Part shown: piece after piece, positions 1-64,000 of the stretch
Numbering within the stretch: the stretch's first letter is position 1
Layout of the letters: each line of letters starts with the position of its first letter
From: Parasphingopyxis sp.
GTDB lineage: Bacteria; Pseudomonadota; Alphaproteobacteria; Sphingomonadales; Sphingomonadaceae
Length of the DNA: 64,000 nucleotides
Assembly: GCF_028279465.1 (NCBI RefSeq)
Contig: NZ_JANQNS010000005.1
Span: 1-64,000, forward strand
Reading direction: 5' to 3'
Notes under the pieces: generated by a model
Told to the model about the DNA's origin: nothing
The model's input: the letters and a program-made list of their open reading frames with translations, nothing else
Database searches by the model: none
Program-made: the position numbers and the translations under genes

Positions 1-2865
<2,865 letters not shown>

Positions 2866-2890
2866 ACGCCGTCGTTTCACGACACCGAAA

Positions 2891-2922
2891 AGCCCCGCCG
2901 ACGCAAATCGGCGGGGCTTTTT
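2891..2922 (+). terminator. Rho-independent terminator of the rpo operon
   Basis: Perfect 11-bp GC-rich stem (AGCCCCGCCGA, bases 2891-2901, paired with 2908-2918), six-base loop CGCAAA, and a run of five T at 2918-2922. It lies 25 bases after the rpoC stop. Confidence 0.93.
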
Positions 2923-2991
2923 CACGAGTAAAACAGGCGCTTATCCGCGGCCATTGGCCTTTCGAGCGTAAACCAGTATCCCGGGCCTCCC

Positions 2992-4173
2992 ATGGACGTC
3001 ACCGATCTCCGTATCGCCCTGTTTAGCGGCAATTATAACTATGTCCGCGACGGGGCGAACCAGGCGCTGAACCGGCTGGTCGGCTATCTGTTGCGCCAGG
3101 GCGCAGCTGTCCGCGTCTATTCGCCAACGGTCGAAGAACCGGATTTCGAGGCCACGGGCGATCTCGTCCATGTCCCCGCCCTCGCCCTGCCGGGCCGCGC
3201 GGAATATCGCGCGCCACTCCGCCTGCCGGGCAGAGTGCGCCGCGATATCGCGGACTTCGCGCCCAACCTGTTCCACATCGCCAGCCCGGAGGTGCTCGGC
3301 CATCGTGCGCTGACGCTCGCCCGGCGCTGGAACATCCCGGCCGTCGCGTCCGTGCACACGCGGTTCGAAACCTATCCGCGCTATTACGGCATGGCCTTTT
3401 TCGAGCCGCTGGTCGTCGCCCTGCTCCGCCGTTTCTACCGGCGGTGCGATGCGATCTTCGCGCCGTCGGAGTCCATGGCGCAAATCCTGCGAGAGCAGCG
3501 GATGAGCTACGACGTCGGCATTTGGTCGCGCGGCATCGATCGCGAGACATTCCACCCCCGCCATCGCGATCTGGAATGGCGGCGCGAACAGGGCATTCAG
3601 GATGACGAAGTCGTGATCGGCTTTATCGGCCGGCTCGTGATGGAAAAAGGACTGGACGTCTATTCGGATGCGATCGACCAGCTCGAAAGACGCCAGGTCA
3701 GGCACCGCGTACTCGTGATCGGCGAAGGCCCAGCGCGCGAATGGTTCGAGAAACGCCTGTCAAACGGCGTGTTCGTCGGTTTCCAGCGCGGTTCGGATCT
3801 TGGGCGGGCGGTGGCCTCGCTCGACATGCTGTTCAACCCGAGCGTCACCGAAACCTTCGGCAATGTGACGCTAGAAGCCATGGCGGCGGGCTTGCCGGTC
3901 GTCGCCGCGCGCGCGACGGGCAGTCAGAGCCTTGTCGATGATGGCGTAACCGGCCGCCTCGTGCGTCCCGGCGCGATCGAAGCCTTCGCCGATGCGCTTC
4001 AACACTATTGTGAGAATGACGCAGCCCGCAAAGCGGCCGGCGAGGCGGGATGCGCGGCCAGCGAACGCTATGGCTGGGACCAGGTCAATCAGGCGCTCGT
4101 CGACGGCTATTTGCGCGTCGTCCGCCAGCGCGCGGACGGAGTAACGGGGCCGCCACGCAGCCCCGCCCCCTGA
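2992..4173 (+). CDS. GT4-family glycosyltransferase
   Basis: A 393-residue cytoplasmic GT-B fold glycosyltransferase of family 4, predicted to move a sugar from a nucleotide sugar to a lipid or glycan acceptor. The N-terminal half has the acceptor-side glycine-rich start (RIALFSGNYNYVRDGAN, residues 7-23) and the SVHTRFETYPRYY segment typical of MgtA/PimB-like mannosyl- or glucosyltransferases. The C-terminal half has the donor-binding GFIGRLVMEKGLD motif and the E-x7-E motif in TETFGNVTLEAMAAG. Length is normal for the family. The start has only a poor ribosome site. It stands alone between the rpoC terminator and a PadR gene on the opposite strand, so substrate cannot be inferred from context. 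Confidence 0.85.
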   Translation: MDVTDLRIALFSGNYNYVRDGANQALNRLVGYLLRQGAAVRVYSPTVEEPDFEATGDLVHVPALALPGRAEYRAPLRLPGRVRRDIADFAPNLFHIASPEVLGHRALTLARRWNIPAVASVHTRFETYPRYYGMAFFEPLVVALLRRFYRRCDAIFAPSESMAQILREQRMSYDVGIWSRGIDRETFHPRHRDLEWRREQGIQDDEVVIGFIGRLVMEKGLDVYSDAIDQLERRQVRHRVLVIGEGPAREWFEKRLSNGVFVGFQRGSDLGRAVASLDMLFNPSVTETFGNVTLEAMAAGLPVVAARATGSQSLVDDGVTGRLVRPGAIEAFADALQHYCENDAARKAAGEAGCAASERYGWDQVNQALVDGYLRVVRQRADGVTGPPRSPAP

Positions 4174-4194
4174 TTATCTGGTCAAACGAGCAGT

Positions 4195-4803
4195 TTAGAG
4201 CCTCTCGATCCGCTGCGCGGCCTCGTCGAGAATATCTGTCACCTCGCGGATAAGCGCATCGTCCAGGCCTTTTTCCGTCAGCCGATGGCCAAGCACGGCG
4301 AAGAGATTGCCCATCGCCCGTTTTACGGCAGCGCTATCGCCCTTCGCATGCCGCTTGCCGTGACGCGACAGGCGATCCATCAGCGCCTCGACTTCCTCGG
4401 CCTTTTCCTCCAGCTCCGCCTTGCCGTCCTTGGTGATCTTGAACGTCTTGCGGCTGTCATCGCTGTCGACCGGCTTGATCAGGCCGCCATCCTCAAGGAA
4501 GCTCAGCGTCGGATAGATGATGCCGGGGCTCGGCGTGTAATCGCCGGCCGTCATCTCCTCGATGGCGCGGATGAGGTCGTAGCCATGGCGCGGCTCCTCT
4601 TCGATCAGCTTCAGCAAAACGAGCCGCAGCTCGCCGCCATCGAACATCCGCCTGCGGCGCTTGCGCTGGCTGCGCGATCCCCAGTCTCCCGAACCCCAAC
4701 TTCCTGAACCTTGGCCCCAATTGGCAAATTGCATCGCAAGCAGCGCTTCGGGCCAGCTTTTCGGCCGGCGCGAACCACATCCATTCCAGCTACGATAGGT
4801 CAT
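4195..4803 (-). CDS. PadR-family transcriptional regulator
   Basis: A 202-residue winged-helix regulator. The PadR domain spans about residues 53-135: MFDGGELRLVLLKLIEEEPRHGYDLIRAIEEM, then the PSPGIIYPTLSFLEDGGLI recognition-wing region, followed by a coiled C-terminal dimerisation helix (residues 125-200). The first 50 residues are an unusual Trp/Gly/Ser-rich leader ending in an Arg cluster (RKRRRR), so this looks like a real extension seen in related proteins rather than a wrong start. The chosen ATG has a good ribosome site (AGGAGAC, 7-8 bases upstream). It is divergent from rarA, and a tandem palindrome lies 30 bases upstream, a likely autoregulatory operator. The target ligand is unknown. 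Confidence 0.88.
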   Translation of the reverse strand: MTYRSWNGCGSRRPKSWPEALLAMQFANWGQGSGSWGSGDWGSRSQRKRRRRMFDGGELRLVLLKLIEEEPRHGYDLIRAIEEMTAGDYTPSPGIIYPTLSFLEDGGLIKPVDSDDSRKTFKITKDGKAELEEKAEEVEALMDRLSRHGKRHAKGDSAAVKRAMGNLFAVLGHRLTEKGLDDALIREVTDILDEAAQRIERL

Positions 4804-4832
4804 TTTCCTGTCTCCTAAACCTTTGTTTGATC

Positions 4833-4854
4833 TATCTAAGATATATCTCAGATA
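4833..4854. promoter_or_regulatory. Tandem 11-bp palindromes, probable PadR operator
   Basis: Two palindromes sit directly end to end: TATCTAAGATA (4833-4843) and TATCTCAGATA (4844-4854), identical except for the central base and exactly one helical turn apart. They stand out as an AT-rich island in the padR-rarA intergenic region, 30 bases upstream of the padR start and 65 bases upstream of rarA. PadR proteins commonly bind palindromes at their own promoters. Assignment to this PadR is inference. Confidence 0.6.
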
Positions 4855-4918
4855 TATTTGTCAAGAGGTCGACCCGACGAATCATGGCATTTAATGCCGT
4901 CTGCGCTAGGCTAGTTGG

Positions 4919-6232
4919 ATGGCGGACCTGTTCACAGACGATACGGACGCGGCGGTGGATGCGCGCAGCAACGCCCCGCTCGCCGATCTATTGCGGCCCG
5001 CGACGCTCGACGATGTCGTGGGACAGGATCATCTGACCGGGCCGGACGGACCGATCGGCCGCATGGTCGCCGCCGGCAAGCTCGCCTCGATAATCTTCTG
5101 GGGACCGCCCGGCACCGGCAAGACCACTATCGCCCGCCTGCTCGCGGACGCCGTGGGCTTGCGGTTCGTAGCTATTTCCGCCGTTTTCTCCGGTGTCGCC
5201 GATCTTAAAAAGGCGTTCGCTGAAGCGCGACAAATGGCGGGCGCGGGCAAACCGACCCTGTTGTTCGTGGACGAGATCCACCGCTTCAATCGCGCACAAC
5301 AAGACAGTTTCCTGCCCTATGTCGAAGACGGCACGGTGACGCTCGTCGGCGCCACCACGGAAAATCCATCCTTCGAGCTGAATTCGGCGCTGCTCAGCCG
5401 CGCGCAGGTGTTGATCCTCAATCGCCTCGATGCGGAGGCGCTGGATACGCTCTTAACCCGCGCCGAAGCGCATGAGGGCCGCCCCCTGCCCCTCTCCGAT
5501 GCGGCGCGCGATGCGCTCGTCGCTTCGGCCGATGGCGATGGGCGCTTCCTGCTCAACCAGGCTGAGACGCTGTTTTCGGTGAAGCTTTCGGAGCCGCTCG
5601 ATCCGGCGGGCCTTGCCGACATGCTCCACCGCCGCGTGCCGGTTTACGACAAGGATCGCGAGGGGCATTACAATCTGATTTCTGCGCTCCACAAGGCGAT
5701 GCGCGGTTCCGACCCGCAGGCGTCGCTCTACTATCTCGCGCGGATGCTCGTTGCCGGCGAAGAGCCACTCTATGTCCTGCGCCGCATCACGCGCTTCGCC
5801 TCGGAAGATATCGGCCTCGCCGATCCGCAGGCGCTCGTCCAATGCCTCGCGGCCAAGGATGCCTATACCTTTCTCGGCAGCCCGGAAGGCGAGCTCGCGA
5901 TCGCCCAGGCCTGCCTCTATTGCGCGACCGCGCCCAAATCGAACGCGGCCTATAAGGCGCAGAAATCCGCCTGGAAATCGGCCAAGGACACCGGCTCGCT
6001 AATGCCGCCTAAAAACATCCTTAACGCGCCGACCAGGCTGATGAAGGATGTGGGCTATGGCAAGGGCTATACCTATGATCATGAAGAGGAAAATGCCTTT
6101 TCGGGCGATAATTACTGGCCCGAGGAGATGGAGGCGCAGGAGTTTTACGCGCCATCGCCGCGCGGCTTCGAAGCGAAGATCGCGCAGCGCCTTGAGTTCT
6201 GGAACAAATTGCGCGCGGAACGCGAAGAATAG
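4919..6232 (+). CDS. rarA: Replication-associated recombination protein A (AAA+ ATPase)
   Basis: A 437-residue member of the RarA/MgsA/WRNIP1 family, an AAA+ ATPase that acts at stalled replication forks, related to the clamp loader. Walker A is GPPGTGKTT (about residues 61-69), Walker B LLFVDEIHRFNRAQQD (about 114-129) and sensor 1 GATTENPS. The C-terminal tetramerisation domain carries the usual YLARML-AGEEPLYVLRRI-RFASEDIGLADP segment and the conserved end GYGKGYTYDHEEENAFSGDNYWPE. Length is standard. It is divergent from PadR, so its expression may be affected by the tandem operator between them, and is followed after 72 bases by a channel gene with its own ribosome site. Confidence 0.96.
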   Translation: MADLFTDDTDAAVDARSNAPLADLLRPATLDDVVGQDHLTGPDGPIGRMVAAGKLASIIFWGPPGTGKTTIARLLADAVGLRFVAISAVFSGVADLKKAFAEARQMAGAGKPTLLFVDEIHRFNRAQQDSFLPYVEDGTVTLVGATTENPSFELNSALLSRAQVLILNRLDAEALDTLLTRAEAHEGRPLPLSDAARDALVASADGDGRFLLNQAETLFSVKLSEPLDPAGLADMLHRRVPVYDKDREGHYNLISALHKAMRGSDPQASLYYLARMLVAGEEPLYVLRRITRFASEDIGLADPQALVQCLAAKDAYTFLGSPEGELAIAQACLYCATAPKSNAAYKAQKSAWKSAKDTGSLMPPKNILNAPTRLMKDVGYGKGYTYDHEEENAFSGDNYWPEEMEAQEFYAPSPRGFEAKIAQRLEFWNKLRAEREE

Positions 6233-6304
6233 ATTCGAAAATCGCCGCGAAGCGGGCTATCCGGGCATCGGCATCACGCATTTTTAGCAACTAGGGGAAG
6301 TTCA

Positions 6305-7555
6305 ATGGAATTCGATTTCAGTCGCGACATTGACTGGCCGATGGTGTGGGAATGGGTCCTGAAGATCGGTGCGGCGTTGCTGATCCTCCTGATCACGCAT
6401 TTCATCGCCAAGGGCGTCAAATGGGCCATCGCCCGCATGGTCGACAAGATACCGGCACTGCAGAAGCACAGCACGGCAGCACCCGGCGAAACGGTCGGCA
6501 GCCAGATCGGCACGCTCGCCTACTGGATCGTCTGGCTCGTCGGCCTTGTCGTCGCGCTGCAGCCTTTGGAGCTCTCCGGCGTGCTCGATCCGGTCCGCGC
6601 GCTGACCACCGAAATCTTCAACTATGTTCCGCACATCATCGGCGCGGGTTTGATCATGTTCTTTGGCGTGATCATCGCGACCATCGTGCGGCGTATCGTC
6701 GAAACGGCCCTGATGGCGATCAACGCCGATGGCTGGTTCGCGCGGGCGGGCGTTACCGAGATTACGGGCTCGGACGACGCCCCGGCCAAAGGCGAAGGGC
6801 GCACGACGTTAAGCTCCGCCATCGGCCTGATCGTCTTCGTGCTGATCATCATCCCCGTCGCCACTGCGGCGCTGCAGACGCTCGAACTCAGCTCGATCTC
6901 CGATCCGCTGGTGTCGATCCTCAATGACGTGGCACACTTCCTGCCCCGCGCCATCGCAGCAGCGCTGATCCTCGGCATCGCCTATTTCATTGGCCGCTGG
7001 GTCAAGGGCTGGCTGCAGCAACTGCTTGAGGCACTCGGCGTCGACAATGCGGCATCCGGCTCGGGCCTGATGCCGGCCAGCGTCAAGCTGAGCCGCGTCA
7101 TCGGTACGATCGCCTTGACCGCGATCATGCTGGTCTCGGCCGTGGCCGCCGTCGAAGTGCTCGAGATCCAGTCGGTGCAGGCAATGGTGACGGAAGTCGT
7201 CGCGCTGGGCAGCCGGGTCATTTTCGGCCTCGTCATCATCGCTGTGGGCATTCTGCTCGCGCGCCTGCTGACGAATCTGATGGCGAGCTCGACCGGAGAA
7301 ACGGCCGGTATGCTGCCGACCATCCTCAAATGGCTGATCATCGCGCTGTTCGTCGCCATGGGCCTCGAGTTCATGAACATCGCCGACCAGATCGTCGTAA
7401 TCGCCTTCGCCGCCATCCTCGGCTCGGCGGCGGTCGCCGCGGCGATCGCCTTCGGGCTCGGCGGCCGGCCGACCGCGCACAAGCTGCTCGAGCGCTGGAC
7501 CGGCGGCGGTTCGACGAAGAGCAACCCGGGAGACAAAACGCCTCCGGGAATCTAA
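6305..7555 (+). CDS. Mechanosensitive-channel-like membrane protein with repeated TM helices
   Basis: A 416-residue inner membrane protein with about eight to ten hydrophobic helices. It contains repeated 'conserved TM helix' units of the MscS-related group: VPHIIGAGLIMFFGVIIA (about 103-120), LPRAIAAALILGIAYFIGRW (about 213-232) and SRVIFGLVIIAVGILLARLL. The C-terminal segment AAAIAFGLGGRPTAHKLLERW resembles the pore-lining helix of MscS-like channels followed by an amphipathic helix. A large MscS beta/C-terminal vestibule is absent, as in the cyanobacterial-type small channels. Ribosome site GGGGAAG precedes the ATG. A role in osmotic downshift is the family expectation and not shown here. 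Confidence 0.8.
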   Translation: MEFDFSRDIDWPMVWEWVLKIGAALLILLITHFIAKGVKWAIARMVDKIPALQKHSTAAPGETVGSQIGTLAYWIVWLVGLVVALQPLELSGVLDPVRALTTEIFNYVPHIIGAGLIMFFGVIIATIVRRIVETALMAINADGWFARAGVTEITGSDDAPAKGEGRTTLSSAIGLIVFVLIIIPVATAALQTLELSSISDPLVSILNDVAHFLPRAIAAALILGIAYFIGRWVKGWLQQLLEALGVDNAASGSGLMPASVKLSRVIGTIALTAIMLVSAVAAVEVLEIQSVQAMVTEVVALGSRVIFGLVIIAVGILLARLLTNLMASSTGETAGMLPTILKWLIIALFVAMGLEFMNIADQIVVIAFAAILGSAAVAAAIAFGLGGRPTAHKLLERWTGGGSTKSNPGDKTPPGI

Positions 7556-7568
7556 CGGCGCGGATTTA

Positions 7569-8465
7569 ATGCGTCAGTTCGCCACATTCGCCTGTTTCGA
7601 CTGGTCGGGACAGGCGGTGGCGAGGCCTAGGGGCATAGCCCTGGCGGTTACGAGGGCGGGGGCCGAAGCTCCCGCCCTTCTCGCATCCGATAGCGCCGCA
7701 CCGGATGCCGGATGGTCGCGGCCGGATGCGCTGGACTGGCTCCTGAAACAGGCCGCCAATCAGGCCGATATGCTGATCGGCTTCGACTTTTCCGCCGGCC
7801 TCCCCTGGGCCGATCAGGGCGCCTATTTCCCGCAATCGCGCACCGATCCGGCGGACGCCAAGGCGCTGTGGCGCTGGATCGACGAAGCATGCGAAGACGA
7901 GTCGCATCTCTCGGCCTCCACTCTGCCCGTCCGCGCGCCTCTCGCGGCCCATGTCCGCCATCAGGCCGGGCGCGAGACGATCACCGGCGACGCGTTCGAG
8001 CCGCCGCTCGGCCGCCTGCGCCTGACCGAAAAGCGGTGCCGCGCGCAGAAACAGGGCAATGCCGTATCCTGCTACAATCTCGTCGGCGCGGCCCAGGTCG
8101 GCAAATCGAGCTTTACCGGCATGCGCGTGCTGCACCGGCTCGGCGGCGTGATTCCCGTCTGGCCGTTCGATCCGGTGCCGGACGCGGGGCCCATGCTCGT
8201 CGAAATCTATACCGGCATCGCGGCCCGCGCGGCCGGGCTGACCGGCCCGACCAAGGTTCGCGGCCCGGCCGATCTCGATCGCGCGCTCGCGGCATTGGGC
8301 AGCGCACCGCACGCCCCCCTGCCCCGCTATGACGACCACAGCACCGACGCGATACTCGGCAGCGCCTGGCTGCGCCACGCGGCGCCAGACCCCGCCCTGT
8401 GGCGGCCGCCGGGGCTGAGCGAAGCGGTCGCGCAACAAGAGGGCTGGACCTTCGGCGTGCGATAA
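7569..8465 (+). CDS. Conserved protein with RNase H-like (DUF429-type) features
   Basis: A 298-residue soluble protein starting 13 bases after the channel gene, probably cotranscribed. Acidic motifs are placed as in DUF429/RNase H-fold proteins: FACFDWSG near the N-terminus (residues 7-14), a second LIGFDFSAGLPW (about 73-84), and a C-terminal DDHSTDAILGSAWLR where the final catalytic Asp would sit. No signal peptide or membrane segment. I do not recognise a specific enzyme; the assignment to an RNase H-like fold rests on motif spacing and is an inference. It could act on nucleic acid or be a degenerate member of the fold. Confidence 0.6.
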   Translation: MRQFATFACFDWSGQAVARPRGIALAVTRAGAEAPALLASDSAAPDAGWSRPDALDWLLKQAANQADMLIGFDFSAGLPWADQGAYFPQSRTDPADAKALWRWIDEACEDESHLSASTLPVRAPLAAHVRHQAGRETITGDAFEPPLGRLRLTEKRCRAQKQGNAVSCYNLVGAAQVGKSSFTGMRVLHRLGGVIPVWPFDPVPDAGPMLVEIYTGIAARAAGLTGPTKVRGPADLDRALAALGSAPHAPLPRYDDHSTDAILGSAWLRHAAPDPALWRPPGLSEAVAQQEGWTFGVR

Positions 8466-8492
8466 CGCATGGGGACGCGATACGCATGGCGC

Positions 8493-8568
8493 GCCGGATT
8501 AGCTCAGCTGGTAGAGCAACCGCCTTGTAAGCGGTAGGTCGTCCGTTCGAGTCGGACATCCGGCACCA
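8493..8568 (+). tRNA. tRNA-Thr (anticodon TGT)
   Basis: A 76-base cloverleaf with all arms: acceptor GCCGGAT/ATCCGGC, D arm GCTC...GAGC, anticodon arm ACCGC-CTTGTAA-GCGGT giving anticodon TGT (reads ACA/ACN Thr codons), T arm GTCCG-TTCGAGT-CGGAC, and an encoded 3' ACCA. No mismatches in the stems. Confidence 0.97.
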
Positions 8569-8946
8569 GTTTTCAGGCCTTTAGAGCTCGTCCAGGGAAC
8601 GAGCGGCCGGAAAACTCCCGAGCGACAGCGAAGGGCTGTCGAACCGACGATCACCCGCAAAACTCCCAAGCGACAGCGAAGGGCCCGTCGAAGAGCTGAA
8701 AGGACGCGCATCCTGAGCGTACCTGTACTAACATAGTGATCAGGACGCGTTTCGGCGCGTGGCGCCCTTTTACTTTGCAATCGAGAGACTGTTTTCCGCA
8801 TTAGCAGATACTGAAATTGCGGCTGGGTCTCTGATTGAGGCAAAGCTGTATCCAGATTTGCCTGCCACTGGGCCGTTCGCGAACAGTCCCGTTTTGGCTC
8901 CGCACTATGTGACATCCGCCCTTCGAGCTTTCGGTACGATAACCAA
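8569..8946. other. Gene-free region after tRNA-Thr with repeats and a weak terminator
   Basis: About 380 bases without a credible coding region. It holds a short hairpin right after the tRNA (GCTCGT...ACGAGC, 8586-8604), a pair of 25-base direct repeats (listed separately), and a small stem GGCGC-GTG-GCGCC (8754-8766) followed by TTTT that could terminate the tRNA transcript. No attachment-site duplication of the tRNA 3' end was found. Confidence 0.5.
8611..8683. repeat. Pair of 25-base direct repeats
   Basis: AAAACTCCC(G/A)AGCGACAGCG followed by AAGGG occurs at 8611-8635 and again at 8659-8683 with one base difference, 48 bases apart start to start. Both copies run into a ...CTGTCGAA / CCGTCGAA extension that resembles the end of REP-like CCCTTCGACAAGCTCAGG sequences seen near 47.2 kb. 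Confidence 0.65.
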
Positions 8947-10578
8947 CTATTCGGCAGGATGAGACACCGTCGCTGTTCGCCTTGACGGCTTCTCTCTCGC
9001 GCGTTTCCGACGCCTGCGATTCTTCCAATCCATTCGCAGCCCCAAGATCGCCATGAAGATGATCAATGCGACCACAAAGCCGCCGACCACTGCATTCAGC
9101 CCTAGCCGCCCGATCGGAAACAGGAAATTCCACTTGTGAATCATGCTGAAGACGAGCCGTTCGGGTTTCTCCCAATCAGCCACGCGATCGACGAGCACGC
9201 CCGATCCGGTGTCCACGAACAGGGTCGCGTTGACAGGGTCGGCATAGTCGACACGCCAGACCGGCAGGCGCTTGTTGCGAAAATCATATTCGTGACTGAA
9301 CCGAGTGACGAGTTCCATGTTGGTGACCGCGTTATCTGGAGCGCCCGAAAAACGCCGTGCAATAGAGAGTGCGATCTCGCGGTCACCCTCAGGAGCGACT
9401 TCACCGGTCGCCGCGTCGATGTAAATCGCAGGGCCGTCGGGCCTGATGCCGGCGAAGCGTGCTTCACGAATTTCGGTATCGGTTTCGGGCGTCGGAGGCG
9501 TCGCTTCGCGGGGAGTAACATTCTCTCCTGTGCCGTGGTCATGCGCTCCATGATCGTGTTCGCCGCCGCCCATAGCGCCCCTGGGAGGCGCAAGGCCGAT
9601 GCGATATAGGGCCTGTCCGTCCCCGCCTTCCACGAGCGAAACGGCTGCAATGTCGCGACCTGCGCTCAGGGCAGCCCAATCCTGCTCGATCGGCCATGCA
9701 CCGTTCGCGACGTCAACCGGTTGACCCATGCGCAACTGGCTGCCTGGCGGAACCAATGCCGATTGCGCGAGGTGATAGACGCCGCTCACCGAGAACATGA
9801 TGAGCGGAAGTGCAAGTATATACCCCATGACACGATGCCAACCTTTGCTGCCGGGCGCGCGCTTCTTGCGACGTACAGTTATCAGCATCAAAATTCCTGT
9901 CAGCGCTAGCGCAAACAGGCTCCCGACCATCAATGCTATCACGACGACGCGTAGCCATTCCATACCGCTCGGTACCCACTCCCAAGTGTGCAAGGCGCGG
10001 AAAGCGGTCTGCAGCGCTTCCTTGGTGCTGTTGTTGACAGCTGCAAGGCTCGACGTCTCGGTATGGACATAGGCGGTCAGTCGGTCGTCGCCTTCGAATT
10101 CAATCTTCCAGACCGGGAGCAGGCGATTGACCCAGGGATAGTCTGCATCGAATTCGGTCTGGAGCGTCGCCGAGCTGATCGCACGGGCGGTCGCGAGATA
10201 GTGGCCCGCGAGGAACTCCGCTTGCTGGCGATCGCCATCGACCACCTCGGTCCCGTCCGAGGGCTCGAAATAGCGTCGCGGGGCCAGGAGCTCCTCGGTA
10301 ACTTGCCACAGCGCAGTGCCGTCCGCCGACGGAACGGTTTTGACCGCGATAGTTTCGGATATCCCGTTCGCTGCCAGAGTTTCGGCAATCGGCCGCGCCT
10401 CGGTCAGTTCGATTGCCGCTGCAGGTGGCATGAACTGCACTTGCTGCGGACCGAACAGGACCATTGCGATATGGGTAAGACCCGAAAGGCCCCATACGAG
10501 CAGGCTGATCCCGCCAATCAACGCCAACCAGCGATGTTTCGAATTGGACCAGCGCGCGCTCTTATTCTTGAGTGACAT
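8947..10578 (-). CDS. PepSY-associated membrane protein, partner of TonB receptor
   Basis: A 543-residue inner membrane protein of the PepSY-TM type. The start at 10578 is chosen because AGAGGAG lies 8 bases upstream; a longer frame would overlap the receptor gene. Helices: HRWLALIGGISLLVWGLSGL near the N-terminus, VVVIALMVGSLFALALTGILMLITV in the middle, GYILALPLIMFSVSGVYHLA, and VVGGFVVALIIFMAILGL near the C-terminus, with PepSY-like periplasmic segments between them. A His/Asp-rich stretch (GGGEHDHGAHDHG) lies in the second periplasmic loop and could bind metal. Such proteins often sit beside siderophore or copper receptors and are thought to help metal reduction or release. Translated 13 bases after the TonB receptor stop. 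Confidence 0.82.
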   Translation of the reverse strand: MSLKNKSARWSNSKHRWLALIGGISLLVWGLSGLTHIAMVLFGPQQVQFMPPAAAIELTEARPIAETLAANGISETIAVKTVPSADGTALWQVTEELLAPRRYFEPSDGTEVVDGDRQQAEFLAGHYLATARAISSATLQTEFDADYPWVNRLLPVWKIEFEGDDRLTAYVHTETSSLAAVNNSTKEALQTAFRALHTWEWVPSGMEWLRVVVIALMVGSLFALALTGILMLITVRRKKRAPGSKGWHRVMGYILALPLIMFSVSGVYHLAQSALVPPGSQLRMGQPVDVANGAWPIEQDWAALSAGRDIAAVSLVEGGDGQALYRIGLAPPRGAMGGGEHDHGAHDHGTGENVTPREATPPTPETDTEIREARFAGIRPDGPAIYIDAATGEVAPEGDREIALSIARRFSGAPDNAVTNMELVTRFSHEYDFRNKRLPVWRVDYADPVNATLFVDTGSGVLVDRVADWEKPERLVFSMIHKWNFLFPIGRLGLNAVVGGFVVALIIFMAILGLRMDWKNRRRRKRAREKPSRRTATVSHPAE

Positions 10579-10591
10579 GGTCTTCGCTCCT

Positions 10592-12718
10592 CTAAAACCG
10601 CGCCCGGATGCCGCCGAAAAAGGCGCGGCCCTGGCCCGGCGTGTAAATTGCCGAATTCGAGATCGATTGGTCAGCAACCGTGGTTAGGTTCGAGATAAAG
10701 ACCGTATCGAACAGATTTTCGATCGAGCCGAACAGCTGGAAATCCTCGAAGAGAGTAAAACCCGCAGTGACTTGCACTGTCTCGTAGCCCGGTGCTCGCT
10801 CAGTGTTGGCATAGTCCGCCCACGGCCCGTCGGGGATGAAACGCATAGTGGTCGAGAAATACCAGTTATCGATCTGATCGAACCGAGCCTCGGCGATAAA
10901 AATGTGTCGAGGGACTCCGGCCAGTTGGTTGTCGCCATAGATCGGATCGTCATCGAACACGAAATCGTTGAACGTGTAGGCCACGGACAGCCGGAGCGAT
11001 TGGCCGCGCGCTTCGAGATATTCACGCGCGGGCCTGACATCGAAACCCACTTCAAGCCCTTGATGGATGGTTCGATCCCCATTGCCCGTCACAGTGACAA
11101 GACCGCGCGCGCCTGGAATTGCGAAATCGAGGAACTCATTCTCAAGCTCGGCGCGATAGGCCGCAATATCCCAGGAGAAGACGCCCGATTGCCCGCGTGT
11201 GCCGATCTCGAAAACGGTCGCGCGCTGCTCTTCGAGCGGCGCGAACGGAAACGCTCCACCGGCGGTAAGATCAGCGAGGCTCGGCGGTTCGAAGCTGCGA
11301 TTGATGTTTCCGAACAGCTGAATGTTTTCGGACACATCCAGCAGCACACCGATACGCGGGTTGAACTGCTCGAACTCCCCGCGCCCGGTTACCGTGTTGA
11401 GGATGGCTTCGACATCGCGCACCGCGCGCGCATATTGCCCGCCCGCAATCACGGTGAACGTGTCAGTGAGGCCGAGTTCGAGTTGCGCATACGTCATCAG
11501 CAGTGATGAGTCTTGGTCGGAGCGAGACGTCAGCACGCCGCGTTCGCCCGACAAATTCTCGAAGACCCGCGCGTCATTGCTGCCGAACGCATAGGTCGCG
11601 CCGATCTGCCAGCGGCTTTGCCGTGCCAGAAACGGCAGATCACCGCCCAGCCGGACCGATCCGCCTACCTCGTCCTCGCCCTGCACGATGATCCCTGCAA
11701 ACCGCGTGATGGCGTGGTCGAGCGAGCGGCGCGAATACCATGCACCGAGTTCGAGATTCGCTCCGCCTAAGTCGATCACTGTAAGGTTGGAGATGCGCAC
11801 GACATCGAGATTGCGATCCCAGTCGTCGGCTACGGGACCGGGATCGAGGACTGTCACCGGTCCGCCGGGAAAGAATGGTCCTATCGTAACGGGCCGCCCG
11901 GCCGCCCGCGGATTAGCGAGCGCATCATCCAGCGTAAGCGACCCCGATAACTCGAAATTGTCGGAAAGAGCCGTGACGTAGAAGCGTGTCTCAATATTGT
12001 CGGCGATCTGCCAACCCAGATTGCCATGACCGTAAAGGCTTCGCACGTCGCTATGCTCGCGATAGCCGTCGCTGGTAAGACCTGTGACACCGAACCAGTA
12101 ATCGGTCTGCGCGCCCGTGCCAGCGATCGAGCCGTTAGCACGCAAGGTTTCGAAGCTGCCGCCCTCGGCTCGCAAAGAAACGGGCGCGCGCGCAGTCTGG
12201 CCGGTCGGGCTCACGACATTGACTGCGCCGCCCAGTTGCGTCGAACCATATCGCAGGCCATTGGCGCCCTTGAAGACCTCAATATAGCGTATCGTAAGCG
12301 GGTCGATTTCCTGAAACTCGGTGTTGCCGGCCGCACGGCTGATCGGTACACCGTCGCGCAGCACCATCAATCCGCGCCGTTCGAAGCTTGAATTGAGACC
12401 CGACCCACGGATCGAGATACGGCTCTCTCGCTGGGCGCTGGTGTCGGCGAAAACACCGGGCGTAAGCTCCAGAGTATCGCCGATACTTTGCGCAAAGATG
12501 TCGGCAAAACCCTCATCCTCGACGACACCGATGGCGCCGGGAATGCGCTCGAGTTCTTCACGAGCTTCCTCGACAGAAGGCGATGTGGGAGTACCGTTGA
12601 GGTTCGCGGTGACGATGATCTCGTCTTGCCGCTGGCCAATGCCTTGCGCGGACGCCGAGCTCGTTGCTGCGCAGGCGCATAACGCAAACAGGCTTGTACC
12701 GAGCAATCGATGGCGCAT
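10592..12718 (-). CDS. TonB-dependent outer membrane receptor (probable metal complex uptake)
   Basis: Outer membrane 22-stranded barrel with N-terminal plug. From this start (708 residues) it opens with a clear signal peptide (MRHRLLGTSLFALCACAATSSASA|Q), a TonB-box-like DEIIVTANL, and the plug domain (GDTLELTPGVFADTSAQRES, ISIRGSGL, VLRDGVPIS, FKGANGLRYGSTQLGGAVNVVSPTG). It ends in a barrel strand with terminal Phe (GGIRARF). An in-frame ATG 72 bases upstream (12790) has a better ribosome site (GGAG) but would put 24 polar residues before the signal peptide, so the start is uncertain. Substrate cannot be read; neighbours DUF2946 and PepSY favour iron or copper. Confidence 0.88.
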   Translation of the reverse strand: MRHRLLGTSLFALCACAATSSASAQGIGQRQDEIIVTANLNGTPTSPSVEEAREELERIPGAIGVVEDEGFADIFAQSIGDTLELTPGVFADTSAQRESRISIRGSGLNSSFERRGLMVLRDGVPISRAAGNTEFQEIDPLTIRYIEVFKGANGLRYGSTQLGGAVNVVSPTGQTARAPVSLRAEGGSFETLRANGSIAGTGAQTDYWFGVTGLTSDGYREHSDVRSLYGHGNLGWQIADNIETRFYVTALSDNFELSGSLTLDDALANPRAAGRPVTIGPFFPGGPVTVLDPGPVADDWDRNLDVVRISNLTVIDLGGANLELGAWYSRRSLDHAITRFAGIIVQGEDEVGGSVRLGGDLPFLARQSRWQIGATYAFGSNDARVFENLSGERGVLTSRSDQDSSLLMTYAQLELGLTDTFTVIAGGQYARAVRDVEAILNTVTGRGEFEQFNPRIGVLLDVSENIQLFGNINRSFEPPSLADLTAGGAFPFAPLEEQRATVFEIGTRGQSGVFSWDIAAYRAELENEFLDFAIPGARGLVTVTGNGDRTIHQGLEVGFDVRPAREYLEARGQSLRLSVAYTFNDFVFDDDPIYGDNQLAGVPRHIFIAEARFDQIDNWYFSTTMRFIPDGPWADYANTERAPGYETVQVTAGFTLFEDFQLFGSIENLFDTVFISNLTTVADQSISNSAIYTPGQGRAFFGGIRARF

Positions 12719-12863
12719 AGCAGAAGCACCGGATTCGGCGGACTCCGCCGTCAGGAGCTGCCAGTCGCGGCAGCCGTAAAACAAATACATATGTGAAACT
12801 CCAGCAGCCCGGCGCGCACTCTTCGGACGCGAGCCGGTAGGGCCAACAAATCAGGTCAGATTG

Positions 12864-13268
12864 TCAGGCTGCAGCCGGTGGCCCGCGCAGCGGCGGGCGA
12901 AGATAGAAGACTTGCCGGATCGGCGGGCACCGCACTGGCGCAAGGGCGAGGACCAGAATGAAGGCGATGGCGAGCCCCAAGAGGATTGCATCGGCCCCGC
13001 CCGTCGCGGCTTTGGCGAGTCCGGAGAAAGCGCAATGTTCGCCCGTGTTCGACCCGTCGGTATGGCTGCTATCCTTACCAGGGATTACCAGTTGCATGGT
13101 CTCAAGGCCGCTGCTGCCATCGGAGCAAATCGTCACCGTCAGTACGGTGTCAGCGGAAGCGGAAACCATGAAACCGGCCGGAATGACGGCCTTCATACCG
13201 AACGCGAGCACGAGCAACGCGAGCGCGAGGCGGCGATGATCGCGAATCAAGGCGCGTAAGCAATTCAT
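12864..13268 (-). CDS. DUF2946-family small membrane protein
   Basis: A 134-residue protein with an N-terminal helix LALALLVLAFGMKAVIPAGFMV and a second helix ILLGLAIAFILVLALAP near the C-terminus. Between them is a periplasmic loop with two Cys-containing stretches (TVTICSDGSSG and GEHCAFSGLA), the arrangement of DUF2946. This family is repeatedly found beside copper-linked TonB receptors and PepSY proteins; the role is not established, but the Cys/His motifs suggest metal contact. First gene of a three-gene set running left (DUF2946, receptor, PepSY). No Fur-box or Zur-type motif was seen in front. Confidence 0.72.
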   Translation of the reverse strand: MNCLRALIRDHRRLALALLVLAFGMKAVIPAGFMVSASADTVLTVTICSDGSSGLETMQLVIPGKDSSHTDGSNTGEHCAFSGLAKAATGGADAILLGLAIAFILVLALAPVRCPPIRQVFYLRPPLRGPPAAA

Positions 13269-13674
13269 CTACATCGCTCTTTAGTCCTGAACAGAAATAT
13301 TGCCAGCAATCATCTGACGGTAGCTTAGCTGATGCCAGCTCCTAATCGTTAGGCGTTACAGCTCGATCCGTTCAGATTGGGGCAGAATGGCGAACGTGCG
13401 ACGCTTCGGCGTCATCTCGTTATTGTCGGCTTATGTTAAGCGTCTCACGACGTGATGTTGGCGATTATGCGAACCGCCGCCCCCAATACCTTCGTTTATC
13501 TCCAAGTTCGTTTCGTGGGTCGGCAACTGGTCAAGATAGTTGACCCAGTAGCGCCATGTAGCTCACTCAGTCCAAAGTTCAGTAATGGTTCATCGCCGTT
13601 TTCTGACCTTTACGAGCAATTGAAACGTTGTACTGCTAGGTCCAGCGGACCTGGGCCTATCGGAGTATTGTTGA
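13269..13674. other. Divergent intergenic region between DUF2946 and oppA
   Basis: About 400 bases that must hold both promoters. Visible structure is limited to a UUCG-type hairpin GACGC-TTCG-GCGTC at 13400-13413 without a T run. No tRNA, riboswitch or repeat recognised. Confidence 0.4.
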
Positions 13675-15309
13675 ATGCCTTCTACCTTCTGGATGAAACT
13701 GACATTCCTCATAGCGATGGGCTTCTTGGCCCTTGGTGTAACAGCCTGCGGCGAACGCGAGCGCGATGTCGACACCGCCGCCGCCGAAGGCATTCTCCTC
13801 ATGGGCAATGGCGGAGAACCCCGATCTCTCGATCCGCATCTCGTTACCGGCGTGCCCGAAAACAGGATCATTCAGGCACTGATCGAGGGGCTGATCGCCT
13901 ATCATCCAGACGACGATACACTGCCCGAACCCGGTATTGCCGAAAGCTGGGAGCATAACGAGGATTATACCGTCTGGACGTTCAACTTGCGCGAGGATGC
14001 GCAATGGACCAACGGCGATCCCGTAGTCGCAGGTGATTTCGTTTATAGCTGGGAGCGCATTCTAAGCCCGGCCCTTGGCGCCGAATATGCCGAGATGCTC
14101 TATGTGATCAATAATGCGGAAGCGTTTCATCAAGGCGAGATCGACGATTTCAGCCAGGTCGGCGTGCGCGCAATCGATGATCGCACGCTCGAGGTGCAGC
14201 TAAAGGGACCAACGCCGCACTTTCTGCTGATGCTCAAACATTACAGCTTCTACCCGGTCAATCCGCGCGTGGTGGAAGAGCATGGCGGCATGACCGACCG
14301 TCAGAGCGGTTGGTCCACGGTTGAGAATTATGTCGGCAACGGGCCGTTCCGGCTTACACACTGGTCAACCAACGAGGTGCTCGAGGTTGAGAAGAACCCG
14401 GACTATTGGGACGCTGATACGGTGCAGTTGAACGGCATCCGCTTCTTCCCGATCGAGAATGTCAACACAGAGTTCACGGCCTTTCAGGGCGGCCGCCTGC
14501 ACGTGACCAATGTGGTGCCCGCCGACCGCATTCCGTCGCTACGCGAACAGATGCCCGATCAGTTGATTATCGAGCCCTATCTCGGCTCCTACTTCTACCG
14601 GCTCAACGTTACGCGCGAGCCATTCGATGATCCCCGTGTGCGCGAAGCGCTGGCGCTTGCAATCGACCGCTCACTGATCGTGGAGCGGGTGACCCAGGGC
14701 GGCCAGGCTGTGGCGACGGGCTTCGTGCCCGAAGGGATTACCGGCTATCAGCCAACCGATGCCGTAGGCCATGATCCCGAGCGCGCGCAGGCCCTGCTGG
14801 CGCAAGCCGGCTATCCGGGCGGCCAAGGGTTTCCGGAGACCGAAATCCTGATCAACACATCGGAAAACCATCGCAAAGTCGCCGAAGCCATCCAAGCCAT
14901 GTGGCGCGAGACGCTGGGCATCGAAGTCGGCATCTATAATCAGGAGTGGAAAGTCTATCTCGATAGCCAGAGTTCTCTCGACTATGATATTTCGCGTTCC
15001 GGCTGGATCGCAGACTATGTCCACCCAATGACATTTCTCGAGCTCTTCACGACCGGCAATGGCAATAACGACACCGGCTGGAGCAATACGCAGTATGACC
15101 GGCTGATCCGGCAGGCGCAGGCCGCGACAACGGAGGATCAACGGATCGACCTGCTGACACAGGCCGAAGGTATCCTGATGGAAGACCTGCCGGTGGTGCC
15201 GATCTATTGGTACACGCGCGTTTATATGCGGGACCCACGCGTACAGGGTTGGAATGCGAAAATTCTCGATTATCGTCCGTACAAATATGTGAGCCTTTCG
15301 ACATCCTAG
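13675..15309 (+). CDS. oppA: Oligopeptide ABC transporter substrate-binding lipoprotein
   Basis: A 544-residue SBP_bac_5 family protein. The N-terminus is a lipoprotein signal (hydrophobic core LTFLIAMGFLAL and lipobox LGVTAC, Cys at residue 25), so it is anchored in the periplasm. Conserved features: GGEPRSLDPHLVTGVPE at the mature start, AESWEHNEDYTVWTFNLREDAQWTNGDPV, and NGPFRLTHW. This follows E. coli OppA/MppA in order and length. It captures peptides for the OppBC channel encoded directly downstream. Ribosome site CGGAG 9 bases before the ATG. First gene of oppABCDF. Confidence 0.93.
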   Translation: MPSTFWMKLTFLIAMGFLALGVTACGERERDVDTAAAEGILLMGNGGEPRSLDPHLVTGVPENRIIQALIEGLIAYHPDDDTLPEPGIAESWEHNEDYTVWTFNLREDAQWTNGDPVVAGDFVYSWERILSPALGAEYAEMLYVINNAEAFHQGEIDDFSQVGVRAIDDRTLEVQLKGPTPHFLLMLKHYSFYPVNPRVVEEHGGMTDRQSGWSTVENYVGNGPFRLTHWSTNEVLEVEKNPDYWDADTVQLNGIRFFPIENVNTEFTAFQGGRLHVTNVVPADRIPSLREQMPDQLIIEPYLGSYFYRLNVTREPFDDPRVREALALAIDRSLIVERVTQGGQAVATGFVPEGITGYQPTDAVGHDPERAQALLAQAGYPGGQGFPETEILINTSENHRKVAEAIQAMWRETLGIEVGIYNQEWKVYLDSQSSLDYDISRSGWIADYVHPMTFLELFTTGNGNNDTGWSNTQYDRLIRQAQAATTEDQRIDLLTQAEGILMEDLPVVPIYWYTRVYMRDPRVQGWNAKILDYRPYKYVSLSTS

Positions 15310-15349
15310 GCGCAGTGATCGTGGCCAGACTGCCTAGAGGTTTCGCTCC

Positions 15350-16270
15350 GTGCTGAAGTTCGTCCTTTCGCGGTTTTTGCAGGGCTTGCTGGTTTTGCTT
15401 GCAATCTACGCGCTGACCTTCGTGTTGGTCGCGCTTACGCCGGGCAGTCCCTTTAGCTCCGAGCGGGCGATCCGCCCGGAGATCCTCGCACAGATCGAGT
15501 CCTTTTACGGTTTCGACAAGCCGCCGCTGGAGCGGTTCTGGACCTCGTTAACGAACGCAATTCAAGGCGAATTCGGGCCGTCGGCAGTCTATGCCAACCG
15601 CTCGGTCACGGACATTATCGGCGAAGCCTTTCCCGTGTCGATCCAACTGGGCGCGATCTCGCTTTTGGTAGCGCTCGGCATCGGCATTCCGGCCGGCATT
15701 CTGGCTGCGGTCAAGCGTAACACATGGCTCGACTATCTGCCGATGTCGGCTTCAATGGTCGGTATCTGCCTGCCGACTTTCGTGCTCGGCCCGATCTTGG
15801 TGCTGATCTTCGGCATTATCCTGCAAACGCTGCCCGTGTCGGGATGGTTCGGACCGGAATATATGATCCTGCCGGCTGCCACTCTGGGGCTGTTCTACGC
15901 TGCCTATTTCGCGCGGCTGACCCGTGGCGGCATGCTGGAAATGCTGAACCAGGATTTCGTGCGCACCGCGCGCGCCAAGGGCGTGCCGGAGTCGACGATT
16001 ATCTGGAAGCATTGCCTCAAGGGCGGGCTTATTCCCGCCATCACCTATCTCGGACCGGCAACGGCAGGGATCATCTCCGGTTCTTTTGTGGTCGAGACGA
16101 TCTTCCAGATTCCTGGCCTTGGCCAGTGGTTCGTCCAGGCTGCGCTCAACCGCGACGATTTTCTCATTCTCGGCCTCACCGTCCTTTTCGCCTCGCTGAT
16201 CGTGGTGATGAACCTTTTGGTCGACATCATTCAGGTCGCCCTCAACCCACGGCTGAAATATGAAAAATAG
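15350..16270 (+). CDS. oppB: Oligopeptide ABC transporter permease OppB
   Basis: A 306-residue inner membrane permease with GTG start. Six hydrophobic helices, beginning FLQGLLVLLAIYALTFVLVALTPGSPF. The EAA loop that contacts the ATPases is present (FVRTARAKGVPESTIIWKHCLKGGLIPAITYLGP, around residues 202-235, spread over two helices). Length and topology match OppB/DppB. Forms the channel with OppC. Confidence 0.95.
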   Translation: MLKFVLSRFLQGLLVLLAIYALTFVLVALTPGSPFSSERAIRPEILAQIESFYGFDKPPLERFWTSLTNAIQGEFGPSAVYANRSVTDIIGEAFPVSIQLGAISLLVALGIGIPAGILAAVKRNTWLDYLPMSASMVGICLPTFVLGPILVLIFGIILQTLPVSGWFGPEYMILPAATLGLFYAAYFARLTRGGMLEMLNQDFVRTARAKGVPESTIIWKHCLKGGLIPAITYLGPATAGIISGSFVVETIFQIPGLGQWFVQAALNRDDFLILGLTVLFASLIVVMNLLVDIIQVALNPRLKYEK

Positions 16271-16294
16271 CTATTCGCACACGAGGCGCGTGCC

Positions 16295-17218
16295 ATGAGC
16301 CGTTCTGCCGACATAGTCGCCGGTGCCGAGCAGCGGCTTGCCGCTGCGCCCGTGCCCGAAGAATTCGAGAAGGGCACCTCGCTGTGGGAGGATGCTTGGC
16401 ATCGGCTGCAGCGCAATCGTCTGGCGATGATCAGCCTGTTCGTCTTTTCCGCGATCGTGCTGTTCTGCGTTATCGGGCCATTTCTGTCGCCCTATGACGC
16501 TGAGGCGCAGGATTTGCTCAAAGGCGCACAGGGGCCGTCGGCCGAACACTGGTTCGGCACCGACACGCTCGGGCGCGACCTGATGGTGCGCACCATGGAG
16601 GGCGGACGTATTTCGCTGCTTGTCGGCCTTATCGCGACATTGGTCGCGCTGGCGATCGGGGTCGTGTACGGCGCGACGGCCGGTTATCTCGGCGGCAAGG
16701 TCGACGCGACGATGATGCGGATCGTGGACACGCTTTATGCGCTCCCGTTCACGATCTTCGTCATCCTGCTGATGGTCGCTTTCGGACGGTCGCTATGGCT
16801 GATCTTCGTCGCCATCGGCGCGGTCGAGTGGCTAAGCATGGCGCGCATCGTGCGGGCTGGCGTCATCGGCCTCAAGAAACAAGAGTTTGTCGAGGCCGCC
16901 GTCTCGCTCGGCTACAGCCATACGCGGATCATCGTGCGCCATCTGATCCCTAACGTGCTTGGTCCGGTGATCGTGATCGCCACGCTGACCGTGCCGGCCG
17001 TCATGCTGCTCGAGGCGTTTCTGAGCTTCCTTGGGCTCGGGGTTCAGCCGCCCAATGCGTCCTGGGGCGTGCTCATCAACGAGGGCCAGCAGAATATGGA
17101 GATTTTCCCATGGCTGCTGATGTTCCCCGCTTTCTTCTTCGCGCTGACGTTGTTCACGCTCAATTTCCTCGGTGACGGGTTGCGCGATGCGCTCGACCCC
17201 AAGAGCGCAAAGGATTGA
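16295..17218 (+). CDS. oppC: Oligopeptide ABC transporter permease OppC
   Basis: A 307-residue permease of the OppC/DppC type. It has a cytosolic N-terminal segment, the N-terminal helix (RLAMISLFVFSAIVLFCVIGPFLSPYD), the HWFGTDTLGRDLMVRTMEGGR motif typical of the family, and the EAA loop (EFVEAAVSLGYSHTRIIVRHLIPN). GAGG ribosome site before the ATG. Its stop is one base before the oppD start, implying coupled translation. Confidence 0.95.
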   Translation: MSRSADIVAGAEQRLAAAPVPEEFEKGTSLWEDAWHRLQRNRLAMISLFVFSAIVLFCVIGPFLSPYDAEAQDLLKGAQGPSAEHWFGTDTLGRDLMVRTMEGGRISLLVGLIATLVALAIGVVYGATAGYLGGKVDATMMRIVDTLYALPFTIFVILLMVAFGRSLWLIFVAIGAVEWLSMARIVRAGVIGLKKQEFVEAAVSLGYSHTRIIVRHLIPNVLGPVIVIATLTVPAVMLLEAFLSFLGLGVQPPNASWGVLINEGQQNMEIFPWLLMFPAFFFALTLFTLNFLGDGLRDALDPKSAKD

Positions 17219-17219
17219 T

Positions 17220-18242
17220 ATGCCGCTCCTGGACGTTCGCAACCTCACCACCTCCTTTCACCTGCGCAGCGGTGTCGTGCGCGCGGCACAGAATATCAGC
17301 CTGCAACTCGATCGCGGCGAGACGCTGGGCATTGTTGGTGAATCCGGTAGCGGCAAGTCGGTCACCTGCTATTCGATCATGCGGCTTATTCCGCAGCCGC
17401 CCGGCCGGATAGAGAGCGGCGAAGTGCTGTTCGACGGGCAAGATTTGCTCCAAGTGAGCGAAGCACAGATGCGCGACATAAGGGGCACGAAGATCTCGAT
17501 GATCTTCCAGGACCCAATGACCTCGCTCAATCCGTATTTGCGTATCTCGACGCAGATGATCGAGGCGATCCGCGTTCACGAAAAGATGGATGAGAAACAG
17601 GCATTATCCAAGGCCATCACCGCTTTGGAAGAAGTTGGGATTCCGGACGCCGCATCGCGCGTGCGCAGCTATCCGCACGAATTTTCCGGCGGCATGCGTC
17701 AGCGCGTGATGATCGCGATAGCGCTCATCAACGATCCGGATCTGCTGATTGCCGACGAGCCGACCACGGCGCTCGACGTGACCGTCCAAGCGCAGGTGCT
17801 AGACATCATCAAGGAGCGCCAGCAACGTTTGGGCACGGCCGTAATTCTCGTCACGCACGATCTCGGCGTGGTCGCGGGGACCTGCGACAAGGTGCAGGTG
17901 ATGTATGCCGGCCAGGTGGTCGAAAGCGGTGCGGTCGACCAGATATTCTACGAACCGCAGCACGCCTATACGCAGAGTTTGCAGAAAGCCATTCCTTCGC
18001 TCGGCGAAAAGAATGAGGCGCTCTACACAATCACGGGCACCCCGCCGGACCTCGCCAAGCCAATCAGCGGGTGCGCTTTCTATCCGCGCTGTCCCTACCC
18101 CAAGATCAAAGGCGAGGAAGGCGATCCGCCACAACTCGTCGAGCGCGCCGACGGGCATTGCGTGCGTGAATGCGGCCATTGCGATCGCAGCAAGCCGATC
18201 GAGTCCGTGCTTGCGCAGGAAGTGACGGAGGCTGCCGAATGA
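17220..18242 (+). CDS. oppD: Oligopeptide ABC transporter ATP-binding protein OppD
   Basis: A 340-residue ATPase subunit. Walker A GESGSGKSV, Q-loop FQDPMTSLNP, signature FSGGMRQRV, Walker B LLIADEPTTALD, H-loop VILVTHDLGV. The C-terminal oligopeptide-family extension has Cys residues CAFYPRCPYP, which in OppD/DppD relatives bind an iron-sulfur cluster. I start it at 17220, one base after oppC stops, because an upstream in-frame ATG would overlap oppC by 47 bases. Confidence 0.95.
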   Translation: MPLLDVRNLTTSFHLRSGVVRAAQNISLQLDRGETLGIVGESGSGKSVTCYSIMRLIPQPPGRIESGEVLFDGQDLLQVSEAQMRDIRGTKISMIFQDPMTSLNPYLRISTQMIEAIRVHEKMDEKQALSKAITALEEVGIPDAASRVRSYPHEFSGGMRQRVMIAIALINDPDLLIADEPTTALDVTVQAQVLDIIKERQQRLGTAVILVTHDLGVVAGTCDKVQVMYAGQVVESGAVDQIFYEPQHAYTQSLQKAIPSLGEKNEALYTITGTPPDLAKPISGCAFYPRCPYPKIKGEEGDPPQLVERADGHCVRECGHCDRSKPIESVLAQEVTEAAE

Positions 18243-19228
18243 GCGATTCAGACACAGCTCTACGCGAAGACTTCCTCGTGCTCGAAAATGTCGAGCAGCA
18301 TTTCGATCTCGGCCGCGCGCTCCTCACGCGGGAAAGCAAGGGCGTGGTCAAGGCGGTCGATGGCATTTCGCTGACCATCCGCGAGGGCGAGATACTCGGC
18401 ATTGTCGGGGAGTCCGGCTGCGGCAAAACGACACTCAGCCGCACGATCATGCAGCTGATCCGGCCGACCTCCGGGCGCATCTTCCTCGAAGGCAAGGAAT
18501 TGAGCGCGCTGAGCGATGCCGATATCCGCGCAGAGCGGATCAACTTCCAGATGATCTTTCAGGACCCCTATGCGTCGCTCAATCCCCGACTGACCGTATT
18601 CACGACCATCAGCGAAGCTATCCGCACGCGCCATCCGGACGTGAGGGGCGAGGCACTGCGCGGCAGGGTGATCGAACTGTTGCGTACGGTCGGGCTCAAT
18701 CCGGCCCAGATGAACCGCTATCCGCACGAATTTTCGGGCGGTCAGCGTCAACGTGTCGCCATTGCTCGGGCACTCGCGCCCGAGCCGAAGCTGGTGATCG
18801 CAGACGAGCCCGTTTCGGCGCTCGACGTGTCGATCCAGTCGCAGATACTCAACCTATTGAAGCGGTTGAGCCGCGAAATGGGCCTGACGATGATCTTCGT
18901 CAGCCATGATCTGTCCGTCGTGCGCTATATCGCGGACCGGATCGCGGTCATGTATCGCGGGCGGATTATCGAGCTTGGCCGGGCCGAAACGATCGTCGAT
19001 GATCCGCGCCACATCTACACAAAGGCGCTGATGAGCGCGATTCCGCAACCCGACCCGCGCGCGGAGCGAACCCGCGAACGGATACTACTCGAAGATGAGC
19101 CGCCCGGCGCCGATAAATCGCCGGGCAAAGATGTTGAGGATGACCTTGAAGAGGTTACGCCCGGCCACCTGGTATCAACCCGCCCATTCGAACGCAGGGT
19201 TAAAGAGGCCGAAGCGCCGGCGCAGTAG
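18239..19228 (+). CDS. oppF: Oligopeptide ABC transporter ATP-binding protein OppF
   Basis: A 329-residue second ATPase. Walker A GESGCGKTT, FQDPYASLNPR, signature FSGGQRQRVAIARAL, Walker B LVIADEPVSALD, H-loop MIFVSHDLSV. ATGA overlap with the oppD stop fixes the start. The C-terminus has a charged tail instead of the full Cys-rich oligopeptide extension (DDLEEVTPGHLVSTRPF retains the GHLV segment). Last gene of the importer operon. Confidence 0.94.
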   Translation: MSDSDTALREDFLVLENVEQHFDLGRALLTRESKGVVKAVDGISLTIREGEILGIVGESGCGKTTLSRTIMQLIRPTSGRIFLEGKELSALSDADIRAERINFQMIFQDPYASLNPRLTVFTTISEAIRTRHPDVRGEALRGRVIELLRTVGLNPAQMNRYPHEFSGGQRQRVAIARALAPEPKLVIADEPVSALDVSIQSQILNLLKRLSREMGLTMIFVSHDLSVVRYIADRIAVMYRGRIIELGRAETIVDDPRHIYTKALMSAIPQPDPRAERTRERILLEDEPPGADKSPGKDVEDDLEEVTPGHLVSTRPFERRVKEAEAPAQ

Positions 19229-19381
19229 GAAAGCGGCCGCGGGTGCATAGTGGTCGTCATACAGCGGCCGTCATTCCGTCCCAGGCTCCCTTTTCACTTT
19301 AGCGATAGTCACGGGCAGGATAGACTGCTTCGCTCGGTGATACGACGCTGCGCCCGTGCACAAACGCGAGGTAAAATTACC

Positions 19382-19873
19382 ATGCCCGAACAAACGGACC
19401 CGCCTTCCTACCATCCAGTATCTTCAGGAGAAATCGAGCTCGAGACTTACGAGAAGGGAAGTCGATTTGCGATTCACTTTAAACATCTGACCTCCGCGAT
19501 CGCGGGAGACGATTACAATGTGGGCGTTGCACTTGAAGAACTGCCCGCTGGCAAACAGTCAAACCAGTTTCACTTCCACATGCTGGAAGAGGAGCACATC
19601 TTTGTGCTCGAAGGGTCATGCACCTTACGATTGGGAGACAAACGAATCCCGATGCACGCTGGCGACTATGTAATGTTCCCAGCCGGTCGGACGGTCGGTC
19701 ATTGCCTGATCAACGAAACCGACGCGGTTTGTCGGTATCTTGTGATCGGCGAACAAAATCCAAATGAGGTCAGCGTATATCCCGACTCAAACAAGGTTCA
19801 GGTGCGCTGGCTCGACGAACGCTATGACCGCCGAATGCAGCTCGACTATTGGGACGGAGAAGTAACGGACTAG
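19382..19873 (+). CDS. Cupin-domain protein
   Basis: A 163-residue single-cupin protein. Motif 1 is NQFHFHMLEEEHIFVLEGSCTL with the metal-binding HxHxxxxE(E)H pattern (around residues 60-72), and motif 2 is GDYVMFPAGRTVGHCLIN. It resembles small cupins of unknown substrate (COG3837-like). The ATG at 19382 has GAGG upstream; a longer frame reading upstream is not supported. It follows oppF by 150 bases and converges with pepF. Specific reaction unknown. Confidence 0.78.
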   Translation: MPEQTDPPSYHPVSSGEIELETYEKGSRFAIHFKHLTSAIAGDDYNVGVALEELPAGKQSNQFHFHMLEEEHIFVLEGSCTLRLGDKRIPMHAGDYVMFPAGRTVGHCLINETDAVCRYLVIGEQNPNEVSVYPDSNKVQVRWLDERYDRRMQLDYWDGEVTD

Positions 19874-19942
19874 CTATCTGCTTTTGGCGAGACGGAACTG
19901 TTCTCATCGCCTGGCAGTCCGATTACACCAATCGCCCGCCCC

Positions 19943-21859
19943 CTAGTCACCGCGCGCGTCGAGAATAGCCTCGATCTCGTCCATCACGCTGTCCATGCGA
20001 TCGATCACCGCATTATACGGCGCTGCCGTGGTCATATCGAGCCCGGCGTCCCGCAAGATTTCCAGCGGATAATCGGAGCCGCCGGCCCGCAGGAAATTGA
20101 GATAGGTCTCGCGGGCTTCATCGCCGCCCGTGTTCAGCTGCTCAACGAAATAGGCCGCGCCGGCGATCGAGGTGGCGTATTGGTAGACATAGAAGTTGAA
20201 GTAGAAATGGGGGATATAGGCCCATTCGATCATCTCTCTTTCGGTGATCTCCATGACGCCTTCATCGTGGCCGTGGTAGCGCCTCAAGATTTCGCCGTAG
20301 ATTTCCGTCATCCGCGCGCCCGTCAGCGCTTCGCCGCGTTCGACCGCCTCATGGATCGCGAGCTCGAACTCGGAGAACATCACCTGACGATAGAAGGTGC
20401 CACGCATCTGCTCGAGCGCATAGCCGAGATAGTAGAGCCGTTCGTCTTCGGTCTCGGCCTGTTCCAGCATATGTTCTTGCAGCAAAATCTCCTGCGCGAT
20501 GGCCGCAATCTCGGTCGTGAAGATCGAGAAGTCGGCGAGCTCATAGGGCTGATTTTCGTTGGTCAACACCTGATGCATGCCATGGCCCCACTCATGGGCG
20601 TAGGTCGATGCGCTGTTATAATCGTCGAGATGGTTGAGCAGGATCAACGGATGCACGTCATAGGCCGCACCTGACATATAGGCGCCCGAGCGTTTGCCGG
20701 CCTGCGGAAAGACATGCATCCAGCGCTCTTGTGACACTTCGGCAAATTGCTGCGAAAATTCAGGACCGAGAACGTCCATCGAAGCGAGCACATGATCGCG
20801 CGTCTCGTCGATAGGGAAGGTCAGGTCGGTCTCGACCATAGCCGGATAAATGTCGTGATAACCGAGATCCTCGATCTCCAGCATGCGCGCGCGCAAGGCA
20901 AAGTAACGATGCAGAACATCGATACGGTCATTCGTCACCTGAACGAGGGTGCGATACACCGCCTCCGGAATATTGTCGCCCGAGAGGAAATATTGCAGCG
21001 TATTGTCATAGTTGCGCGCTGTGGCCGTCGCGACATTCGCCTGAACTTCTCCATTCAGCGTTGCGCCGAGGGTGCTCTCATATTCTCTCCACGTCCCCCA
21101 AAACGCGTCGAACACGGCGATCCGGTCTTCGCGGTTCGCGGCCTGACGATGCAGCGTATACCCTGAGGGAGTGAGATGCGCTTCTTCCCCGGTGCTCAAG
21201 GTGATGCGCGGCCAGTCGATTTCCGCATTGGCCAGCAGGTCGCGCGCATTCTGCGACGCTGACAGTGCCGTGCTCATCAAAGTCATGACCTGTTCGGTTT
21301 CCGGAGAAAGCGTGTGCTCGCCTTGTCGAAGCGTATTACGAAGACCGTGCGCGTGTTTCTGCAAGCCATCTTCTTCGGCGATGAAGCTTTCAATCCGTTC
21401 TTCGCCGATCGCGACAATCTCGGGCAGCATGAAGCTTTGTTCGGCCCCCGCCGCCTGCCAGAGCGCCTGAAGCCGGCCAACCATCTCCTGACCGGCCGGG
21501 TCGCCAAGATTGGTATTCCGCTGGTTGGACGCATAGGTCCAAAGTCGCGTCATCTCTCGATTGAAAGCAGAGCTTGCATCCAGGGCGGCCAGCAAGGTTG
21601 CGGCATCGTTCTCAAGTCGGCCTTGATAGGCATCGAGCGTGTCGACTTCACCGCGGAGCCGTTCGAGTTCTGCTTCCCAGGCTTCTTTGGTCGGATAGAA
21701 TGCCGTCAGATCCCAAACATGGCGTTCGTCTACGGCATCAGCTGCTTCCGCAGCATCAGCATCCTGAGCATGGCCCTGGGCGGGCATGGCAAGGATAGCC
21801 AAGCCCAGAACACTCGCAAAAGCGAGCCGCGTTTTTGATCTCTCCGAAAACCGCTTCAT
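19943..21859 (-). CDS. pepF: Secreted M3-family oligoendopeptidase F-like metallopeptidase
   Basis: A 638-residue zinc peptidase exported to the periplasm. The start at 21859 is chosen for its GGGAG ribosome site and because it opens a signal peptide (KRFSERSKTRLAFASVLGLA, cleavage near GHA|Q). The PepF N-terminal helical domain begins with HVWDLTAFYPTKEAWEAEL. The catalytic motif HEWGH is at residues 422-426 within NSASTYAHEWGHGMHQ, with the downstream glutamate helix (EIAAIAQEILLQEHM). PepF usually cuts 7-17-residue peptides; a signal peptide version next to an opp importer suggests trimming of peptides in the periplasm before uptake. Converges with the cupin gene. Confidence 0.92.
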   Translation of the reverse strand: MKRFSERSKTRLAFASVLGLAILAMPAQGHAQDADAAEAADAVDERHVWDLTAFYPTKEAWEAELERLRGEVDTLDAYQGRLENDAATLLAALDASSAFNREMTRLWTYASNQRNTNLGDPAGQEMVGRLQALWQAAGAEQSFMLPEIVAIGEERIESFIAEEDGLQKHAHGLRNTLRQGEHTLSPETEQVMTLMSTALSASQNARDLLANAEIDWPRITLSTGEEAHLTPSGYTLHRQAANREDRIAVFDAFWGTWREYESTLGATLNGEVQANVATATARNYDNTLQYFLSGDNIPEAVYRTLVQVTNDRIDVLHRYFALRARMLEIEDLGYHDIYPAMVETDLTFPIDETRDHVLASMDVLGPEFSQQFAEVSQERWMHVFPQAGKRSGAYMSGAAYDVHPLILLNHLDDYNSASTYAHEWGHGMHQVLTNENQPYELADFSIFTTEIAAIAQEILLQEHMLEQAETEDERLYYLGYALEQMRGTFYRQVMFSEFELAIHEAVERGEALTGARMTEIYGEILRRYHGHDEGVMEITEREMIEWAYIPHFYFNFYVYQYATSIAGAAYFVEQLNTGGDEARETYLNFLRAGGSDYPLEILRDAGLDMTTAAPYNAVIDRMDSVMDEIEAILDARGD

Positions 21860-22041
21860 AGTCGCTGCTCCCTTGGTAGCCGAGCGTAGATTGTTGATTG
21901 CAAGACGTTGCGAAGAGGACGGCGCAACGGCCGCACCATGCATTCCCGGATCGCTCCGATAATTGCGCGTGACCATAGACTCGGATTAGACTAGCGCAAG
22001 ATCGTTATGTCGATGCCCAACGGCCGTTAGTCGAGATCAAG

Positions 22042-23142
22042 CTAGAGTGCCGTCGCGGGCTGTTTCTCGAATTCGAGCCTTTCCCATACCCCTTTATCTG
22101 CCTGTCCCCGGCACGCCCAGAATTCGAGATCGGCGGGGTTGCAGACAACAACCGCGTTCGTGGTCGCTCCCGAATCGTCCTCGGCAAAGCGATTGATGCT
22201 GAGGCGGCCATCGGAGCGGTCGGCAAACAGCTTTTTCATTGTCTCAGGCGTGTGATCGCCCGATTGATCCAGCAATCTCTCCATCCGCGAAAACCGCTGA
22301 TGCGTGCTGGGCGATAGATCGGTCTCCAGCGCGATATTCTCTTCGAACAGACAATGATTGGTCCGGGCCAGCGGACCGTCGCCTGTTGTCCTGGAGCGGG
22401 CCGAACTTGGGGATCGTTCCCACTCGATCGCCTGCGTCGCGTCGCCCGCCCAGTAGGAGTGGCTGCCGGCCACCGGCGTGCGCTCGAAAATCGCGCTGGC
22501 CGCTTCGAGTGTTGTTTGTCCAAGCGCCAAATGCAGGACGGAGAGATAGGGGATACCGATCTTCGCGCCCTTGGTTTTGAGATTGGTGGTGCCGACCGTC
22601 ACGCCATGCGTGTTCATCCCCATCAGCGTCTGACATCCGGCGCACGTGACCGTCCACGTCTCGGGGCCCTCATCCGGGATGCGGTGAAGCGCAATCACAT
22701 ATTCGACGTCTGGCCCATTGAGATCCCAGGTCTGACCCTGGAGAGCCTGACCATCACGCGTGATTTCCGGCGGGAGCAACGCAGCGGTACAGCCTTCATC
22801 CTCTACAACCGGGGGGTCTTCGGGGAGGAGGATGATATCGCGAACATCGGTCATATTCGTTGTGGTGAACAAACGTATGGGATCGATATCGGCGCCTTCG
22901 GCAATGCCGAGATGCTCGACATGACCAGCCGGGTCGAATGTACGGACTTGGTCAAGACACCCAGCCCCGGCTTCGAACAGCTCTGCCGTTCCCTCAAAAC
23001 CGCGCTCCTTGAAATATGCCTCAACTGCAGCCTCGCGGTCGGCAACAAAGGCGTGGATCATGGCGCGACACTGGCTCCCATATTGGCGGCCCATCTCCTG
23101 CGGCGTGCCAGAGACCGTGAATTTCGGAAGATCAAAATGCAT
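22042..23142 (-). CDS. C45-family Ntn-hydrolase (acyl-CoA:6-APA acyltransferase-like)
   Basis: A 366-residue protein of the peptidase C45/AAT family. The hallmark is an internal Gly-Cys where the proenzyme cuts itself to expose the Cys nucleophile: EDEGCTAALLPPE, with G117-C118, followed by GQALQGQTWDLN, the conserved strand after the nucleophile. The segment MGMNTHGVTVGTTNLK also fits the family. Bacterial members are mostly uncharacterised amidases or acyltransferases; no signal peptide is seen. Lies downstream of a VOC gene on the same strand (78-base gap). Substrate unknown. Confidence 0.82.
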   Translation of the reverse strand: MHFDLPKFTVSGTPQEMGRQYGSQCRAMIHAFVADREAAVEAYFKERGFEGTAELFEAGAGCLDQVRTFDPAGHVEHLGIAEGADIDPIRLFTTTNMTDVRDIILLPEDPPVVEDEGCTAALLPPEITRDGQALQGQTWDLNGPDVEYVIALHRIPDEGPETWTVTCAGCQTLMGMNTHGVTVGTTNLKTKGAKIGIPYLSVLHLALGQTTLEAASAIFERTPVAGSHSYWAGDATQAIEWERSPSSARSRTTGDGPLARTNHCLFEENIALETDLSPSTHQRFSRMERLLDQSGDHTPETMKKLFADRSDGRLSINRFAEDDSGATTNAVVVCNPADLEFWACRGQADKGVWERLEFEKQPATAL

Positions 23143-23220
23143 GCTAAACTCTCTTCACGGTCAGGGTATGCCATGCTGCCCCGACGGTTACAATTCGCAA
23201 GGTAGAGATGGCCTCACACC

Positions 23221-23589
23221 TCATTTCGGCGCGAAGACGCAAAGCTTGTTCCCGTCCGGGTCCCGAACATAGGCGACGTAGTGCGTCCCTTCGCGGATGC
23301 CAGGTTCGCCCGCGTCGGCACCGCCATGCTCCAGTGCCGCCTTGTAGAAGGCATCCACGGACGCGTGGTCTGATGTCTCGAAGGCGAGCATCGTTCCGTT
23401 GCCATTTGTAGCGGCCTGACGATCATAGGGTGAAGTCAGGCACAGCTTCGCCCGTTCGCCGTCACGACCATAGCGGGTCCATGTGGGATCGGTCTCTTCG
23501 CGTACCCCGCCTATCGCCTTGAAAACGGCATCGTAGAACAGGATTGACCGGTCCATATCATTGGTGCCGAGCGTAGCATAAGCGATCAC
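23221..23589 (-). CDS. VOC-superfamily (glyoxalase-like) protein
   Basis: A 122-residue single-chain VOC protein: MDRSILFYDAVFKAIGG at the start, AFETSDHASVDAFYKAALEHGG in the middle and the ending YVAYVRDPDGNKLCVFAP. Start codon is GTG, with GAGG 11 bases upstream. Such proteins range from glyoxalases to resistance proteins; no substrate can be inferred. It follows the Zur-like gene by 81 bases on the same strand, so it may be read through from the zinc operon. Confidence 0.8.
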   Translation of the reverse strand: MIAYATLGTNDMDRSILFYDAVFKAIGGVREETDPTWTRYGRDGERAKLCLTSPYDRQAATNGNGTMLAFETSDHASVDAFYKAALEHGGADAGEPGIREGTHYVAYVRDPDGNKLCVFAPK

Positions 23590-23670
23590 ATGCTAATCCT
23601 CTGCCAAAGCTTCTTCGTGTTAACGCGCAGTCGAACCGTTCAGAGCGCCCCTCGGTTCCACCGCATATAC

Positions 23671-24111
23671 TCAGCGGCGAGCCTCAAATTCACCATGAAC
23701 TTCGAGGATCGTTCTACAGGGCTTGAAGCCGGACGCTTCCGCGAGTTGGACGAGTCGATCGACAAGATCGGGCGCTGGCGCTGAACCAACCAGATGCCCC
23801 GACCCGTCGATCAAGCAGATGTCACCCGCTTCCTGCTTGATTACGAAGGCCGAAAGCGATTCGATGCGGCTGACCCTGTCTTGTTCGATCAATCGAGCGA
23901 GCGTGCGATAGACTTGCGCGGGGAAGAGTTTTTTTCCGGTTTTGGCCGAACGTGCCGCGATATCATAGGCGCTCATGGGAGCGTTCGCCCGAGCAAGAAC
24001 ATCAAGAATGATCAGTTCAATTTCTTCGCGTGAGCGGCGCAGGCCAGAATCGCAAGGATGGCGCAGCGACGAGCTTCCGGAGCCTCGCACCGTACGATTG
24101 GCCGCCGGCAT
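23671..24111 (-). CDS. Zur/Fur-family protein with most metal ligands lost
   Basis: A 146-residue winged-helix protein that aligns with E. coli Zur: SAYDIAARSAKTG (helix), LFPAQVYRTLARLIEQDRVSRIESLSAFV (recognition helix and wing), then a C-terminal dimerisation domain ending GFKPCRTILEVHG. The DNA-binding half is well kept, but the zinc residues are not. The Cys after the wing (YVLC in E. coli Zur) is Lys92, the CxxC is C99-L-I-D102, and the C-terminal CxxC is FEAR. Only C99 and H139 remain of the usual ligands. It starts 2 bases after hisI stops and closes the cysS-yidD-cobW-hisI operon. It could be a metal-blind paralogue, a modulator of a true Zur encoded elsewhere, or a diverged sensor. 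No clear ribosome site; coupling to hisI is likely. Confidence 0.75.
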   Translation of the reverse strand: MPAANRTVRGSGSSSLRHPCDSGLRRSREEIELIILDVLARANAPMSAYDIAARSAKTGKKLFPAQVYRTLARLIEQDRVSRIESLSAFVIKQEAGDICLIDGSGHLVGSAPAPDLVDRLVQLAEASGFKPCRTILEVHGEFEARR

Positions 24112-24113
24112 AA

Positions 24114-24611
24114 CTACAGCCGCGTCGGGTTGGGCAGCCCTGCATAGACTGCATCGGCGTCGAACGCGCGCTCGGGTTCGATGTGTATCAGCTTGACGGG
24201 AGCGTCGGCACCAACCGATTTCAGATCGATTTCGCGATAGAAACAGGATTTGTAACCGACATGGCAGCTTCCCGGACCCTCGATACGCACAAACAGAATG
24301 AGGGCATCCTGATCGTCATCGATCAGTATCCGTTCGACGGCCTGAGTGAAGCCGCTATGCTCGCCTTTTCGCCACAACGTTTCGCGGCTGCGCGACCAGA
24401 AATGCGCCTCGCGGGTAAGCAGCGTCTGCTCCAGCGCCTCAGCGTTCATATATCCGAGCATTAGCACCGACTGATCCGCAGCGTTGATCACAATGACCGG
24501 CGAGAGGCCCTCGGCATCGAAGCGCGGGGCCAGCTCGTCGCCAAGCTCGACCTGCTCGACGCTGGTGCGATCCGCAAACGGTACGCTCGATCTGGTCACG
24601 CTTTGCTCCAT
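24114..24611 (-). CDS. hisI: Phosphoribosyl-AMP cyclohydrolase, HisI2-type paralogue
   Basis: A 165-residue enzyme of histidine biosynthesis (PR-AMP ring opening). Signature stretches: VLMLGYMNAEALEQTL, HFWSRSRETLWRKGEHSG, and GPGSCHVGYKSCFYRE. In standard HisI three Cys bind the catalytic zinc. The second and third (C116, C123) are present, but the first, in the DCDGD motif, is replaced: residues 98-102 read DDDQD, so Asp99 stands for Cys. That pattern fits the HisI2 paralogues reported in COG0523/Zur contexts. It overlaps cobW by 16 bases and is followed at once by the Zur-like gene. Presumably a backup for a zinc-dependent HisI elsewhere. Confidence 0.88.
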   Translation of the reverse strand: MEQSVTRSSVPFADRTSVEQVELGDELAPRFDAEGLSPVIVINAADQSVLMLGYMNAEALEQTLLTREAHFWSRSRETLWRKGEHSGFTQAVERILIDDDQDALILFVRIEGPGSCHVGYKSCFYREIDLKSVGADAPVKLIHIEPERAFDADAVYAGLPNPTRL

Positions 24612-25855
24612 TCAGATGGTGGTGTGGTGAGTTTGGCATCCAAACTGCTCGAACCGAGCGGCAAGAGTTCTGGATTTGCACCTGTCAGGCCCGAACCTTC
24701 CGGCCCATAGACTTCAAAGCGCGAAATAGGCTGCGTCAACACGACGAGCGTCTCGCGCAACACCCGTTCGTCGATGTCGCGTGTGATGAAAACGATGCGG
24801 CTGCGATGATCGTCACTGGGCCAGGCATCGAGCATGACCGGTGGATGAAAGATGTTCTGCACACCATGGATCACCATGGGTCTGTCGAACCCCGCAAGAT
24901 TCAGGATGCCCTTCACCCGCAGAATATCGTGGCTCGCAAACATCATCAGAATATCGAGCCAGCGCTCCAGAGCTTCCGCTTCCAGCGGCTCGTCAAACGT
25001 CAGGCACAGCGAGCGGATATGATCGTCGTGACGGTTGACGTCATGATGATGGTCGTGTGCGTCACCATGATCGTGCTCGTCACACTGTTCATCTTCGCCA
25101 TGATGATGGTCGTGCGCGTCATGCGTGTGATCATGGTCATGATGGTGATGATGCGGCGCCTCATAGGCTTCGGCGCTCAGCCAGGCTTGGACGGTCTCGC
25201 TCTTCGTGGCGGGGTCGTAGAGTCCCGCGCCAAATAATTGCTGCGTTTCGACCTCGCCGTTGATCACCGTAATGAGCGGCGCAGCCGGATTGATCGTCCG
25301 AAGCCTGTCCTTGAGCTGCGCTGCCTCGCTTTCGCTTACGAGATCGGTCTTGGTCAGCAGCAAGCGATCGGCGACTGCGGCCTGGCGCACCGATTCCTCT
25401 TGCCGGTCGAGCGTATCCATGCCCGTTGCGGCGTCCACGGTGGTGATGACACTGTCCAATTGGTAGAGCGGTGCGATCTCCTCATCGGTCATCAGCGCGT
25501 GGAGAATCGGCATCGGATCGGCGAGACCGGTGGTCTCGATCACGATGCGATCGAACCAACAGTCGCCATTGCGGGCATACCGCCATGGCGCGTCGCGTAG
25601 CGTGCGGACAAGATCGCCACGGATGGTGCAGCACAAGCAACCACTGGACATCTCAACAACCGTATCATTGTCACCAAAGGCCACGAGGTCATGGTCGATG
25701 CCGATCGAGCCGAATTCATTGATGATGAGCAGCGCCTTGCTCATCTCGGGAGACTGCACGAGATGGTTGAGCAATGTGGTCTTGCCGCTGCCGAGAAAAC
25801 CGGTCAGCAGCGAAATGGGGATCGGAGCCTGAGCGCCGGTGCGGATAGCACTCAT
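24596..25855 (-). CDS. COG0523 (CobW/ZigA-like) G3E GTPase with His-rich loop
   Basis: A 419-residue putative zinc metallochaperone. Walker A is GFLGSGKTT (19-27), the COG0523 metal motif GCLCC is at 72-76, IETTGLADP is the switch region, and TKTD (168-171) gives guanine specificity. Residues about 235-279 are an extreme His/Asp stretch (over 20 His), a likely zinc store. The CobW C-terminal domain follows (SLCLTFDEPLEAEALERWLD ... RILRVKGILNLAG-like segment). ATG at 25855 has AGGAG 9 bases upstream; a longer frame would run into yidD. These GTPases hand metal to client enzymes during zinc shortage. It lies in an operon with cysS, yidD and hisI2. Confidence 0.92.
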   Translation of the reverse strand: MSAIRTGAQAPIPISLLTGFLGSGKTTLLNHLVQSPEMSKALLIINEFGSIGIDHDLVAFGDNDTVVEMSSGCLCCTIRGDLVRTLRDAPWRYARNGDCWFDRIVIETTGLADPMPILHALMTDEEIAPLYQLDSVITTVDAATGMDTLDRQEESVRQAAVADRLLLTKTDLVSESEAAQLKDRLRTINPAAPLITVINGEVETQQLFGAGLYDPATKSETVQAWLSAEAYEAPHHHHHDHDHTHDAHDHHHGEDEQCDEHDHGDAHDHHHDVNRHDDHIRSLCLTFDEPLEAEALERWLDILMMFASHDILRVKGILNLAGFDRPMVIHGVQNIFHPPVMLDAWPSDDHRSRIVFITRDIDERVLRETLVVLTQPISRFEVYGPEGSGLTGANPELLPLGSSSLDAKLTTPPSEWSKA

Positions 25856-25916
25856 TGCATAAACTCCTGGCGCAGTTTGTCGCAGGCGTAGAGTCGCAGT
25901 GACAACGGTTCGTTCA

Positions 25917-26150
25917 TCAATCGATCTTTCTCGAACGGATCGGCGGGACAGGATCGTACCCATGGCCGCCCCAAGGGTTGCAGCGCAATATGCGCCATAC
26001 TGACAAGGCGCTGCCGCGCAGCAGTCCGTGGCGCGCGAGCGCTTCTACGGCATAGGCTGAGCAGCTCGGCTGGAAGCGGCATGTCGGCGGGGTGAGCGGG
26101 GAGAGCCAACGCTGGTATCCGCGGATGAACGCAATCAGTATCCGCGTCAT
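25917..26150 (-). CDS. yidD: Membrane protein insertion efficiency factor YidD
   Basis: A 77-residue YidD: an amphipathic N-terminal helix ([38 protein letters not shown]) with the conserved C-x5-CS-Y and the [13 protein letters not shown] ending. It assists YidC/Sec-dependent insertion of membrane proteins. Its ATG overlaps the cysS stop (ATGA), so it is translated with cysS. It is usually beside rnpA/yidC; here it sits between cysS and cobW. Confidence 0.95.
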
Positions 26151-27526
26151 GCCATCCGCCTCCAGGCCGTACCGTCGGGTGTATCGTCCAAAAGAACGCC
26201 CATTCCCGTCAGCATGTCCCGCAAGCGGTCAGCCTCCGCAAAGTCACGCGCAGCGCGCGCGGCTTCCCGATCGGCCACGAGCCGCTCGATCGTCGCATCC
26301 ATGGCGTCATTGTCATTCGCGCCCGTAAACCAGTGTTCGGGATCGGCCTCGATCAGTCCGAGCATGGCGCCCGCCTCCATCATCGCCGCTTTGATCGCAG
26401 CGCGTTCTGCTGGGTCCGACGCCTTGTGCGCGGCCTTCGCAAGGCCGAACAGCTCGGCGAGCGCTGTCGGGGTGTTCAAGTCGTCGTCGAGCGCCGCGTG
26501 GAAGGGTTCGAGTCGATCCCCTGCCTCGGTCGGCGCAACGTCGCTAAGGTCTCGCATCGCGCCGTAGAGCCTGTCGAGCCCGCGCCGGGCATCGCCCAGG
26601 CTGCGTTCGGAGAGGTCGAGCGGCCGACGATAATGGGCCGACAGCAGCGCCAACCGGATCGCCTCGCCCGGCACATCTTCCAGCAGCTCGCGCACCAGAC
26701 GCACATTGCCGAGCGACTTGGACATCTTGGCGCCGTCAATCGTCACAAAACCGTTATGGACCCAGTAGCGGCAATAGAGTTCGCCATCATGCGCGCAGGT
26801 GCCCTGGGCTATCTCATTTTCGTGATGCGGGAAGATCAGATCCTGCCCGCCGCCATGGATATCGATCGAGTTCCCGAGATGATTCTCGATCATCGCCGAG
26901 CATTCGATATGCCAGCCCGGTCGACCGCGCCCCCAGGGGCTATCCCATCCCGGCTGATCGCCGGATGAGGGTTTCCAGAGCACGAAATCTGCGGGATCGC
27001 GCTTGAACGGGGCCACCTCGACGCGCGCACCGGCCCGCATCTCGTCGAGGCTGCGACCGGACAAGCGGCCATAGTCTGGGAAGCTCGCGACCTCGAACAA
27101 CACGTGACCTTCAACCACATAGGCGTGGCCATTCTCGATGAGCGCGCTGATCATGCCGATGATATCGGGTACATGATCGGTGACGCGCGGCTCGACATCG
27201 GGCGTCAGCACCCCGAGTGCCGCCATGTCCTCATGATAAGCGTCGATATATTTGGAGGTGACAGTGCCGATCGGTATTCCGGCTTCCTCGGCGGCGGTGT
27301 TAATCTTGTCATCGATATCGGTGAAATTGCGTGCGTATGTCACACGCGGGAAGCGCCGCTTCAGGACGCGGTAAAGAACATCGAAAACGACGGCGGGCCG
27401 GGCGTTGCCGACATGGGCATAATCGTAAACCGTTGGCCCGCACACATATAGCGTAACGTGCGCCGGATCGGTGGGCACAAAGACTTCGCGTTGTCCGCTG
27501 AGCGTGTTGGTGAGTGTAAGGGGCAC
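26147..27526 (-). CDS. cysS: Cysteinyl-tRNA synthetase
   Basis: A 459-residue class I aminoacyl-tRNA synthetase. The HIGH-type motif is [18 protein letters not shown], and KMSKSLGN is the KMSKS loop. The zinc ligands that discriminate cysteine are all present: Cys in [10 protein letters not shown], Cys in WHIECSAM, and His/Glu in FPHHENE, so unlike its neighbours this enzyme is still a zinc protein. First gene of the leftward zinc operon, starting about 50 bases from the Zur-like box shared with folE2. Whether it is the only cysS of the genome cannot be told. Confidence 0.96.
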
Positions 27527-27833
27527 GGCTTTCTGCTTCTTGACCTTCCAGATTTTAGATTGGTTGCGAACTTCACAAGATATAATATAACATATTCAAT
27601 AACAAGAGGTCGAAAGGACGATGTAGCGTAAGATTTTCGCCGATCATATATGAGCTGGAGTGATGACGAAGCGATTTGGCGAACACAATATCGTTTGCCG
27701 CCAATCCACTTTCGCTCGGCATCTGGAAACTGTTTGATCGAATAACCAAATCACGATGAATTCATGATCCGCTAAATCAGCGGGCTTCCTTCCCAAGGCA
27801 CTGACTCAACACGGAGCAGCGCCGCAACCGGAT
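27527..27833. other. Divergent cysS-folE2 promoter region
   Basis: A 307-base AT-rich stretch between divergent genes. It contains the Zur-like box (27579-27593), 53 bases from the cysS start and 240 bases from the folE2 start. No other gene or RNA was recognised. Confidence 0.55.
27579..27593 (+). promoter_or_regulatory. Zur-like operator A (cysS operon / folE2)
   Basis: GATATAATATAACAT. The inner TATAATATAACAT agrees at every fixed base with the TATANTATAACAT portion of the Zur consensus I know from proteobacteria, and the flank continues ATTC. Differs at one base from the box in front of the TonB receptor gene at 42.5 kb. Confidence 0.7.
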
Positions 27834-28736
27834 ATGAACATGCTTGCAAATCTTCCCGATATTTCCCGTTCCGACACCGTCCCCGCGCAAAGCCCGTTGG
27901 CCTGGGTGGGCATGGAGGGCATCGATCTGCCCATACTCGTTACCGAACCCGGCTATCGCCGTGATGTGCATGCCCGTATCGACGCACTGGTCGATCTGCC
28001 GTCGCCCGAAGTGAAAGGCATTCACATGTCGAGGCTGTATCGCTTGGTCGATACGCTGGCAGATGGCGATCCGTTGACACCGGAAGGGCTGAGAGTGCTG
28101 CTGGACCAAATGGTCGAGAGCCATGAAGACTGCGGCAGCGGCAATGCGCGCCTGCGGATCGGCTTCGACCTGCTTGTGAGTCGCTCGGCGCTGGTAACCG
28201 AGGGCCTTTCGGGCTGGAAGTCCTATCCGGTGAAAATTGAAGCCTCGCTGGTCAACGGGACCTTTGCCTGCCAAGCGGAAGTACGCGTTGAATATTCCTC
28301 AACCTGCCCCTGCTCGGCTGCATTGTCGCGACAGCTAATTGAGCAGAATTTTCTCGATACATTCGGTAAGGAAGGAACGGTTGCCCCGAGCGAGGTTGCC
28401 GCTTGGCTTGAAAAAAATGCTTCGATGGCGACTCCGCACAGCCAGCGCAGCGAGGCACATGTCACGGTCGAGATCGACTCCGCAGCGACCGGCTTTGGGC
28501 TGCTGGTGCTAATCGACGAGATTGAGGCAGCGGTAGGGACGCCGGTGCAAACGGCAGTCAAGCGCGCCGACGAGCAGGCCTTCGCCGCGCTCAACGGGCA
28601 GAATCTGATGTTCGTCGAGGACGCAGCACGGAGGATTGAGGATATGTTGGGCGACTATCGCGGCGCGAAGGTTTACGTCCGGCATGTTGAGAGCCTCCAC
28701 CCACATGACGCCGTAGCATGGGCATCCCCGAGCTAA
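27834..28736 (+). CDS. folE2: GTP cyclohydrolase IB (FolE2, zinc-independent)
   Basis: A 300-residue enzyme making 7,8-dihydroneopterin triphosphate from GTP for folate and related cofactors. FolE2 can use Mn or Fe where FolE needs zinc. Family marks: [11 protein letters not shown] (60-70), the [17 protein letters not shown] stretch with the conserved Cys at 158/160, and the C-terminal [13 protein letters not shown] ... [14 protein letters not shown]. Length is normal. Reads away from the Zur-like box and is followed after 24 bases by the dihydroorotase gene. In Pseudomonas and other bacteria folE2 is a classic Zur target that replaces FolE in zinc limitation. Confidence 0.95.
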
Positions 28737-28760
28737 GGCAAGTGCGCAACAAAGGACGTT

Positions 28761-30086
28761 ATGGCCGGATCAAACCCTGAACTCGTTCTCGCTGGCGGCA
28801 CGGTCCACACGCCGGCCGGTTCGGACGTCGCCGACGTCGCGGTGCGCGACGGGAAGATCATCGGGATCGGGAGCTACCGTGAAGCAGCCCGGCGCATCGA
28901 CTGCACGGGGCTCGATGTGCTGCCCGGCGTCATCGATTCCCAGGTCCATTTCCGCGAACCAGGGCTCGAGCATAAGGAAGACCTCGAAAGCGGCAGCAAA
29001 GCGGCCGTTCTGGGCGGCATCACGGCGGTGTTCGAGATGCCGAACACGTCGCCCAATACAGATTCTGCTGACAGAGTTGCGGACAAGCTCAAGCGCGCGC
29101 ACCATCGCATGTTCTGCGACCACGCATTCTATGTCGGTGCCACCGGCGCCAATGCCGAAGAGCTGGCCGAGCTTGAACGAATCCCGGGCACAGCCGGGGT
29201 CAAGGTCTTTATGGGCGCCTCGACCGGCGATCTACTCGTCGCCGAGGACGAACCGCTTGCGCGGGTCTTGGCGAGCGGATCGCGTCGCGTTGCGATCCAC
29301 GCCGAGGATGAGGCCCGGATGCAGGCCCGCCTCGACCGGCGGGTCGAAGGCGATCCGGCGAGCCATCCGGTCTGGCGTGACGATGAAAGCGCGATGCTGG
29401 CGACGAAGCGCATCATCAGCCTCGCGCGCGGCGCGCGAAGGCCGATCCACATTCTCCATATCAGCACCCCTGCCGAATTCGAGTACATCGCCCAGCATCG
29501 CGACATTGCGACCTGCGAGGTCACCCCGCAGCACCTGACGCTCGCCGGCGAGGAGGCGTATCCGAGCCTCGGCACCTTCGCGCAGATGAACCCACCGATC
29601 CGCAGCAAAGCGCATCGCGAGGGCCTATGGCACTGGCTGCGCCAGGGCGTGCCTGATGTAATCGGCTCGGACCATGCGCCACACACGCGCGAAGAAAAGG
29701 CGAAAACCTATCCCGATACGCCCAGCGGCATGCCCGGTGTGCAGACCCTGTTACCGCTGATGCTCGATCATGTTGCCAATGGGCGGCTTACCCTCGAACG
29801 GCTGATCGAGATGACCAGCACCTCTGTGCAGCGCGTGTTCGGCCTTGTCAGCAAGGGCCGGATCGCCCCAGGCTACGATGCCGATTTCACCGTGGTTGAC
29901 TGCGCGGGCAGCTTCACGATCACGGAAGACTGGCTGGCCAGCCGCTGCGGCTGGTCGCCCTTCACGGGCATGGAGCTGCAAGGCCGCGTGATCGGCACGA
30001 TCATACGCGGTCATATCGGCATGTGGGAAGCCGAACTCGCTGAAACAGCGCAAGGCGAGCCCCTGCGGTTTGCATCCGCCTTGTAG
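28761..30086 (+). CDS. pyrC: Dihydroorotase PyrC2-type, HxH motif altered
   Basis: A 441-residue class I dihydroorotase (pyrimidine synthesis, carbamoyl-aspartate to dihydroorotate). Metal-site motifs: GVIDSQVHFREPG, where the usual D-x-H-x-H reads D59-S-Q61-V-H63, so the first His ligand is Gln; GVKVFMG with Lys148; VAIHAEDE (H180); HILHIST (H230/H233); and IGSDHAPHT (D304). Everything but the first His is normal, including the NPPIRSKAHREGLW substrate loop. Follows folE2 by 24 bases, as in zinc-limitation clusters with a second PyrC. The family may also be the housekeeping enzyme of alphaproteobacteria, where I recall the same QVH variant; paralogy needs the genome. Confidence 0.88.
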   Translation: MAGSNPELVLAGGTVHTPAGSDVADVAVRDGKIIGIGSYREAARRIDCTGLDVLPGVIDSQVHFREPGLEHKEDLESGSKAAVLGGITAVFEMPNTSPNTDSADRVADKLKRAHHRMFCDHAFYVGATGANAEELAELERIPGTAGVKVFMGASTGDLLVAEDEPLARVLASGSRRVAIHAEDEARMQARLDRRVEGDPASHPVWRDDESAMLATKRIISLARGARRPIHILHISTPAEFEYIAQHRDIATCEVTPQHLTLAGEEAYPSLGTFAQMNPPIRSKAHREGLWHWLRQGVPDVIGSDHAPHTREEKAKTYPDTPSGMPGVQTLLPLMLDHVANGRLTLERLIEMTSTSVQRVFGLVSKGRIAPGYDADFTVVDCAGSFTITEDWLASRCGWSPFTGMELQGRVIGTIIRGHIGMWEAELAETAQGEPLRFASAL

Positions 30087-30155
30087 TTTTCGTTCGGCCT
30101 GATCTTGCTAAGGTCGATCCGCTGATAATATTTGAATGATGTAGAGAGGTACCCG

Positions 30156-30383
30156 ATGAACCAGTCACCCGTTCTGAACACCTATGACGATTGGAAGCAT
30201 TGCATAACGGTATCCTGCGGCATTCCGCTTACGATGGAGTATGTGGAAGCGCGTATGGCGGCACTGGCCGATAAGAGCGCCTATGGAACCATGCGGTTCG
30301 TCGAGGTATGGGGCGAGCGCCATCTCGAACAGGTCAAGGAATGGTTCGCACAAGCGCACCGTGAGCTTTCGGACCAGACGTAA
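30156..30383 (+). CDS. Small conserved protein after pyrC
   Basis: A 75-residue soluble protein, start set at the ATG with GAGAGGT 7 bases upstream (a TTG eight codons earlier has no ribosome site). Visible pattern: YDDWKHCITVSCGIPLTMEY with two Cys six apart, then a predicted helix MRFVEVWGERHLEQVKEWFAQAHREL. Seventy bases after pyrC on the same strand, so likely the third gene of the folE2-pyrC unit. Family not recognised. Confidence 0.65.
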   Translation: MNQSPVLNTYDDWKHCITVSCGIPLTMEYVEARMAALADKSAYGTMRFVEVWGERHLEQVKEWFAQAHRELSDQT

Positions 30384-30425
30384 CGGATAAGCCACTCTCA
30401 AAGCTTGAGGCCACTGGCCGTACGG

Positions 30426-30917
30426 TCAGGGAAACTGCGCCTGCTTCAATCCATCATTGGCACCGAAGATCACTGTTCGCACGTTCGTTCCGCGCGTAAA
30501 ATTGACGCGATTCTCCTGACGCGGCCAGACGTCTGTCAGGATTTGCGAATTGACCATGATAGTCGCATCAGGGGCCGGTACCGGCGCGTCCTGATAGACC
30601 CAAAGAGTGCCGCCTTCGATCTCCGACCCAATGAACGTCAATGATATCGGCTCGCCATCGATCACCAGTTCAAAGCGATTGGCCACATATTCGGCGAAAG
30701 CCTGTCGGCTCTCGGCGCTGCCAATAATATCCGCAGAGTTGCGGCCTTGAAGACGGAGGGCATGCTCCGCATCATGCGCCGGGATCTGGTGCATGATCTC
30801 CAGTCGATCGACACGCTCGTTGATCGCGATCGTCGTGATGGCCAGCTTTTGCTGATGCGCAGACGCTGGCTGCGCGACCAGACACAGCATCAGTATGGCG
30901 ATGGCGTAGCGGATCAT
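30426..30917 (-). CDS. Secreted DUF6702-like protein, partner of M1 peptidase
   Basis: A 163-residue exported protein: signal peptide MIRYAIAILMLCLVAQPASA|H, then a beta-rich domain beginning HQQKLAITTIAINERVDRLEIMHQIPAHDAEHAL, similar to DUF6702 proteins. Its ATG overlaps the stop of the M1 peptidase gene (ATGA), so the two are translated together. The His pair near the mature N-terminus is the only metal-like feature. Function unknown. Confidence 0.72.
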   Translation of the reverse strand: MIRYAIAILMLCLVAQPASAHQQKLAITTIAINERVDRLEIMHQIPAHDAEHALRLQGRNSADIIGSAESRQAFAEYVANRFELVIDGEPISLTFIGSEIEGGTLWVYQDAPVPAPDATIMVNSQILTDVWPRQENRVNFTRGTNVRTVIFGANDGLKQAQFP

Positions 30918-33325
30918 TCCTGCGCTTCATGCATCAGATCGCGCTGAACGCGCGATTCGCCATCGGGCGATCTGAATGCCTCGATCCGACTCGGAACAAT
31001 CCGGCGTGGGTAGTGATTATTCTCGACATCGGCATCCGCCGTTTCCCAATCGGGATCGACGACGACCTGCTCGAGCTCCCGGCCACGCGGAAAGACGAGA
31101 AGCTTGCTGACTTCCCGCGAGTTACGCCGCCAGATTTCAGCCGGGATCATCATCCGCTCTGTGCTGCCATTGGTAAAAGTCAAATCGAGAATGATTGGCA
31201 TGACGAGACCGCCAAGGTTGGAGAAGTTGAGCACATAATAATTGGCATCCTCCTCAACCGCCCGGTCGAAGGCCGCGCGTTCCCACGGCTCGAGCGCCTC
31301 AAGAAATTCGTTGAATTCGCGACGGTCCCTCGGAGTAACGGTGAATTGGTCGTTATCGTCATAGAAATCTGTCACGCCGGGATTTTCGAGGACCCAGATC
31401 GGCAGATTCTGTTCCCGGTTCAGCCTGTTGCCGACGCGTTCGGGTTCATCGGCATGTTCCTGACGTCGGCGTGGAAGGTCAATGTCCGGATTCTCGGTGT
31501 CGATGCGCAGCCGGTAAATGGAGTCGAGCGAAATATCGACATGGTCGGTCGTGTAAAACCAACCACGCCAGAACCAGTCGAGATCGGTGCCGGACGCTTC
31601 CTCGATAGTCCGGAAGAAATCCGCCGGTGTCGGCCGCCTGAAACGCCAGCGTCGTGCATATTCGCGCAGCGCGAAATCGAAGCGCTCGCGGCCGATGATC
31701 GTGTCGCGCAGAATGTGATAGGCGGCGGAAGGCTTGCCATAGGCGTTCGGCCCAAGGTTACGTACTGAATCCGATTGCGTCATGATCGGTACCTGCTGGT
31801 CGGACGTCATATAAGGGATCAGGTCGCGCGGCAGGCTGCGGGTCCAGGGCATGTCCGGATCCCATTCATAACCCGCAACCGAGTCCAGGAACGAGTTGAT
31901 CCCCTCGTCCATCCAGGTCCATTGGCGTTCGTCCGAATTCACCGTCATCGGGAAGTAAATATGTCCGATCTCATGGATCACGACACCGATGAGAAAGACC
32001 TTTTCCGACAGCGAGTAAGTGCGACTGCCATCGTCGTTCAGCGTGGTCCGCGGACCGTTAAAGGTGATCATCGGATACTCCATCCCGCCCACGGGTCCGT
32101 TGACGGATTGCGCAGTCGGATAGGGATAATCGAACGAAAAACGCGAATAGACCTCCATCGTGTGGACGACGGCGGCGGTCGAATATCGCCGCCAGAGTTC
32201 GCCACCCTCTTTCGGCCAGAAGGACATCGCCATCACGATTTCATTCTCTGCGCCCGGTTGGCGATGGCCCTGCGCATCCCACATGAACTTCCGGCTCGAC
32301 GCCCATGCGAAATCGCGGACATTCTGCGCCGAAAAGCGCCATGTCCTGGTACCCGACGGACCGCTGCGCTCATTCGCTTCGGCTTCCGCCGGCGTAACGA
32401 TGAACATCGGCTCGTCGGCCGTGCGCGCCTGTTCGAGACGCTGACGCTGCTGAGCGGTCAACACTTCTTCGGGATTCTGGAGCACGCCGGTCGACGCCAC
32501 TATGTGATCATCGGGCACGGTCATCGATACGTCGTAGTCGCCGAACTCTAGCGTGAACTCGCCGCGGCCGAGAAACTCCTTATTGTGCCAACCTTCATAG
32601 TCCGAATAGGCGACCATGCGCGGAAACCATTGCGCGAGAAGAAAAATATCATTGCCGCTGGACCGAGGATCGTCGGGAAAATGCTCATAACCGGACCGCG
32701 CGCCTACTGCATTTTCCTCAACAATGTTAAAGGCCCACTCAATCCCGAAATCGACGCTCTGACCGGGCGCAAGCGGCACCGGCAGATCGACACGCATCAG
32801 CGTACCTACGATCGTATGGGCGAGCGGCGAACCGTCAGCGTTGGTCACGGCGGTAATGTCATATCCATATTCATTGTCGGCCATCGACTGTTGCCGCCTG
32901 AGCTCGCCCAGCGAAAGCCGGGCGGGCTGATCGCCGCTAGCCGCGCTGACGGCTGGACCGCGCCGCCCCGGCCCGCCGAAGTCATTGGCCAGCTCGGCTA
33001 TCGAATCGCTGCGAAACCTGTTCTGATCCAATTGCAACCAGAGCCATGGTAGCGTGTCGGGTGAATTGTTGGTGTAGCGGATCGTTGCGCGCGCCGTGAG
33101 TCGGCGATTGTCCTCGTCAAGCTGCGCGTCGATGCGATAGTCGGCCTGTTGCTGCCAATATTGATGGCCGGGAGCGCCAGACGCGTTACGATAGACATTG
33201 GGATCGGGCAGCACCTCATCGAGCTGGCGGAACCTGTCCTCGAAATCCCCGCGTGTCTGCTGAATGCCTTGCGCAGTTACCGGCGTGGCGACCAAGATCG
33301 CTGCAACAAACCAAAGAAACCTCAA
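30914..33325 (-). CDS. Secreted M1-family metallopeptidase
   Basis: An 803-residue zinc peptidase with TTG start, supported by GGGAGGGG six bases upstream and an immediate signal peptide (MRFLWFVAAILVATPVTAQ). Gluzincin motif HEIGH at 451-455 with the third ligand Glu474 (HEXXH-x18-E, in WTWMDEGINSF). An exopeptidase exon GGMEYPMITFNG sits upstream, as GAMEN does in classic M1 enzymes, so aminopeptidase activity is plausible but the motif is altered. Translationally coupled to a DUF6702-like secreted protein. Confidence 0.9.
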   Translation of the reverse strand: MRFLWFVAAILVATPVTAQGIQQTRGDFEDRFRQLDEVLPDPNVYRNASGAPGHQYWQQQADYRIDAQLDEDNRRLTARATIRYTNNSPDTLPWLWLQLDQNRFRSDSIAELANDFGGPGRRGPAVSAASGDQPARLSLGELRRQQSMADNEYGYDITAVTNADGSPLAHTIVGTLMRVDLPVPLAPGQSVDFGIEWAFNIVEENAVGARSGYEHFPDDPRSSGNDIFLLAQWFPRMVAYSDYEGWHNKEFLGRGEFTLEFGDYDVSMTVPDDHIVASTGVLQNPEEVLTAQQRQRLEQARTADEPMFIVTPAEAEANERSGPSGTRTWRFSAQNVRDFAWASSRKFMWDAQGHRQPGAENEIVMAMSFWPKEGGELWRRYSTAAVVHTMEVYSRFSFDYPYPTAQSVNGPVGGMEYPMITFNGPRTTLNDDGSRTYSLSEKVFLIGVVIHEIGHIYFPMTVNSDERQWTWMDEGINSFLDSVAGYEWDPDMPWTRSLPRDLIPYMTSDQQVPIMTQSDSVRNLGPNAYGKPSAAYHILRDTIIGRERFDFALREYARRWRFRRPTPADFFRTIEEASGTDLDWFWRGWFYTTDHVDISLDSIYRLRIDTENPDIDLPRRRQEHADEPERVGNRLNREQNLPIWVLENPGVTDFYDDNDQFTVTPRDRREFNEFLEALEPWERAAFDRAVEEDANYYVLNFSNLGGLVMPIILDLTFTNGSTERMMIPAEIWRRNSREVSKLLVFPRGRELEQVVVDPDWETADADVENNHYPRRIVPSRIEAFRSPDGESRVQRDLMHEAQE

Positions 33326-33401
33326 TTGTCCCCTCCCAATAAACTTCGCCCTGTAGTTCGACTGCGTTTGTACAGGCCTTAAGCTGGCCCAGTTCAGCGG
33401 A

Positions 33402-34529
33402 TTAGAGCGACTCCCTGATCATGGCTTCGAAATCCTCGGTGGACGCGCGGCGCGGATTGGACAATGCTGACAGATCCTGTTCGGCATAGGTGATGAGACC
33501 GGGGATGTCGTCATCCTCAATACCCATCGCGCGCAATCCGGGCGGAAGGCCGATCGCCGCGTTCATTTTCGTCACAGCCTCGGCAATGTCGGCACCCGGC
33601 TCGAGCCCCATCGCCTGGCGCAAGCGCACATATTTCTCTTCGCATTCCGGGGCATTGAACCGAAGAACGGCGGGCAGGAACACCGCGTTCAGCGTGCCAT
33701 GATGCAGGTTCAGACGCCGGATACGGCCCGCTGCATGACTCATCGCGTGAACCGCACCCAGACCTTTAATGAAAGACAGCGCGCCTTCGGTCGAACACAT
33801 CATCATTTGCCAGCGCGCCTCGCGATCCTGGCCGTCTTTAACGGCGGCGGGCAAGTGCTGCCATCCGCGCCACAGGCCATCGAGCGCGACACCTTCGGCG
33901 GGGGGATTCACTGTCGGCGTGAGAAACGCTTCGATACAATGGGTGATCGCGTCCATGCCCGTTGCAGCGGTCATGCCGGCTGGTAGCCCCATGGTCAGTT
34001 CCGGATCGCAGATCGCCGCTTTGGGGATGAATAGCGGGCTCGCGAATGTCATCTTGCGGCCATCTTCCAGGATGATGACAAAGCCGACAGAGACTTCGCT
34101 GCCGGTTCCTGCCGTTGTCGGGACAGCGATGACAGGCGCCACCGCCTTGATCAGCTTCGCCCCGCCAGTCAGCGGATCATATTGCGCAAGAGGGCCGCCG
34201 CTTTCAGCGAGAAGCGCGACAGCCTTACCCAGGTCCATCGAGGAACCGCCGCCCAGCGCGATCACGCCGTCGCAGCCATCCGCGGTATACTGCTCGAGCG
34301 CCGCTTTGACCGCTTCCTCGGTTGGATTGCCAGGCGTTCCGTCGAACAGGGAAAACGCCGTCCCGCTATCGAGCACGCTCGTAACCGTTTCGACGAGTCC
34401 GGCAGCGACCAGCCCCGCATCTGTCGCGATGAAGGGTTTCGTAATACCGGCCTTGCCAAGCTCTTCGGGAAGCTGAGCGAGCGCTCCGAAATCAAAATGG
34501 GTCGTCGTAAGATAGGTGAGTGTGGCCAT
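33402..34529 (-). CDS. Iron-type (group III) alcohol dehydrogenase
   Basis: A 375-residue NAD(P)-dependent dehydrogenase of the Fe-ADH family. Nucleotide site DGVIALGGGSSMDLGKAVALL, VPTTAGTGSEV, and metal-binding segment GMDAITHCIEAF ... ALSFIKGLGAVHAMSHAAGRIRRLNLHHGTLNAV with the family's conserved His residues. Length is normal. It stands alone between the M1 peptidase and the second COG0523 gene. An iron enzyme here could stand in for a zinc alcohol dehydrogenase when zinc is scarce, but no Zur-like box was found in front of it. Confidence 0.92.
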   Translation of the reverse strand: MATLTYLTTTHFDFGALAQLPEELGKAGITKPFIATDAGLVAAGLVETVTSVLDSGTAFSLFDGTPGNPTEEAVKAALEQYTADGCDGVIALGGGSSMDLGKAVALLAESGGPLAQYDPLTGGAKLIKAVAPVIAVPTTAGTGSEVSVGFVIILEDGRKMTFASPLFIPKAAICDPELTMGLPAGMTAATGMDAITHCIEAFLTPTVNPPAEGVALDGLWRGWQHLPAAVKDGQDREARWQMMMCSTEGALSFIKGLGAVHAMSHAAGRIRRLNLHHGTLNAVFLPAVLRFNAPECEEKYVRLRQAMGLEPGADIAEAVTKMNAAIGLPPGLRAMGIEDDDIPGLITYAEQDLSALSNPRRASTEDFEAMIRESL

Positions 34530-34706
34530 ATCGCGGGGGAATCCTCTCTATTCAGCGTCCCCGCTTCTGCGCTTGCTGTAGCTCGTTTGCAATATTCGTT
34601 CGCTGGGACGGCCAATTGTGGCAGACTGGGTCGTACACCGTCCCATCGATGCTTACACTATCGCGTATCGCTTATGCGCGATCGTAACGAAGCTTAGGGA
34701 CCTATC

Positions 34707-35933
34707 CTATACTGGTTCGGGCGCAGGTTCCGCTTCGCCCCAGGCCGGAAAGGGATCGTCGAGGGCCGCCCATTCTTCCGGGTTGAATTCCGAAACCGGT
34801 AGCAAGCATGCATCGAGCGCGGATTCAATCTTCCCCTGATCCATGCCGATACCGATAAAGACGAGTTCCTGTCGGCGATCACCCCAGACATTATTCCAAT
34901 GCTTCATCACGAATTCCTCGAACGTGCCATCGTCGGGCCAGCGATTCTTGGGAACGGCCGCCCACCAGCGCCCCATCCGGCTGACGCTTTTCTGCCGGCC
35001 GGCAATCGCCAGCTCCGCCAGGAAATCCGGCCGGGTGGCGAGCCAGAAATGGCCTTTCGCACGGATCACCTTGTCGAGATTCTCGCTCACAAGGAATTCG
35101 TAGAACTTCGCGGGGTCGAAGGGCTGGCGCGCGCGATAGACGAAGCTTTCGACGCCATATTCCTCGGTCTCCGGGCGGTGGCTCGCATAATCGTACAGCT
35201 CTTTGAGCCAGAGCGGGTGCTGTTCGGCCTGCTCTTCGTCGAAAAGGCCCGTATCGAGCACATGATCGAGATCGACCTTGCCATAATCGGCCTCGATGAT
35301 ACGCGCATCGCCGTTGAGCGAGGCGACGACCTTTTTGACCATCGCGAGTTGCTCCTTGCTGACCTCGCTCGCCTTGTTGACGATCACCACATCGGCAAAT
35401 TCGATCTGTTCCACCAGCAATCCGACAAGGCTGCGGTCATCGCCTTCGCCGGCCGTCTCCCCGCGTGCGGATAGGAGATCGCTGCTCGAATAATCGGCCA
35501 GAAGGTTCATCGCATCGACGACCGTTACCATCGTGTCGAGCTGCGACACATCCCCGAGGGATTCGCCATATTCGTCCCGGAAGGAGAATGTCGCGGCGAC
35601 GGGCAGTGGCTCTGAAATACCCGTGCTTTCGATGACGAGATAATCGAACCGTCCATCCTCGGCGAGCGCGCGCACTTCCTTGAGGAGATCGTCGCGCAAG
35701 GTGCAGCAAATGCAGCCATTGGTCATTTCGACCAGCGTTTCCTCGGAACGCGACAAGGATGCTTCGCCGTCGCGCACGAGATCGGCGTCGATATTCACCT
35801 CCGACATGTCATTGACGATGACGGCGACGCGCTTGCCCTCGCGGTTGGTCAGAATGTGATTGAGAAGGGTGGTCTTGCCGGCACCCAGAAAACCGGAAAG
35901 AACAGTGACAGGTAGACGGTTGGCAACGGGCAT
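34707..35933 (-). CDS. zigA: COG0523 (ZigA-like) G3E GTPase, second copy
   Basis: A 408-residue putative zinc metallochaperone. Walker [10 protein letters not shown] (14-22), metal motif GCICC (73-77), [10 protein letters not shown] switch, and a guanine motif reading NKASE instead of NKxD. The CobW C-terminal domain starts at [19 protein letters not shown] and includes [14 protein letters not shown], which is typical of the ZigA/YciC subgroup. It lacks the long His tract of its neighbour at 25 kb. The start at 35933 is preferred because the longer frame runs across the Zur-like box at 35958-35972. The symbol is by subgroup resemblance only. Confidence 0.9.
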
Positions 35934-35957
35934 TGCGGCTCGGTCCTCGCTCGATGA

Positions 35958-35972
35958 ATGATATATTATCTC
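35958..35972 (-). promoter_or_regulatory. Zur-like operator C (zigA-type gene)
   Basis: Minus-strand reading GAGATAATATATCAT, flanked by TTC. Two differences from operator A. It lies 25-39 bases upstream of the COG0523 start, where a repressor would cover the promoter. Confidence 0.62.
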
Positions 35973-36216
35973 AATAATGTGCCTTGGTAAGTCGAACAAG
36001 GGCTTGACGGCACGCAGCTCGCAATATGCGCAAAGTGCGAGAGCACGGCTTCGCCCGCATGGCCGATGTTGGATATTGAGCGCGACGAATTTTTTCGATA
36101 GACCGGTGATACTTTATTACACGCAAACAATTGAAGCCCAGCGGCCTGTTCGAACAGGCTGAGCACCCCACTCTAGCGCTGGTTTCCACATCTGATACCT
36201 TTGGAGAGAACCTACT

Positions 36217-38370
36217 ATGAAAGCGATCTGGATTTACAGCAGTGCTGCAACGCTGGCCCTGGGGGCAGCAGGCGTAACTGCTCCGGCCCATGCAACGGAA
36301 GCGCAGTCTGAAACGTCCGACCAATCGGCTGCTGAAACGGCTGCCAATCCGCTGCTTAGCGAGAGCCCCTTGCCGTTCGGCGCCCCGCAGTTCGATAGCC
36401 TGACGCCGCAACATTATGCCGAGGCGATGGAGCGCGGCATGACTGAAAACATGGCCGAGGTGCAGCGCATTGCAAATGCCGAAACCGCCCCGACGTTCGA
36501 CAATACCATTGCCGCGATGGAGGGTACGGGGAATCTGCTGACCCAAGCCAGCCTGCTTTTCTTCAATATGGCGTCAGCCAATACCAACGACGACATCCAA
36601 GAGATCCAGCGCGAGTTCGCCCCGCGCCTTGCCGCGCACAACAACGCCATCAGCCTGGACCCAGCCCTCTTTGAACGCGTTCGCACGATCTACGACCAGC
36701 GCGATACGCTCGACCTCGATGCCGAACAGCTGCGCCTGGTGGAGCGCTATTACACGAGTTTCACACGCCAGGGCGCATTGCTCGAAGGTGAAGCGCGAGA
36801 ACGCTTCGCCGAGATTAACGAGCGGCTCGCGACGCTGTCGACACTGTTCTCGCAGAACATGATCAACGATACCGGGCAATGGACGCTGCTGCTCGACAGC
36901 GAGGATGACCTTGCCGGCCTTCCGGATACGCTGCGCGCCGCTGCTGCCCGTGCGGCGGCTGATGCCGGGCATGAGGGGCAATGGATGATCACCCTTCAGC
37001 GCTCCTCGGTCGAACCGTTTCTCCAATTTTCGGAGCGGCGGGACCTGCGCAGACAGGCATTCGAGGCCTGGGCCGCACGCGGCGACAATGACGATGCTGA
37101 AGATAACAATGCGATCATCGCCGAAACATTGCGCCTTCGCACGGAGCGCTCGCGCTTGCTCGGCTATGACAGTTTCGCTGAATTCCAGCTTGCCGACCGC
37201 ATGGCGCGGACCCCGCAAGCCGCGCGCGATCTGATCGAGCGGGTGTGGACCCCCGCCCTCGCCCGCGCAGAGGAAGAACGGGACGCGATTAACTCGATCC
37301 GGGCGGCAGAGGGCGCAGACGACGCACTCGCACCATGGGATTGGCGCTACTATGCCGAAAGGGTCAGGCAGGAGCGCTTCAACCTTTCGCAGGCAGAGCT
37401 CCGGCCCTATTTCGAACTCGATAATATGATTGCGGCGCAATTCTACGTCGCCGAACAGTTGTTCGGGTTGCAATTCGAAGAGCGCGACGACTTGCCGGTG
37501 TATCACCCCACCGTGCGCGTCTGGGAAGTGAAGGACAGCGCCGGCGAGCATATCGGCCTGTTCTATGGCGACTATATTGCGCGACCCAACAAGCGTTCGG
37601 GCGCGTGGATGAGCAGCTATCGACAGCAGGACAATCTTGATGGCGAGACCACGCCGATCATCGTCAACGTCTTGAGTGTGTCCGGCGGCGAGCCGACCCT
37701 GCTCTCCTACAATGACGCGGAGACACTGTTCCACGAATTTGGCCATGCCCTTCACGGGCTTCTTTCGAATGTGCGGTACCCGACCCTTTCGGGCACATCC
37801 GTCGCGACCGATTTTGTCGAGTTCCCGGCGCAAATCTACGAGCATTGGCTGCTGACGCCCGAAGTTTTGTCGCGCTTTGCCCGCCATCATGAAACAGACG
37901 AGCCAATGCCGCAGGAACTGGTCGATCGCCTGATGGCATCACGCACTTTCAATCAGGGTTTCGCAACCGTCGAGTTCCTGGCTTCGGCCTTCGTCGATCT
38001 CGATTTCCACGATCTCACCAGCGTGCCCGAAGATTTCGATGTCGGCGCTTTCGAAGAACAGACGCTCGCACGGATCGGGATGCCGGACGAAATGGTCATG
38101 CGTCACCGTCCCCCGCATTTCGGGCATATCTTCGCCGGCGGCTATTCAGCAGGGTATTACGCATATTTGTGGTCCGAAATCCTCGATGCCGACGGGTTCG
38201 ATGCGTTTACCGAAACCGGCAATGTGTTCGATCCGGCCACGGCCGAGCGGCTGTATCGCTTTGTCTATTCGGGCGGCAACACGCGCGATTGGACCGAAGC
38301 CTATGTCGGTTTCCGCGGCCGCGAACCGTCGGTCGAGCCGCTTTTGCGCAATCGCGGTTTTGGAGACTAG
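36217..38370 (+). CDS. dcp: Secreted M3-family peptidyl-dipeptidase (Dcp-like)
   Basis: A 717-residue zinc peptidase with signal peptide (MKAIWIYSSAATLALGAAGVTAPAHA|T). NPLLSESPLPFGAPQFDSLTPQHYAEAMERGM is the typical Dcp/OpdA opening. HEFGH is at 506-510 in ETLFHEFGHALHGLLS, with the later GYSAGYYAYLWSEILDADGFDAF segment that forms the substrate pocket. Removes dipeptides from peptide C-termini in the periplasm. Paired with the S9 peptidase 58 bases downstream. A distant Zur-box-like sequence 100 bases upstream was judged too weak. Confidence 0.93.
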   Translation: MKAIWIYSSAATLALGAAGVTAPAHATEAQSETSDQSAAETAANPLLSESPLPFGAPQFDSLTPQHYAEAMERGMTENMAEVQRIANAETAPTFDNTIAAMEGTGNLLTQASLLFFNMASANTNDDIQEIQREFAPRLAAHNNAISLDPALFERVRTIYDQRDTLDLDAEQLRLVERYYTSFTRQGALLEGEARERFAEINERLATLSTLFSQNMINDTGQWTLLLDSEDDLAGLPDTLRAAAARAAADAGHEGQWMITLQRSSVEPFLQFSERRDLRRQAFEAWAARGDNDDAEDNNAIIAETLRLRTERSRLLGYDSFAEFQLADRMARTPQAARDLIERVWTPALARAEEERDAINSIRAAEGADDALAPWDWRYYAERVRQERFNLSQAELRPYFELDNMIAAQFYVAEQLFGLQFEERDDLPVYHPTVRVWEVKDSAGEHIGLFYGDYIARPNKRSGAWMSSYRQQDNLDGETTPIIVNVLSVSGGEPTLLSYNDAETLFHEFGHALHGLLSNVRYPTLSGTSVATDFVEFPAQIYEHWLLTPEVLSRFARHHETDEPMPQELVDRLMASRTFNQGFATVEFLASAFVDLDFHDLTSVPEDFDVGAFEEQTLARIGMPDEMVMRHRPPHFGHIFAGGYSAGYYAYLWSEILDADGFDAFTETGNVFDPATAERLYRFVYSGGNTRDWTEAYVGFRGREPSVEPLLRNRGFGD

Positions 38371-38428
38371 GCGAAAATAGCAACATTCGACTGACAGCTC
38401 TACCACTGGTCGAACCGAGGAACCGGAT

Positions 38429-40363
38429 ATGAAGAAAGTTCTCACCGCCATTCTCTTGGTCTCCAGCGCGACTGCATTCGCGCAGGACGATGGTGGCGAA
38501 GCCGTTGCTCCGCGGCCGGCAGCTGTCGTTGCCGACGGCATTCCCGCCATCCCGCAACAGCTGGTCAATGAAACGCAGCCCTATTTCGAATATCGCACCG
38601 CGGCCTTTTCGGAGTGGGACCCGCAGACCCGGGCAATGTATGTCGCCACACGCTTTGGCGATACCGCCCAATTGCATCGTGTCGCTGCCCCCGGCGCGGC
38701 GCGTACGCAGCTCACCTTTGAAGCCGAACCCGTACGCGGCGTGTCGGTGTCTCCGGGCGCCGGCGATGTCAGTCTCATATCGAAGGATATCGGCGGAAAC
38801 GAATTCTTTCAGATTTTCCAGCTCGAAGATGGCAGGCTGACGATGTTGACCGATGGCACGAGCCGCAACAGCCTGGGCGCGTGGATGCCAGATGGTTCGA
38901 TGGTGGCGTTCAGCTCGACCCGGCGTAACGGGCGCGACACCGATCTCTATCTCATGGATCCGCGCGATCCCTCTACCACGCGCATGCTTGCTGAGCGCGA
39001 GGGCGGCGGTTGGTTCGTCGTAGATTTTACACCCGATGGCAGCACGGCGCTGGTGGTCAATTATATCTCCGTCACGAATATGGAACTCTACCATATCGAT
39101 GTGGCATCGGGTGAGGTCACGCAGCTGACCCCCGAAGGCGCTTCGGTCGCGTTCAGCGGGCTCCAATATGCGCCGGACGGCCGCCTTTGGGTGGCAAGCG
39201 ACGAACGTTCAGAATTCAAACGCCTCGGCACGTTCGATACGGCCAGTGGCGTGTTCGAGCCGGTTATCGAAGAACCCTGGGATATCGTCGATTTCGACAT
39301 TTCGGACGATGGCCAAACCATCGCCTATGAAGTCAATGCGGCCGGCCGCTCTGAGCTCAAGCTCTATGATATCACGACCGGCAATATCCGCGAAGTCGCG
39401 CTGCCGCCCGGCACGCTCGGCGGGCTCGAGATTGCGCCTTGGGGTGATGTGGGTATGACTTTGGTCTCGAACCAGGGCGCGGCCGATGCCTATAGCGTCG
39501 ATCCCGAAACACTGGCTCTTACCCGTTGGACCAATAGCGAGATGGGCGGCCTTGATGCACAAGCGAATGTGTTGCCCGAACTCATCGAGATTGAAAGCTT
39601 CGACGGGGAGCCAATGTCGGGCTTTCTCTATGCGCCCGATCCCGCGCGCCATCCGGGCCCGCGCCCATTGCTGGTCAACATCCATGGCGGGCCGGAAAGC
39701 CAGGCAACAGCGCGCTTTCTTGGCCGCAATAACTATCTGATCAACGAGCTGGGTATCGCGATCTTCTACCCGAACGTGCGGGGATCGACGGGCTATGGCA
39801 AACGCTTTGTCAGCCTCGATAATGGCCCGTTCCGGCGCGAGGATTCAGTGCGCGATATCGGTGCATTTCTCGATCGGCTAGAAGATGATCCGCGCATCGA
39901 TGCGAACCGCATCGGCGTCACCGGCGGCTCCTATGGCGGCTATATGTGCTATGCCAGCGCCATTCGCTATGGCGAGCGCCTGCGCGGTGCGAACTGCATC
40001 GTCGCAATCTCCGATTTCGTCACGTTCCTCGAAAACACACAAGACTATCGCCGCGATTTGCGCCGCGTCGAATATGGCGACGAGCGCGACCCCGAACAGC
40101 GCGCCCAATTGAGAGCGATCAGCCCGCTGACCCGCGCTGACGAGATTCGCATCCCGCTGATGGTAGCGACTGGCGCCAACGACCCCCGCGTTCCTGCATC
40201 CGAGGCCGATCAGATCATCGAAGCGGTGCGCGCCAATGGCGGCGAAGCCTGGCACTTCCTCGCCCAGAATGAAGGCCACGGGTTCGCCAGGAAAGAGAAT
40301 GCCGACTATTTCTATTGGGCAACGATCCTGTTCTGGCGGAGACATTTGCTGGGCGGCGATTGA
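38429..40363 (+). CDS. Secreted S9-family prolyl oligopeptidase-like serine peptidase
   Basis: A 644-residue protein with signal peptide (MKKVLTAILLVSSATAFA|Q), an N-terminal beta-propeller of WD40/PD40-like repeats (residues about 60-370), and an alpha/beta hydrolase domain. Catalytic triad by motif: Ser501 in GGSYGGYMCY, Asp585 in GANDPRVP, His617 in EGHGFARK. Resembles the acylaminoacyl/dipeptidyl peptidase group. Good ribosome site GAGGA. Same direction as the M3 peptidase before it, probably one operon for peptide breakdown. Converges with the TonB receptor gene. Confidence 0.93.
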   Translation: MKKVLTAILLVSSATAFAQDDGGEAVAPRPAAVVADGIPAIPQQLVNETQPYFEYRTAAFSEWDPQTRAMYVATRFGDTAQLHRVAAPGAARTQLTFEAEPVRGVSVSPGAGDVSLISKDIGGNEFFQIFQLEDGRLTMLTDGTSRNSLGAWMPDGSMVAFSSTRRNGRDTDLYLMDPRDPSTTRMLAEREGGGWFVVDFTPDGSTALVVNYISVTNMELYHIDVASGEVTQLTPEGASVAFSGLQYAPDGRLWVASDERSEFKRLGTFDTASGVFEPVIEEPWDIVDFDISDDGQTIAYEVNAAGRSELKLYDITTGNIREVALPPGTLGGLEIAPWGDVGMTLVSNQGAADAYSVDPETLALTRWTNSEMGGLDAQANVLPELIEIESFDGEPMSGFLYAPDPARHPGPRPLLVNIHGGPESQATARFLGRNNYLINELGIAIFYPNVRGSTGYGKRFVSLDNGPFRREDSVRDIGAFLDRLEDDPRIDANRIGVTGGSYGGYMCYASAIRYGERLRGANCIVAISDFVTFLENTQDYRRDLRRVEYGDERDPEQRAQLRAISPLTRADEIRIPLMVATGANDPRVPASEADQIIEAVRANGGEAWHFLAQNEGHGFARKENADYFYWATILFWRRHLLGGD

Positions 40364-40406
40364 GGCGTAACATTGCGCTGCTAACCTGTAATGGGCCGTA
40401 AATACC

Positions 40407-42479
40407 TTAAAATGTATCCGAGACAGTAAGCGTCAGGAAAGTGCGGCGGCTGCGCTCGACGACCTCGCGCCCGGTCAGCATACCGGATCGGTCCGGGGCG
40501 AAGAAGCGGCGTTCGAACGGAAAGCCGCGGCCGCCCACATTTGTCGCTTCAAGCCGTGTTGTGACGCCGAGAAATCGTGTCGTTTCGACAAAGATCGACA
40601 GGAACGTGTCGCGTGCGCTGAAGATTTCCTCGTCGGCGAAAAATTCCTCGATGTCGGTGCGGGGCGCGAAATCGAAACCCCAGGAGAAACGCAGCCGTTC
40701 GATATCGTGGCGGAAGGAGATATCGATATCCGGATTCTCGAAATCGGTGACGGCTCGCACCTGTCCCGTGATCGGATCGGTGAACTCGGCTTCGGCAAGA
40801 TTGATCGTGCCTTCGAGCAGGGCGCCGGGCAGGATGGCGGTGAGCGGCAGGGCGAAAGTCGTCTCGATGCCGCGGACTTCGGCCGATCCCGCATTGCCGA
40901 CGCCAAAGGCGCCCGATGGTAGCAGGATTTGCTCGAGCACATCCTCGCGCCATTCCTGATAGGCTTCGACGCTCAGTGCGAAGCCCGATGGCAGGCGCCA
41001 GTCGAAAGAGGCGCTGAGCCGGGTCGTCTGATCGGGGCCGAGCGCCGGATTACCGGCCAGTTCGCGATCCTCATCGGAATCGGCCGATGCGGCAAAATCG
41101 GCGAAATCGAGCTGCCCGACGGTGCGGCGGACCGCGAGCCGCAGCTGCAGCCTGTCCGACGCGCGATAGTTGATCGCGAGATTGGGTTTCAGGAAGGTGA
41201 AGCTCTGCTGGTTCTCGGCGTCGCCGGAGACGCTGATCTCGGAAAATTCGACGGCCAGCCCGCCCTCGATCGTCCAGGCCGGAGCGGGCACCCAGGTGAG
41301 ATTGGCGAAGGCTTCGCCGCGCAGCTCCTCGACCAGCACATCGGCCGCCGGCAATATGACGGGCACCCCGGCATTGGCGATCGAAAGCGCGCTATCGAGC
41401 CGGTTATAGGCGACTTCGAAACCGGTCTCGGGCCGCAGCGACGCATTCCCGCCCCGGCCTATCGTCACGCGGCCAAGCAGTTCGATCGGGAGCCGATCGA
41501 GCGCGAAGGTCGAATCGACCGGATCAGCGCCGATCGGGTCCTCGACGGTTGAGAGGTTGGACTGGCTGGCATCCTGGATCGATCCGAGGCCGATAAGCTT
41601 GAGCGACCAGCCGCTCCCAACCGGCCGCGTCCATTCCGCACTGAACTCGCCTTCGAAAAATTCGCTGTCGAAATTGATCCGGCGCAGATCGATGGGCGTA
41701 TCGGGGCTGGTGCGGGGCAGCGCCACGCCGGTGCGCACCGTATTGCGTTCGAAACTGCTATAACCGAAGCGCGTATTGAGCGTCAGTTCGCCACCGCCCA
41801 GCGGCCGCGAGGCCTCAATCGATACGAAAATCTCGCCGAGCGAACTGGGCGCCGTCTCGTTCTGAAAACTCACAAGTTCATCGTCGGCGTCGATATTTCG
41901 GCGGGTAAATGTCTTCCAGGGGAAGCGTTCCCAATAGCCGTTGATCCGGGTGGTCGTTTCCCAACGCCCGAGCGGCCGGGAGAGCGCGAGTTCCGCGCGT
42001 GGATAGAATAGCCCGTCCGGCGCGCGTTCGATCTCGACCGACCAACTCCCCGAGCGCGCGCCTTCCAGCAGCACGACATTGGCGACGATGCCTTGTCCTG
42101 CCGTCTCGCCGGCCGGGCCGCCACCCCGGATCAGCTCGATACGTTCGACCGATCCTGCAGGGATGCGTTCAAGCACTTCTTCGAGCCCCGTTTTGGTCGA
42201 CGCGCGCTGCCCATCGATCAGCACATTGCCCGCGCCGGCGCCGAAGCCGCGCAGATCGTCATCGCCCGTATCGAGCGTGAAACCCGGAACGCGTTCGAGA
42301 ATATCGAGCGCGGTTTGCGGGTTGAAGCGATCGAAAAAGGCGCGCTCGAACTGGGTGCTGGAATCCGTCTCAGCGGCGGATTGCGCCTGAGCGGTATAGG
42401 TTGGCGCGGCGCAGCACAGCGCAGTCGCGAAGAACGACGTTGCGCAATGGATGAAGATTCGTTCGCCTGAAGGTCGCAT
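40407..42479 (-). CDS. TonB-dependent receptor, candidate zinc importer
   Basis: A 690-residue outer membrane receptor. Signal peptide MRPSGERIFIHCATSFFATALCCAAPTYTAQA; plug domain with ALDILERVPGFTLDTGDDDLRGFG, NVLIDGQRAS, LERIPAGSVERIELIRGGGPAGETAG; then the barrel, ending in Phe (TLTVSDTF). The start at 42479 (GGCGGCGGA upstream) is used because the longer frame extends through the box and the neighbouring methyltransferase gene. A Zur-like box lies 17-31 bases upstream of this ATG, and the inner-membrane transporter genes follow upstream on the same strand. Zinc as substrate is inferred from control and context, not from the barrel. Confidence 0.88.
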   Translation of the reverse strand: MRPSGERIFIHCATSFFATALCCAAPTYTAQAQSAAETDSSTQFERAFFDRFNPQTALDILERVPGFTLDTGDDDLRGFGAGAGNVLIDGQRASTKTGLEEVLERIPAGSVERIELIRGGGPAGETAGQGIVANVVLLEGARSGSWSVEIERAPDGLFYPRAELALSRPLGRWETTTRINGYWERFPWKTFTRRNIDADDELVSFQNETAPSSLGEIFVSIEASRPLGGGELTLNTRFGYSSFERNTVRTGVALPRTSPDTPIDLRRINFDSEFFEGEFSAEWTRPVGSGWSLKLIGLGSIQDASQSNLSTVEDPIGADPVDSTFALDRLPIELLGRVTIGRGGNASLRPETGFEVAYNRLDSALSIANAGVPVILPAADVLVEELRGEAFANLTWVPAPAWTIEGGLAVEFSEISVSGDAENQQSFTFLKPNLAINYRASDRLQLRLAVRRTVGQLDFADFAASADSDEDRELAGNPALGPDQTTRLSASFDWRLPSGFALSVEAYQEWREDVLEQILLPSGAFGVGNAGSAEVRGIETTFALPLTAILPGALLEGTINLAEAEFTDPITGQVRAVTDFENPDIDISFRHDIERLRFSWGFDFAPRTDIEEFFADEEIFSARDTFLSIFVETTRFLGVTTRLEATNVGGRGFPFERRFFAPDRSGMLTGREVVERSRRTFLTLTVSDTF

Positions 42480-42495
42480 TCCGCCGCCGTTTGCG

Positions 42496-42510
42496 GATAT
42501 AGTATAACAT
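42496..42510 (+). promoter_or_regulatory. Zur-like operator B (TonB receptor)
   Basis: GATATAGTATAACAT followed by CTC; one base from operator A. It occupies the 55-base gap between the methyltransferase stop and the receptor ATG, the only AT-rich patch there. Confidence 0.68.
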
Positions 42511-42534
42511 CTCAAAGCGGACGCAAGAGAACGG

Positions 42535-43227
42535 TTAGGCGTGCATGCTCCAGCCTCGCCAGGAAAAACCAGCATAGAAGAGCCCGATGCGGCTAAAGCC
42601 TGCTTCTGCAAAAAGCGCCGCATTGCGCTCCGGCGTCGCCATATTGAGATGCCCCTCGCGAATATGGCTTTCCGCCTGACGGACATCGTCCGGATCGGCA
42701 CCGGATGCGCCTGCAAATCGCGCATAGCGGCCAAGCGCCACGTCGAAATCATCGGCGGTCTGGTCCATGCAGAGATCTGCAAGGACAAATGGCGCACCCG
42801 GCGTGAGCCGCGATCTGATCGATCGAAGCGTCTCCAGCTTCGCGCCGTCATCGGGAACGAAATGCAAAGTCAGCAGACATGTGGCCGCGTCGAACGGTCC
42901 GTCGGGCGCATCATCGACTACGCCCTGTATCCAGTCGACGCGCTCGTTATCACCCTGATCAGCCATCCTGTAGCGCGCCGCTTTCAGCATCTCTTCGGAC
43001 GGATCGACGGCACAAAAACGCCAGCCTTTATGGCCCGTAGCAAGACGGGTCAGTTCATGCCCGCCACCCGCGCCGATGATAAGAACCGACCCATTGTCGG
43101 GAACGGTTTCGGCGAGCAATAGATCCGCCATGCGATGCAGGCTCTCGAAGCCCGGCACGAATCTGGAAGGACCGCGTTCGACATAGCGCTTTACGAAATC
43201 TTCTTCGTCGAAATGCTCGGTGACCAT
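42535..43227 (-). CDS. Class I SAM-dependent methyltransferase
   Basis: A 230-residue Rossmann methyltransferase. SAM motif I is VLIIGAGGGHEL (about 48-59), motif II acidic CAVDPSEEMLKAA, and motif IV DAATCLLTLHFVPDDGAKLETL. The start at 43227 has GAGAGGA upstream; the longer frame has none. Lies between the DUF3299 gene and the TonB receptor gene, all on the same strand. The substrate is unknown. It could modify a metallophore or be unrelated to metal. Confidence 0.82.
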   Translation of the reverse strand: MVTEHFDEEDFVKRYVERGPSRFVPGFESLHRMADLLLAETVPDNGSVLIIGAGGGHELTRLATGHKGWRFCAVDPSEEMLKAARYRMADQGDNERVDWIQGVVDDAPDGPFDAATCLLTLHFVPDDGAKLETLRSIRSRLTPGAPFVLADLCMDQTADDFDVALGRYARFAGASGADPDDVRQAESHIREGHLNMATPERNAALFAEAGFSRIGLFYAGFSWRGWSMHA

Positions 43228-43279
43228 GCCGATCCTCTCTCGGGTGCGCGATGCAATAGCCGCCGGTACGGAAGTCTCC

Positions 43280-43774
43280 CTAGCCGCCGATCTGCCGGGC
43301 GTTGATGAGACGGTAGAATATGCCGCTCTCATCCCGACCCGTCAGCCGGAGCGTTCCGGTCAATGTGATGGCGTCCATCTCTTCCACCGGTATTGGCGTC
43401 GAGGTGCGGACCTCGATGAACTGGTTCGGCAGGGCATGGAGATGGAAGGGGCATCCTGGCGGATAGGCGAGCAGCACGAAATGGCTTTGGCGCGCCGAAT
43501 TTTGCAGCGGCATCATCCAGCCGGCGACGCGCACCGTCCGTCCATTGAGCGCGCGAACGCGACTGGGAAATTCGGGACGCGAATAGATCATGTTGTTTTC
43601 GCCGCGCCGGTCGATGACGCGGGTGCTTTCGAGCAACGACCAGGCGACGCCGCCGCGCGGCGTTTCGGCCGGTCGCCAAATACCGTGCTGCTGCGCTTCA
43701 GCCGTTTCGACGGACACGAACAGGATACTGGCCGTTGCGAGCATGACGGCGATCAATTTGGCAAATAGGGGCAT
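43280..43774 (-). CDS. Secreted DUF3299 protein of the zinc ABC system
   Basis: A 164-residue periplasmic protein with signal peptide (MPLFAKLIAVMLATASILFVSVETAEA|Q). The DUF3299 core includes FPSRVRALNGRTVRVAGWMMPLQNS and the CPFHLHALPNQFIEV segment with Cys and two His. DUF3299 genes accompany MacB-like ABC genes in the zinc-responsive PA4063-4066 and zrgABCDE loci. Begins 11 bases after the permease stop. Confidence 0.82.
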   Translation of the reverse strand: MPLFAKLIAVMLATASILFVSVETAEAQQHGIWRPAETPRGGVAWSLLESTRVIDRRGENNMIYSRPEFPSRVRALNGRTVRVAGWMMPLQNSARQSHFVLLAYPPGCPFHLHALPNQFIEVRTSTPIPVEEMDAITLTGTLRLTGRDESGIFYRLINARQIGG

Positions 43775-43785
43775 CGCCTTGTCTC

Positions 43786-45219
43786 CTAGGTAGCGCGCGC
43801 GAGTATACGGGTTAGGTCGGCGCGGAACACTCGCCAGGCCGGTATCAGCGCCGCAACCACGCCGATCGCGATCACGAGCAGTACGATGGTGATTTCAGCG
43901 GGTTCGAAATGCAAGGGGTCGAGACCCATTTCCTGCACCGGCCGGAACATGGAGGCTGCCACGGCCAGCAGGCCATGACCAAGCAGCAGGCCGAGTATCG
44001 CCCCGGCCGTGGCGATGATCACGCCCTCTGCGATGATCGTTCCAAACACCTGAAGCTTGTTAGCACCCATCATCCGCAGCAGTGCGAGTTCGCCCTCGCG
44101 TGCGGACGCGGCATTGAGCAGTGCGACAAAGATCGACAGCCCACCGATCAGCGCGAGCAGCCAGCCAAAGAGTCGCGCACCGTCAATACCCACACCGAGC
44201 ATCGAGAGCAGCCGCGTCGTCTCGACGGCCGGCACGGCGGCCTGCATATCCGTCTGCCGGTTGATCATGCTCGGCAGGCGGACCGCGCCTGCCGCCGAAC
44301 GATAGGTGACCAGCAATGCCGTCACTTCGGGCGCAAGCGCATCGGGCCGTTGGAAACCACCGGCGCGCATCGGTTGCTCCTCAGCCGGCTCAGCGATGGC
44401 CGCTGGCGCGTCATCATGGGCATGCGCACCATGGGCATGCGCACCGTGGTCATGGGCTCCATGATCGTGCGCTTCGTGGTCGTGCGCGCCGTGATCGTGC
44501 GCTTCATGGTCATGACTGTGCGCGGCCTCGCCATGGTCGTGAGCCTCGTGATCATGGCTGTGACCATCCTCGCCATGATCGTGATCTCCATGGGCGTGAT
44601 CATGCTCGATGCCATGAACATCCCATACCGTCTCGACCGAGACGAGGATCAATCGATCCATAACCGTGCCGGTTGGCGCGAGGATGCCCACGGTCTCCAT
44701 CGGATGATGTTCATGCGCGCCGCCATCGTCCCCAACGAGTCCATGGCTGCCGACGAACTGCTGGCCCAGGGTCACCCCCGTTTCCTCGGCGACCTTCGAG
44801 CCGAGCACGGCCTCGCTATTGGCCGTGAACATACGCCCCTCGGCGAGTTCGGCATCGTAAAGCTGCGCATAGCTTTCCTCGGTGCCGACGATCCGGAAGC
44901 CCCGGAAATTATCGCCGAGCGCGACGGGAATGACTCGCGCGACGGCCGGGTCGCCACGCAGCAGATCGATGCTCGAAAGCGGAATATTCCCGGTCGGCAT
45001 GTCGACATGATAGACGCTGGAGAGGATAAGCTGCAGCGGCGATCCCTTGGCGCCGACGACCAGATCGATGCCTTGTGCATCGCGCTCGAACCGGTCGCTC
45101 ATCTGGGCCGAGAAGTTGAGCAATATCACGAGCATCGCGACCGCAAGGCTCAGCAGCAGCACGTTGAGCGCGGACAGCAACGAGCGTTCGCGCAGATAGG
45201 CAAGGGCGAGGCGCAGCAT
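43786..45219 (-). CDS. FtsX/MacB-type ABC permease with large His-rich periplasmic loop
   Basis: A 477-residue permease with four main helices: LLSALNVLLLSLAVAMLVILL near residue 20, then FGWLLALIGGLSIFVALLNAAS, EGVIIATAGAILGLLLGHGLL and EITIVLLVIAIGVVAALIPAW near the C-terminus. The large periplasmic domain between helices 1 and 2 carries a His/Asp/Gly/Ala repeat at about 200-272, with more than 25 His in some 70 residues. The rest follows MacB/LolE permeases. Start overlaps the ATPase stop (TGATG). The His tract argues for zinc binding. By synteny it corresponds to the permease of the PA4063-4066/zrg-type systems. Confidence 0.88.
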   Translation of the reverse strand: MLRLALAYLRERSLLSALNVLLLSLAVAMLVILLNFSAQMSDRFERDAQGIDLVVGAKGSPLQLILSSVYHVDMPTGNIPLSSIDLLRGDPAVARVIPVALGDNFRGFRIVGTEESYAQLYDAELAEGRMFTANSEAVLGSKVAEETGVTLGQQFVGSHGLVGDDGGAHEHHPMETVGILAPTGTVMDRLILVSVETVWDVHGIEHDHAHGDHDHGEDGHSHDHEAHDHGEAAHSHDHEAHDHGAHDHEAHDHGAHDHGAHAHGAHAHDDAPAAIAEPAEEQPMRAGGFQRPDALAPEVTALLVTYRSAAGAVRLPSMINRQTDMQAAVPAVETTRLLSMLGVGIDGARLFGWLLALIGGLSIFVALLNAASAREGELALLRMMGANKLQVFGTIIAEGVIIATAGAILGLLLGHGLLAVAASMFRPVQEMGLDPLHFEPAEITIVLLVIAIGVVAALIPAWRVFRADLTRILARAT

Positions 45220-45884
45220 CAGGCCGCCACCGCCGTTTCGAGCGACTGCAATTCGATGGCTGCGGGGATGTTGTCTTTCAGCCGGGCATCATGCGTGGCG
45301 ACCAGCAGCGTGGCGCCCATATCGTCTGCCGTTTTCAAAAGCAGCTCGGCAACCTTGCCCGCATTGGCATCGTCCAGCGCCGATGTCGGCTCATCGGCGA
45401 TCAGCAGAGCCGGTTCGGCCACCAGCGCCCGCGCAATCGCGGCGCGCTGCGCTTCGCCCTGGCTCAGCTGTTTCGGCCGTTGATCGGCCAGCGTCTCGAT
45501 ACCGACCGCCTCGAGCAGGGTCATCACTTTGTCATTGTCGCGCGCAACGCCGGACAGTTTTTGCGCGAGCAATAGATTCTGCCGCACGCTGAGCGCGGAG
45601 ATCAGGCGCAGTGTCTGGAAGATCACCGCGATCTTTCGGCGGCGAAGATCGTCGCGCGCGGAAGCGGAAAGGCCGCTCATCGTCTCGCCATCGACAGTGA
45701 TGGTGCCGCTATCCGGAGACAGTAGACCTGCCACGAGGTTGATCAGCGAGGTTTTGCCGCTCCCCGACGGCCCAAGCAGCAAGGTATGATTGCCCGGATC
45801 GAGACTGAGCTGGAAATCGTTGAATATCTCGCGCGACCCAAAGCTGAGGCGCAGATCGGATATCTCCAGAACCGGCGACGCCAT
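45219..45884 (-). CDS. LolD/MacB-type ABC ATP-binding protein of the zinc system
   Basis: A 221-residue ATPase. Walker A GPSGSGKTSL (38-47), Q-loop VIFQTLRL, signature LSQGEAQRAAIARAL, Walker B LLIADEPTSALD, H-loop LLVATHDARL. Length fits LolD/MacB ATPases. One-base overlap with the permease. It follows the small secreted protein gene by 17 bases. Confidence 0.93.
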   Translation of the reverse strand: MASPVLEISDLRLSFGSREIFNDFQLSLDPGNHTLLLGPSGSGKTSLINLVAGLLSPDSGTITVDGETMSGLSASARDDLRRRKIAVIFQTLRLISALSVRQNLLLAQKLSGVARDNDKVMTLLEAVGIETLADQRPKQLSQGEAQRAAIARALVAEPALLIADEPTSALDDANAGKVAELLLKTADDMGATLLVATHDARLKDNIPAAIELQSLETAVAA

Positions 45885-45901
45885 CGGTAGGGGCCTTTCG
45901 C

Positions 45902-46210
45902 TTAACGAAAAGTCGCTGCGTCTTCAGGATTATAGGCGGTGTCTACCGGTTCGCTGCCGGACGCATCATCCTCGACCACTTCGTCGTCGAACGTATCGTT
46001 AATCGTGCTGAACCGAATATACCGCATGCCCGCCATATTATCGTGGCTTGCAGCGGGCCCGTTATTCGCCATGGGTGCCAAATGATCGCCGCTCAGCAGC
46101 GAAAGGTTCGAGAAATTCACATGGCCGAACATTCCGTGAAACGCACAGGCATGTGCCGTCGACGGAATGACGATGGCAGCCGCAGCGATCAGGATTTTCA
46201 GTTCACGCAT
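45902..46210 (-). CDS. Small secreted protein at the head of the ABC operon
   Basis: A 102-residue exported protein. The ATG at 46210 has GGAG 7 bases upstream. Signal peptide MRELKILIAAAAIVIPSTAHA, mature start CAFHGMFGHVNF, then an acidic C-terminal half (FDDEVVEDDASGSEP). The Cys-His and Met/His residues near the mature N-terminus (HGMFGH, GDHLAPM, ASHDNMAGM) could hold metal. It sits where zrg/PA4063-type loci encode a His-rich periplasmic protein but shows no clear similarity to DUF2796. Not recognised otherwise. Confidence 0.7.
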   Translation of the reverse strand: MRELKILIAAAAIVIPSTAHACAFHGMFGHVNFSNLSLLSGDHLAPMANNGPAASHDNMAGMRYIRFSTINDTFDDEVVEDDASGSEPVDTAYNPEDAATFR

Positions 46211-46365
46211 TTTCAACTCCACAACTACGCCTCAGATAGAACATCCAGTGCGAATTCTCAAGCCTTTGGCCAGATTCCGCTGGGTCGGACGGCGCGCCCA
46301 AAAACGCGCTCGGCGAACCGCGCGGGCCGCGCCCCGCGCGTGATTACTGGAAACTTGACCTTGAA

Positions 46366-46380
46366 ATGATACCTTATCTC
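46366..46380 (-). promoter_or_regulatory. Zur-like operator D (DUF1826 / ABC operon)
   Basis: Minus-strand reading GAGATAAGGTATCAT, continuing TTC as in the Zur consensus end. Two to four differences from the other three boxes. It is 40 bases before the DUF1826 ATG and 156 bases before the secreted-protein gene on the other strand. Confidence 0.55.
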
Positions 46381-46419
46381 ATCATTTGCGGAGCGAACAT
46401 CCATAATGCGTAAGGCGAG

Positions 46420-46977
46420 ATGACCAGGATTTGCACCGACACGATCGTGGATTGGCGACACATCCAGGATCCCGCTTGCTCGCTGGCAATCGAAGACCGG
46501 CCCGTGCCGATCAGCCGGCAAACCATCGATACCATGCTCGGCCATGGCGCCTTTTACAGGATAGCGGACGGCACGCTTGCGGCCATTGAAGCGGAGTTCG
46601 CCGATCTGCCGTCCGATTTACGCGCGGATATCTTGCATCTGGGCGGCCGCTTTCGAGACCTGATGCAGGTGGAGACGATCCGCGTGCGGCTCGAAGTCGT
46701 CACGACCAATGCGTGCCAGAAGGTCCATGCCGACTTCACCGACGTGCGCCTGATCACGACATACGCTGGACCCGGTACCGATTATGCGGCCGATGACGAT
46801 CCGGGTTGCTGCCTCGAACGGATGCCGGCTGGCTGGATCGGCCTGTTCAAGGGCCGCAGATTCGGCCCCGGACATGCCCCGCGCCTCCACCGGTCTCCGC
46901 CCATCGAAGGCATGGGCGAAGACAGGCTCGTCCTCGTCATCGATACGCCCATCTTCGCCTCGGACCCGCTGACCTGA
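46420..46977 (+). CDS. DUF1826-family protein
   Basis: A 185-residue soluble protein matching DUF1826: RVRLEVVTTNACQKVHADFTDVRLITTYAGPGTDYA in the middle and GLFKGRRFGPGHAPRLHRSPPIEGMGEDRLVLVIDTP near the end. The HAD...H arrangement (KVHADF and LHRSPP) resembles a 2OG-oxygenase-like metal site, which is inference. DUF1826 genes are known companions of COG0523 GTPases in Zur-regulated clusters. Divergent from the ABC operon over a Zur-like box. Confidence 0.82.
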   Translation: MTRICTDTIVDWRHIQDPACSLAIEDRPVPISRQTIDTMLGHGAFYRIADGTLAAIEAEFADLPSDLRADILHLGGRFRDLMQVETIRVRLEVVTTNACQKVHADFTDVRLITTYAGPGTDYAADDDPGCCLERMPAGWIGLFKGRRFGPGHAPRLHRSPPIEGMGEDRLVLVIDTPIFASDPLT

Positions 46978-47081
46978 TCGATCGGATGTTCTTGCCCGCA
47001 TTCCCTGCCTCGCATCACAGCTGGGCCTTCCCTGCTGCCTCAACATAAGCCGAAAAATCCGGCAAGCGCTCGAAAGCCGCC

Positions 47082-47126
47082 GACTACGTCCCGGTTGACA
47101 CTGATTGACACACGGCCGGGGTAGTC
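47082..47126. repeat. Inverted repeat (11-bp stem with bulge)
   Basis: GACTAC (47082-47087) and CCCGG (47090-47094) pair with CCGGG (47116-47120) and GTAGTC (47121-47126); only two bases bulge. The 21-base loop contains TTGACAC twice. No T run follows, so it is not a standard terminator. Confidence 0.6.
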
Positions 47127-47224
47127 GGGCAGTTCTGTTCAGCTAAAAAGCAAATTTACTGAACAACTTCACAGCGCTTCACGCGAAATCGGGGGTGAGA
47201 GAAAAAGATCGGCGCAAAGCCTGT

Positions 47225-47248
47225 CCTGAGCCCTTCGACAAGCTCAGG
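47225..47248. repeat. REP-like palindrome
   Basis: CCTGAGC-CCTTCGACAA-GCTCAGG: 7-base arms at 47225-47231 and 47242-47248. A half copy (AGCCCTGTCGAAGGG) follows directly. This is the CCTGAGC...TTCGACAAGCTCAGG type of extragenic repeat common in several proteobacteria. Confidence 0.7.
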
Positions 47249-47423
47249 GGAGCCCTGTCGAAGGGTTGACAAAACAGACACACAGGCGCGCTGGCGGCGC
47301 GAGGCCAAAAGTCACGAAAGTCACAGGGGCTAAAGCGGGAAAGGCTTTCGGTTTCGCAAAGGCCGCACTGTGTCCAATAGGACGCAGCCCTTCAGACGGA
47401 GATCGACGGGGTCAAAGAGCCTG

Positions 47424-47443
47424 CCCTGAGCATTGTCGAAGGG
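47424..47443. repeat. REP-like repeat, partial copy
   Basis: CCCTGAGCATTGTCGAAGGG, same core as the palindrome 180 bases upstream but in the opposite orientation and with one altered base in the centre. Confidence 0.6.
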
Positions 47444-47515
47444 CGTGCGCCGCGCCCGGCAAAGGACACAGCCAACAAAGGCTGACAGAGGATTTCCTAC
47501 TTTGGAAGGGGCGTT

Positions 47516-47821
47516 TCAGTCTTCTCGTTTAAAGATCATGTCCTGAAAATCCTGGACGAGATAAGCACCCTTCTTGCGATCACCCGCACGATAAGCCTTG
47601 TAAGCCTCATCCAATATCGAGTGCATGACGGGGACTTTTTCCGGAGTCCCGACTTCGGGATCCAAAAGCAGAATCCCGTGGCGCAGTTCCTCGAATGCTT
47701 TTTCGAGATTCATTTTCTCATGATCTTCGAGATAATCTTCTACCGGAAATTGGTCTGGAGCTCGTAGGATAACAAATCCGATGAAGTTATACAGCCGATC
47801 AATAGTCCTAACATGCGGCAT
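47516..47821 (-). CDS. Small protein of unknown family, tandem paralogue 2
   Basis: A 101-residue soluble acidic protein, nearly the same as the gene directly upstream: both contain FPVEDYLEDHEKMNLEKAFEELRHGILLL-like and DEAYKAYRAGDRKKGAYLVQDF-like segments (roughly three quarters identical by eye) and end IFKRED. Start is uncertain: ATG at 47821 or GTG at 47833. Lower GC than neighbours. Tandem small acidic paralogues are typical of immunity-type genes, but no toxin gene is present here. Function unknown. Confidence 0.7.
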   Translation of the reverse strand: MPHVRTIDRLYNFIGFVILRAPDQFPVEDYLEDHEKMNLEKAFEELRHGILLLDPEVGTPEKVPVMHSILDEAYKAYRAGDRKKGAYLVQDFQDMIFKRED

Positions 47822-47908
47822 CCAATGTCTCACGGAATGAAGTTGAAGCTGCCGCCCTCCGGCCTGCTCTCTGGCCGGATTATTGCAATCAGATCACCAT
47901 CCGAAAAG

Positions 47909-48220
47909 TCAGTCTTCTCTTTTGAAAATCATGTTGCGAAAATCTTGGACGAGATGTGCGCCCTTATCTCCATCGCCAGCTTTATAAGCTTTATAGGCTT
48001 CATCCAACTTCGAATGCATGATTGGGACTTTTTGAGGCGTTCCAACTTCAGGGTGGAGAAGTAAAATACCATGGCGTAGCTCCTCGAATGCCTTTTCGAG
48101 GTTCATCTGTTCATGATCTTCAAGGAAATCTTCGACCGGAAACTCATCAGGTGCGCAAAGCACAACATAGCTGACGAAATCGTGAAGAGCATCAATGTCC
48201 TTTACCCATTCTCCAGGCAC
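47909..48220 (-). CDS. Small protein of unknown family, tandem paralogue 1
   Basis: About 103 residues from a GTG start with GAGG six bases upstream (a TTG at 48238 would add six residues). Shares its whole length with the downstream paralogue (DALHDFVSYVVLCAPDEFPVEDF against DRLYNFIGFVILRAPDQFPVEDY). The 88 bases between the two genes also repeat parts of the coding ends. The pair looks like a local duplication followed by drift. No signal peptide or helix. Confidence 0.68.
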   Translation of the reverse strand: MPGEWVKDIDALHDFVSYVVLCAPDEFPVEDFLEDHEQMNLEKAFEELRHGILLLHPEVGTPQKVPIMHSKLDEAYKAYKAGDGDKGAHLVQDFRNMIFKRED

Positions 48221-48317
48221 CAAAACCTCACCGCACAAAACTGGAATAACCGTGACAGTTACAACAACCCCGAAATTGTTACCGCTCTTTCGACTTTAAG
48301 CCCACTGTCCCCCACCC

Positions 48318-49514
48318 TCACAGCCGCAACGCCTCAACCAACCTTACCATAAACGCCGCGCCGCGCTGAAACTGTTCTACCGCGATAAACTCATCCGGCT
48401 GGTGCGCCTGTTCGATCGATCCGGGGCCGCAGATCACGGTGGGAAATCCGGCCTGCTGAAACTGGCCGCCTTCGGCTGCATAGGCGACGGCGCCGGCGGG
48501 GCTGTTGTCGCCGGTCAGCGCGCGGACAAAGGCCTCGGCATCGGCGCTGCCCGTTGGCGTCATCGGCGGGGCGTTGGCGATTTCGGTAATCGCCACGCCC
48601 GCATCCGGGAAGGCCCCTTTCATTTGCGCGTCCAGCGCGTGGCATTTTGCTATGAACGGCGCGAGGATGGACCGCGCATCTTCGCTTGGCGGACAACGCA
48701 GGTCGAAGGAAAATTGGGCGTGGCGCGCGAGGATATTGTCCGCCGTGCCGCCCTGCATCCGCCCGATGGTGAGCGTCGCATGGGGCGGGTCGAAGCCATT
48801 GCCGGGATCGCCGGCGGCTTCCAATTGCCGGGCGAGCTCGGCCAGATCGTGCATGAGCTCGATCGCCACGATATTCGCCGAAACCCCGAGATGCGTCTGC
48901 GAACTGTGCGCCTCATGGCCCCAGACGTCGACGCGATGGACGCAGATGCCCTTATGGCCATTGATGATCTTCATCATCGACGGCTCGCCGACAATCGCAA
49001 GGCGCGGCGTCGGGACGTTGTCGGCAAGCGCGGCGATCATCGCGGGCGCGCCCTTGCAGCCGATTTCCTCGTCATAGCTGATCGCGAGATGCGCCGGGCG
49101 CCGGCCATCGACGAACATCGGCACCGCGGCCAGAGCGAGTGCGATAAAGCCCTTCATGTCGCAGGTGCCGCGCCCATACAGCCGGCCATCGCGTTCGGTC
49201 ACCGTCCAGGGATCGCTGCTCCAAACCTGCCCGTCGACCGGCACGACATCGCTATGGCCAGATAGGATGACTCCGCCTTCGACCTCAGGCCCGGCCGTCG
49301 CGTAGAGACTGGCCTTCGCGCCATCCGCATTGGCGACGCGCGTGGAGCGAACACCATGCCGGGCAAGATACTCCTCCACCCAGGCGATCAACTCGAGATT
49401 GCTGTTCCGCGACGTCGTATCGAAACCGATCAGTGTTGCGAGTATCTCACGCGCTGCCGGTTCGAGCTCGGTGTTTTCGCTTTGCGGCGAAGCGGGCGAC
49501 ATGCGTTGATCCAT
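48318..49514 (-). CDS. argE: Acetylornithine deacetylase-like M20 metallohydrolase
   Basis: A 398-residue M20A enzyme. First metal motif LSGHSDVVPVDG, second YGRGTCDMKGFIALALA, catalytic ISYDEEIGCKGA, and the C-terminal EGGQFQQAGFPTVICGPGSIEQAHQPDEFI with the last His ligand. The Gly/His pattern matches ArgE, which frees ornithine from N-acetylornithine using zinc or cobalt. ATG at 49514 has GGGAGA upstream. It stands between the paralogue pair and the symporter operon. The symbol is by family; other N-acyl amino acid substrates are possible. Confidence 0.88.
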   Translation of the reverse strand: MDQRMSPASPQSENTELEPAAREILATLIGFDTTSRNSNLELIAWVEEYLARHGVRSTRVANADGAKASLYATAGPEVEGGVILSGHSDVVPVDGQVWSSDPWTVTERDGRLYGRGTCDMKGFIALALAAVPMFVDGRRPAHLAISYDEEIGCKGAPAMIAALADNVPTPRLAIVGEPSMMKIINGHKGICVHRVDVWGHEAHSSQTHLGVSANIVAIELMHDLAELARQLEAAGDPGNGFDPPHATLTIGRMQGGTADNILARHAQFSFDLRCPPSEDARSILAPFIAKCHALDAQMKGAFPDAGVAITEIANAPPMTPTGSADAEAFVRALTGDNSPAGAVAYAAEGGQFQQAGFPTVICGPGSIEQAHQPDEFIAVEQFQRGAAFMVRLVEALRL

Positions 49515-49535
49515 CTCAGCAATCTCCCGCGTAAC

Positions 49536-51299
49536 CTAGGCCTTGCCCGCCCCGCGCGGCACGCGGATCGAATCGATCAGGCGCCGGACTTCGAGCGGCG
49601 GCCCAGCCGTCACCCGCGAAACGGCGAGCGCCACGGCGAAATTGATCAACATGCCGATCACGCCGATCCCCTCGGGCGAAATCCCGAACCACCAATTGGC
49701 GGCGACATTAGCGTCCGGATTCCACAGCTTGAAATAGGCGATGTAGAGGAAGGTGAAGGCAAGGCCCGAGACCATGCCCGCGATCGCGCCTTCCTTGTTC
49801 ATGCGCTTGGAAAAGATGCCCATGAAGATCGCCGGAAAGAGCGAGGCCGCCGCGAGGCCGAAGGCGAAGGCAACCACCTGCGCCACGAATCCGGGTGGAT
49901 AGATGCCGAGATAGCCGGCGACGAGGATCGCGGCCGTCGCGGCAATACGCGCGGCCATAAGCTCGCCTTTCTCGGTGATTTGCGGTCTGAACGTCTGTTT
50001 GAGCAGATCGTGACTGATCGACGTAGAGATAACGAGCAACAGCCCGGCCGCGGTCGACAGTGCCGCAGCAAGTCCCCCGGCCGCCACCAGCGCGATGACC
50101 CAGCCCGGCAGGTTCGCGATCTCTGGATTGGCGAGGACCATGATGTCGCGATCGACATAGACCTCGTTCTCGCCCTCGACCGCATCGTTGGACACCAGCC
50201 GCTCACCCGAGGCACCGCGTTCCTCGGTAAAGACCGGCGCGCCTGCGAACGCCTCGCCCGAGCGATATTGCATCACGCCGTCGCCATTGCGGTCGTTGAA
50301 GGCGATCAGGTCGTTCGCCTCCCAGTTGGTGAACCATTCGGGCGCATCGGCATATTGCTGTTCGTTGACCGTCTCGACAAAATTGATCCGGGCAAAGGCG
50401 CCGACCGCCGGGGCAGTCGTATAGAGCAGCGCGATGAAGACCAGCGCCCAGCCCGCCGATCTGCGCGCATCGCGGGCGCTCGGCACGGTGAAAAAGCGGA
50501 CGATGACATGCGGCAGCCCCGCCGTGCCGATCATCAGCGCGGCGGTGATGCAGAAGATGTCAATCATGCTCTTCGTGCCGTCCGTATAGGCCGTGAAGCC
50601 AAGATCGGTCAGCGTCGCATCGAGCTTTTGGAGCACATACATACCGGAGCCGTCGGCGACCTCGCTGCCAAGCCCGACCTGCGGGATCGGATTGCCGGTG
50701 ACGAGAAAGCTGATGAAGAAGGCCGGCACCATATAGGCGAAGATCAGCACGCAGTATTGCGCGACCTGCGTATAGGTGATCCCCTTCATGCCGCCGAGCA
50801 CGGCATAGATGAAGACGATCCCCATGCCGATGATCACGCCGAGATCGACCGGCACTTCGAGGAAGCGCGAGAAAACGATGCCGACGCCGCGCATCTGCCC
50901 GGCGATATAGGTGAAGCTGATGAAGATGAGACAGATCACCGCGACGACGCGTGCGGCCTTGGAATAATAGCGCGCGCCGATGAAGTCGGGGACCGTATAT
51001 TGGCCGAATTGCCTGAGATACGGCGCGAGCAGCAGCGCCAGCATCACATAGCCGCCGGTCCAGCCCATCAGATAGACGCTGCCATCATAGCCGAGGAACG
51101 CGATCAGCCCCGCCATGGAGATAAAGCTCGCCGCACTCATCCAGTCGGCGGCCGTCGCCATACCGTTGACGACAGGGTTCACATGGCCATCCGCGACGTA
51201 GAATTCGGATGTCGAGCCCGCGCGCGAAGCGATGGCAATGCCGATATAGAGCGCGAAGGACGCACCGACGAAAAGATAGATAAGCGTCTGGGTGGTCAT
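49536..51299 (-). CDS. Sodium:solute symporter, VC_2705 type
   Basis: A 587-residue inner membrane transporter with about 13 helices, e.g. LIYLFVGASFALYIGIAIASRA, VYLMGWTGGYVMLALLLAPYL, IIGMGIVFIYAVLGGMKGITYTQVAQYCVL and AAGGLAAALSTAAGLLLVISTSISHDLL. It has an extra periplasmic insert around 270-390 (NEQQYADAPEWF...), as in the VC_2705 acetate/pyruvate-like group. The true ATG is at 51299, overlapping the stop of the 61-residue gene (TGATG). Third gene of DUF4212 - small protein - symporter. Likely short-chain organic acid uptake. Confidence 0.9.
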   Translation of the reverse strand: MTTQTLIYLFVGASFALYIGIAIASRAGSTSEFYVADGHVNPVVNGMATAADWMSAASFISMAGLIAFLGYDGSVYLMGWTGGYVMLALLLAPYLRQFGQYTVPDFIGARYYSKAARVVAVICLIFISFTYIAGQMRGVGIVFSRFLEVPVDLGVIIGMGIVFIYAVLGGMKGITYTQVAQYCVLIFAYMVPAFFISFLVTGNPIPQVGLGSEVADGSGMYVLQKLDATLTDLGFTAYTDGTKSMIDIFCITAALMIGTAGLPHVIVRFFTVPSARDARRSAGWALVFIALLYTTAPAVGAFARINFVETVNEQQYADAPEWFTNWEANDLIAFNDRNGDGVMQYRSGEAFAGAPVFTEERGASGERLVSNDAVEGENEVYVDRDIMVLANPEIANLPGWVIALVAAGGLAAALSTAAGLLLVISTSISHDLLKQTFRPQITEKGELMAARIAATAAILVAGYLGIYPPGFVAQVVAFAFGLAAASLFPAIFMGIFSKRMNKEGAIAGMVSGLAFTFLYIAYFKLWNPDANVAANWWFGISPEGIGVIGMLINFAVALAVSRVTAGPPLEVRRLIDSIRVPRGAGKA

Positions 51300-51484
51300 C
51301 AACGGCCCCGCATCTTCTCAAAAAAGAAAACGGGTAATGCCGCCGTCATCAACACCGCAAACGCGCCGAAATACATTCGCCAATCCGGAATGGTGACTGC
51401 AAGAGCCCACAAAATCGCCGCTAAAGTTATGGCGAGGATGATATCACGCCATCTGACCGTGTGTTTCTGGTCAATGTCACTCAT
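51299..51484 (-). CDS. Small two-helix membrane protein in symporter operon
   Basis: A 61-residue protein with two hydrophobic helices (DIILAITLAAILWALAVTI and MYFGAFAVLMTAALPVFFF) and a positive end (EKMRGR). Its ATG lies inside the end of the DUF4212 gene (8-base overlap), and its stop touches the symporter ATG, so all three are coupled. Not recognised; a likely accessory subunit. Confidence 0.72.
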   Translation of the reverse strand: MSDIDQKHTVRWRDIILAITLAAILWALAVTIPDWRMYFGAFAVLMTAALPVFFFEKMRGR

Positions 51485-51779
51485 CGTCGTCGAGCCCGAA
51501 GCGTTTTTCGATCTTCCGCATCTGGCGGACATAGATAACGATCAGCGCGATAAAGACGTAAATCGCGCCCTGCTGAGCGAACCAGAAGCCGAGCGGATAA
51601 CCGCCGATCGAAAATTGATCGAGAAAGTCGCGGAACAGGATACCCGCACCGAAGGATACGAGGAACCAGATGCTCATCAGCGTGACGAGCAGACGGATAT
51701 TGGCCTTCCAATAGGCCTGATCGGCTTCGCTCGTTACATAGTCGCTATCGCCATCATCCGGGTTGTTCTCGTCCGACAT
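51477..51779 (-). CDS. DUF4212 membrane protein (symporter small subunit)
   Basis: A 100-residue protein with an acidic N-terminus, then AYWKANIRLLVTLMSIWFLVSFGAGILF, FSIGGYPLGFWFAQQGAIYVFIALIVIYVRQM: the DUF4212 pattern, always found before VC_2705-type symporters. The ATG of MSDENNPDDG is chosen because upstream sequence of the longer frame is antisense-like with no ribosome site. Confidence 0.9.
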   Translation of the reverse strand: MSDENNPDDGDSDYVTSEADQAYWKANIRLLVTLMSIWFLVSFGAGILFRDFLDQFSIGGYPLGFWFAQQGAIYVFIALIVIYVRQMRKIEKRFGLDDDE

Positions 51780-51825
51780 CGCTTCCCTCCTCGCCGGGCG
51801 GGAGCGTTGCCCCGCACGCGCCCGT

Positions 51826-53679
51826 TCACAATCGGGCGGTCTTCGATGTCGCCGTTTTCGCGCTATTCCGCAACCCGCCGCGCAAAGGCGACGACTTTGC
51901 AACGCGGCCATGTTTTCTGAACCGCAACACCGAGACCGGCGCGGTGCTGCGCAGTGTATCGGCGAGGCAGCCATTATCACCGGCTGCAGAAACGAGTTCG
52001 GCGCCGGAAATGGCGTGCGGGTCGAGTTGCGCGCCGGTGTTCAGGCGGATCTGGAACCAGGAGCCCGGTTCGGATCGCACGCGTATCTCCTCCGCTCCGA
52101 TAAAGGCCGCCCAGTCGCTGCGCAGATGGTCTTCGACCAGCCGGCAGGCCGCGCGCGTCGTCGCATAGCGGAGCCAGGGGAAGCGGCGTTTGAAATCGGC
52201 GATCCAGCGTTCGAACTCGTCGAGCAGGCCATGATTTCCGCCATTGGTGCTGACCTTGCCGCGCCACCGACGGCGCTTCGGATTGCGGCAATAGGGATCC
52301 TCCTCGCCGTCTGGCGGCATATCGAACACATCGTCGGCATGAGTGAAATGCGTCCAGATGCCCGCCACGCCGATCTGCGAGAGCGCGTCGAACTGCATAT
52401 CGGCGGAATATTCGTAACCCGAAGTCGCACGCGGGAGGCAGAACAGCTTTTCGTTCCATGGCTCCGGCCCGAACTCGCGTTGTCCGCCCCGTTCGAACTC
52501 GCCGTGCAGATAGCTGCCCGAGATCGATGCGACGCTGGGTAGCGCAGACGACAGGGCCGCAATTCCGGTCCGATCATATTCGTTGTTCGGGGGCACATAG
52601 GAAACCGGCAACGGACCGAGATCGTCTGCGTCCCAGCGGCCCGCCGCATCGCCGAGCGCCTGTTCCATCATGGCTTGCGAGGACCAGATCTCGTTCAGCA
52701 ACGACATGTGGTTGTAGCCGTGCAGAGCCAGTTCTCCGGCATTGGACGCAATGGCGGCCGCATGGGGCGTGGCCGGCACCTCGGTACCGGCAATATGGGT
52801 CGTCTGATACGTCCATTCATCGAACGGGAATGGCGAAGACGTCCTGTCGTTGTAATTGAAGATCGTAAAATAAGAGTAGGTCAAACCATACCGGTCCGCG
52901 AGGTCCAGCATGTCGGGATGCCAGATATCGCCATAGAATTGCGTCGCGTTCAGATCGGGATATTGGTCCAACACCGGCCCCATATCCTCGTGCCAGAGCG
53001 GCGCCGGGAAATCGTCGATCTGGATGACGCCGACATTGGCAATGGGCCAGATCGCGACCGGCTGGACGGCCAGAACCGACTGCACGATCAAGCCGCGCAG
53101 CCGCTTCTGCTCAAGCATTTTCGAATTCCAGTAGATCACGCGCCCGTTACCGAGCCGGTGCAACCAGGCGAGCGGATAATCTTCTTCGCTGACGGCGAAA
53201 ATTTCGACATTGTCCCGCGGCGTCAGATCGAGCGGGCGATGGCCGGCAAGCTGTTCGCGATCCAGTTCGACGCCGTCGAATAGCGGGAGCACCGCGCCCG
53301 TGATCCGCAGGCCTTCGGTGGTCGGTTCCGTCGCGGCGAAACGCGGCGGCGTGGGCCGCTCTTCGAACCCGGCCAGATCGTGCAGGCGGCGATGCCATAT
53401 CCGGTGCGGGAAAACGACGCCGCCGCCTTCCGCCGCGTAATCGGCGAGATCGGTTATGCCCTGCAATCCCAGCTCTTCGAGCTTCGTGACGCACAGGAGA
53501 ACGCTGGAAAAATGTTCGAGCGAGGGCAGGTGCAGCGCATCAGAAATGTCGACACGCTCATGGTCGAGACGCGCTTCATCGAGCGCCTTTGCGGCATTGG
53601 CCGCCAGCTCCGCCGCCGCTTCATCCTGTCCGTTTTGGACAAACAGGATACGCTGCGCCTTGGGCGCGTTCTCACGCAT
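51826..53679 (-). CDS. DUF2194-like protein with NodB-type deacetylase fold features
   Basis: A 617-residue protein without signal peptide. The middle third has NodB-like metal-site pieces: GVIQIDDFPAPLWHEDMG (about 236-253) and GELALHGYNHMS (about 333-344), and later PVSYVPPNNEYD. The N-terminal third looks like a Rossmann/glutamine-amidotransferase-like segment (LADYAAEGGGVVFPHRIWH). This combination fits DUF2194, a family usually found in exopolysaccharide gene clusters. Divergent from a large glycosyltransferase, so both may act on the same glycan. Activity is inferred. Confidence 0.6.
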   Translation of the reverse strand: MRENAPKAQRILFVQNGQDEAAAELAANAAKALDEARLDHERVDISDALHLPSLEHFSSVLLCVTKLEELGLQGITDLADYAAEGGGVVFPHRIWHRRLHDLAGFEERPTPPRFAATEPTTEGLRITGAVLPLFDGVELDREQLAGHRPLDLTPRDNVEIFAVSEEDYPLAWLHRLGNGRVIYWNSKMLEQKRLRGLIVQSVLAVQPVAIWPIANVGVIQIDDFPAPLWHEDMGPVLDQYPDLNATQFYGDIWHPDMLDLADRYGLTYSYFTIFNYNDRTSSPFPFDEWTYQTTHIAGTEVPATPHAAAIASNAGELALHGYNHMSLLNEIWSSQAMMEQALGDAAGRWDADDLGPLPVSYVPPNNEYDRTGIAALSSALPSVASISGSYLHGEFERGGQREFGPEPWNEKLFCLPRATSGYEYSADMQFDALSQIGVAGIWTHFTHADDVFDMPPDGEEDPYCRNPKRRRWRGKVSTNGGNHGLLDEFERWIADFKRRFPWLRYATTRAACRLVEDHLRSDWAAFIGAEEIRVRSEPGSWFQIRLNTGAQLDPHAISGAELVSAAGDNGCLADTLRSTAPVSVLRFRKHGRVAKSSPLRGGLRNSAKTATSKTARL

Positions 53680-53817
53680 CTTCCGGTCGTGCCATACTCG
53701 TCATCCCCGCCGAAACTGTATCGCGGAAACGCCGCGAGGCAAATGGCGTGACCCGAATCGCCGATTTTTCCCGCTTATGTAAAGTGAAGGGGCTCGCGAA
53801 GGGAGAGAGCGGGGGAC

Positions 53818-56115
53818 ATGATGGAGGGACTTGGCAGACGGCCCGCAGCCGTGCCTAAATTTGTACCGGTGGGCGGCGTGCCAGCTGTGGCAGGCACACA
53901 ACCGGTCAGGCGCATCACAAGAAATAGCGTCGATTCTGTACTAAGGGCGTTCGGCACTGGGCCCGACGAATGGCTGTATGTCCTGCGCAAGAAGCAGGAC
54001 GAGGGTCCGTCAGCAGAACTGGAGACGCTGACCTGTGCGCTCGCGCGATGCGGGCGGGACGTTACCCGCGCCGCGGAAATCACCATCGCGCATCAGAGAA
54101 GCGAAAAGCGCTTCGCCGATGCCTTCCGGCTGTTCCGGGACCTGCCTGAACCCTCGCAGCGCGCATTCTCCATCCAGCGCGAAATGGCGGCCACTAACTA
54201 TGAAGCGGGCGACCTGCACAGGGCGGTCCGATGGGCGGCGAGCGCGCTCGCGGGTAATCCCGACGATGCCGGGGCGCTTGGCATATTGGTCGTGACGCTG
54301 TGCCGCCTCGGCCGCCTGCCGGAGGCCATCAAGGCCGTGGAGCTTGCGACGCCGCCATCTTTGAACTGCAATTGGGCGCTCGCGGTATTGTTCCGAACGA
54401 TCGCCGAACGTGCCGACGATATGCCCGCCAGCGCCGATGCCCGAGATGCCTGCGCCGAAGAGACGCTGGCCATATTGGAACGTAAGCTCGGCCGAACCCA
54501 TATCCGGATCGCCCAAGCCTATCGATTGCTGGGCGATTATGACCGGGCGGCCGATCGATTGGCAAAGATCCGGGCCGAGGAGCCGAATAACCCTGGTATC
54601 GATCGCGAGACGGCGGAGCTGGCGCTGGCGAGCGGTCGGCTCGTCGAGCATATCGACGAACTGCGCCGCATACTCGATGCAGGAAAGCTGCCGAAGAAGC
54701 TCGAAGCGCGCGTGCAGCAAGCCATCGACTGGCATGACGCAATGACGAATTTCTATGCCAAACCGCATCCATTCGCCGAAGACTATGCCGTACCTGATGC
54801 GACGTTCGAGATGCTCTATTCCACTCGGGCGAGGCCGGACTATGCATGCAGTGCGCTCGATGTCGCGCTAGTCGGCGCAACGCTCGCGGGCGGCGGTGCG
54901 GAAAACGCGCTGTGCAACGCGCATATCGCCCTCGACGCGCATACCGAACTATCTTCGCAGCTCTGGATCTACTCGCTGGACCCGGTGGCAGGCCACGATT
55001 TCTTCCGCGCGCAACACGACACACCGCTATTTTCAGACGCGCATTGTATCGAAATCGGCGCCGATAAGGATCCGCCTGCGCCCTTCTGCTGGCTGCCCGA
55101 TGATACGGCGCGGCACGCCAGCGCCGTCGCCCATATGCTCAAGGCGCGCAGACCGAAAGTGGTGCACGCCTGGCAGGATTCGACGAACATCGAAGTCGCG
55201 CTGGCCGCGATTATGGCCGGCGTCCCGAGGATCGTGATCCATCCGCATAATATGCGGCCCGACCTCGTGCACAAAACGAAGATCGCGAAGAGTTTCCGCC
55301 GGGCCTATGGCGCGCTGCTCAGACGTCCCGACGTCGAACTGCTCTGCGTTTCCAAGTCCAGCCTGAATGACTATCGCAACTGGCTCGAGCTGGAGGAAAC
55401 GGACCGCCAGCATATCATCCATAACGGCTTCGATTGGCCCGACATGCCGTCGCGCGCGAAAAAACGGGCGGAGCGCACGGCCGTCCGCGCGGAATTCGGA
55501 ATCGATGCGGACGCCTATGTCGTGGGCGGGATGTTCCGCGTGATTTCGCTGAAACGCCCCGAACTGTGGCTCGAAACCGCACTGCGGGTGCTGCGCGCCC
55601 AGGACGATGCCGTCTTCCTGCTGTTCGGCGAAGGACCCGGGCTCCCTGCCCTGCGCAAAATGGCCGCCGAAAGCGGATATGGCGACCGGATCATTCTGCC
55701 GGGTCAGGTCGCCCATGCCGCGCGCAAATGCGTCGCCTTCGATGCGCTGCTCCACACCAGCTCCAACGAAGGCCTGCCGACCGTCGCGCTCGAAGCGCAG
55801 GCGATGGGCATCGGCGTGGTCGCTGCCGATGTCGGCGGGGTGCGCGAAACGCTGCGCCCTAGCTGTGGCGCACTGGTGCGCTCGGCGGATAGCGAAACTT
55901 TCTTTCAGGCTCTGCAAGAGTGGCGCGCGCGAGAGCTTACGTTCGATGACGAACGAATGATGATGCGCTGGGTTCGCGATCGGTTCGGGCTCGAACGAAT
56001 GGCGTCCGAGTTGCGCGATCTCTATCGCCGCCCGCTCGCAGCGACGCCGAAGCTTTGTGACGCTGAAGTAGCGCGGAAAGAAGGATATCGCGAAGCACTG
56101 ACCATTCCCGCCTGA
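53818..56115 (+). CDS. Glycosyltransferase (GT4) with N-terminal TPR-like helices
   Basis: A 765-residue protein. Residues about 60-310 are helical repeats of TPR type (AREMAATNYEAGDLHRAVRWAASALAGNPDDAGALG, QAYRLLGDYDRAADRLAKIRAEEPNN). Residues about 345-750 form a GT-B glycosyltransferase: VALVGATLAGGGAENAL at the start of the acceptor domain, VVGGMFRVISLKRPELWLE and VFLLFGEGPGLPAL in the donor domain, and the E-x7-E in NEGLPTVALEAQAMGIG. No membrane helix. The repeat domain may hold the enzyme in a complex. GGGGGA ribosome site. 138-base divergent promoter with the DUF2194-like gene. Confidence 0.85.
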   Translation: MMEGLGRRPAAVPKFVPVGGVPAVAGTQPVRRITRNSVDSVLRAFGTGPDEWLYVLRKKQDEGPSAELETLTCALARCGRDVTRAAEITIAHQRSEKRFADAFRLFRDLPEPSQRAFSIQREMAATNYEAGDLHRAVRWAASALAGNPDDAGALGILVVTLCRLGRLPEAIKAVELATPPSLNCNWALAVLFRTIAERADDMPASADARDACAEETLAILERKLGRTHIRIAQAYRLLGDYDRAADRLAKIRAEEPNNPGIDRETAELALASGRLVEHIDELRRILDAGKLPKKLEARVQQAIDWHDAMTNFYAKPHPFAEDYAVPDATFEMLYSTRARPDYACSALDVALVGATLAGGGAENALCNAHIALDAHTELSSQLWIYSLDPVAGHDFFRAQHDTPLFSDAHCIEIGADKDPPAPFCWLPDDTARHASAVAHMLKARRPKVVHAWQDSTNIEVALAAIMAGVPRIVIHPHNMRPDLVHKTKIAKSFRRAYGALLRRPDVELLCVSKSSLNDYRNWLELEETDRQHIIHNGFDWPDMPSRAKKRAERTAVRAEFGIDADAYVVGGMFRVISLKRPELWLETALRVLRAQDDAVFLLFGEGPGLPALRKMAAESGYGDRIILPGQVAHAARKCVAFDALLHTSSNEGLPTVALEAQAMGIGVVAADVGGVRETLRPSCGALVRSADSETFFQALQEWRARELTFDDERMMMRWVRDRFGLERMASELRDLYRRPLAATPKLCDAEVARKEGYREALTIPA

Positions 56116-56169
56116 ACCGGTTGGCGGGCGATCATGTTATGGCCGCCCGAACACCCTTTATGTCGATTG

Positions 56170-56188
56170 CATGCTCCGATAGAGCATG
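56170..56188. promoter_or_regulatory. Perfect 7-bp inverted repeat upstream of acyl-CoA dehydrogenase operon
   Basis: CATGCTC-CGATA-GAGCATG, 47 bases before the ATG. Symmetry with a 5-base spacer is usual for TetR/FadR-like operators. No regulator gene is adjacent; it may also be a chance hairpin. Confidence 0.4.
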
Positions 56189-56234
56189 GTCCAACAGCAA
56201 TGCTATTTCCCCGATCAGCCAGGAATGACAGCCT

Positions 56235-57350
56235 ATGAATTTCGATTTTTCCGACGACCAGAAGTTCCTGCGCGAAGAGGCGCGTAAATTTCTGGCGGCG
56301 AAATGCACGACCGCGCAGGTGCGCGAAGTACTCGACGACGATGCGAAGAGCCATCATGACGGGCTCTGGACGGAAATCGTCGAAATGGGCTGGCTCGGCA
56401 CGGCGATCTCCGAAGAGCATGGCGGACTCGGACTCGGCATGCTCGAACTGTGCGTAATCGCGGAGGAGCTGGGCCGGGCACTCGCGCCGGTGCCCTTCGC
56501 CTCGACCGCTTATTTCTTCGCCGAAGCGGTGAAGCTCGCCGGATCGGACGCGCAGAAAGCGGCGCTGCTGCCCAAGGTGGCGGACGGATCGGTCATCGGT
56601 TGCATCGCAGCGTCCGAGGGGCCGGGTGCCGTCGAACCCGCCAAGCTCTCGACCATCTTCGCCGATGGCAAGCTCAACGGCACCAAAGTCCCCGTCACCG
56701 ACGGCGATATCGCGACGCATGCTGTCGTGCTGGCGAAGGACGGTAGCAGCGCAAGCCTCGTTATCGTCGATCTGACCGGCGACGGCGTCACGCGCAGCGC
56801 GCTGTCGACGATCGAACCGACGCGCAGCCATGCGGAAATCACATTCGATGGCGCGCCCGCCGAACTGCTCGGCGGATCGGGCGACGGCGAAAGCCTCTAC
56901 AATGAGGTACTGAATCGCGCGGCCGTGCTGCTCGCGTTTGAACAGATTGGCGGCGCCGCGCGCTGCCTCGAAATGGCGAACGAGTACGCCAAGGAACGCC
57001 ATGCCTTTGGCCGGCCGATCGGCGGCAATCAGGCGATCAAGCACAAGCTCGCCGATATGTATGTGAAAAACGAAGTCGGCCGCTCCAACGCCTATTATGG
57101 CGCCTGGGCGCTTTCGACCGGCGCGGCCGAACTCCCCGAAGCGGCCGCCGCCGCGCGGCTTGCCGCGAGCGAGGCCTATTGGTTCGCCAGCAAGGAGAAT
57201 ATCCAGACGCATGGCGGCATGGGCTTTACCTGGGAGGTCGATTGCCACCTCTTCTATCGCCGGGCCAAACTGCTCGCCGTACAGGCCGGCGCGCCGGCCC
57301 AGTGGAAAGAAAAGCTCGTCCACGCGCTCGAAATGAAAAACGCCGCATAA
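56235..57350 (+). CDS. Acyl-CoA dehydrogenase (first of a pair)
   Basis: A 371-residue flavin enzyme for the first step of beta-oxidation-type chemistry. Features: NFDFSDDQKFLREEARKFL at the start, EEHGGLGLGMLEL, KVPVTDGD, and the C-terminal helix FGRPIGGNQAIKHKLADMYVKNEV. The end ENIQTHGGMGFTWEVDCHLFYRRAK is the usual FAD/CoA region. Catalytic Glu of short/medium-chain enzymes is not in its usual spot, as often in the second subunit of two-gene pairs such as those of steroid or branched acid catabolism. Followed 14 bases later by another dehydrogenase, suggesting a heteromer. Confidence 0.9.
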   Translation: MNFDFSDDQKFLREEARKFLAAKCTTAQVREVLDDDAKSHHDGLWTEIVEMGWLGTAISEEHGGLGLGMLELCVIAEELGRALAPVPFASTAYFFAEAVKLAGSDAQKAALLPKVADGSVIGCIAASEGPGAVEPAKLSTIFADGKLNGTKVPVTDGDIATHAVVLAKDGSSASLVIVDLTGDGVTRSALSTIEPTRSHAEITFDGAPAELLGGSGDGESLYNEVLNRAAVLLAFEQIGGAARCLEMANEYAKERHAFGRPIGGNQAIKHKLADMYVKNEVGRSNAYYGAWALSTGAAELPEAAAAARLAASEAYWFASKENIQTHGGMGFTWEVDCHLFYRRAKLLAVQAGAPAQWKEKLVHALEMKNAA

Positions 57351-57364
57351 GGAAGGACCGACAG

Positions 57365-58552
57365 ATGGACTTCAACGACACCCCCGAAGAAGCCGAATTC
57401 CGCGCCGAAGCGCGCGCGTTTCTCGAACAACATCTCGACAAGAAGGAACCCGGACGGCCGAGCCGCGACGAGAGCTATATGAAGCGCGCCAAGGAATGGC
57501 AGAATATCAAGGCGGAAAACCGCTTCGCGCAGATCACCTGGCCCGAAGCCATGGGCGGACGCGGCGGCACGCCGATGCAGCAGGTGATCTGGAACCAGGA
57601 AGAGGCGCAGTTCGACGCGCCGACCGCGCCCTTCGCGATCGGCCTCGGCATGTGCGTGCCGACCGTCATTGCCTTCGGCGCCGACGAACATAAAGAACGC
57701 TACGTGAAAAAAGCGCTGCACGGCGAGGAAATCTGGTGCCAGCTCTTCTCCGAACCGTCCGCGGGTTCCGATGTCGCCGGTCTCAAGACCAAGGCTGTGC
57801 GCGACGGCGACGACTGGGTCGTCAACGGCCAGAAGGTCTGGACGACGGGCGCGCAATTCTCCGATTACGGTATCCTCTTGACCCGCACCGATCCCGATGT
57901 GCCCAAGCATAAGGGCCTCACCATGTTCATCGTGGATATGAAGGATCCCGGCGTCGAAGTGCGCCCGATCCACCAAGCATCGGGCGGGCGCGAGTTCAAC
58001 GAGGTCTATTTTACCGACGTGCGTATTCCCGACAGCGACCGGCTCGGCGAGCCGGGCCAGGGCTGGAAGGTCGCGATTGTCACGCTGATGAATGAACGGC
58101 TGGCGGTCGGCGGATCGCCGGGGCCGGACTGGCAGGAGATCATGGATTATGCGCGCGATGCGGGGACGCTTTCCGACGCCGCCTTCCGCGCCAAGCTCGC
58201 CGACTGGTATGTCGCGGCCCAAGGCTACAAGCTCACCAAGTTCCGCACACAGACGGCGCTGTCACGCGGCGAAACGCCGGGGCCGGAAAATTCGATCGGC
58301 AAGATCATCACGGCCAATCACCTGCAGGATATCTGCAACAGCGCGGTCGAGATGCAGGACCATTACGGCATAATCAACGATCCCGGCAAAGCCCCGGCCG
58401 ATGCGATCTTCCAAGAAAGCCTGATGTGGGCGCCGGGCCTGCGCATTGCCGGTGGCACCGACGAAATCCTGAAGAACATCATCGCCGAGCGCGTGCTCGG
58501 CCTGCCGCAGGATGTCCGCGTCGACAAGGACAAGGCGTTTAGCGAGCTTTAG
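57365..58552 (+). CDS. Acyl-CoA dehydrogenase (second of a pair)
   Basis: A 395-residue enzyme. FLEQHLDKKEPG near the start, ITWPEAMGGRGGTPMQQVIWNQEEAQF, LFSEPSAGSDVAGLKTKAVRDGDDWVVNGQKVWTTGA (FAD and substrate contacts), and the ending LRIAGGTDEILKNIIAERVLGLP. GGAAGGA ribosome site; start chosen because the longer frame lies inside the first gene. Pairing of two unlike dehydrogenases before a thiolase suggests degradation of a bulky or branched acyl-CoA. Confidence 0.92.
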   Translation: MDFNDTPEEAEFRAEARAFLEQHLDKKEPGRPSRDESYMKRAKEWQNIKAENRFAQITWPEAMGGRGGTPMQQVIWNQEEAQFDAPTAPFAIGLGMCVPTVIAFGADEHKERYVKKALHGEEIWCQLFSEPSAGSDVAGLKTKAVRDGDDWVVNGQKVWTTGAQFSDYGILLTRTDPDVPKHKGLTMFIVDMKDPGVEVRPIHQASGGREFNEVYFTDVRIPDSDRLGEPGQGWKVAIVTLMNERLAVGGSPGPDWQEIMDYARDAGTLSDAAFRAKLADWYVAAQGYKLTKFRTQTALSRGETPGPENSIGKIITANHLQDICNSAVEMQDHYGIINDPGKAPADAIFQESLMWAPGLRIAGGTDEILKNIIAERVLGLPQDVRVDKDKAFSEL

Positions 58553-58596
58553 CCCGCGACCGCATCACGACAGAAGAACACGAAGAGGATTCTCCC

Positions 58597-59850
58597 ATGG
58601 CCGAAGCCTATATTATCGACGCCTGCCGCACGCCGCGCGGCATCGGCAAGACCGGCAAGGGATCGCTTGCCCATCTCCATCCCCAACATCTCGCCGCGAC
58701 CGTGCTCAAGGCGCTGGCCGAACGCAACGATATCGACACAGCCGATGTCGAGGATGTTATCTGGAGTACGAGCACGCAGAAAGGCAAGCAGGGTGGCGAT
58801 CTCGGGCGCATGGCGGCGCTCGACGCCGGTTATGACATCCGCACCTCGGGCACCACGCTCGATCGCTTTTGCGGCGGCGGCATTACCAGCGTGAATTTCG
58901 CGGCGGCGCAGATCATGTCCGGCATGGAAGACCTGGTCGTCGCCGGCGGGACCGAGATGATGAGCTATGCCGCCGATCGCGGCCGCGAGGAAATGGCGGC
59001 TGGTCTCGGCCCGGCGATGATGGGTTCGGGCAATGAGCATCTCCAGAAGATTCACCCGCAATCGCATCAGGGCGTGTGCGGCGACGCCATCGCCTCGATG
59101 GAGGGCATCGATCGCGAAGCGCTGGATGCGGTGGGCCTAGTGAGCCAGCAGCGCGCGGCGCGCGCTGTCGAGGAAGGCCGGTTCGACAAGAGCCTGATCC
59201 CCGTGCGCAACGAAGACGGCTCGGTCGCGTTGGACAAAGAGGAATTTCCGCGCCCGCAAACGACCGCGGAAGGGCTCGCCCAACTCGAACCGAGCTTTGC
59301 CAAGCTCGCCGATGTACCGCTCAACGAGGACGGGTTGACCTTCCGCAAGCTGATCAACCAGAAATATCCCGATCTCGAGATCAAGCATTTCCACCATGCG
59401 GGCAACAGCTCGGGCGTGGTCGATGGCGCCGCGGCTGTTCTGCTGGCGTCCAAAGATTATGCCGACGCCCATGGCCTGAAACCGCGCGCGCGGATCGTGC
59501 GCACCGCCAATATGGGCGACGATCCGACGCTGATGCTCAACGCACCCGTTCCCGCCGCGAAGAAGGTGCTCGAAAAGGCCGGGATGAGCAAAGACGATAT
59601 CGATCTGTGGGAGATCAACGAGGCTTTTGCCGTGGTCGCCGAGAAGTTCCAGCGCGACCTCGATCTCGACCGGGATACGGTCAACGTCAATGGCGGCGCG
59701 ATCGCGCTCGGCCATCCGATCGGCGCGACCGGCTCGGTCCTGATCGGCACGATGCTCGACGAGCTGGAGCGACAGGACAAGCAGTTCGGCCTCGTCACGA
59801 TGTGCGCAGCCGGCGGCATGGCTCCGGCGGTGATTATCGAGCGCGTTTGA
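58597..59850 (+). CDS. Acetyl-CoA C-acyltransferase (thiolase)
   Basis: A 417-residue thiolase closing the operon. Nucleophilic Cys in TTLDRFCGGGITSVNFAA (about residue 90), NGGAIALGHPIGATGS with the His, and the second catalytic Cys in TMCAAGGMAPA near the end. Longer and more acidic-loop-rich than FadA, like the degradative thiolases of sphingomonads. GAGGA ribosome site. Converges with the ABC1 kinase gene, 16 bases apart. Confidence 0.93.
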   Translation: MAEAYIIDACRTPRGIGKTGKGSLAHLHPQHLAATVLKALAERNDIDTADVEDVIWSTSTQKGKQGGDLGRMAALDAGYDIRTSGTTLDRFCGGGITSVNFAAAQIMSGMEDLVVAGGTEMMSYAADRGREEMAAGLGPAMMGSGNEHLQKIHPQSHQGVCGDAIASMEGIDREALDAVGLVSQQRAARAVEEGRFDKSLIPVRNEDGSVALDKEEFPRPQTTAEGLAQLEPSFAKLADVPLNEDGLTFRKLINQKYPDLEIKHFHHAGNSSGVVDGAAAVLLASKDYADAHGLKPRARIVRTANMGDDPTLMLNAPVPAAKKVLEKAGMSKDDIDLWEINEAFAVVAEKFQRDLDLDRDTVNVNGGAIALGHPIGATGSVLIGTMLDELERQDKQFGLVTMCAAGGMAPAVIIERV

Positions 59851-59866
59851 CGGCAATTCGCGCGGG

Positions 59867-61222
59867 TCAGGCCGCCGGCAATTCTTCGCCCAGATAGTCA
59901 AGGATCATTGCGCGGATATCGACCCGCGCCTTGAGCCGGGCGGCGATCAGCGCGGTGCCGCTAACCTTGCGTTGCACGAACAGCGTTTCGGCGGGTGGGA
60001 TATGCCAGCTCGCGCGGTCTTCGGCGACGGCCATGCCCTGTTCGCGCAGCACGCCGACAAAGGCGCGGTCGCCGAAATCGAAGGCGTCGTCGCGATTCAT
60101 TTCCTCGATCACGATATCGATCATATCGTCGACGAGCGCGCGGTGCCGGCTGACAGCGGTCTGGCTGATAAACCCAGCGGCGAGCGCGGCGGACCGCACC
60201 GCATCGCGATCCTTGGAAAGGCCCGATAGCAGCAGCGCGCGATAGGCATCGGCCGTTACCGGGTCGACGGGGCGCGTCGCGCCGAAATCGAGCAGCACCA
60301 GTTTCCCGCTATCAGCCTGATAGCGGTAGTTGGCGAAATTCGGATCGGTCTGCATGACGCCGAATTCGAACATTTCGCGCAACACCAGCCGCACCAACGC
60401 CGTCATCAGCGTATCCCGAAAATCCTGGCTTTCATGCTCGGCCGTTTCAATCGGCCTGCCCGCAACGAATGTCATCGCGAGCACGCGTTCGGTCGTGAAA
60501 TCGGATTGCAGCTCGGGCACGACATAGTCGGCCTCGCCCGCCAGTCGCTCGCCATAGGCCTGCATCTGCTCGCCTTCCCGGATGTAGTCGGCCTCGGCGT
60601 GCAGCTGCCGCTTGGCTTCTTCGAGCAGCGGGCCGATCTCGAGCTCTTTCGGCAGCAGGCCGGACACGCGCAGAAGCGTGGCGACATTATCGACATCGGC
60701 ATCGATGCTCTCGCGTACGCCCGGATATTGGACCTTCACCGCCACATCGCGCCCATCCTTGGTCGTCGCGCGATGGACCTGGCCGATCGAAGCGGCGGCG
60801 AGCGGCGTGGCATTGAAATAGGAAAAGCGCGACCGCCAGTCCTGCCCCCATTCCTGTTTGAGCACGCCGTTCAGCTGTTGCGGCGGCATATGGTGCGCCT
60901 GATCGCGCAGCCGCGCCAGGATATCGGACAGCTCCTTGGGCAGCATCTCGCCCGCGTCCATCGATATCATCTGCCCCATCTTCATCGCCGCGCCGCGCAG
61001 ATGCGAGAGCCGGTCGGCAAGCTTGGTCGCGTTGCGCGGCGTCAGCACGAGATCGCGCATGCGCGGCCGCTCGCCAGTGGCCAGACGCCGCGTGCCTTCC
61101 GTCAACACGCCGCCCGCGACACTGCCCGCCAGCCGGCCGAACGAGCCGAGCCGCGACAGGCGCGACTTCGGCACGGGGCGCGACCGGCGATCAGGACCGC
61201 GTGGTGGGGATGAATCGCTCAT
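59867..61222 (-). CDS. ABC1/ADCK (UbiB-related) atypical kinase
   Basis: A 451-residue ABC1-family protein. KxGQ motif AMKMGQMISMDAGEMLPKELS, A-rich loop AAASIGQVHRATTKDGRDVAVKVQYPG, the catalytic region MQTDPNFANYRYQ and DFGATRPV in place of the DFG loop. Unlike UbiB it has no C-terminal transmembrane helices; the N-terminus is basic (RSRPVPKSRLSRLGSFGRL). Related proteins aid ubiquinone or lipid metabolism; the specific job here is unknown. Confidence 0.88.
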   Translation of the reverse strand: MSDSSPPRGPDRRSRPVPKSRLSRLGSFGRLAGSVAGGVLTEGTRRLATGERPRMRDLVLTPRNATKLADRLSHLRGAAMKMGQMISMDAGEMLPKELSDILARLRDQAHHMPPQQLNGVLKQEWGQDWRSRFSYFNATPLAAASIGQVHRATTKDGRDVAVKVQYPGVRESIDADVDNVATLLRVSGLLPKELEIGPLLEEAKRQLHAEADYIREGEQMQAYGERLAGEADYVVPELQSDFTTERVLAMTFVAGRPIETAEHESQDFRDTLMTALVRLVLREMFEFGVMQTDPNFANYRYQADSGKLVLLDFGATRPVDPVTADAYRALLLSGLSKDRDAVRSAALAAGFISQTAVSRHRALVDDMIDIVIEEMNRDDAFDFGDRAFVGVLREQGMAVAEDRASWHIPPAETLFVQRKVSGTALIAARLKARVDIRAMILDYLGEELPAA

Positions 61223-61361
61223 CCGCTAGAACCCGGCGGCCGCAACGTTACGCCATAAATGGCCAGCTTAATCTGTATTGGGCGAACACGCATGAGCATT
61301 ACCATATCCGATAAACATGAAATCTGCGCGTTGCGAAACCTGTCCGGCCGGACGGGCCGGT

Positions 61362-63722
61362 TCAACAATTCTGCAGCGCTTCCTGCGCGCGCGCATAGGT
61401 ATCGTTACGATCGAAATCGCTCATGCCCCAGCGCGCATCCAGCGCGTCGAATTGCGCGATCGTTTCTCGATAATAGCGGCACGCCTGCCCCGCTTGGCCC
61501 GCGCGCGCATATATGTCGCCAAGGCCGTTCAGCTGGATGGCAACGTCCCGAAAAAAGCCCACCTCGTCAGGTTGTTCCTGTGAGAGCTGCCTGCGTACGG
61601 CCAGCGATGCGTTGGCGCCCTCGATCGCTTCGGGATACCGCCCGGCCGAGGACAGTGTAAGCGCCCTTTGCCCACCGACAACGGCAAGGAACCGAAAACC
61701 GCCTCTGTCGTCCGAATCGGCTTCGACGAGCCGCTGCGAGATGCGATAGGAGCGATTGAGCGCTTCGATCGCCTCCGTCTGCATGCCGGCCTCGTCCAGC
61801 GATCCGCCACGGGTCCATTCGACCACGGCCAGATCGCGCTGCATGTCTACCGAATCGAGGCCACTCGCAATGCCGTCCCGCAACAGCTGCGATGCGACGC
61901 CGAGCTCGCGGACCGACCCTTCGACGTCGTCGAGATAATAGAGCGCGTCGCCCTTGATCCGATAGGCACTCGCCCGGGCACGCACCGCCTGCTCGCTGGC
62001 CCGAAATACCTCGCTCCCACGGTCCAATTCTTCGATGGCGCGATCTGCCGCCGCAACGGCTTCGGCGGGCTCCTCGTTCCAGTAAAGATTATGCCCCTCG
62101 GAAATATGCGTGCGCGCGCGCTGCAGGACGCAATCGTCCGCCGCGGCGCACTGGCGATCGAGTATGGACCGGGCGCTCGTTGCATAATCGCGGCCAACGT
62201 CATATTCGTCGGTGAACATCACCGTGACGTTGGAGCGGGAGATACGCGCCTCGGCCAGCGCGAGCGCCACGGCTTCGTTGTCCGGGTCCTCTTCAAGCAA
62301 TGCCGTCAGTATCTCATCGGCGCGGCGATAATTTTCCATCGCCTCTTCGCGCTGCCCCAGCGTTCCGCCACCGACCCCGCCCATCACATCGGCCAGCCGC
62401 ATATAGCCGCGCCCAACCTCGAGCCGCACATCCGCCGGCGCGTCGGGATCGCGCGACAAAGTGTCGAGATAGCTTTGGGCGGTCGAGGCGAGCAGCTCGC
62501 GCGCGGCGGTCGAGCCTGGAACCGCATCGACCGCATCATAGACATCGAAGAGCATCGTGTTCGCGATCGCGCGTGTCGCCGCGAAACTGCTCTCGGCGCG
62601 AATACGCTCGCGTTCCGCCTGGTTATAGGCGTAGACGGTTCCGATCAGCGCCCCGATCAGGACCACCAGCGCCGCCATGCCGGCCAGCACCGAAACCTTG
62701 TTCCGCTGATAAAATTTGCCGAGCAGATAGCCGCGGCCGCCCTTGCGCGCCGCTATTGGCCGGTCGGAGCGGAACCGCTGGACATCGTCGAGCAGCGCGT
62801 CGGTCGACAGATAGCGGTCTTCCGGTTCGGTCTCCGTCGCCTTGGCAATCATCGCCGCGAGATCCGCATTGCCGGACCAGCGCGGAACGAGCAGATTCAG
62901 GATCTTGCCCAGCGAATAGATATCGCTCAGCGTAGTCGTCGGCGCGCCCGCCAGCCGCTCCGGCGCGGCGAACCCTGGGGTCAGGCTCAGTCCCGTCAGC
63001 GATCCTTTCCCGCTATCGTCCTGTTGTGTGTCCGGTTCCGGCGGCTTGGCGATACCGAAATCGATCAACTTGGGCTGGCCCTCGGGCGTAACGAGCACGT
63101 TCGATGGCGTGAGGTCGCGATGGACGATCAGGTTTTGATGCGCGAACCGCACCGCTTCGCACACCTGTTCAAACAGCGCCATGCGCGCGTCGAGCTCGAG
63201 CCCCTCGGCATCGACCCATTTCACGATGGGCATGCCCTCGATATATTCCATGATGATATAGGGATTGCCGTCGTCCGACGTCCCGCCATCATAAAGGCGC
63301 GCGATATGGGGATGTGATAGCCCGGCGAGAATCTGGCGTTCGCGTTCGAACCGCTCGATCAGCGAGTCCGATAATGCGCCCGGCCGGATGAGCTTGATCG
63401 CCACTTCATGATCGAAATCCCCGGCATCGCGCCGCCCGCGGAACACCGCGCCCATTCCGCCCTCGCCGATCTGCTCTTCGACCGCATAGGCCCCGACGCG
63501 TTCGGGTGGGTTGTCCCACGTGTACATCCGCCCCGCGCCGCCCGTTTCTATGGCGTCGCCGGCATCGGCCGAGGCCAACAAAGTGCGCACGCGGGTTTCG
63601 ACCTCGGGGTCGTCGGGCCGGTTATCCTGGAGCCATTGCTCGCGTTCGTTTTCGGGCAAGGCCAGAAGCCGCTCGAGCAGAGCGAGCGCGCGCTGTTCCA
63701 GCGACAGGTCGTCCTGTCCCAT
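61362..63722 (-). CDS. Serine/threonine protein kinase with TM helix and C-terminal repeat domain
   Basis: A 786-residue PknB-like kinase. The N-terminal 60 residues are a helical segment common in such kinases (LLALPENEREQWLQDNRPDDPEV). Kinase: IGEGGMGAVFRG glycine loop, AIKLIRPG lysine, catalytic loop VHRDLTPSNVLV, LIDFGIA, APE. A helix follows (SVLAGMAALVVLIGALIGTVYAY, about 345-367), then a long TPR-like sensor region. Start at 63722 has AGGGGG upstream. A palindrome (CTGCAG-AAAG-CTGCAG, 63732-63747) sits right before that site and could hide it. Confidence 0.9.
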   Translation of the reverse strand: MGQDDLSLEQRALALLERLLALPENEREQWLQDNRPDDPEVETRVRTLLASADAGDAIETGGAGRMYTWDNPPERVGAYAVEEQIGEGGMGAVFRGRRDAGDFDHEVAIKLIRPGALSDSLIERFERERQILAGLSHPHIARLYDGGTSDDGNPYIIMEYIEGMPIVKWVDAEGLELDARMALFEQVCEAVRFAHQNLIVHRDLTPSNVLVTPEGQPKLIDFGIAKPPEPDTQQDDSGKGSLTGLSLTPGFAAPERLAGAPTTTLSDIYSLGKILNLLVPRWSGNADLAAMIAKATETEPEDRYLSTDALLDDVQRFRSDRPIAARKGGRGYLLGKFYQRNKVSVLAGMAALVVLIGALIGTVYAYNQAERERIRAESSFAATRAIANTMLFDVYDAVDAVPGSTAARELLASTAQSYLDTLSRDPDAPADVRLEVGRGYMRLADVMGGVGGGTLGQREEAMENYRRADEILTALLEEDPDNEAVALALAEARISRSNVTVMFTDEYDVGRDYATSARSILDRQCAAADDCVLQRARTHISEGHNLYWNEEPAEAVAAADRAIEELDRGSEVFRASEQAVRARASAYRIKGDALYYLDDVEGSVRELGVASQLLRDGIASGLDSVDMQRDLAVVEWTRGGSLDEAGMQTEAIEALNRSYRISQRLVEADSDDRGGFRFLAVVGGQRALTLSSAGRYPEAIEGANASLAVRRQLSQEQPDEVGFFRDVAIQLNGLGDIYARAGQAGQACRYYRETIAQFDALDARWGMSDFDRNDTYARAQEALQNC

Positions 63723-63870
63723 TACCACCCCCTGCAGAAAGCTGCAGACCCAATAGCTTCAGCTTGGCCCAAGGGTTTAGGGCTTGTCCAGCTTTAGATG
63801 CCGGATTGCCCCGGAACGGGACGTTAGGCGCACCGGTCCGCTTGCGCGCCGGAAACGCTTCGTCGCAGCC

Positions 63871-64000
63871 TTATTGCTCGGCGACCAGCGCCATATGCCG
63901 TTTCATATGATGATCGACATTGCCGAATTCGGAATCGAAGATCGTCAGCCGCTTGAAATAATGGCCGATGGCGAGTTCGTCGGTCATGCCCATGCCGCCA
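63871..64000 (-). CDS. Acyl-CoA dehydrogenase, C-terminal end (truncated by window edge)
   Basis: The last 42 codons of a gene that continues beyond the right edge. The translation GGMGMTDELAIGHYFKRLT matches the C-terminal FAD/CoA stretch of acyl-CoA dehydrogenases; it ends ...MALVAEQ with TAA. Lies 148 bases upstream of the kinase start on the same strand. Confidence 0.85.
   Translation of the reverse strand, partial: GGMGMTDELAIGHYFKRLTIFDSEFGNVDHHMKRHMALVAEQ

Follow-up and report, generated by a model that had tools for sequence, protein, structure and literature searches.

A predicted Zur regulon with a probable zinc-blind Zur paralog among its genes

Zur is usually regarded as a single zinc-gated switch. 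The 64-kb window considered here (the whole stretch of Parasphingopyxis sp. DNA that was analysed) carries, within 23 kb, numerous genes of zinc-limitation families together with zurL, a gene encoding a Zur-like protein, and raises the question of which regulator controls these genes and of what a second Zur could do among them. Judged from the sequence, the genes of this island look like one Zur-type regulon. As ZurL has lost its zinc ligands, has kept its base-reading residues and recurs in zinc-limitation clusters of sphingomonads, this regulon appears to encode a zinc-blind relative of its own regulator, which suggests an extra, zinc-blind control layer in the zinc-starvation gene set.

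Gene content and predicted Zur boxes of the island

The first run of genes, on the reverse strand, comprises a cysS copy (26147..27526; TIGR00435, 517 bits), yidD (25935..26150; PF01809, 108.6 bits), cobW1 (24596..25855), hisI2 (24114..24611; PF01502, 100 bits) and zurL (23671..24111). Divergently, on the forward strand, lie folE2 (27834..28736), pyrC2 (28761..30086; NF006559, 703 bits) and a small ORF (30132..30383) whose homologue adjoins cobW on the Novosphingobium plasmid pHR1a. The reverse strand then encodes a DUF6702 protein (30426..30917; family match), an M1-family peptidase (30914..33325) whose start resembles a signal peptide by eye, an iron-type alcohol dehydrogenase (33402..34529) lying between the M1 gene and zigA, and a zigA-type COG0523 GTPase (34707..35933; NF038288, 596.3 bits, slightly below the cut-off of 600). 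Both COG0523 proteins match PF02492, and CobW1 carries a His-rich insert with 20 His among 70 residues. Divergent from zigA, the forward strand encodes an M3 (Dcp-like) peptidase (36217..38370) and an S9 peptidase (38429..40363); the latter and the alcohol dehydrogenase are counted as island members from position only. The M1 and M3 families each occur near zurL in 3/21 other loci. With its peptidases, the island may have an additional branch of the response that recovers zinc from proteins.

The last run, again on the reverse strand, includes a TonB-dependent receptor (40407..42479, the shorter start being taken instead of the 42851 ORF), a methyltransferase (42535..43227) with a 46% identical homologue in a S. 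parapaucimobilis cluster, and the adjacent genes of a DUF3299 protein (43280..43774; 32.6 bits), a MacB-like permease (43786..45219; His-rich insert with 26 His within one stretch of 70 residues) and an ABC ATPase (45219..45884; family match). We take this arrangement to resemble the gene order of Pseudomonas PA4063-PA4066, PA4066 presumably being DUF3299-like. Next to the ATPase gene, a small protein (45902..46222, reverse strand), exported as judged by eye, has no Pfam match, and its best PDB match, to RHS2, has an E value of 0.2. A DUF1826 gene (46420..46977, forward strand; 98.8 bits) closes the island. ZnuA was not found in this genome; the control genomes of that search include some with ZnuA, Caulobacter not being one of these. 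All the genes named in an earlier note on this DNA were confirmed at its coordinates. Those of YidD, the iron-type alcohol dehydrogenase, the M1 peptidase-DUF6702 pair, the M3 and S9 peptidases and the methyltransferase were absent from it.

The same note had described the enzymes as zinc-free replacements, which fits FolE2, a member of the zinc-independent GTP cyclohydrolase family (NF010200, 299.7 bits for a cut-off of 215), and may fit two others, only in part. HisI2 has lost one of three Cys, that of the DCD motif, replaced by Asp as in 4/4 of the zurL-linked HisI2 readable at this position, and the first His of the HxH motif of the dihydroorotase PyrC2 is replaced by Gln, its other motifs being apparently kept, by eye. 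It does not apply to the island CysS, which retains all four residues aligned with the E. coli CysRS zinc ligands, as we take these residues to be. Elsewhere, the genome encodes other copies of CysS, HisI and PyrC as well as a FolE of the zinc type.

Zur boxes were predicted with a matrix built from 13 seeds chosen by eye in the cluster promoters of relatives, the window being excluded; 11/13 come from 21 other ZurL loci and 2/13 from the flanks of these loci. The four best sites of the 64-kb window all lie at promoters inside the island: in the divergent cysS/folE2 intergenic region (27576..27594; 24.2 bits), upstream of zigA (35957..35975; 21.2 bits), in the divergent region between the DUF1826 gene and the ABC run (46365..46383; 16.6 bits) and immediately upstream of the TonB receptor gene (42493..42511), this last site (13.0 bits), the weakest, being not significant by itself. 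The best score averaged 12.9 over 200 Markov copies of this sequence and reached at most 21.4; none of these copies had more than 2 sites of at least 14 bits, versus 3 in the window. The matrix also detects sites of at least 13 bits at 18/34 canonical zur loci, on which it was not trained; no such site was found near the canonical zur of this genome. Sites within about 1.5 kb occur at 12/19 ZurL loci, no clear excess over canonical zur. The zurL gene of the window has no matrix site within this distance and is separated from its box by about 3.5 kb and a run of genes. An upstream site is found within 6 kb at 20/21 of the other ZurL loci, a count that is not independent of the matrix, given the way in which its seeds were chosen.

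Over the whole genome, the pattern GWTATAWTATAAC, with one mismatch allowed, matches 4 strand places, versus 8 for its reversed control. A third near-perfect genome box, C7:364237 (12.5 bits), overlaps frames that look phage-like by eye and was set aside as probably due to chance. A second pattern, composed after the four island sites had been seen, gives 13 strand hits versus 12 for its control, and thus only the clustering of its hits (4 of 11 sites fall within the island; binomial value of 8e-7, computed post hoc) counts in favour. Globally, the four predicted boxes, one of them weak, and the recurrence of the same families together in relatives support the earlier proposal of one putative regulon covering zinc sparing, delivery and uptake.

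Zinc sites and DNA-reading residues of ZurL

The product of zurL, called Zur-like in the earlier note, scores 14.9 bits against the FUR family (PF01475; cut-off 23.1) and matches the NCBIfam Zur profile NF008646 weakly (33.8 for a cut-off of 167). The residues of the regulatory site (site B), His77, Cys88, His96 and Glu111 in E. coli Zur, are replaced by S, K, A and S, and the structural Cys4 site by D, G, F and a gap. As the ligands of both sites are lost and a canonical Zur is encoded on another contig of this genome (C13), outside the island, ZurL of the window is unlikely to be a zinc sensor, and the view of zurL as the zinc-sensing regulator of the island was rejected. The hypothesis of a sequence artefact was also discarded: in an alignment whose rows were assigned by eye to ZurL or to canonical Zur according to their ligands, each of the 22 ZurL rows keeps at most one of the four ligands of site B, so that the other 21 have lost this site too. 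The site-B loop is shortened to 11–13 residues in ZurL, versus 16–18 in canonical rows. Cys4 is present in 20/22 ZurL rows, the window copy being the sole one that has lost the entire site.

The residues predicted to read bases are retained: Arg65 in 22/22 ZurL rows and Tyr45 in 21/22, both being present in the window copy. Within the clade of 19 ZurL described below, Arg22, Gln62, Tyr64, Arg65 and Arg69 are invariant (19/19 each) and Tyr45 is found in 18/19. In the recognition helix, the 63 canonical rows carry mostly Ser/Thr (50) at position 62, with Gln in 9, and mostly Leu (35) at position 69, with Arg in 6. Backbone-contact positions differ from those of E. coli Zur; position 28 is Asp/Glu in 21/22 ZurL rows and in some canonical rows too. 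A fold prediction made without alignment was too poor for use (mean pLDDT 40.7).

In E. coli Zur, according to the mutant data of PMC4219657, the C88S (site B) or C103S (site A) change abolishes DNA binding, and the loss of site A also abolishes dimerisation. By this rule, ZurL of the window should neither dimerise nor bind DNA.

Distribution of ZurL and its possible roles

At least 21 related proteins are also devoid of the regulatory site. These counts are lower bounds, one search for relatives having been taken to an E value of 1e-25. Nineteen sphingomonad ZurL, that of the window included, form one clade (support 100/96) separate from the clade of the resident Zur, and 19/21 of the other ZurL loci have a gene of an island family within 10 kb. 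A search of the class matched 219/385 genomes, and the 30 loci read yielded at least one ZurL outside the family; on plasmids, 139 records matched, and the best three of the 30 listed, plus one E. coli record, were read. A scan of genome contigs with ZurL as query found no relative. In the best 80 of 297 loci of a cobW1 scan, the ZurL profile matched two Zur-like ORFs: a canonical Zur (L145) and a borderline protein from Pleomorphomonas (L156), which has lost three of the four site-B ligands, retains His77 and was excluded from the ZurL counts. Among the open-licence papers listed in literature searches, none was encountered on a Zur paralog lacking the regulatory site.

We give about an even chance to the reading in which the 23 kb form a zinc-limitation island controlled by the canonical Zur of this genome and zurL encodes a zinc-independent brake on over-induction. 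When zinc is plentiful, Zn-Zur would occupy the four boxes and keep the island silent; when it is scarce, the boxes would be freed. FolE2, HisI2, PyrC2 and the second CysS would then replace or supplement zinc enzymes, while zinc would enter through the TonB receptor and the His-rich ABC system of MacB type and be distributed by the two COG0523 GTPases. As the last gene of a putative first operon behind a Zur box, zurL would be expressed only after Zur release, and its product may then occupy Zur boxes or near-variants whatever the zinc level, limiting over-induction. A more general scheme is put forward only tentatively: in alphaproteobacterial zinc-limitation islands, a zinc-blind Zur could be a dedicated second regulator made by the regulon on which it acts, derived from a non-resident Zur lineage, moving with the island (on plasmids too), and providing a zinc-independent brake or memory. 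The sensor would have been lost more than once (in the 19-member sphingomonad clade, a Gemmobacter type and G691), an independence made uncertain by the long branches of L109 and L139/L076.

The main rival to the brake is a poisoned dimer, which we hold to be possible and rather unlikely: ZurL would form mixed dimers with Zur that are unable to close on DNA, and the island would stay on by positive feedback. The retention of Cys4 in most ZurL rows is consistent with this role, as is the apo-Zur of Streptomyces, a dimer without DNA binding according to PMC11077047, since a Zur devoid of site B would resemble a permanent apo-subunit. However, the nearly invariant Tyr45 and Arg65 would be superfluous in a pure poison subunit, and the window copy has lost the very site that E. 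coli Zur requires to dimerise (mutants of PMC4219657).

A retuning of ZurL, either to a different signal or to a new set of DNA sites covering, for instance, just part of the island, is unlikely in our view. Gln62 and Arg69, which set the clade apart from most canonical rows, and the one to three Cys/His found in the shortened loop of some ZurL members would fit such retuning. However, a single Cys is the only such residue in the loop of the window copy, cluster sites fit the same matrix that detects canonical zur loci, and no distinct second DNA motif was encountered in an unsystematic look. It is more doubtful still that the window zurL is the decaying relic of a formerly functional paralog, as its unique loss of Cys4 and its long branch (2.24) might indicate; against this, it is an open frame only 2 bases from hisI2 and retains the invariant residues of its clade. 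Finally, although we know of no zinc link for the alcohol dehydrogenase, the S9 peptidase, YidD and the methyltransferase, and although a cobW1 relative (E 1e-20) was found in just this genome among 10 genomes of the genus, a chance neighbourhood instead of one regulon is highly improbable, given four predicted sites at four promoters, none as high elsewhere in the window, and the same families recurring together in relatives.

If the brake reading is true, sensor-less Zur relatives that keep DNA-reading residues and are encoded behind Zur boxes would be the zinc response's own feedback protein. Furthermore, the ZurL family is natural test material for determining which zinc site Zur needs for DNA binding.

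Comparison with known systems

The earlier description of the island as an undescribed system does not stand: most of its components are already described, and nearly every named part occurs in known Zur clusters (Haas et al. 2009, PMC2770081; Pseudomonas PA4063-66). The Zur-regulated COG0523/paralog clusters of Pseudomonas fluorescens and Cupriavidus metallidurans, as presented by Haas et al., share with the island FolE2, PyrC, HisI and CysS paralogs, COG0523 proteins and DUF1826. However, the HisI paralogs of that survey keep their zinc residues, unlike the zurL-linked HisI2 with Asp for the first Cys, and its passages on these clusters mention neither a ligand-less Zur paralog within the cluster nor M1/M3 peptidases.

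The zinc ABC system PA4063-PA4066 of Pseudomonas aeruginosa has been described (PMC10393844). Its gene order would likewise associate an ATPase, a MacB-type permease and a DUF3299 protein. PA4063 has a solved structure, whereas the small protein of the island, tested against Pfam and PDB, matches none, and no PA4063 homologue was found in the island, whose His-rich stretch lies in the permease. In Caulobacter, the gene table of the Zur regulon (PMC4176598) contains neither sparing paralogs nor a second Zur, unlike the island; as in the island, the box is of the GTTA-N5-TAAC type and TonB receptors are the uptake route. At the protein level, although ZurL has no regulatory site and a shorter loop, and the window copy no structural Cys4, it has the winged-helix region and Tyr45/Arg65 in common with the Zur proteins of known structure, E. 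coli Zur 4MTD and 7DH7 ("Transcriptional regulator fur family").

Composition of the island and its spread

The zinc-limitation island extends from 23671 to 46977 in the window, which covers the initial 64 kb of contig C8 (genome size 3.3 Mb). Its genes, which were named by family matches, include a tightly packed run on the minus strand, cysS-yidD-cobW1-hisI2-zurL (gaps of -4, 79, -16 and 2), that ends with zurL (23671-24111), a paralog of the canonical zur gene carried by contig C13. The folE2-pyrC2-small ORF group is divergent from this run. The other genes are zigA-FeADH-M1 peptidase-DUF6702 (minus strand), the M3 and S9 peptidase genes (plus strand), those encoding a TonB receptor, a methyltransferase, DUF3299, a His-rich permease, an ATPase and a small protein (minus strand), and DUF1826 (plus strand); their spacing suggests how they are grouped in operons. 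The G+C content of the island (about 0.56-0.63 in 2-kb steps) is slightly below that of the window ends (0.60-0.64), as is that of the stretch immediately preceding it.

The genome carries one further copy of CysS and one of HisI above the family cut-offs, one zinc-type FolE and two PyrC copies named by eye, the first PyrC'-like (270.7 bits, below the cut-off of 279) and adjacent to a pyrB-like gene, the second of the E. coli type. In HisI2, an Asp replaces the first of the three zinc-binding Cys of the housekeeping copy. The same Asp is found in the three other zurL-linked HisI2 readable there (G088, Gemmobacter and G359), the fifth copy (L118) being cut off. In PyrC2, HxH is changed to QxH. 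According to the alignment, the zinc ligands of the E. coli enzyme (Cys, Cys, His and Glu) are all conserved in the island CysS. No ZnuA match was found in this genome at E 0.01, the control genomes being positive in 11 cases out of 14.

A relative of cobW1 (E 1e-20) is found in this genome only among 10 from the genus (completeness of 90% or more and contamination of 5% or less in 7 of them). Plasmids of three named species bear clusters containing ZurL. The island looks accessory.

Predicted Zur boxes

The Zur motif of Caulobacter is GTTA-N5-TAAC (PMC4176598), and palindromes of the GTTAT-N3-ATAAC type are present upstream of cluster genes in relatives. A 19-base matrix, derived from 13 sites of relatives chosen by eye, none of them from the window, was scanned over the 64 kb. 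The top four predicted sites, at 27576 (24.2 bits), 35957 (21.2), 46365 (16.6) and 42493 (13.0), are all located at island promoters, four in number, and the best remaining site of the window that does not overlap them reaches 11.5 bits. In 200 Markov copies of the window, the best score averaged 12.9 (maximum 21.4), and sites of at least 14 bits numbered 0.285 per copy on average (maximum 2) versus 3 in the window; the weakest site, 42493, draws its support from position alone. As an independent check, the matrix was applied to 34 canonical zur loci from the family, none of which served as seed: 18 have a site of at least 13 bits at a distance of no more than about 1.5 kb.

Similar sites were observed outside the window. 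In this genome, one of 17.5 bits (C12:87111) is located where a MerC-like gene begins, near a probable alpha-type carbonic anhydrase gene, and another of 20.1 bits (C7:420118) lies downstream of a probable adenosylhomocysteinase gene, without clear target gene (all named by eye). In genome G016, a 19.7-bit site (L036, 7115) is found about 300 bases upstream of an M1 peptidase gene.

ZurL, a family of Zur paralogs with a degraded regulatory site

The ZurL of the window aligns with the Zur-type structures 7DH7 (E 1.1e-5) and 4MTD (E 0.0027). A nine-row profile retrieved 31 of 397 family genomes at E 1e-25 or better, which were sorted by ligands into 18 carrying ZurL (at least 18/397) and 13 carrying canonical Zur only. 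The set reaches 22 rows with four additions: two plasmid copies (Sphingomonas parapaucimobilis NZ_CP155750 and Novosphingobium resinovorum NZ_CP128493) and two that belong to other families (Gemmobacter aquarius NZ_CP028920 and G359). E. coli Zur (L220) served as ligand reference and for numbering. Every row keeps at most one of the four ligands of the regulatory zinc site (site B), and the loop has 11 to 13 residues versus 16 to 18 in canonical rows. Of the 22 rows, 20 have retained the whole structural Cys4 site; all four Cys are gone in the window ZurL and one in G083. Separately, a Pleomorphomonas Zur-like protein (L156) encoded near a COG0523 gene has lost three of the four regulatory ligands and kept His77.

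In an IQ-TREE phylogeny of 86 rows, whose bootstrap stopped short of full convergence, the 19 sphingomonad ZurL form one clade (100/96), separate from 35 resident Zur (92/85). L109 (G691), whose branch measures 4.9, is placed next to the resident Zur, and the Gemmobacter pair occupies a separate place, which may reflect independent sensor losses, long-branch error being the alternative account.

Island-family genes are found within 10 kb of 19 of the 21 non-window zurL loci (a single one each in G152 and G765): DUF1826 near 14, zigA 13, cobW1 10, ATPase 10, permease 9, DUF3299 9, hisI2 4, M1 3 and M3 3. An upstream site of at least 13 bits lies within 6 kb at 20 of these 21 loci. Within about 1.5 kb, however, a site is found at 12 of 19 ZurL loci, the window zurL not being among the 12, versus 18/34 for canonical zur, so that an excess is not clear. 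In G083 and G704, both without island genes, zurL is divergent from a gene that by eye encodes a TonB-type receptor, and a site coincides with or precedes the start of this receptor gene. MerC adjoins zurL in G083 and is one gene away in S. parapaucimobilis. The M3 peptidase (36217-38370) recurs near zurL in G736, G691 and S. parapaucimobilis. Homologues of the M1 peptidase and DUF6702 are both near zurL in G016 and G169, and this pair (30426-33325) may be an overlooked Zur target involved in zinc recovery. The G. aquarius plasmid locus (L139) carries a hisI-zurL pair, a metal ABC transporter, three COG0523-type genes, DUF1826 and Zur-type sites of 24.0 and 23.1 bits.

Putative role of ZurL and comparison with known clusters

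The genes, the sites, the ligand loss and the recurrence are seen in the sequences. In the proposed model, Zur would repress the island, zurL would be co-expressed upon zinc loss and ZurL would bind the boxes. E. coli Zur mutated in either zinc site loses DNA binding (PMC4219657), and Streptomyces apo-Zur is dimeric without binding DNA (PMC11077047); therefore, ZurL would be either a zinc-free binder or a poison subunit. Tyr64 and Arg65 are found in all 22 ZurL rows and Tyr45 in 21. The 19-member clade has invariant Arg22, Gln62, Tyr64, Arg65, Arg69, Leu70 and Glu138, and all its members lack positions 92-95. As five of these seven invariant residues fall inside the recognition helix of E. coli Zur (Pro60-Glu72, PMC4219657), DNA binding is preferred over a pure poison role. 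The latter is plausible for the relatives that have Cys4 and less plausible for the window copy. Since the base-reading residues are kept, the favoured reading of these sequences is that ZurL evolved zinc-free DNA binding. It might then act as a zinc-blind brake.

Among the papers listed by literature searches, some of them aimed at this point, none dealt with a sensor-less Zur inside zinc-limitation clusters. The cluster type itself, its paralogs, COG0523 and DUF1826 already appear in Haas 2009 (PMC2770081), and PA4063-66 are described in PMC10393844.
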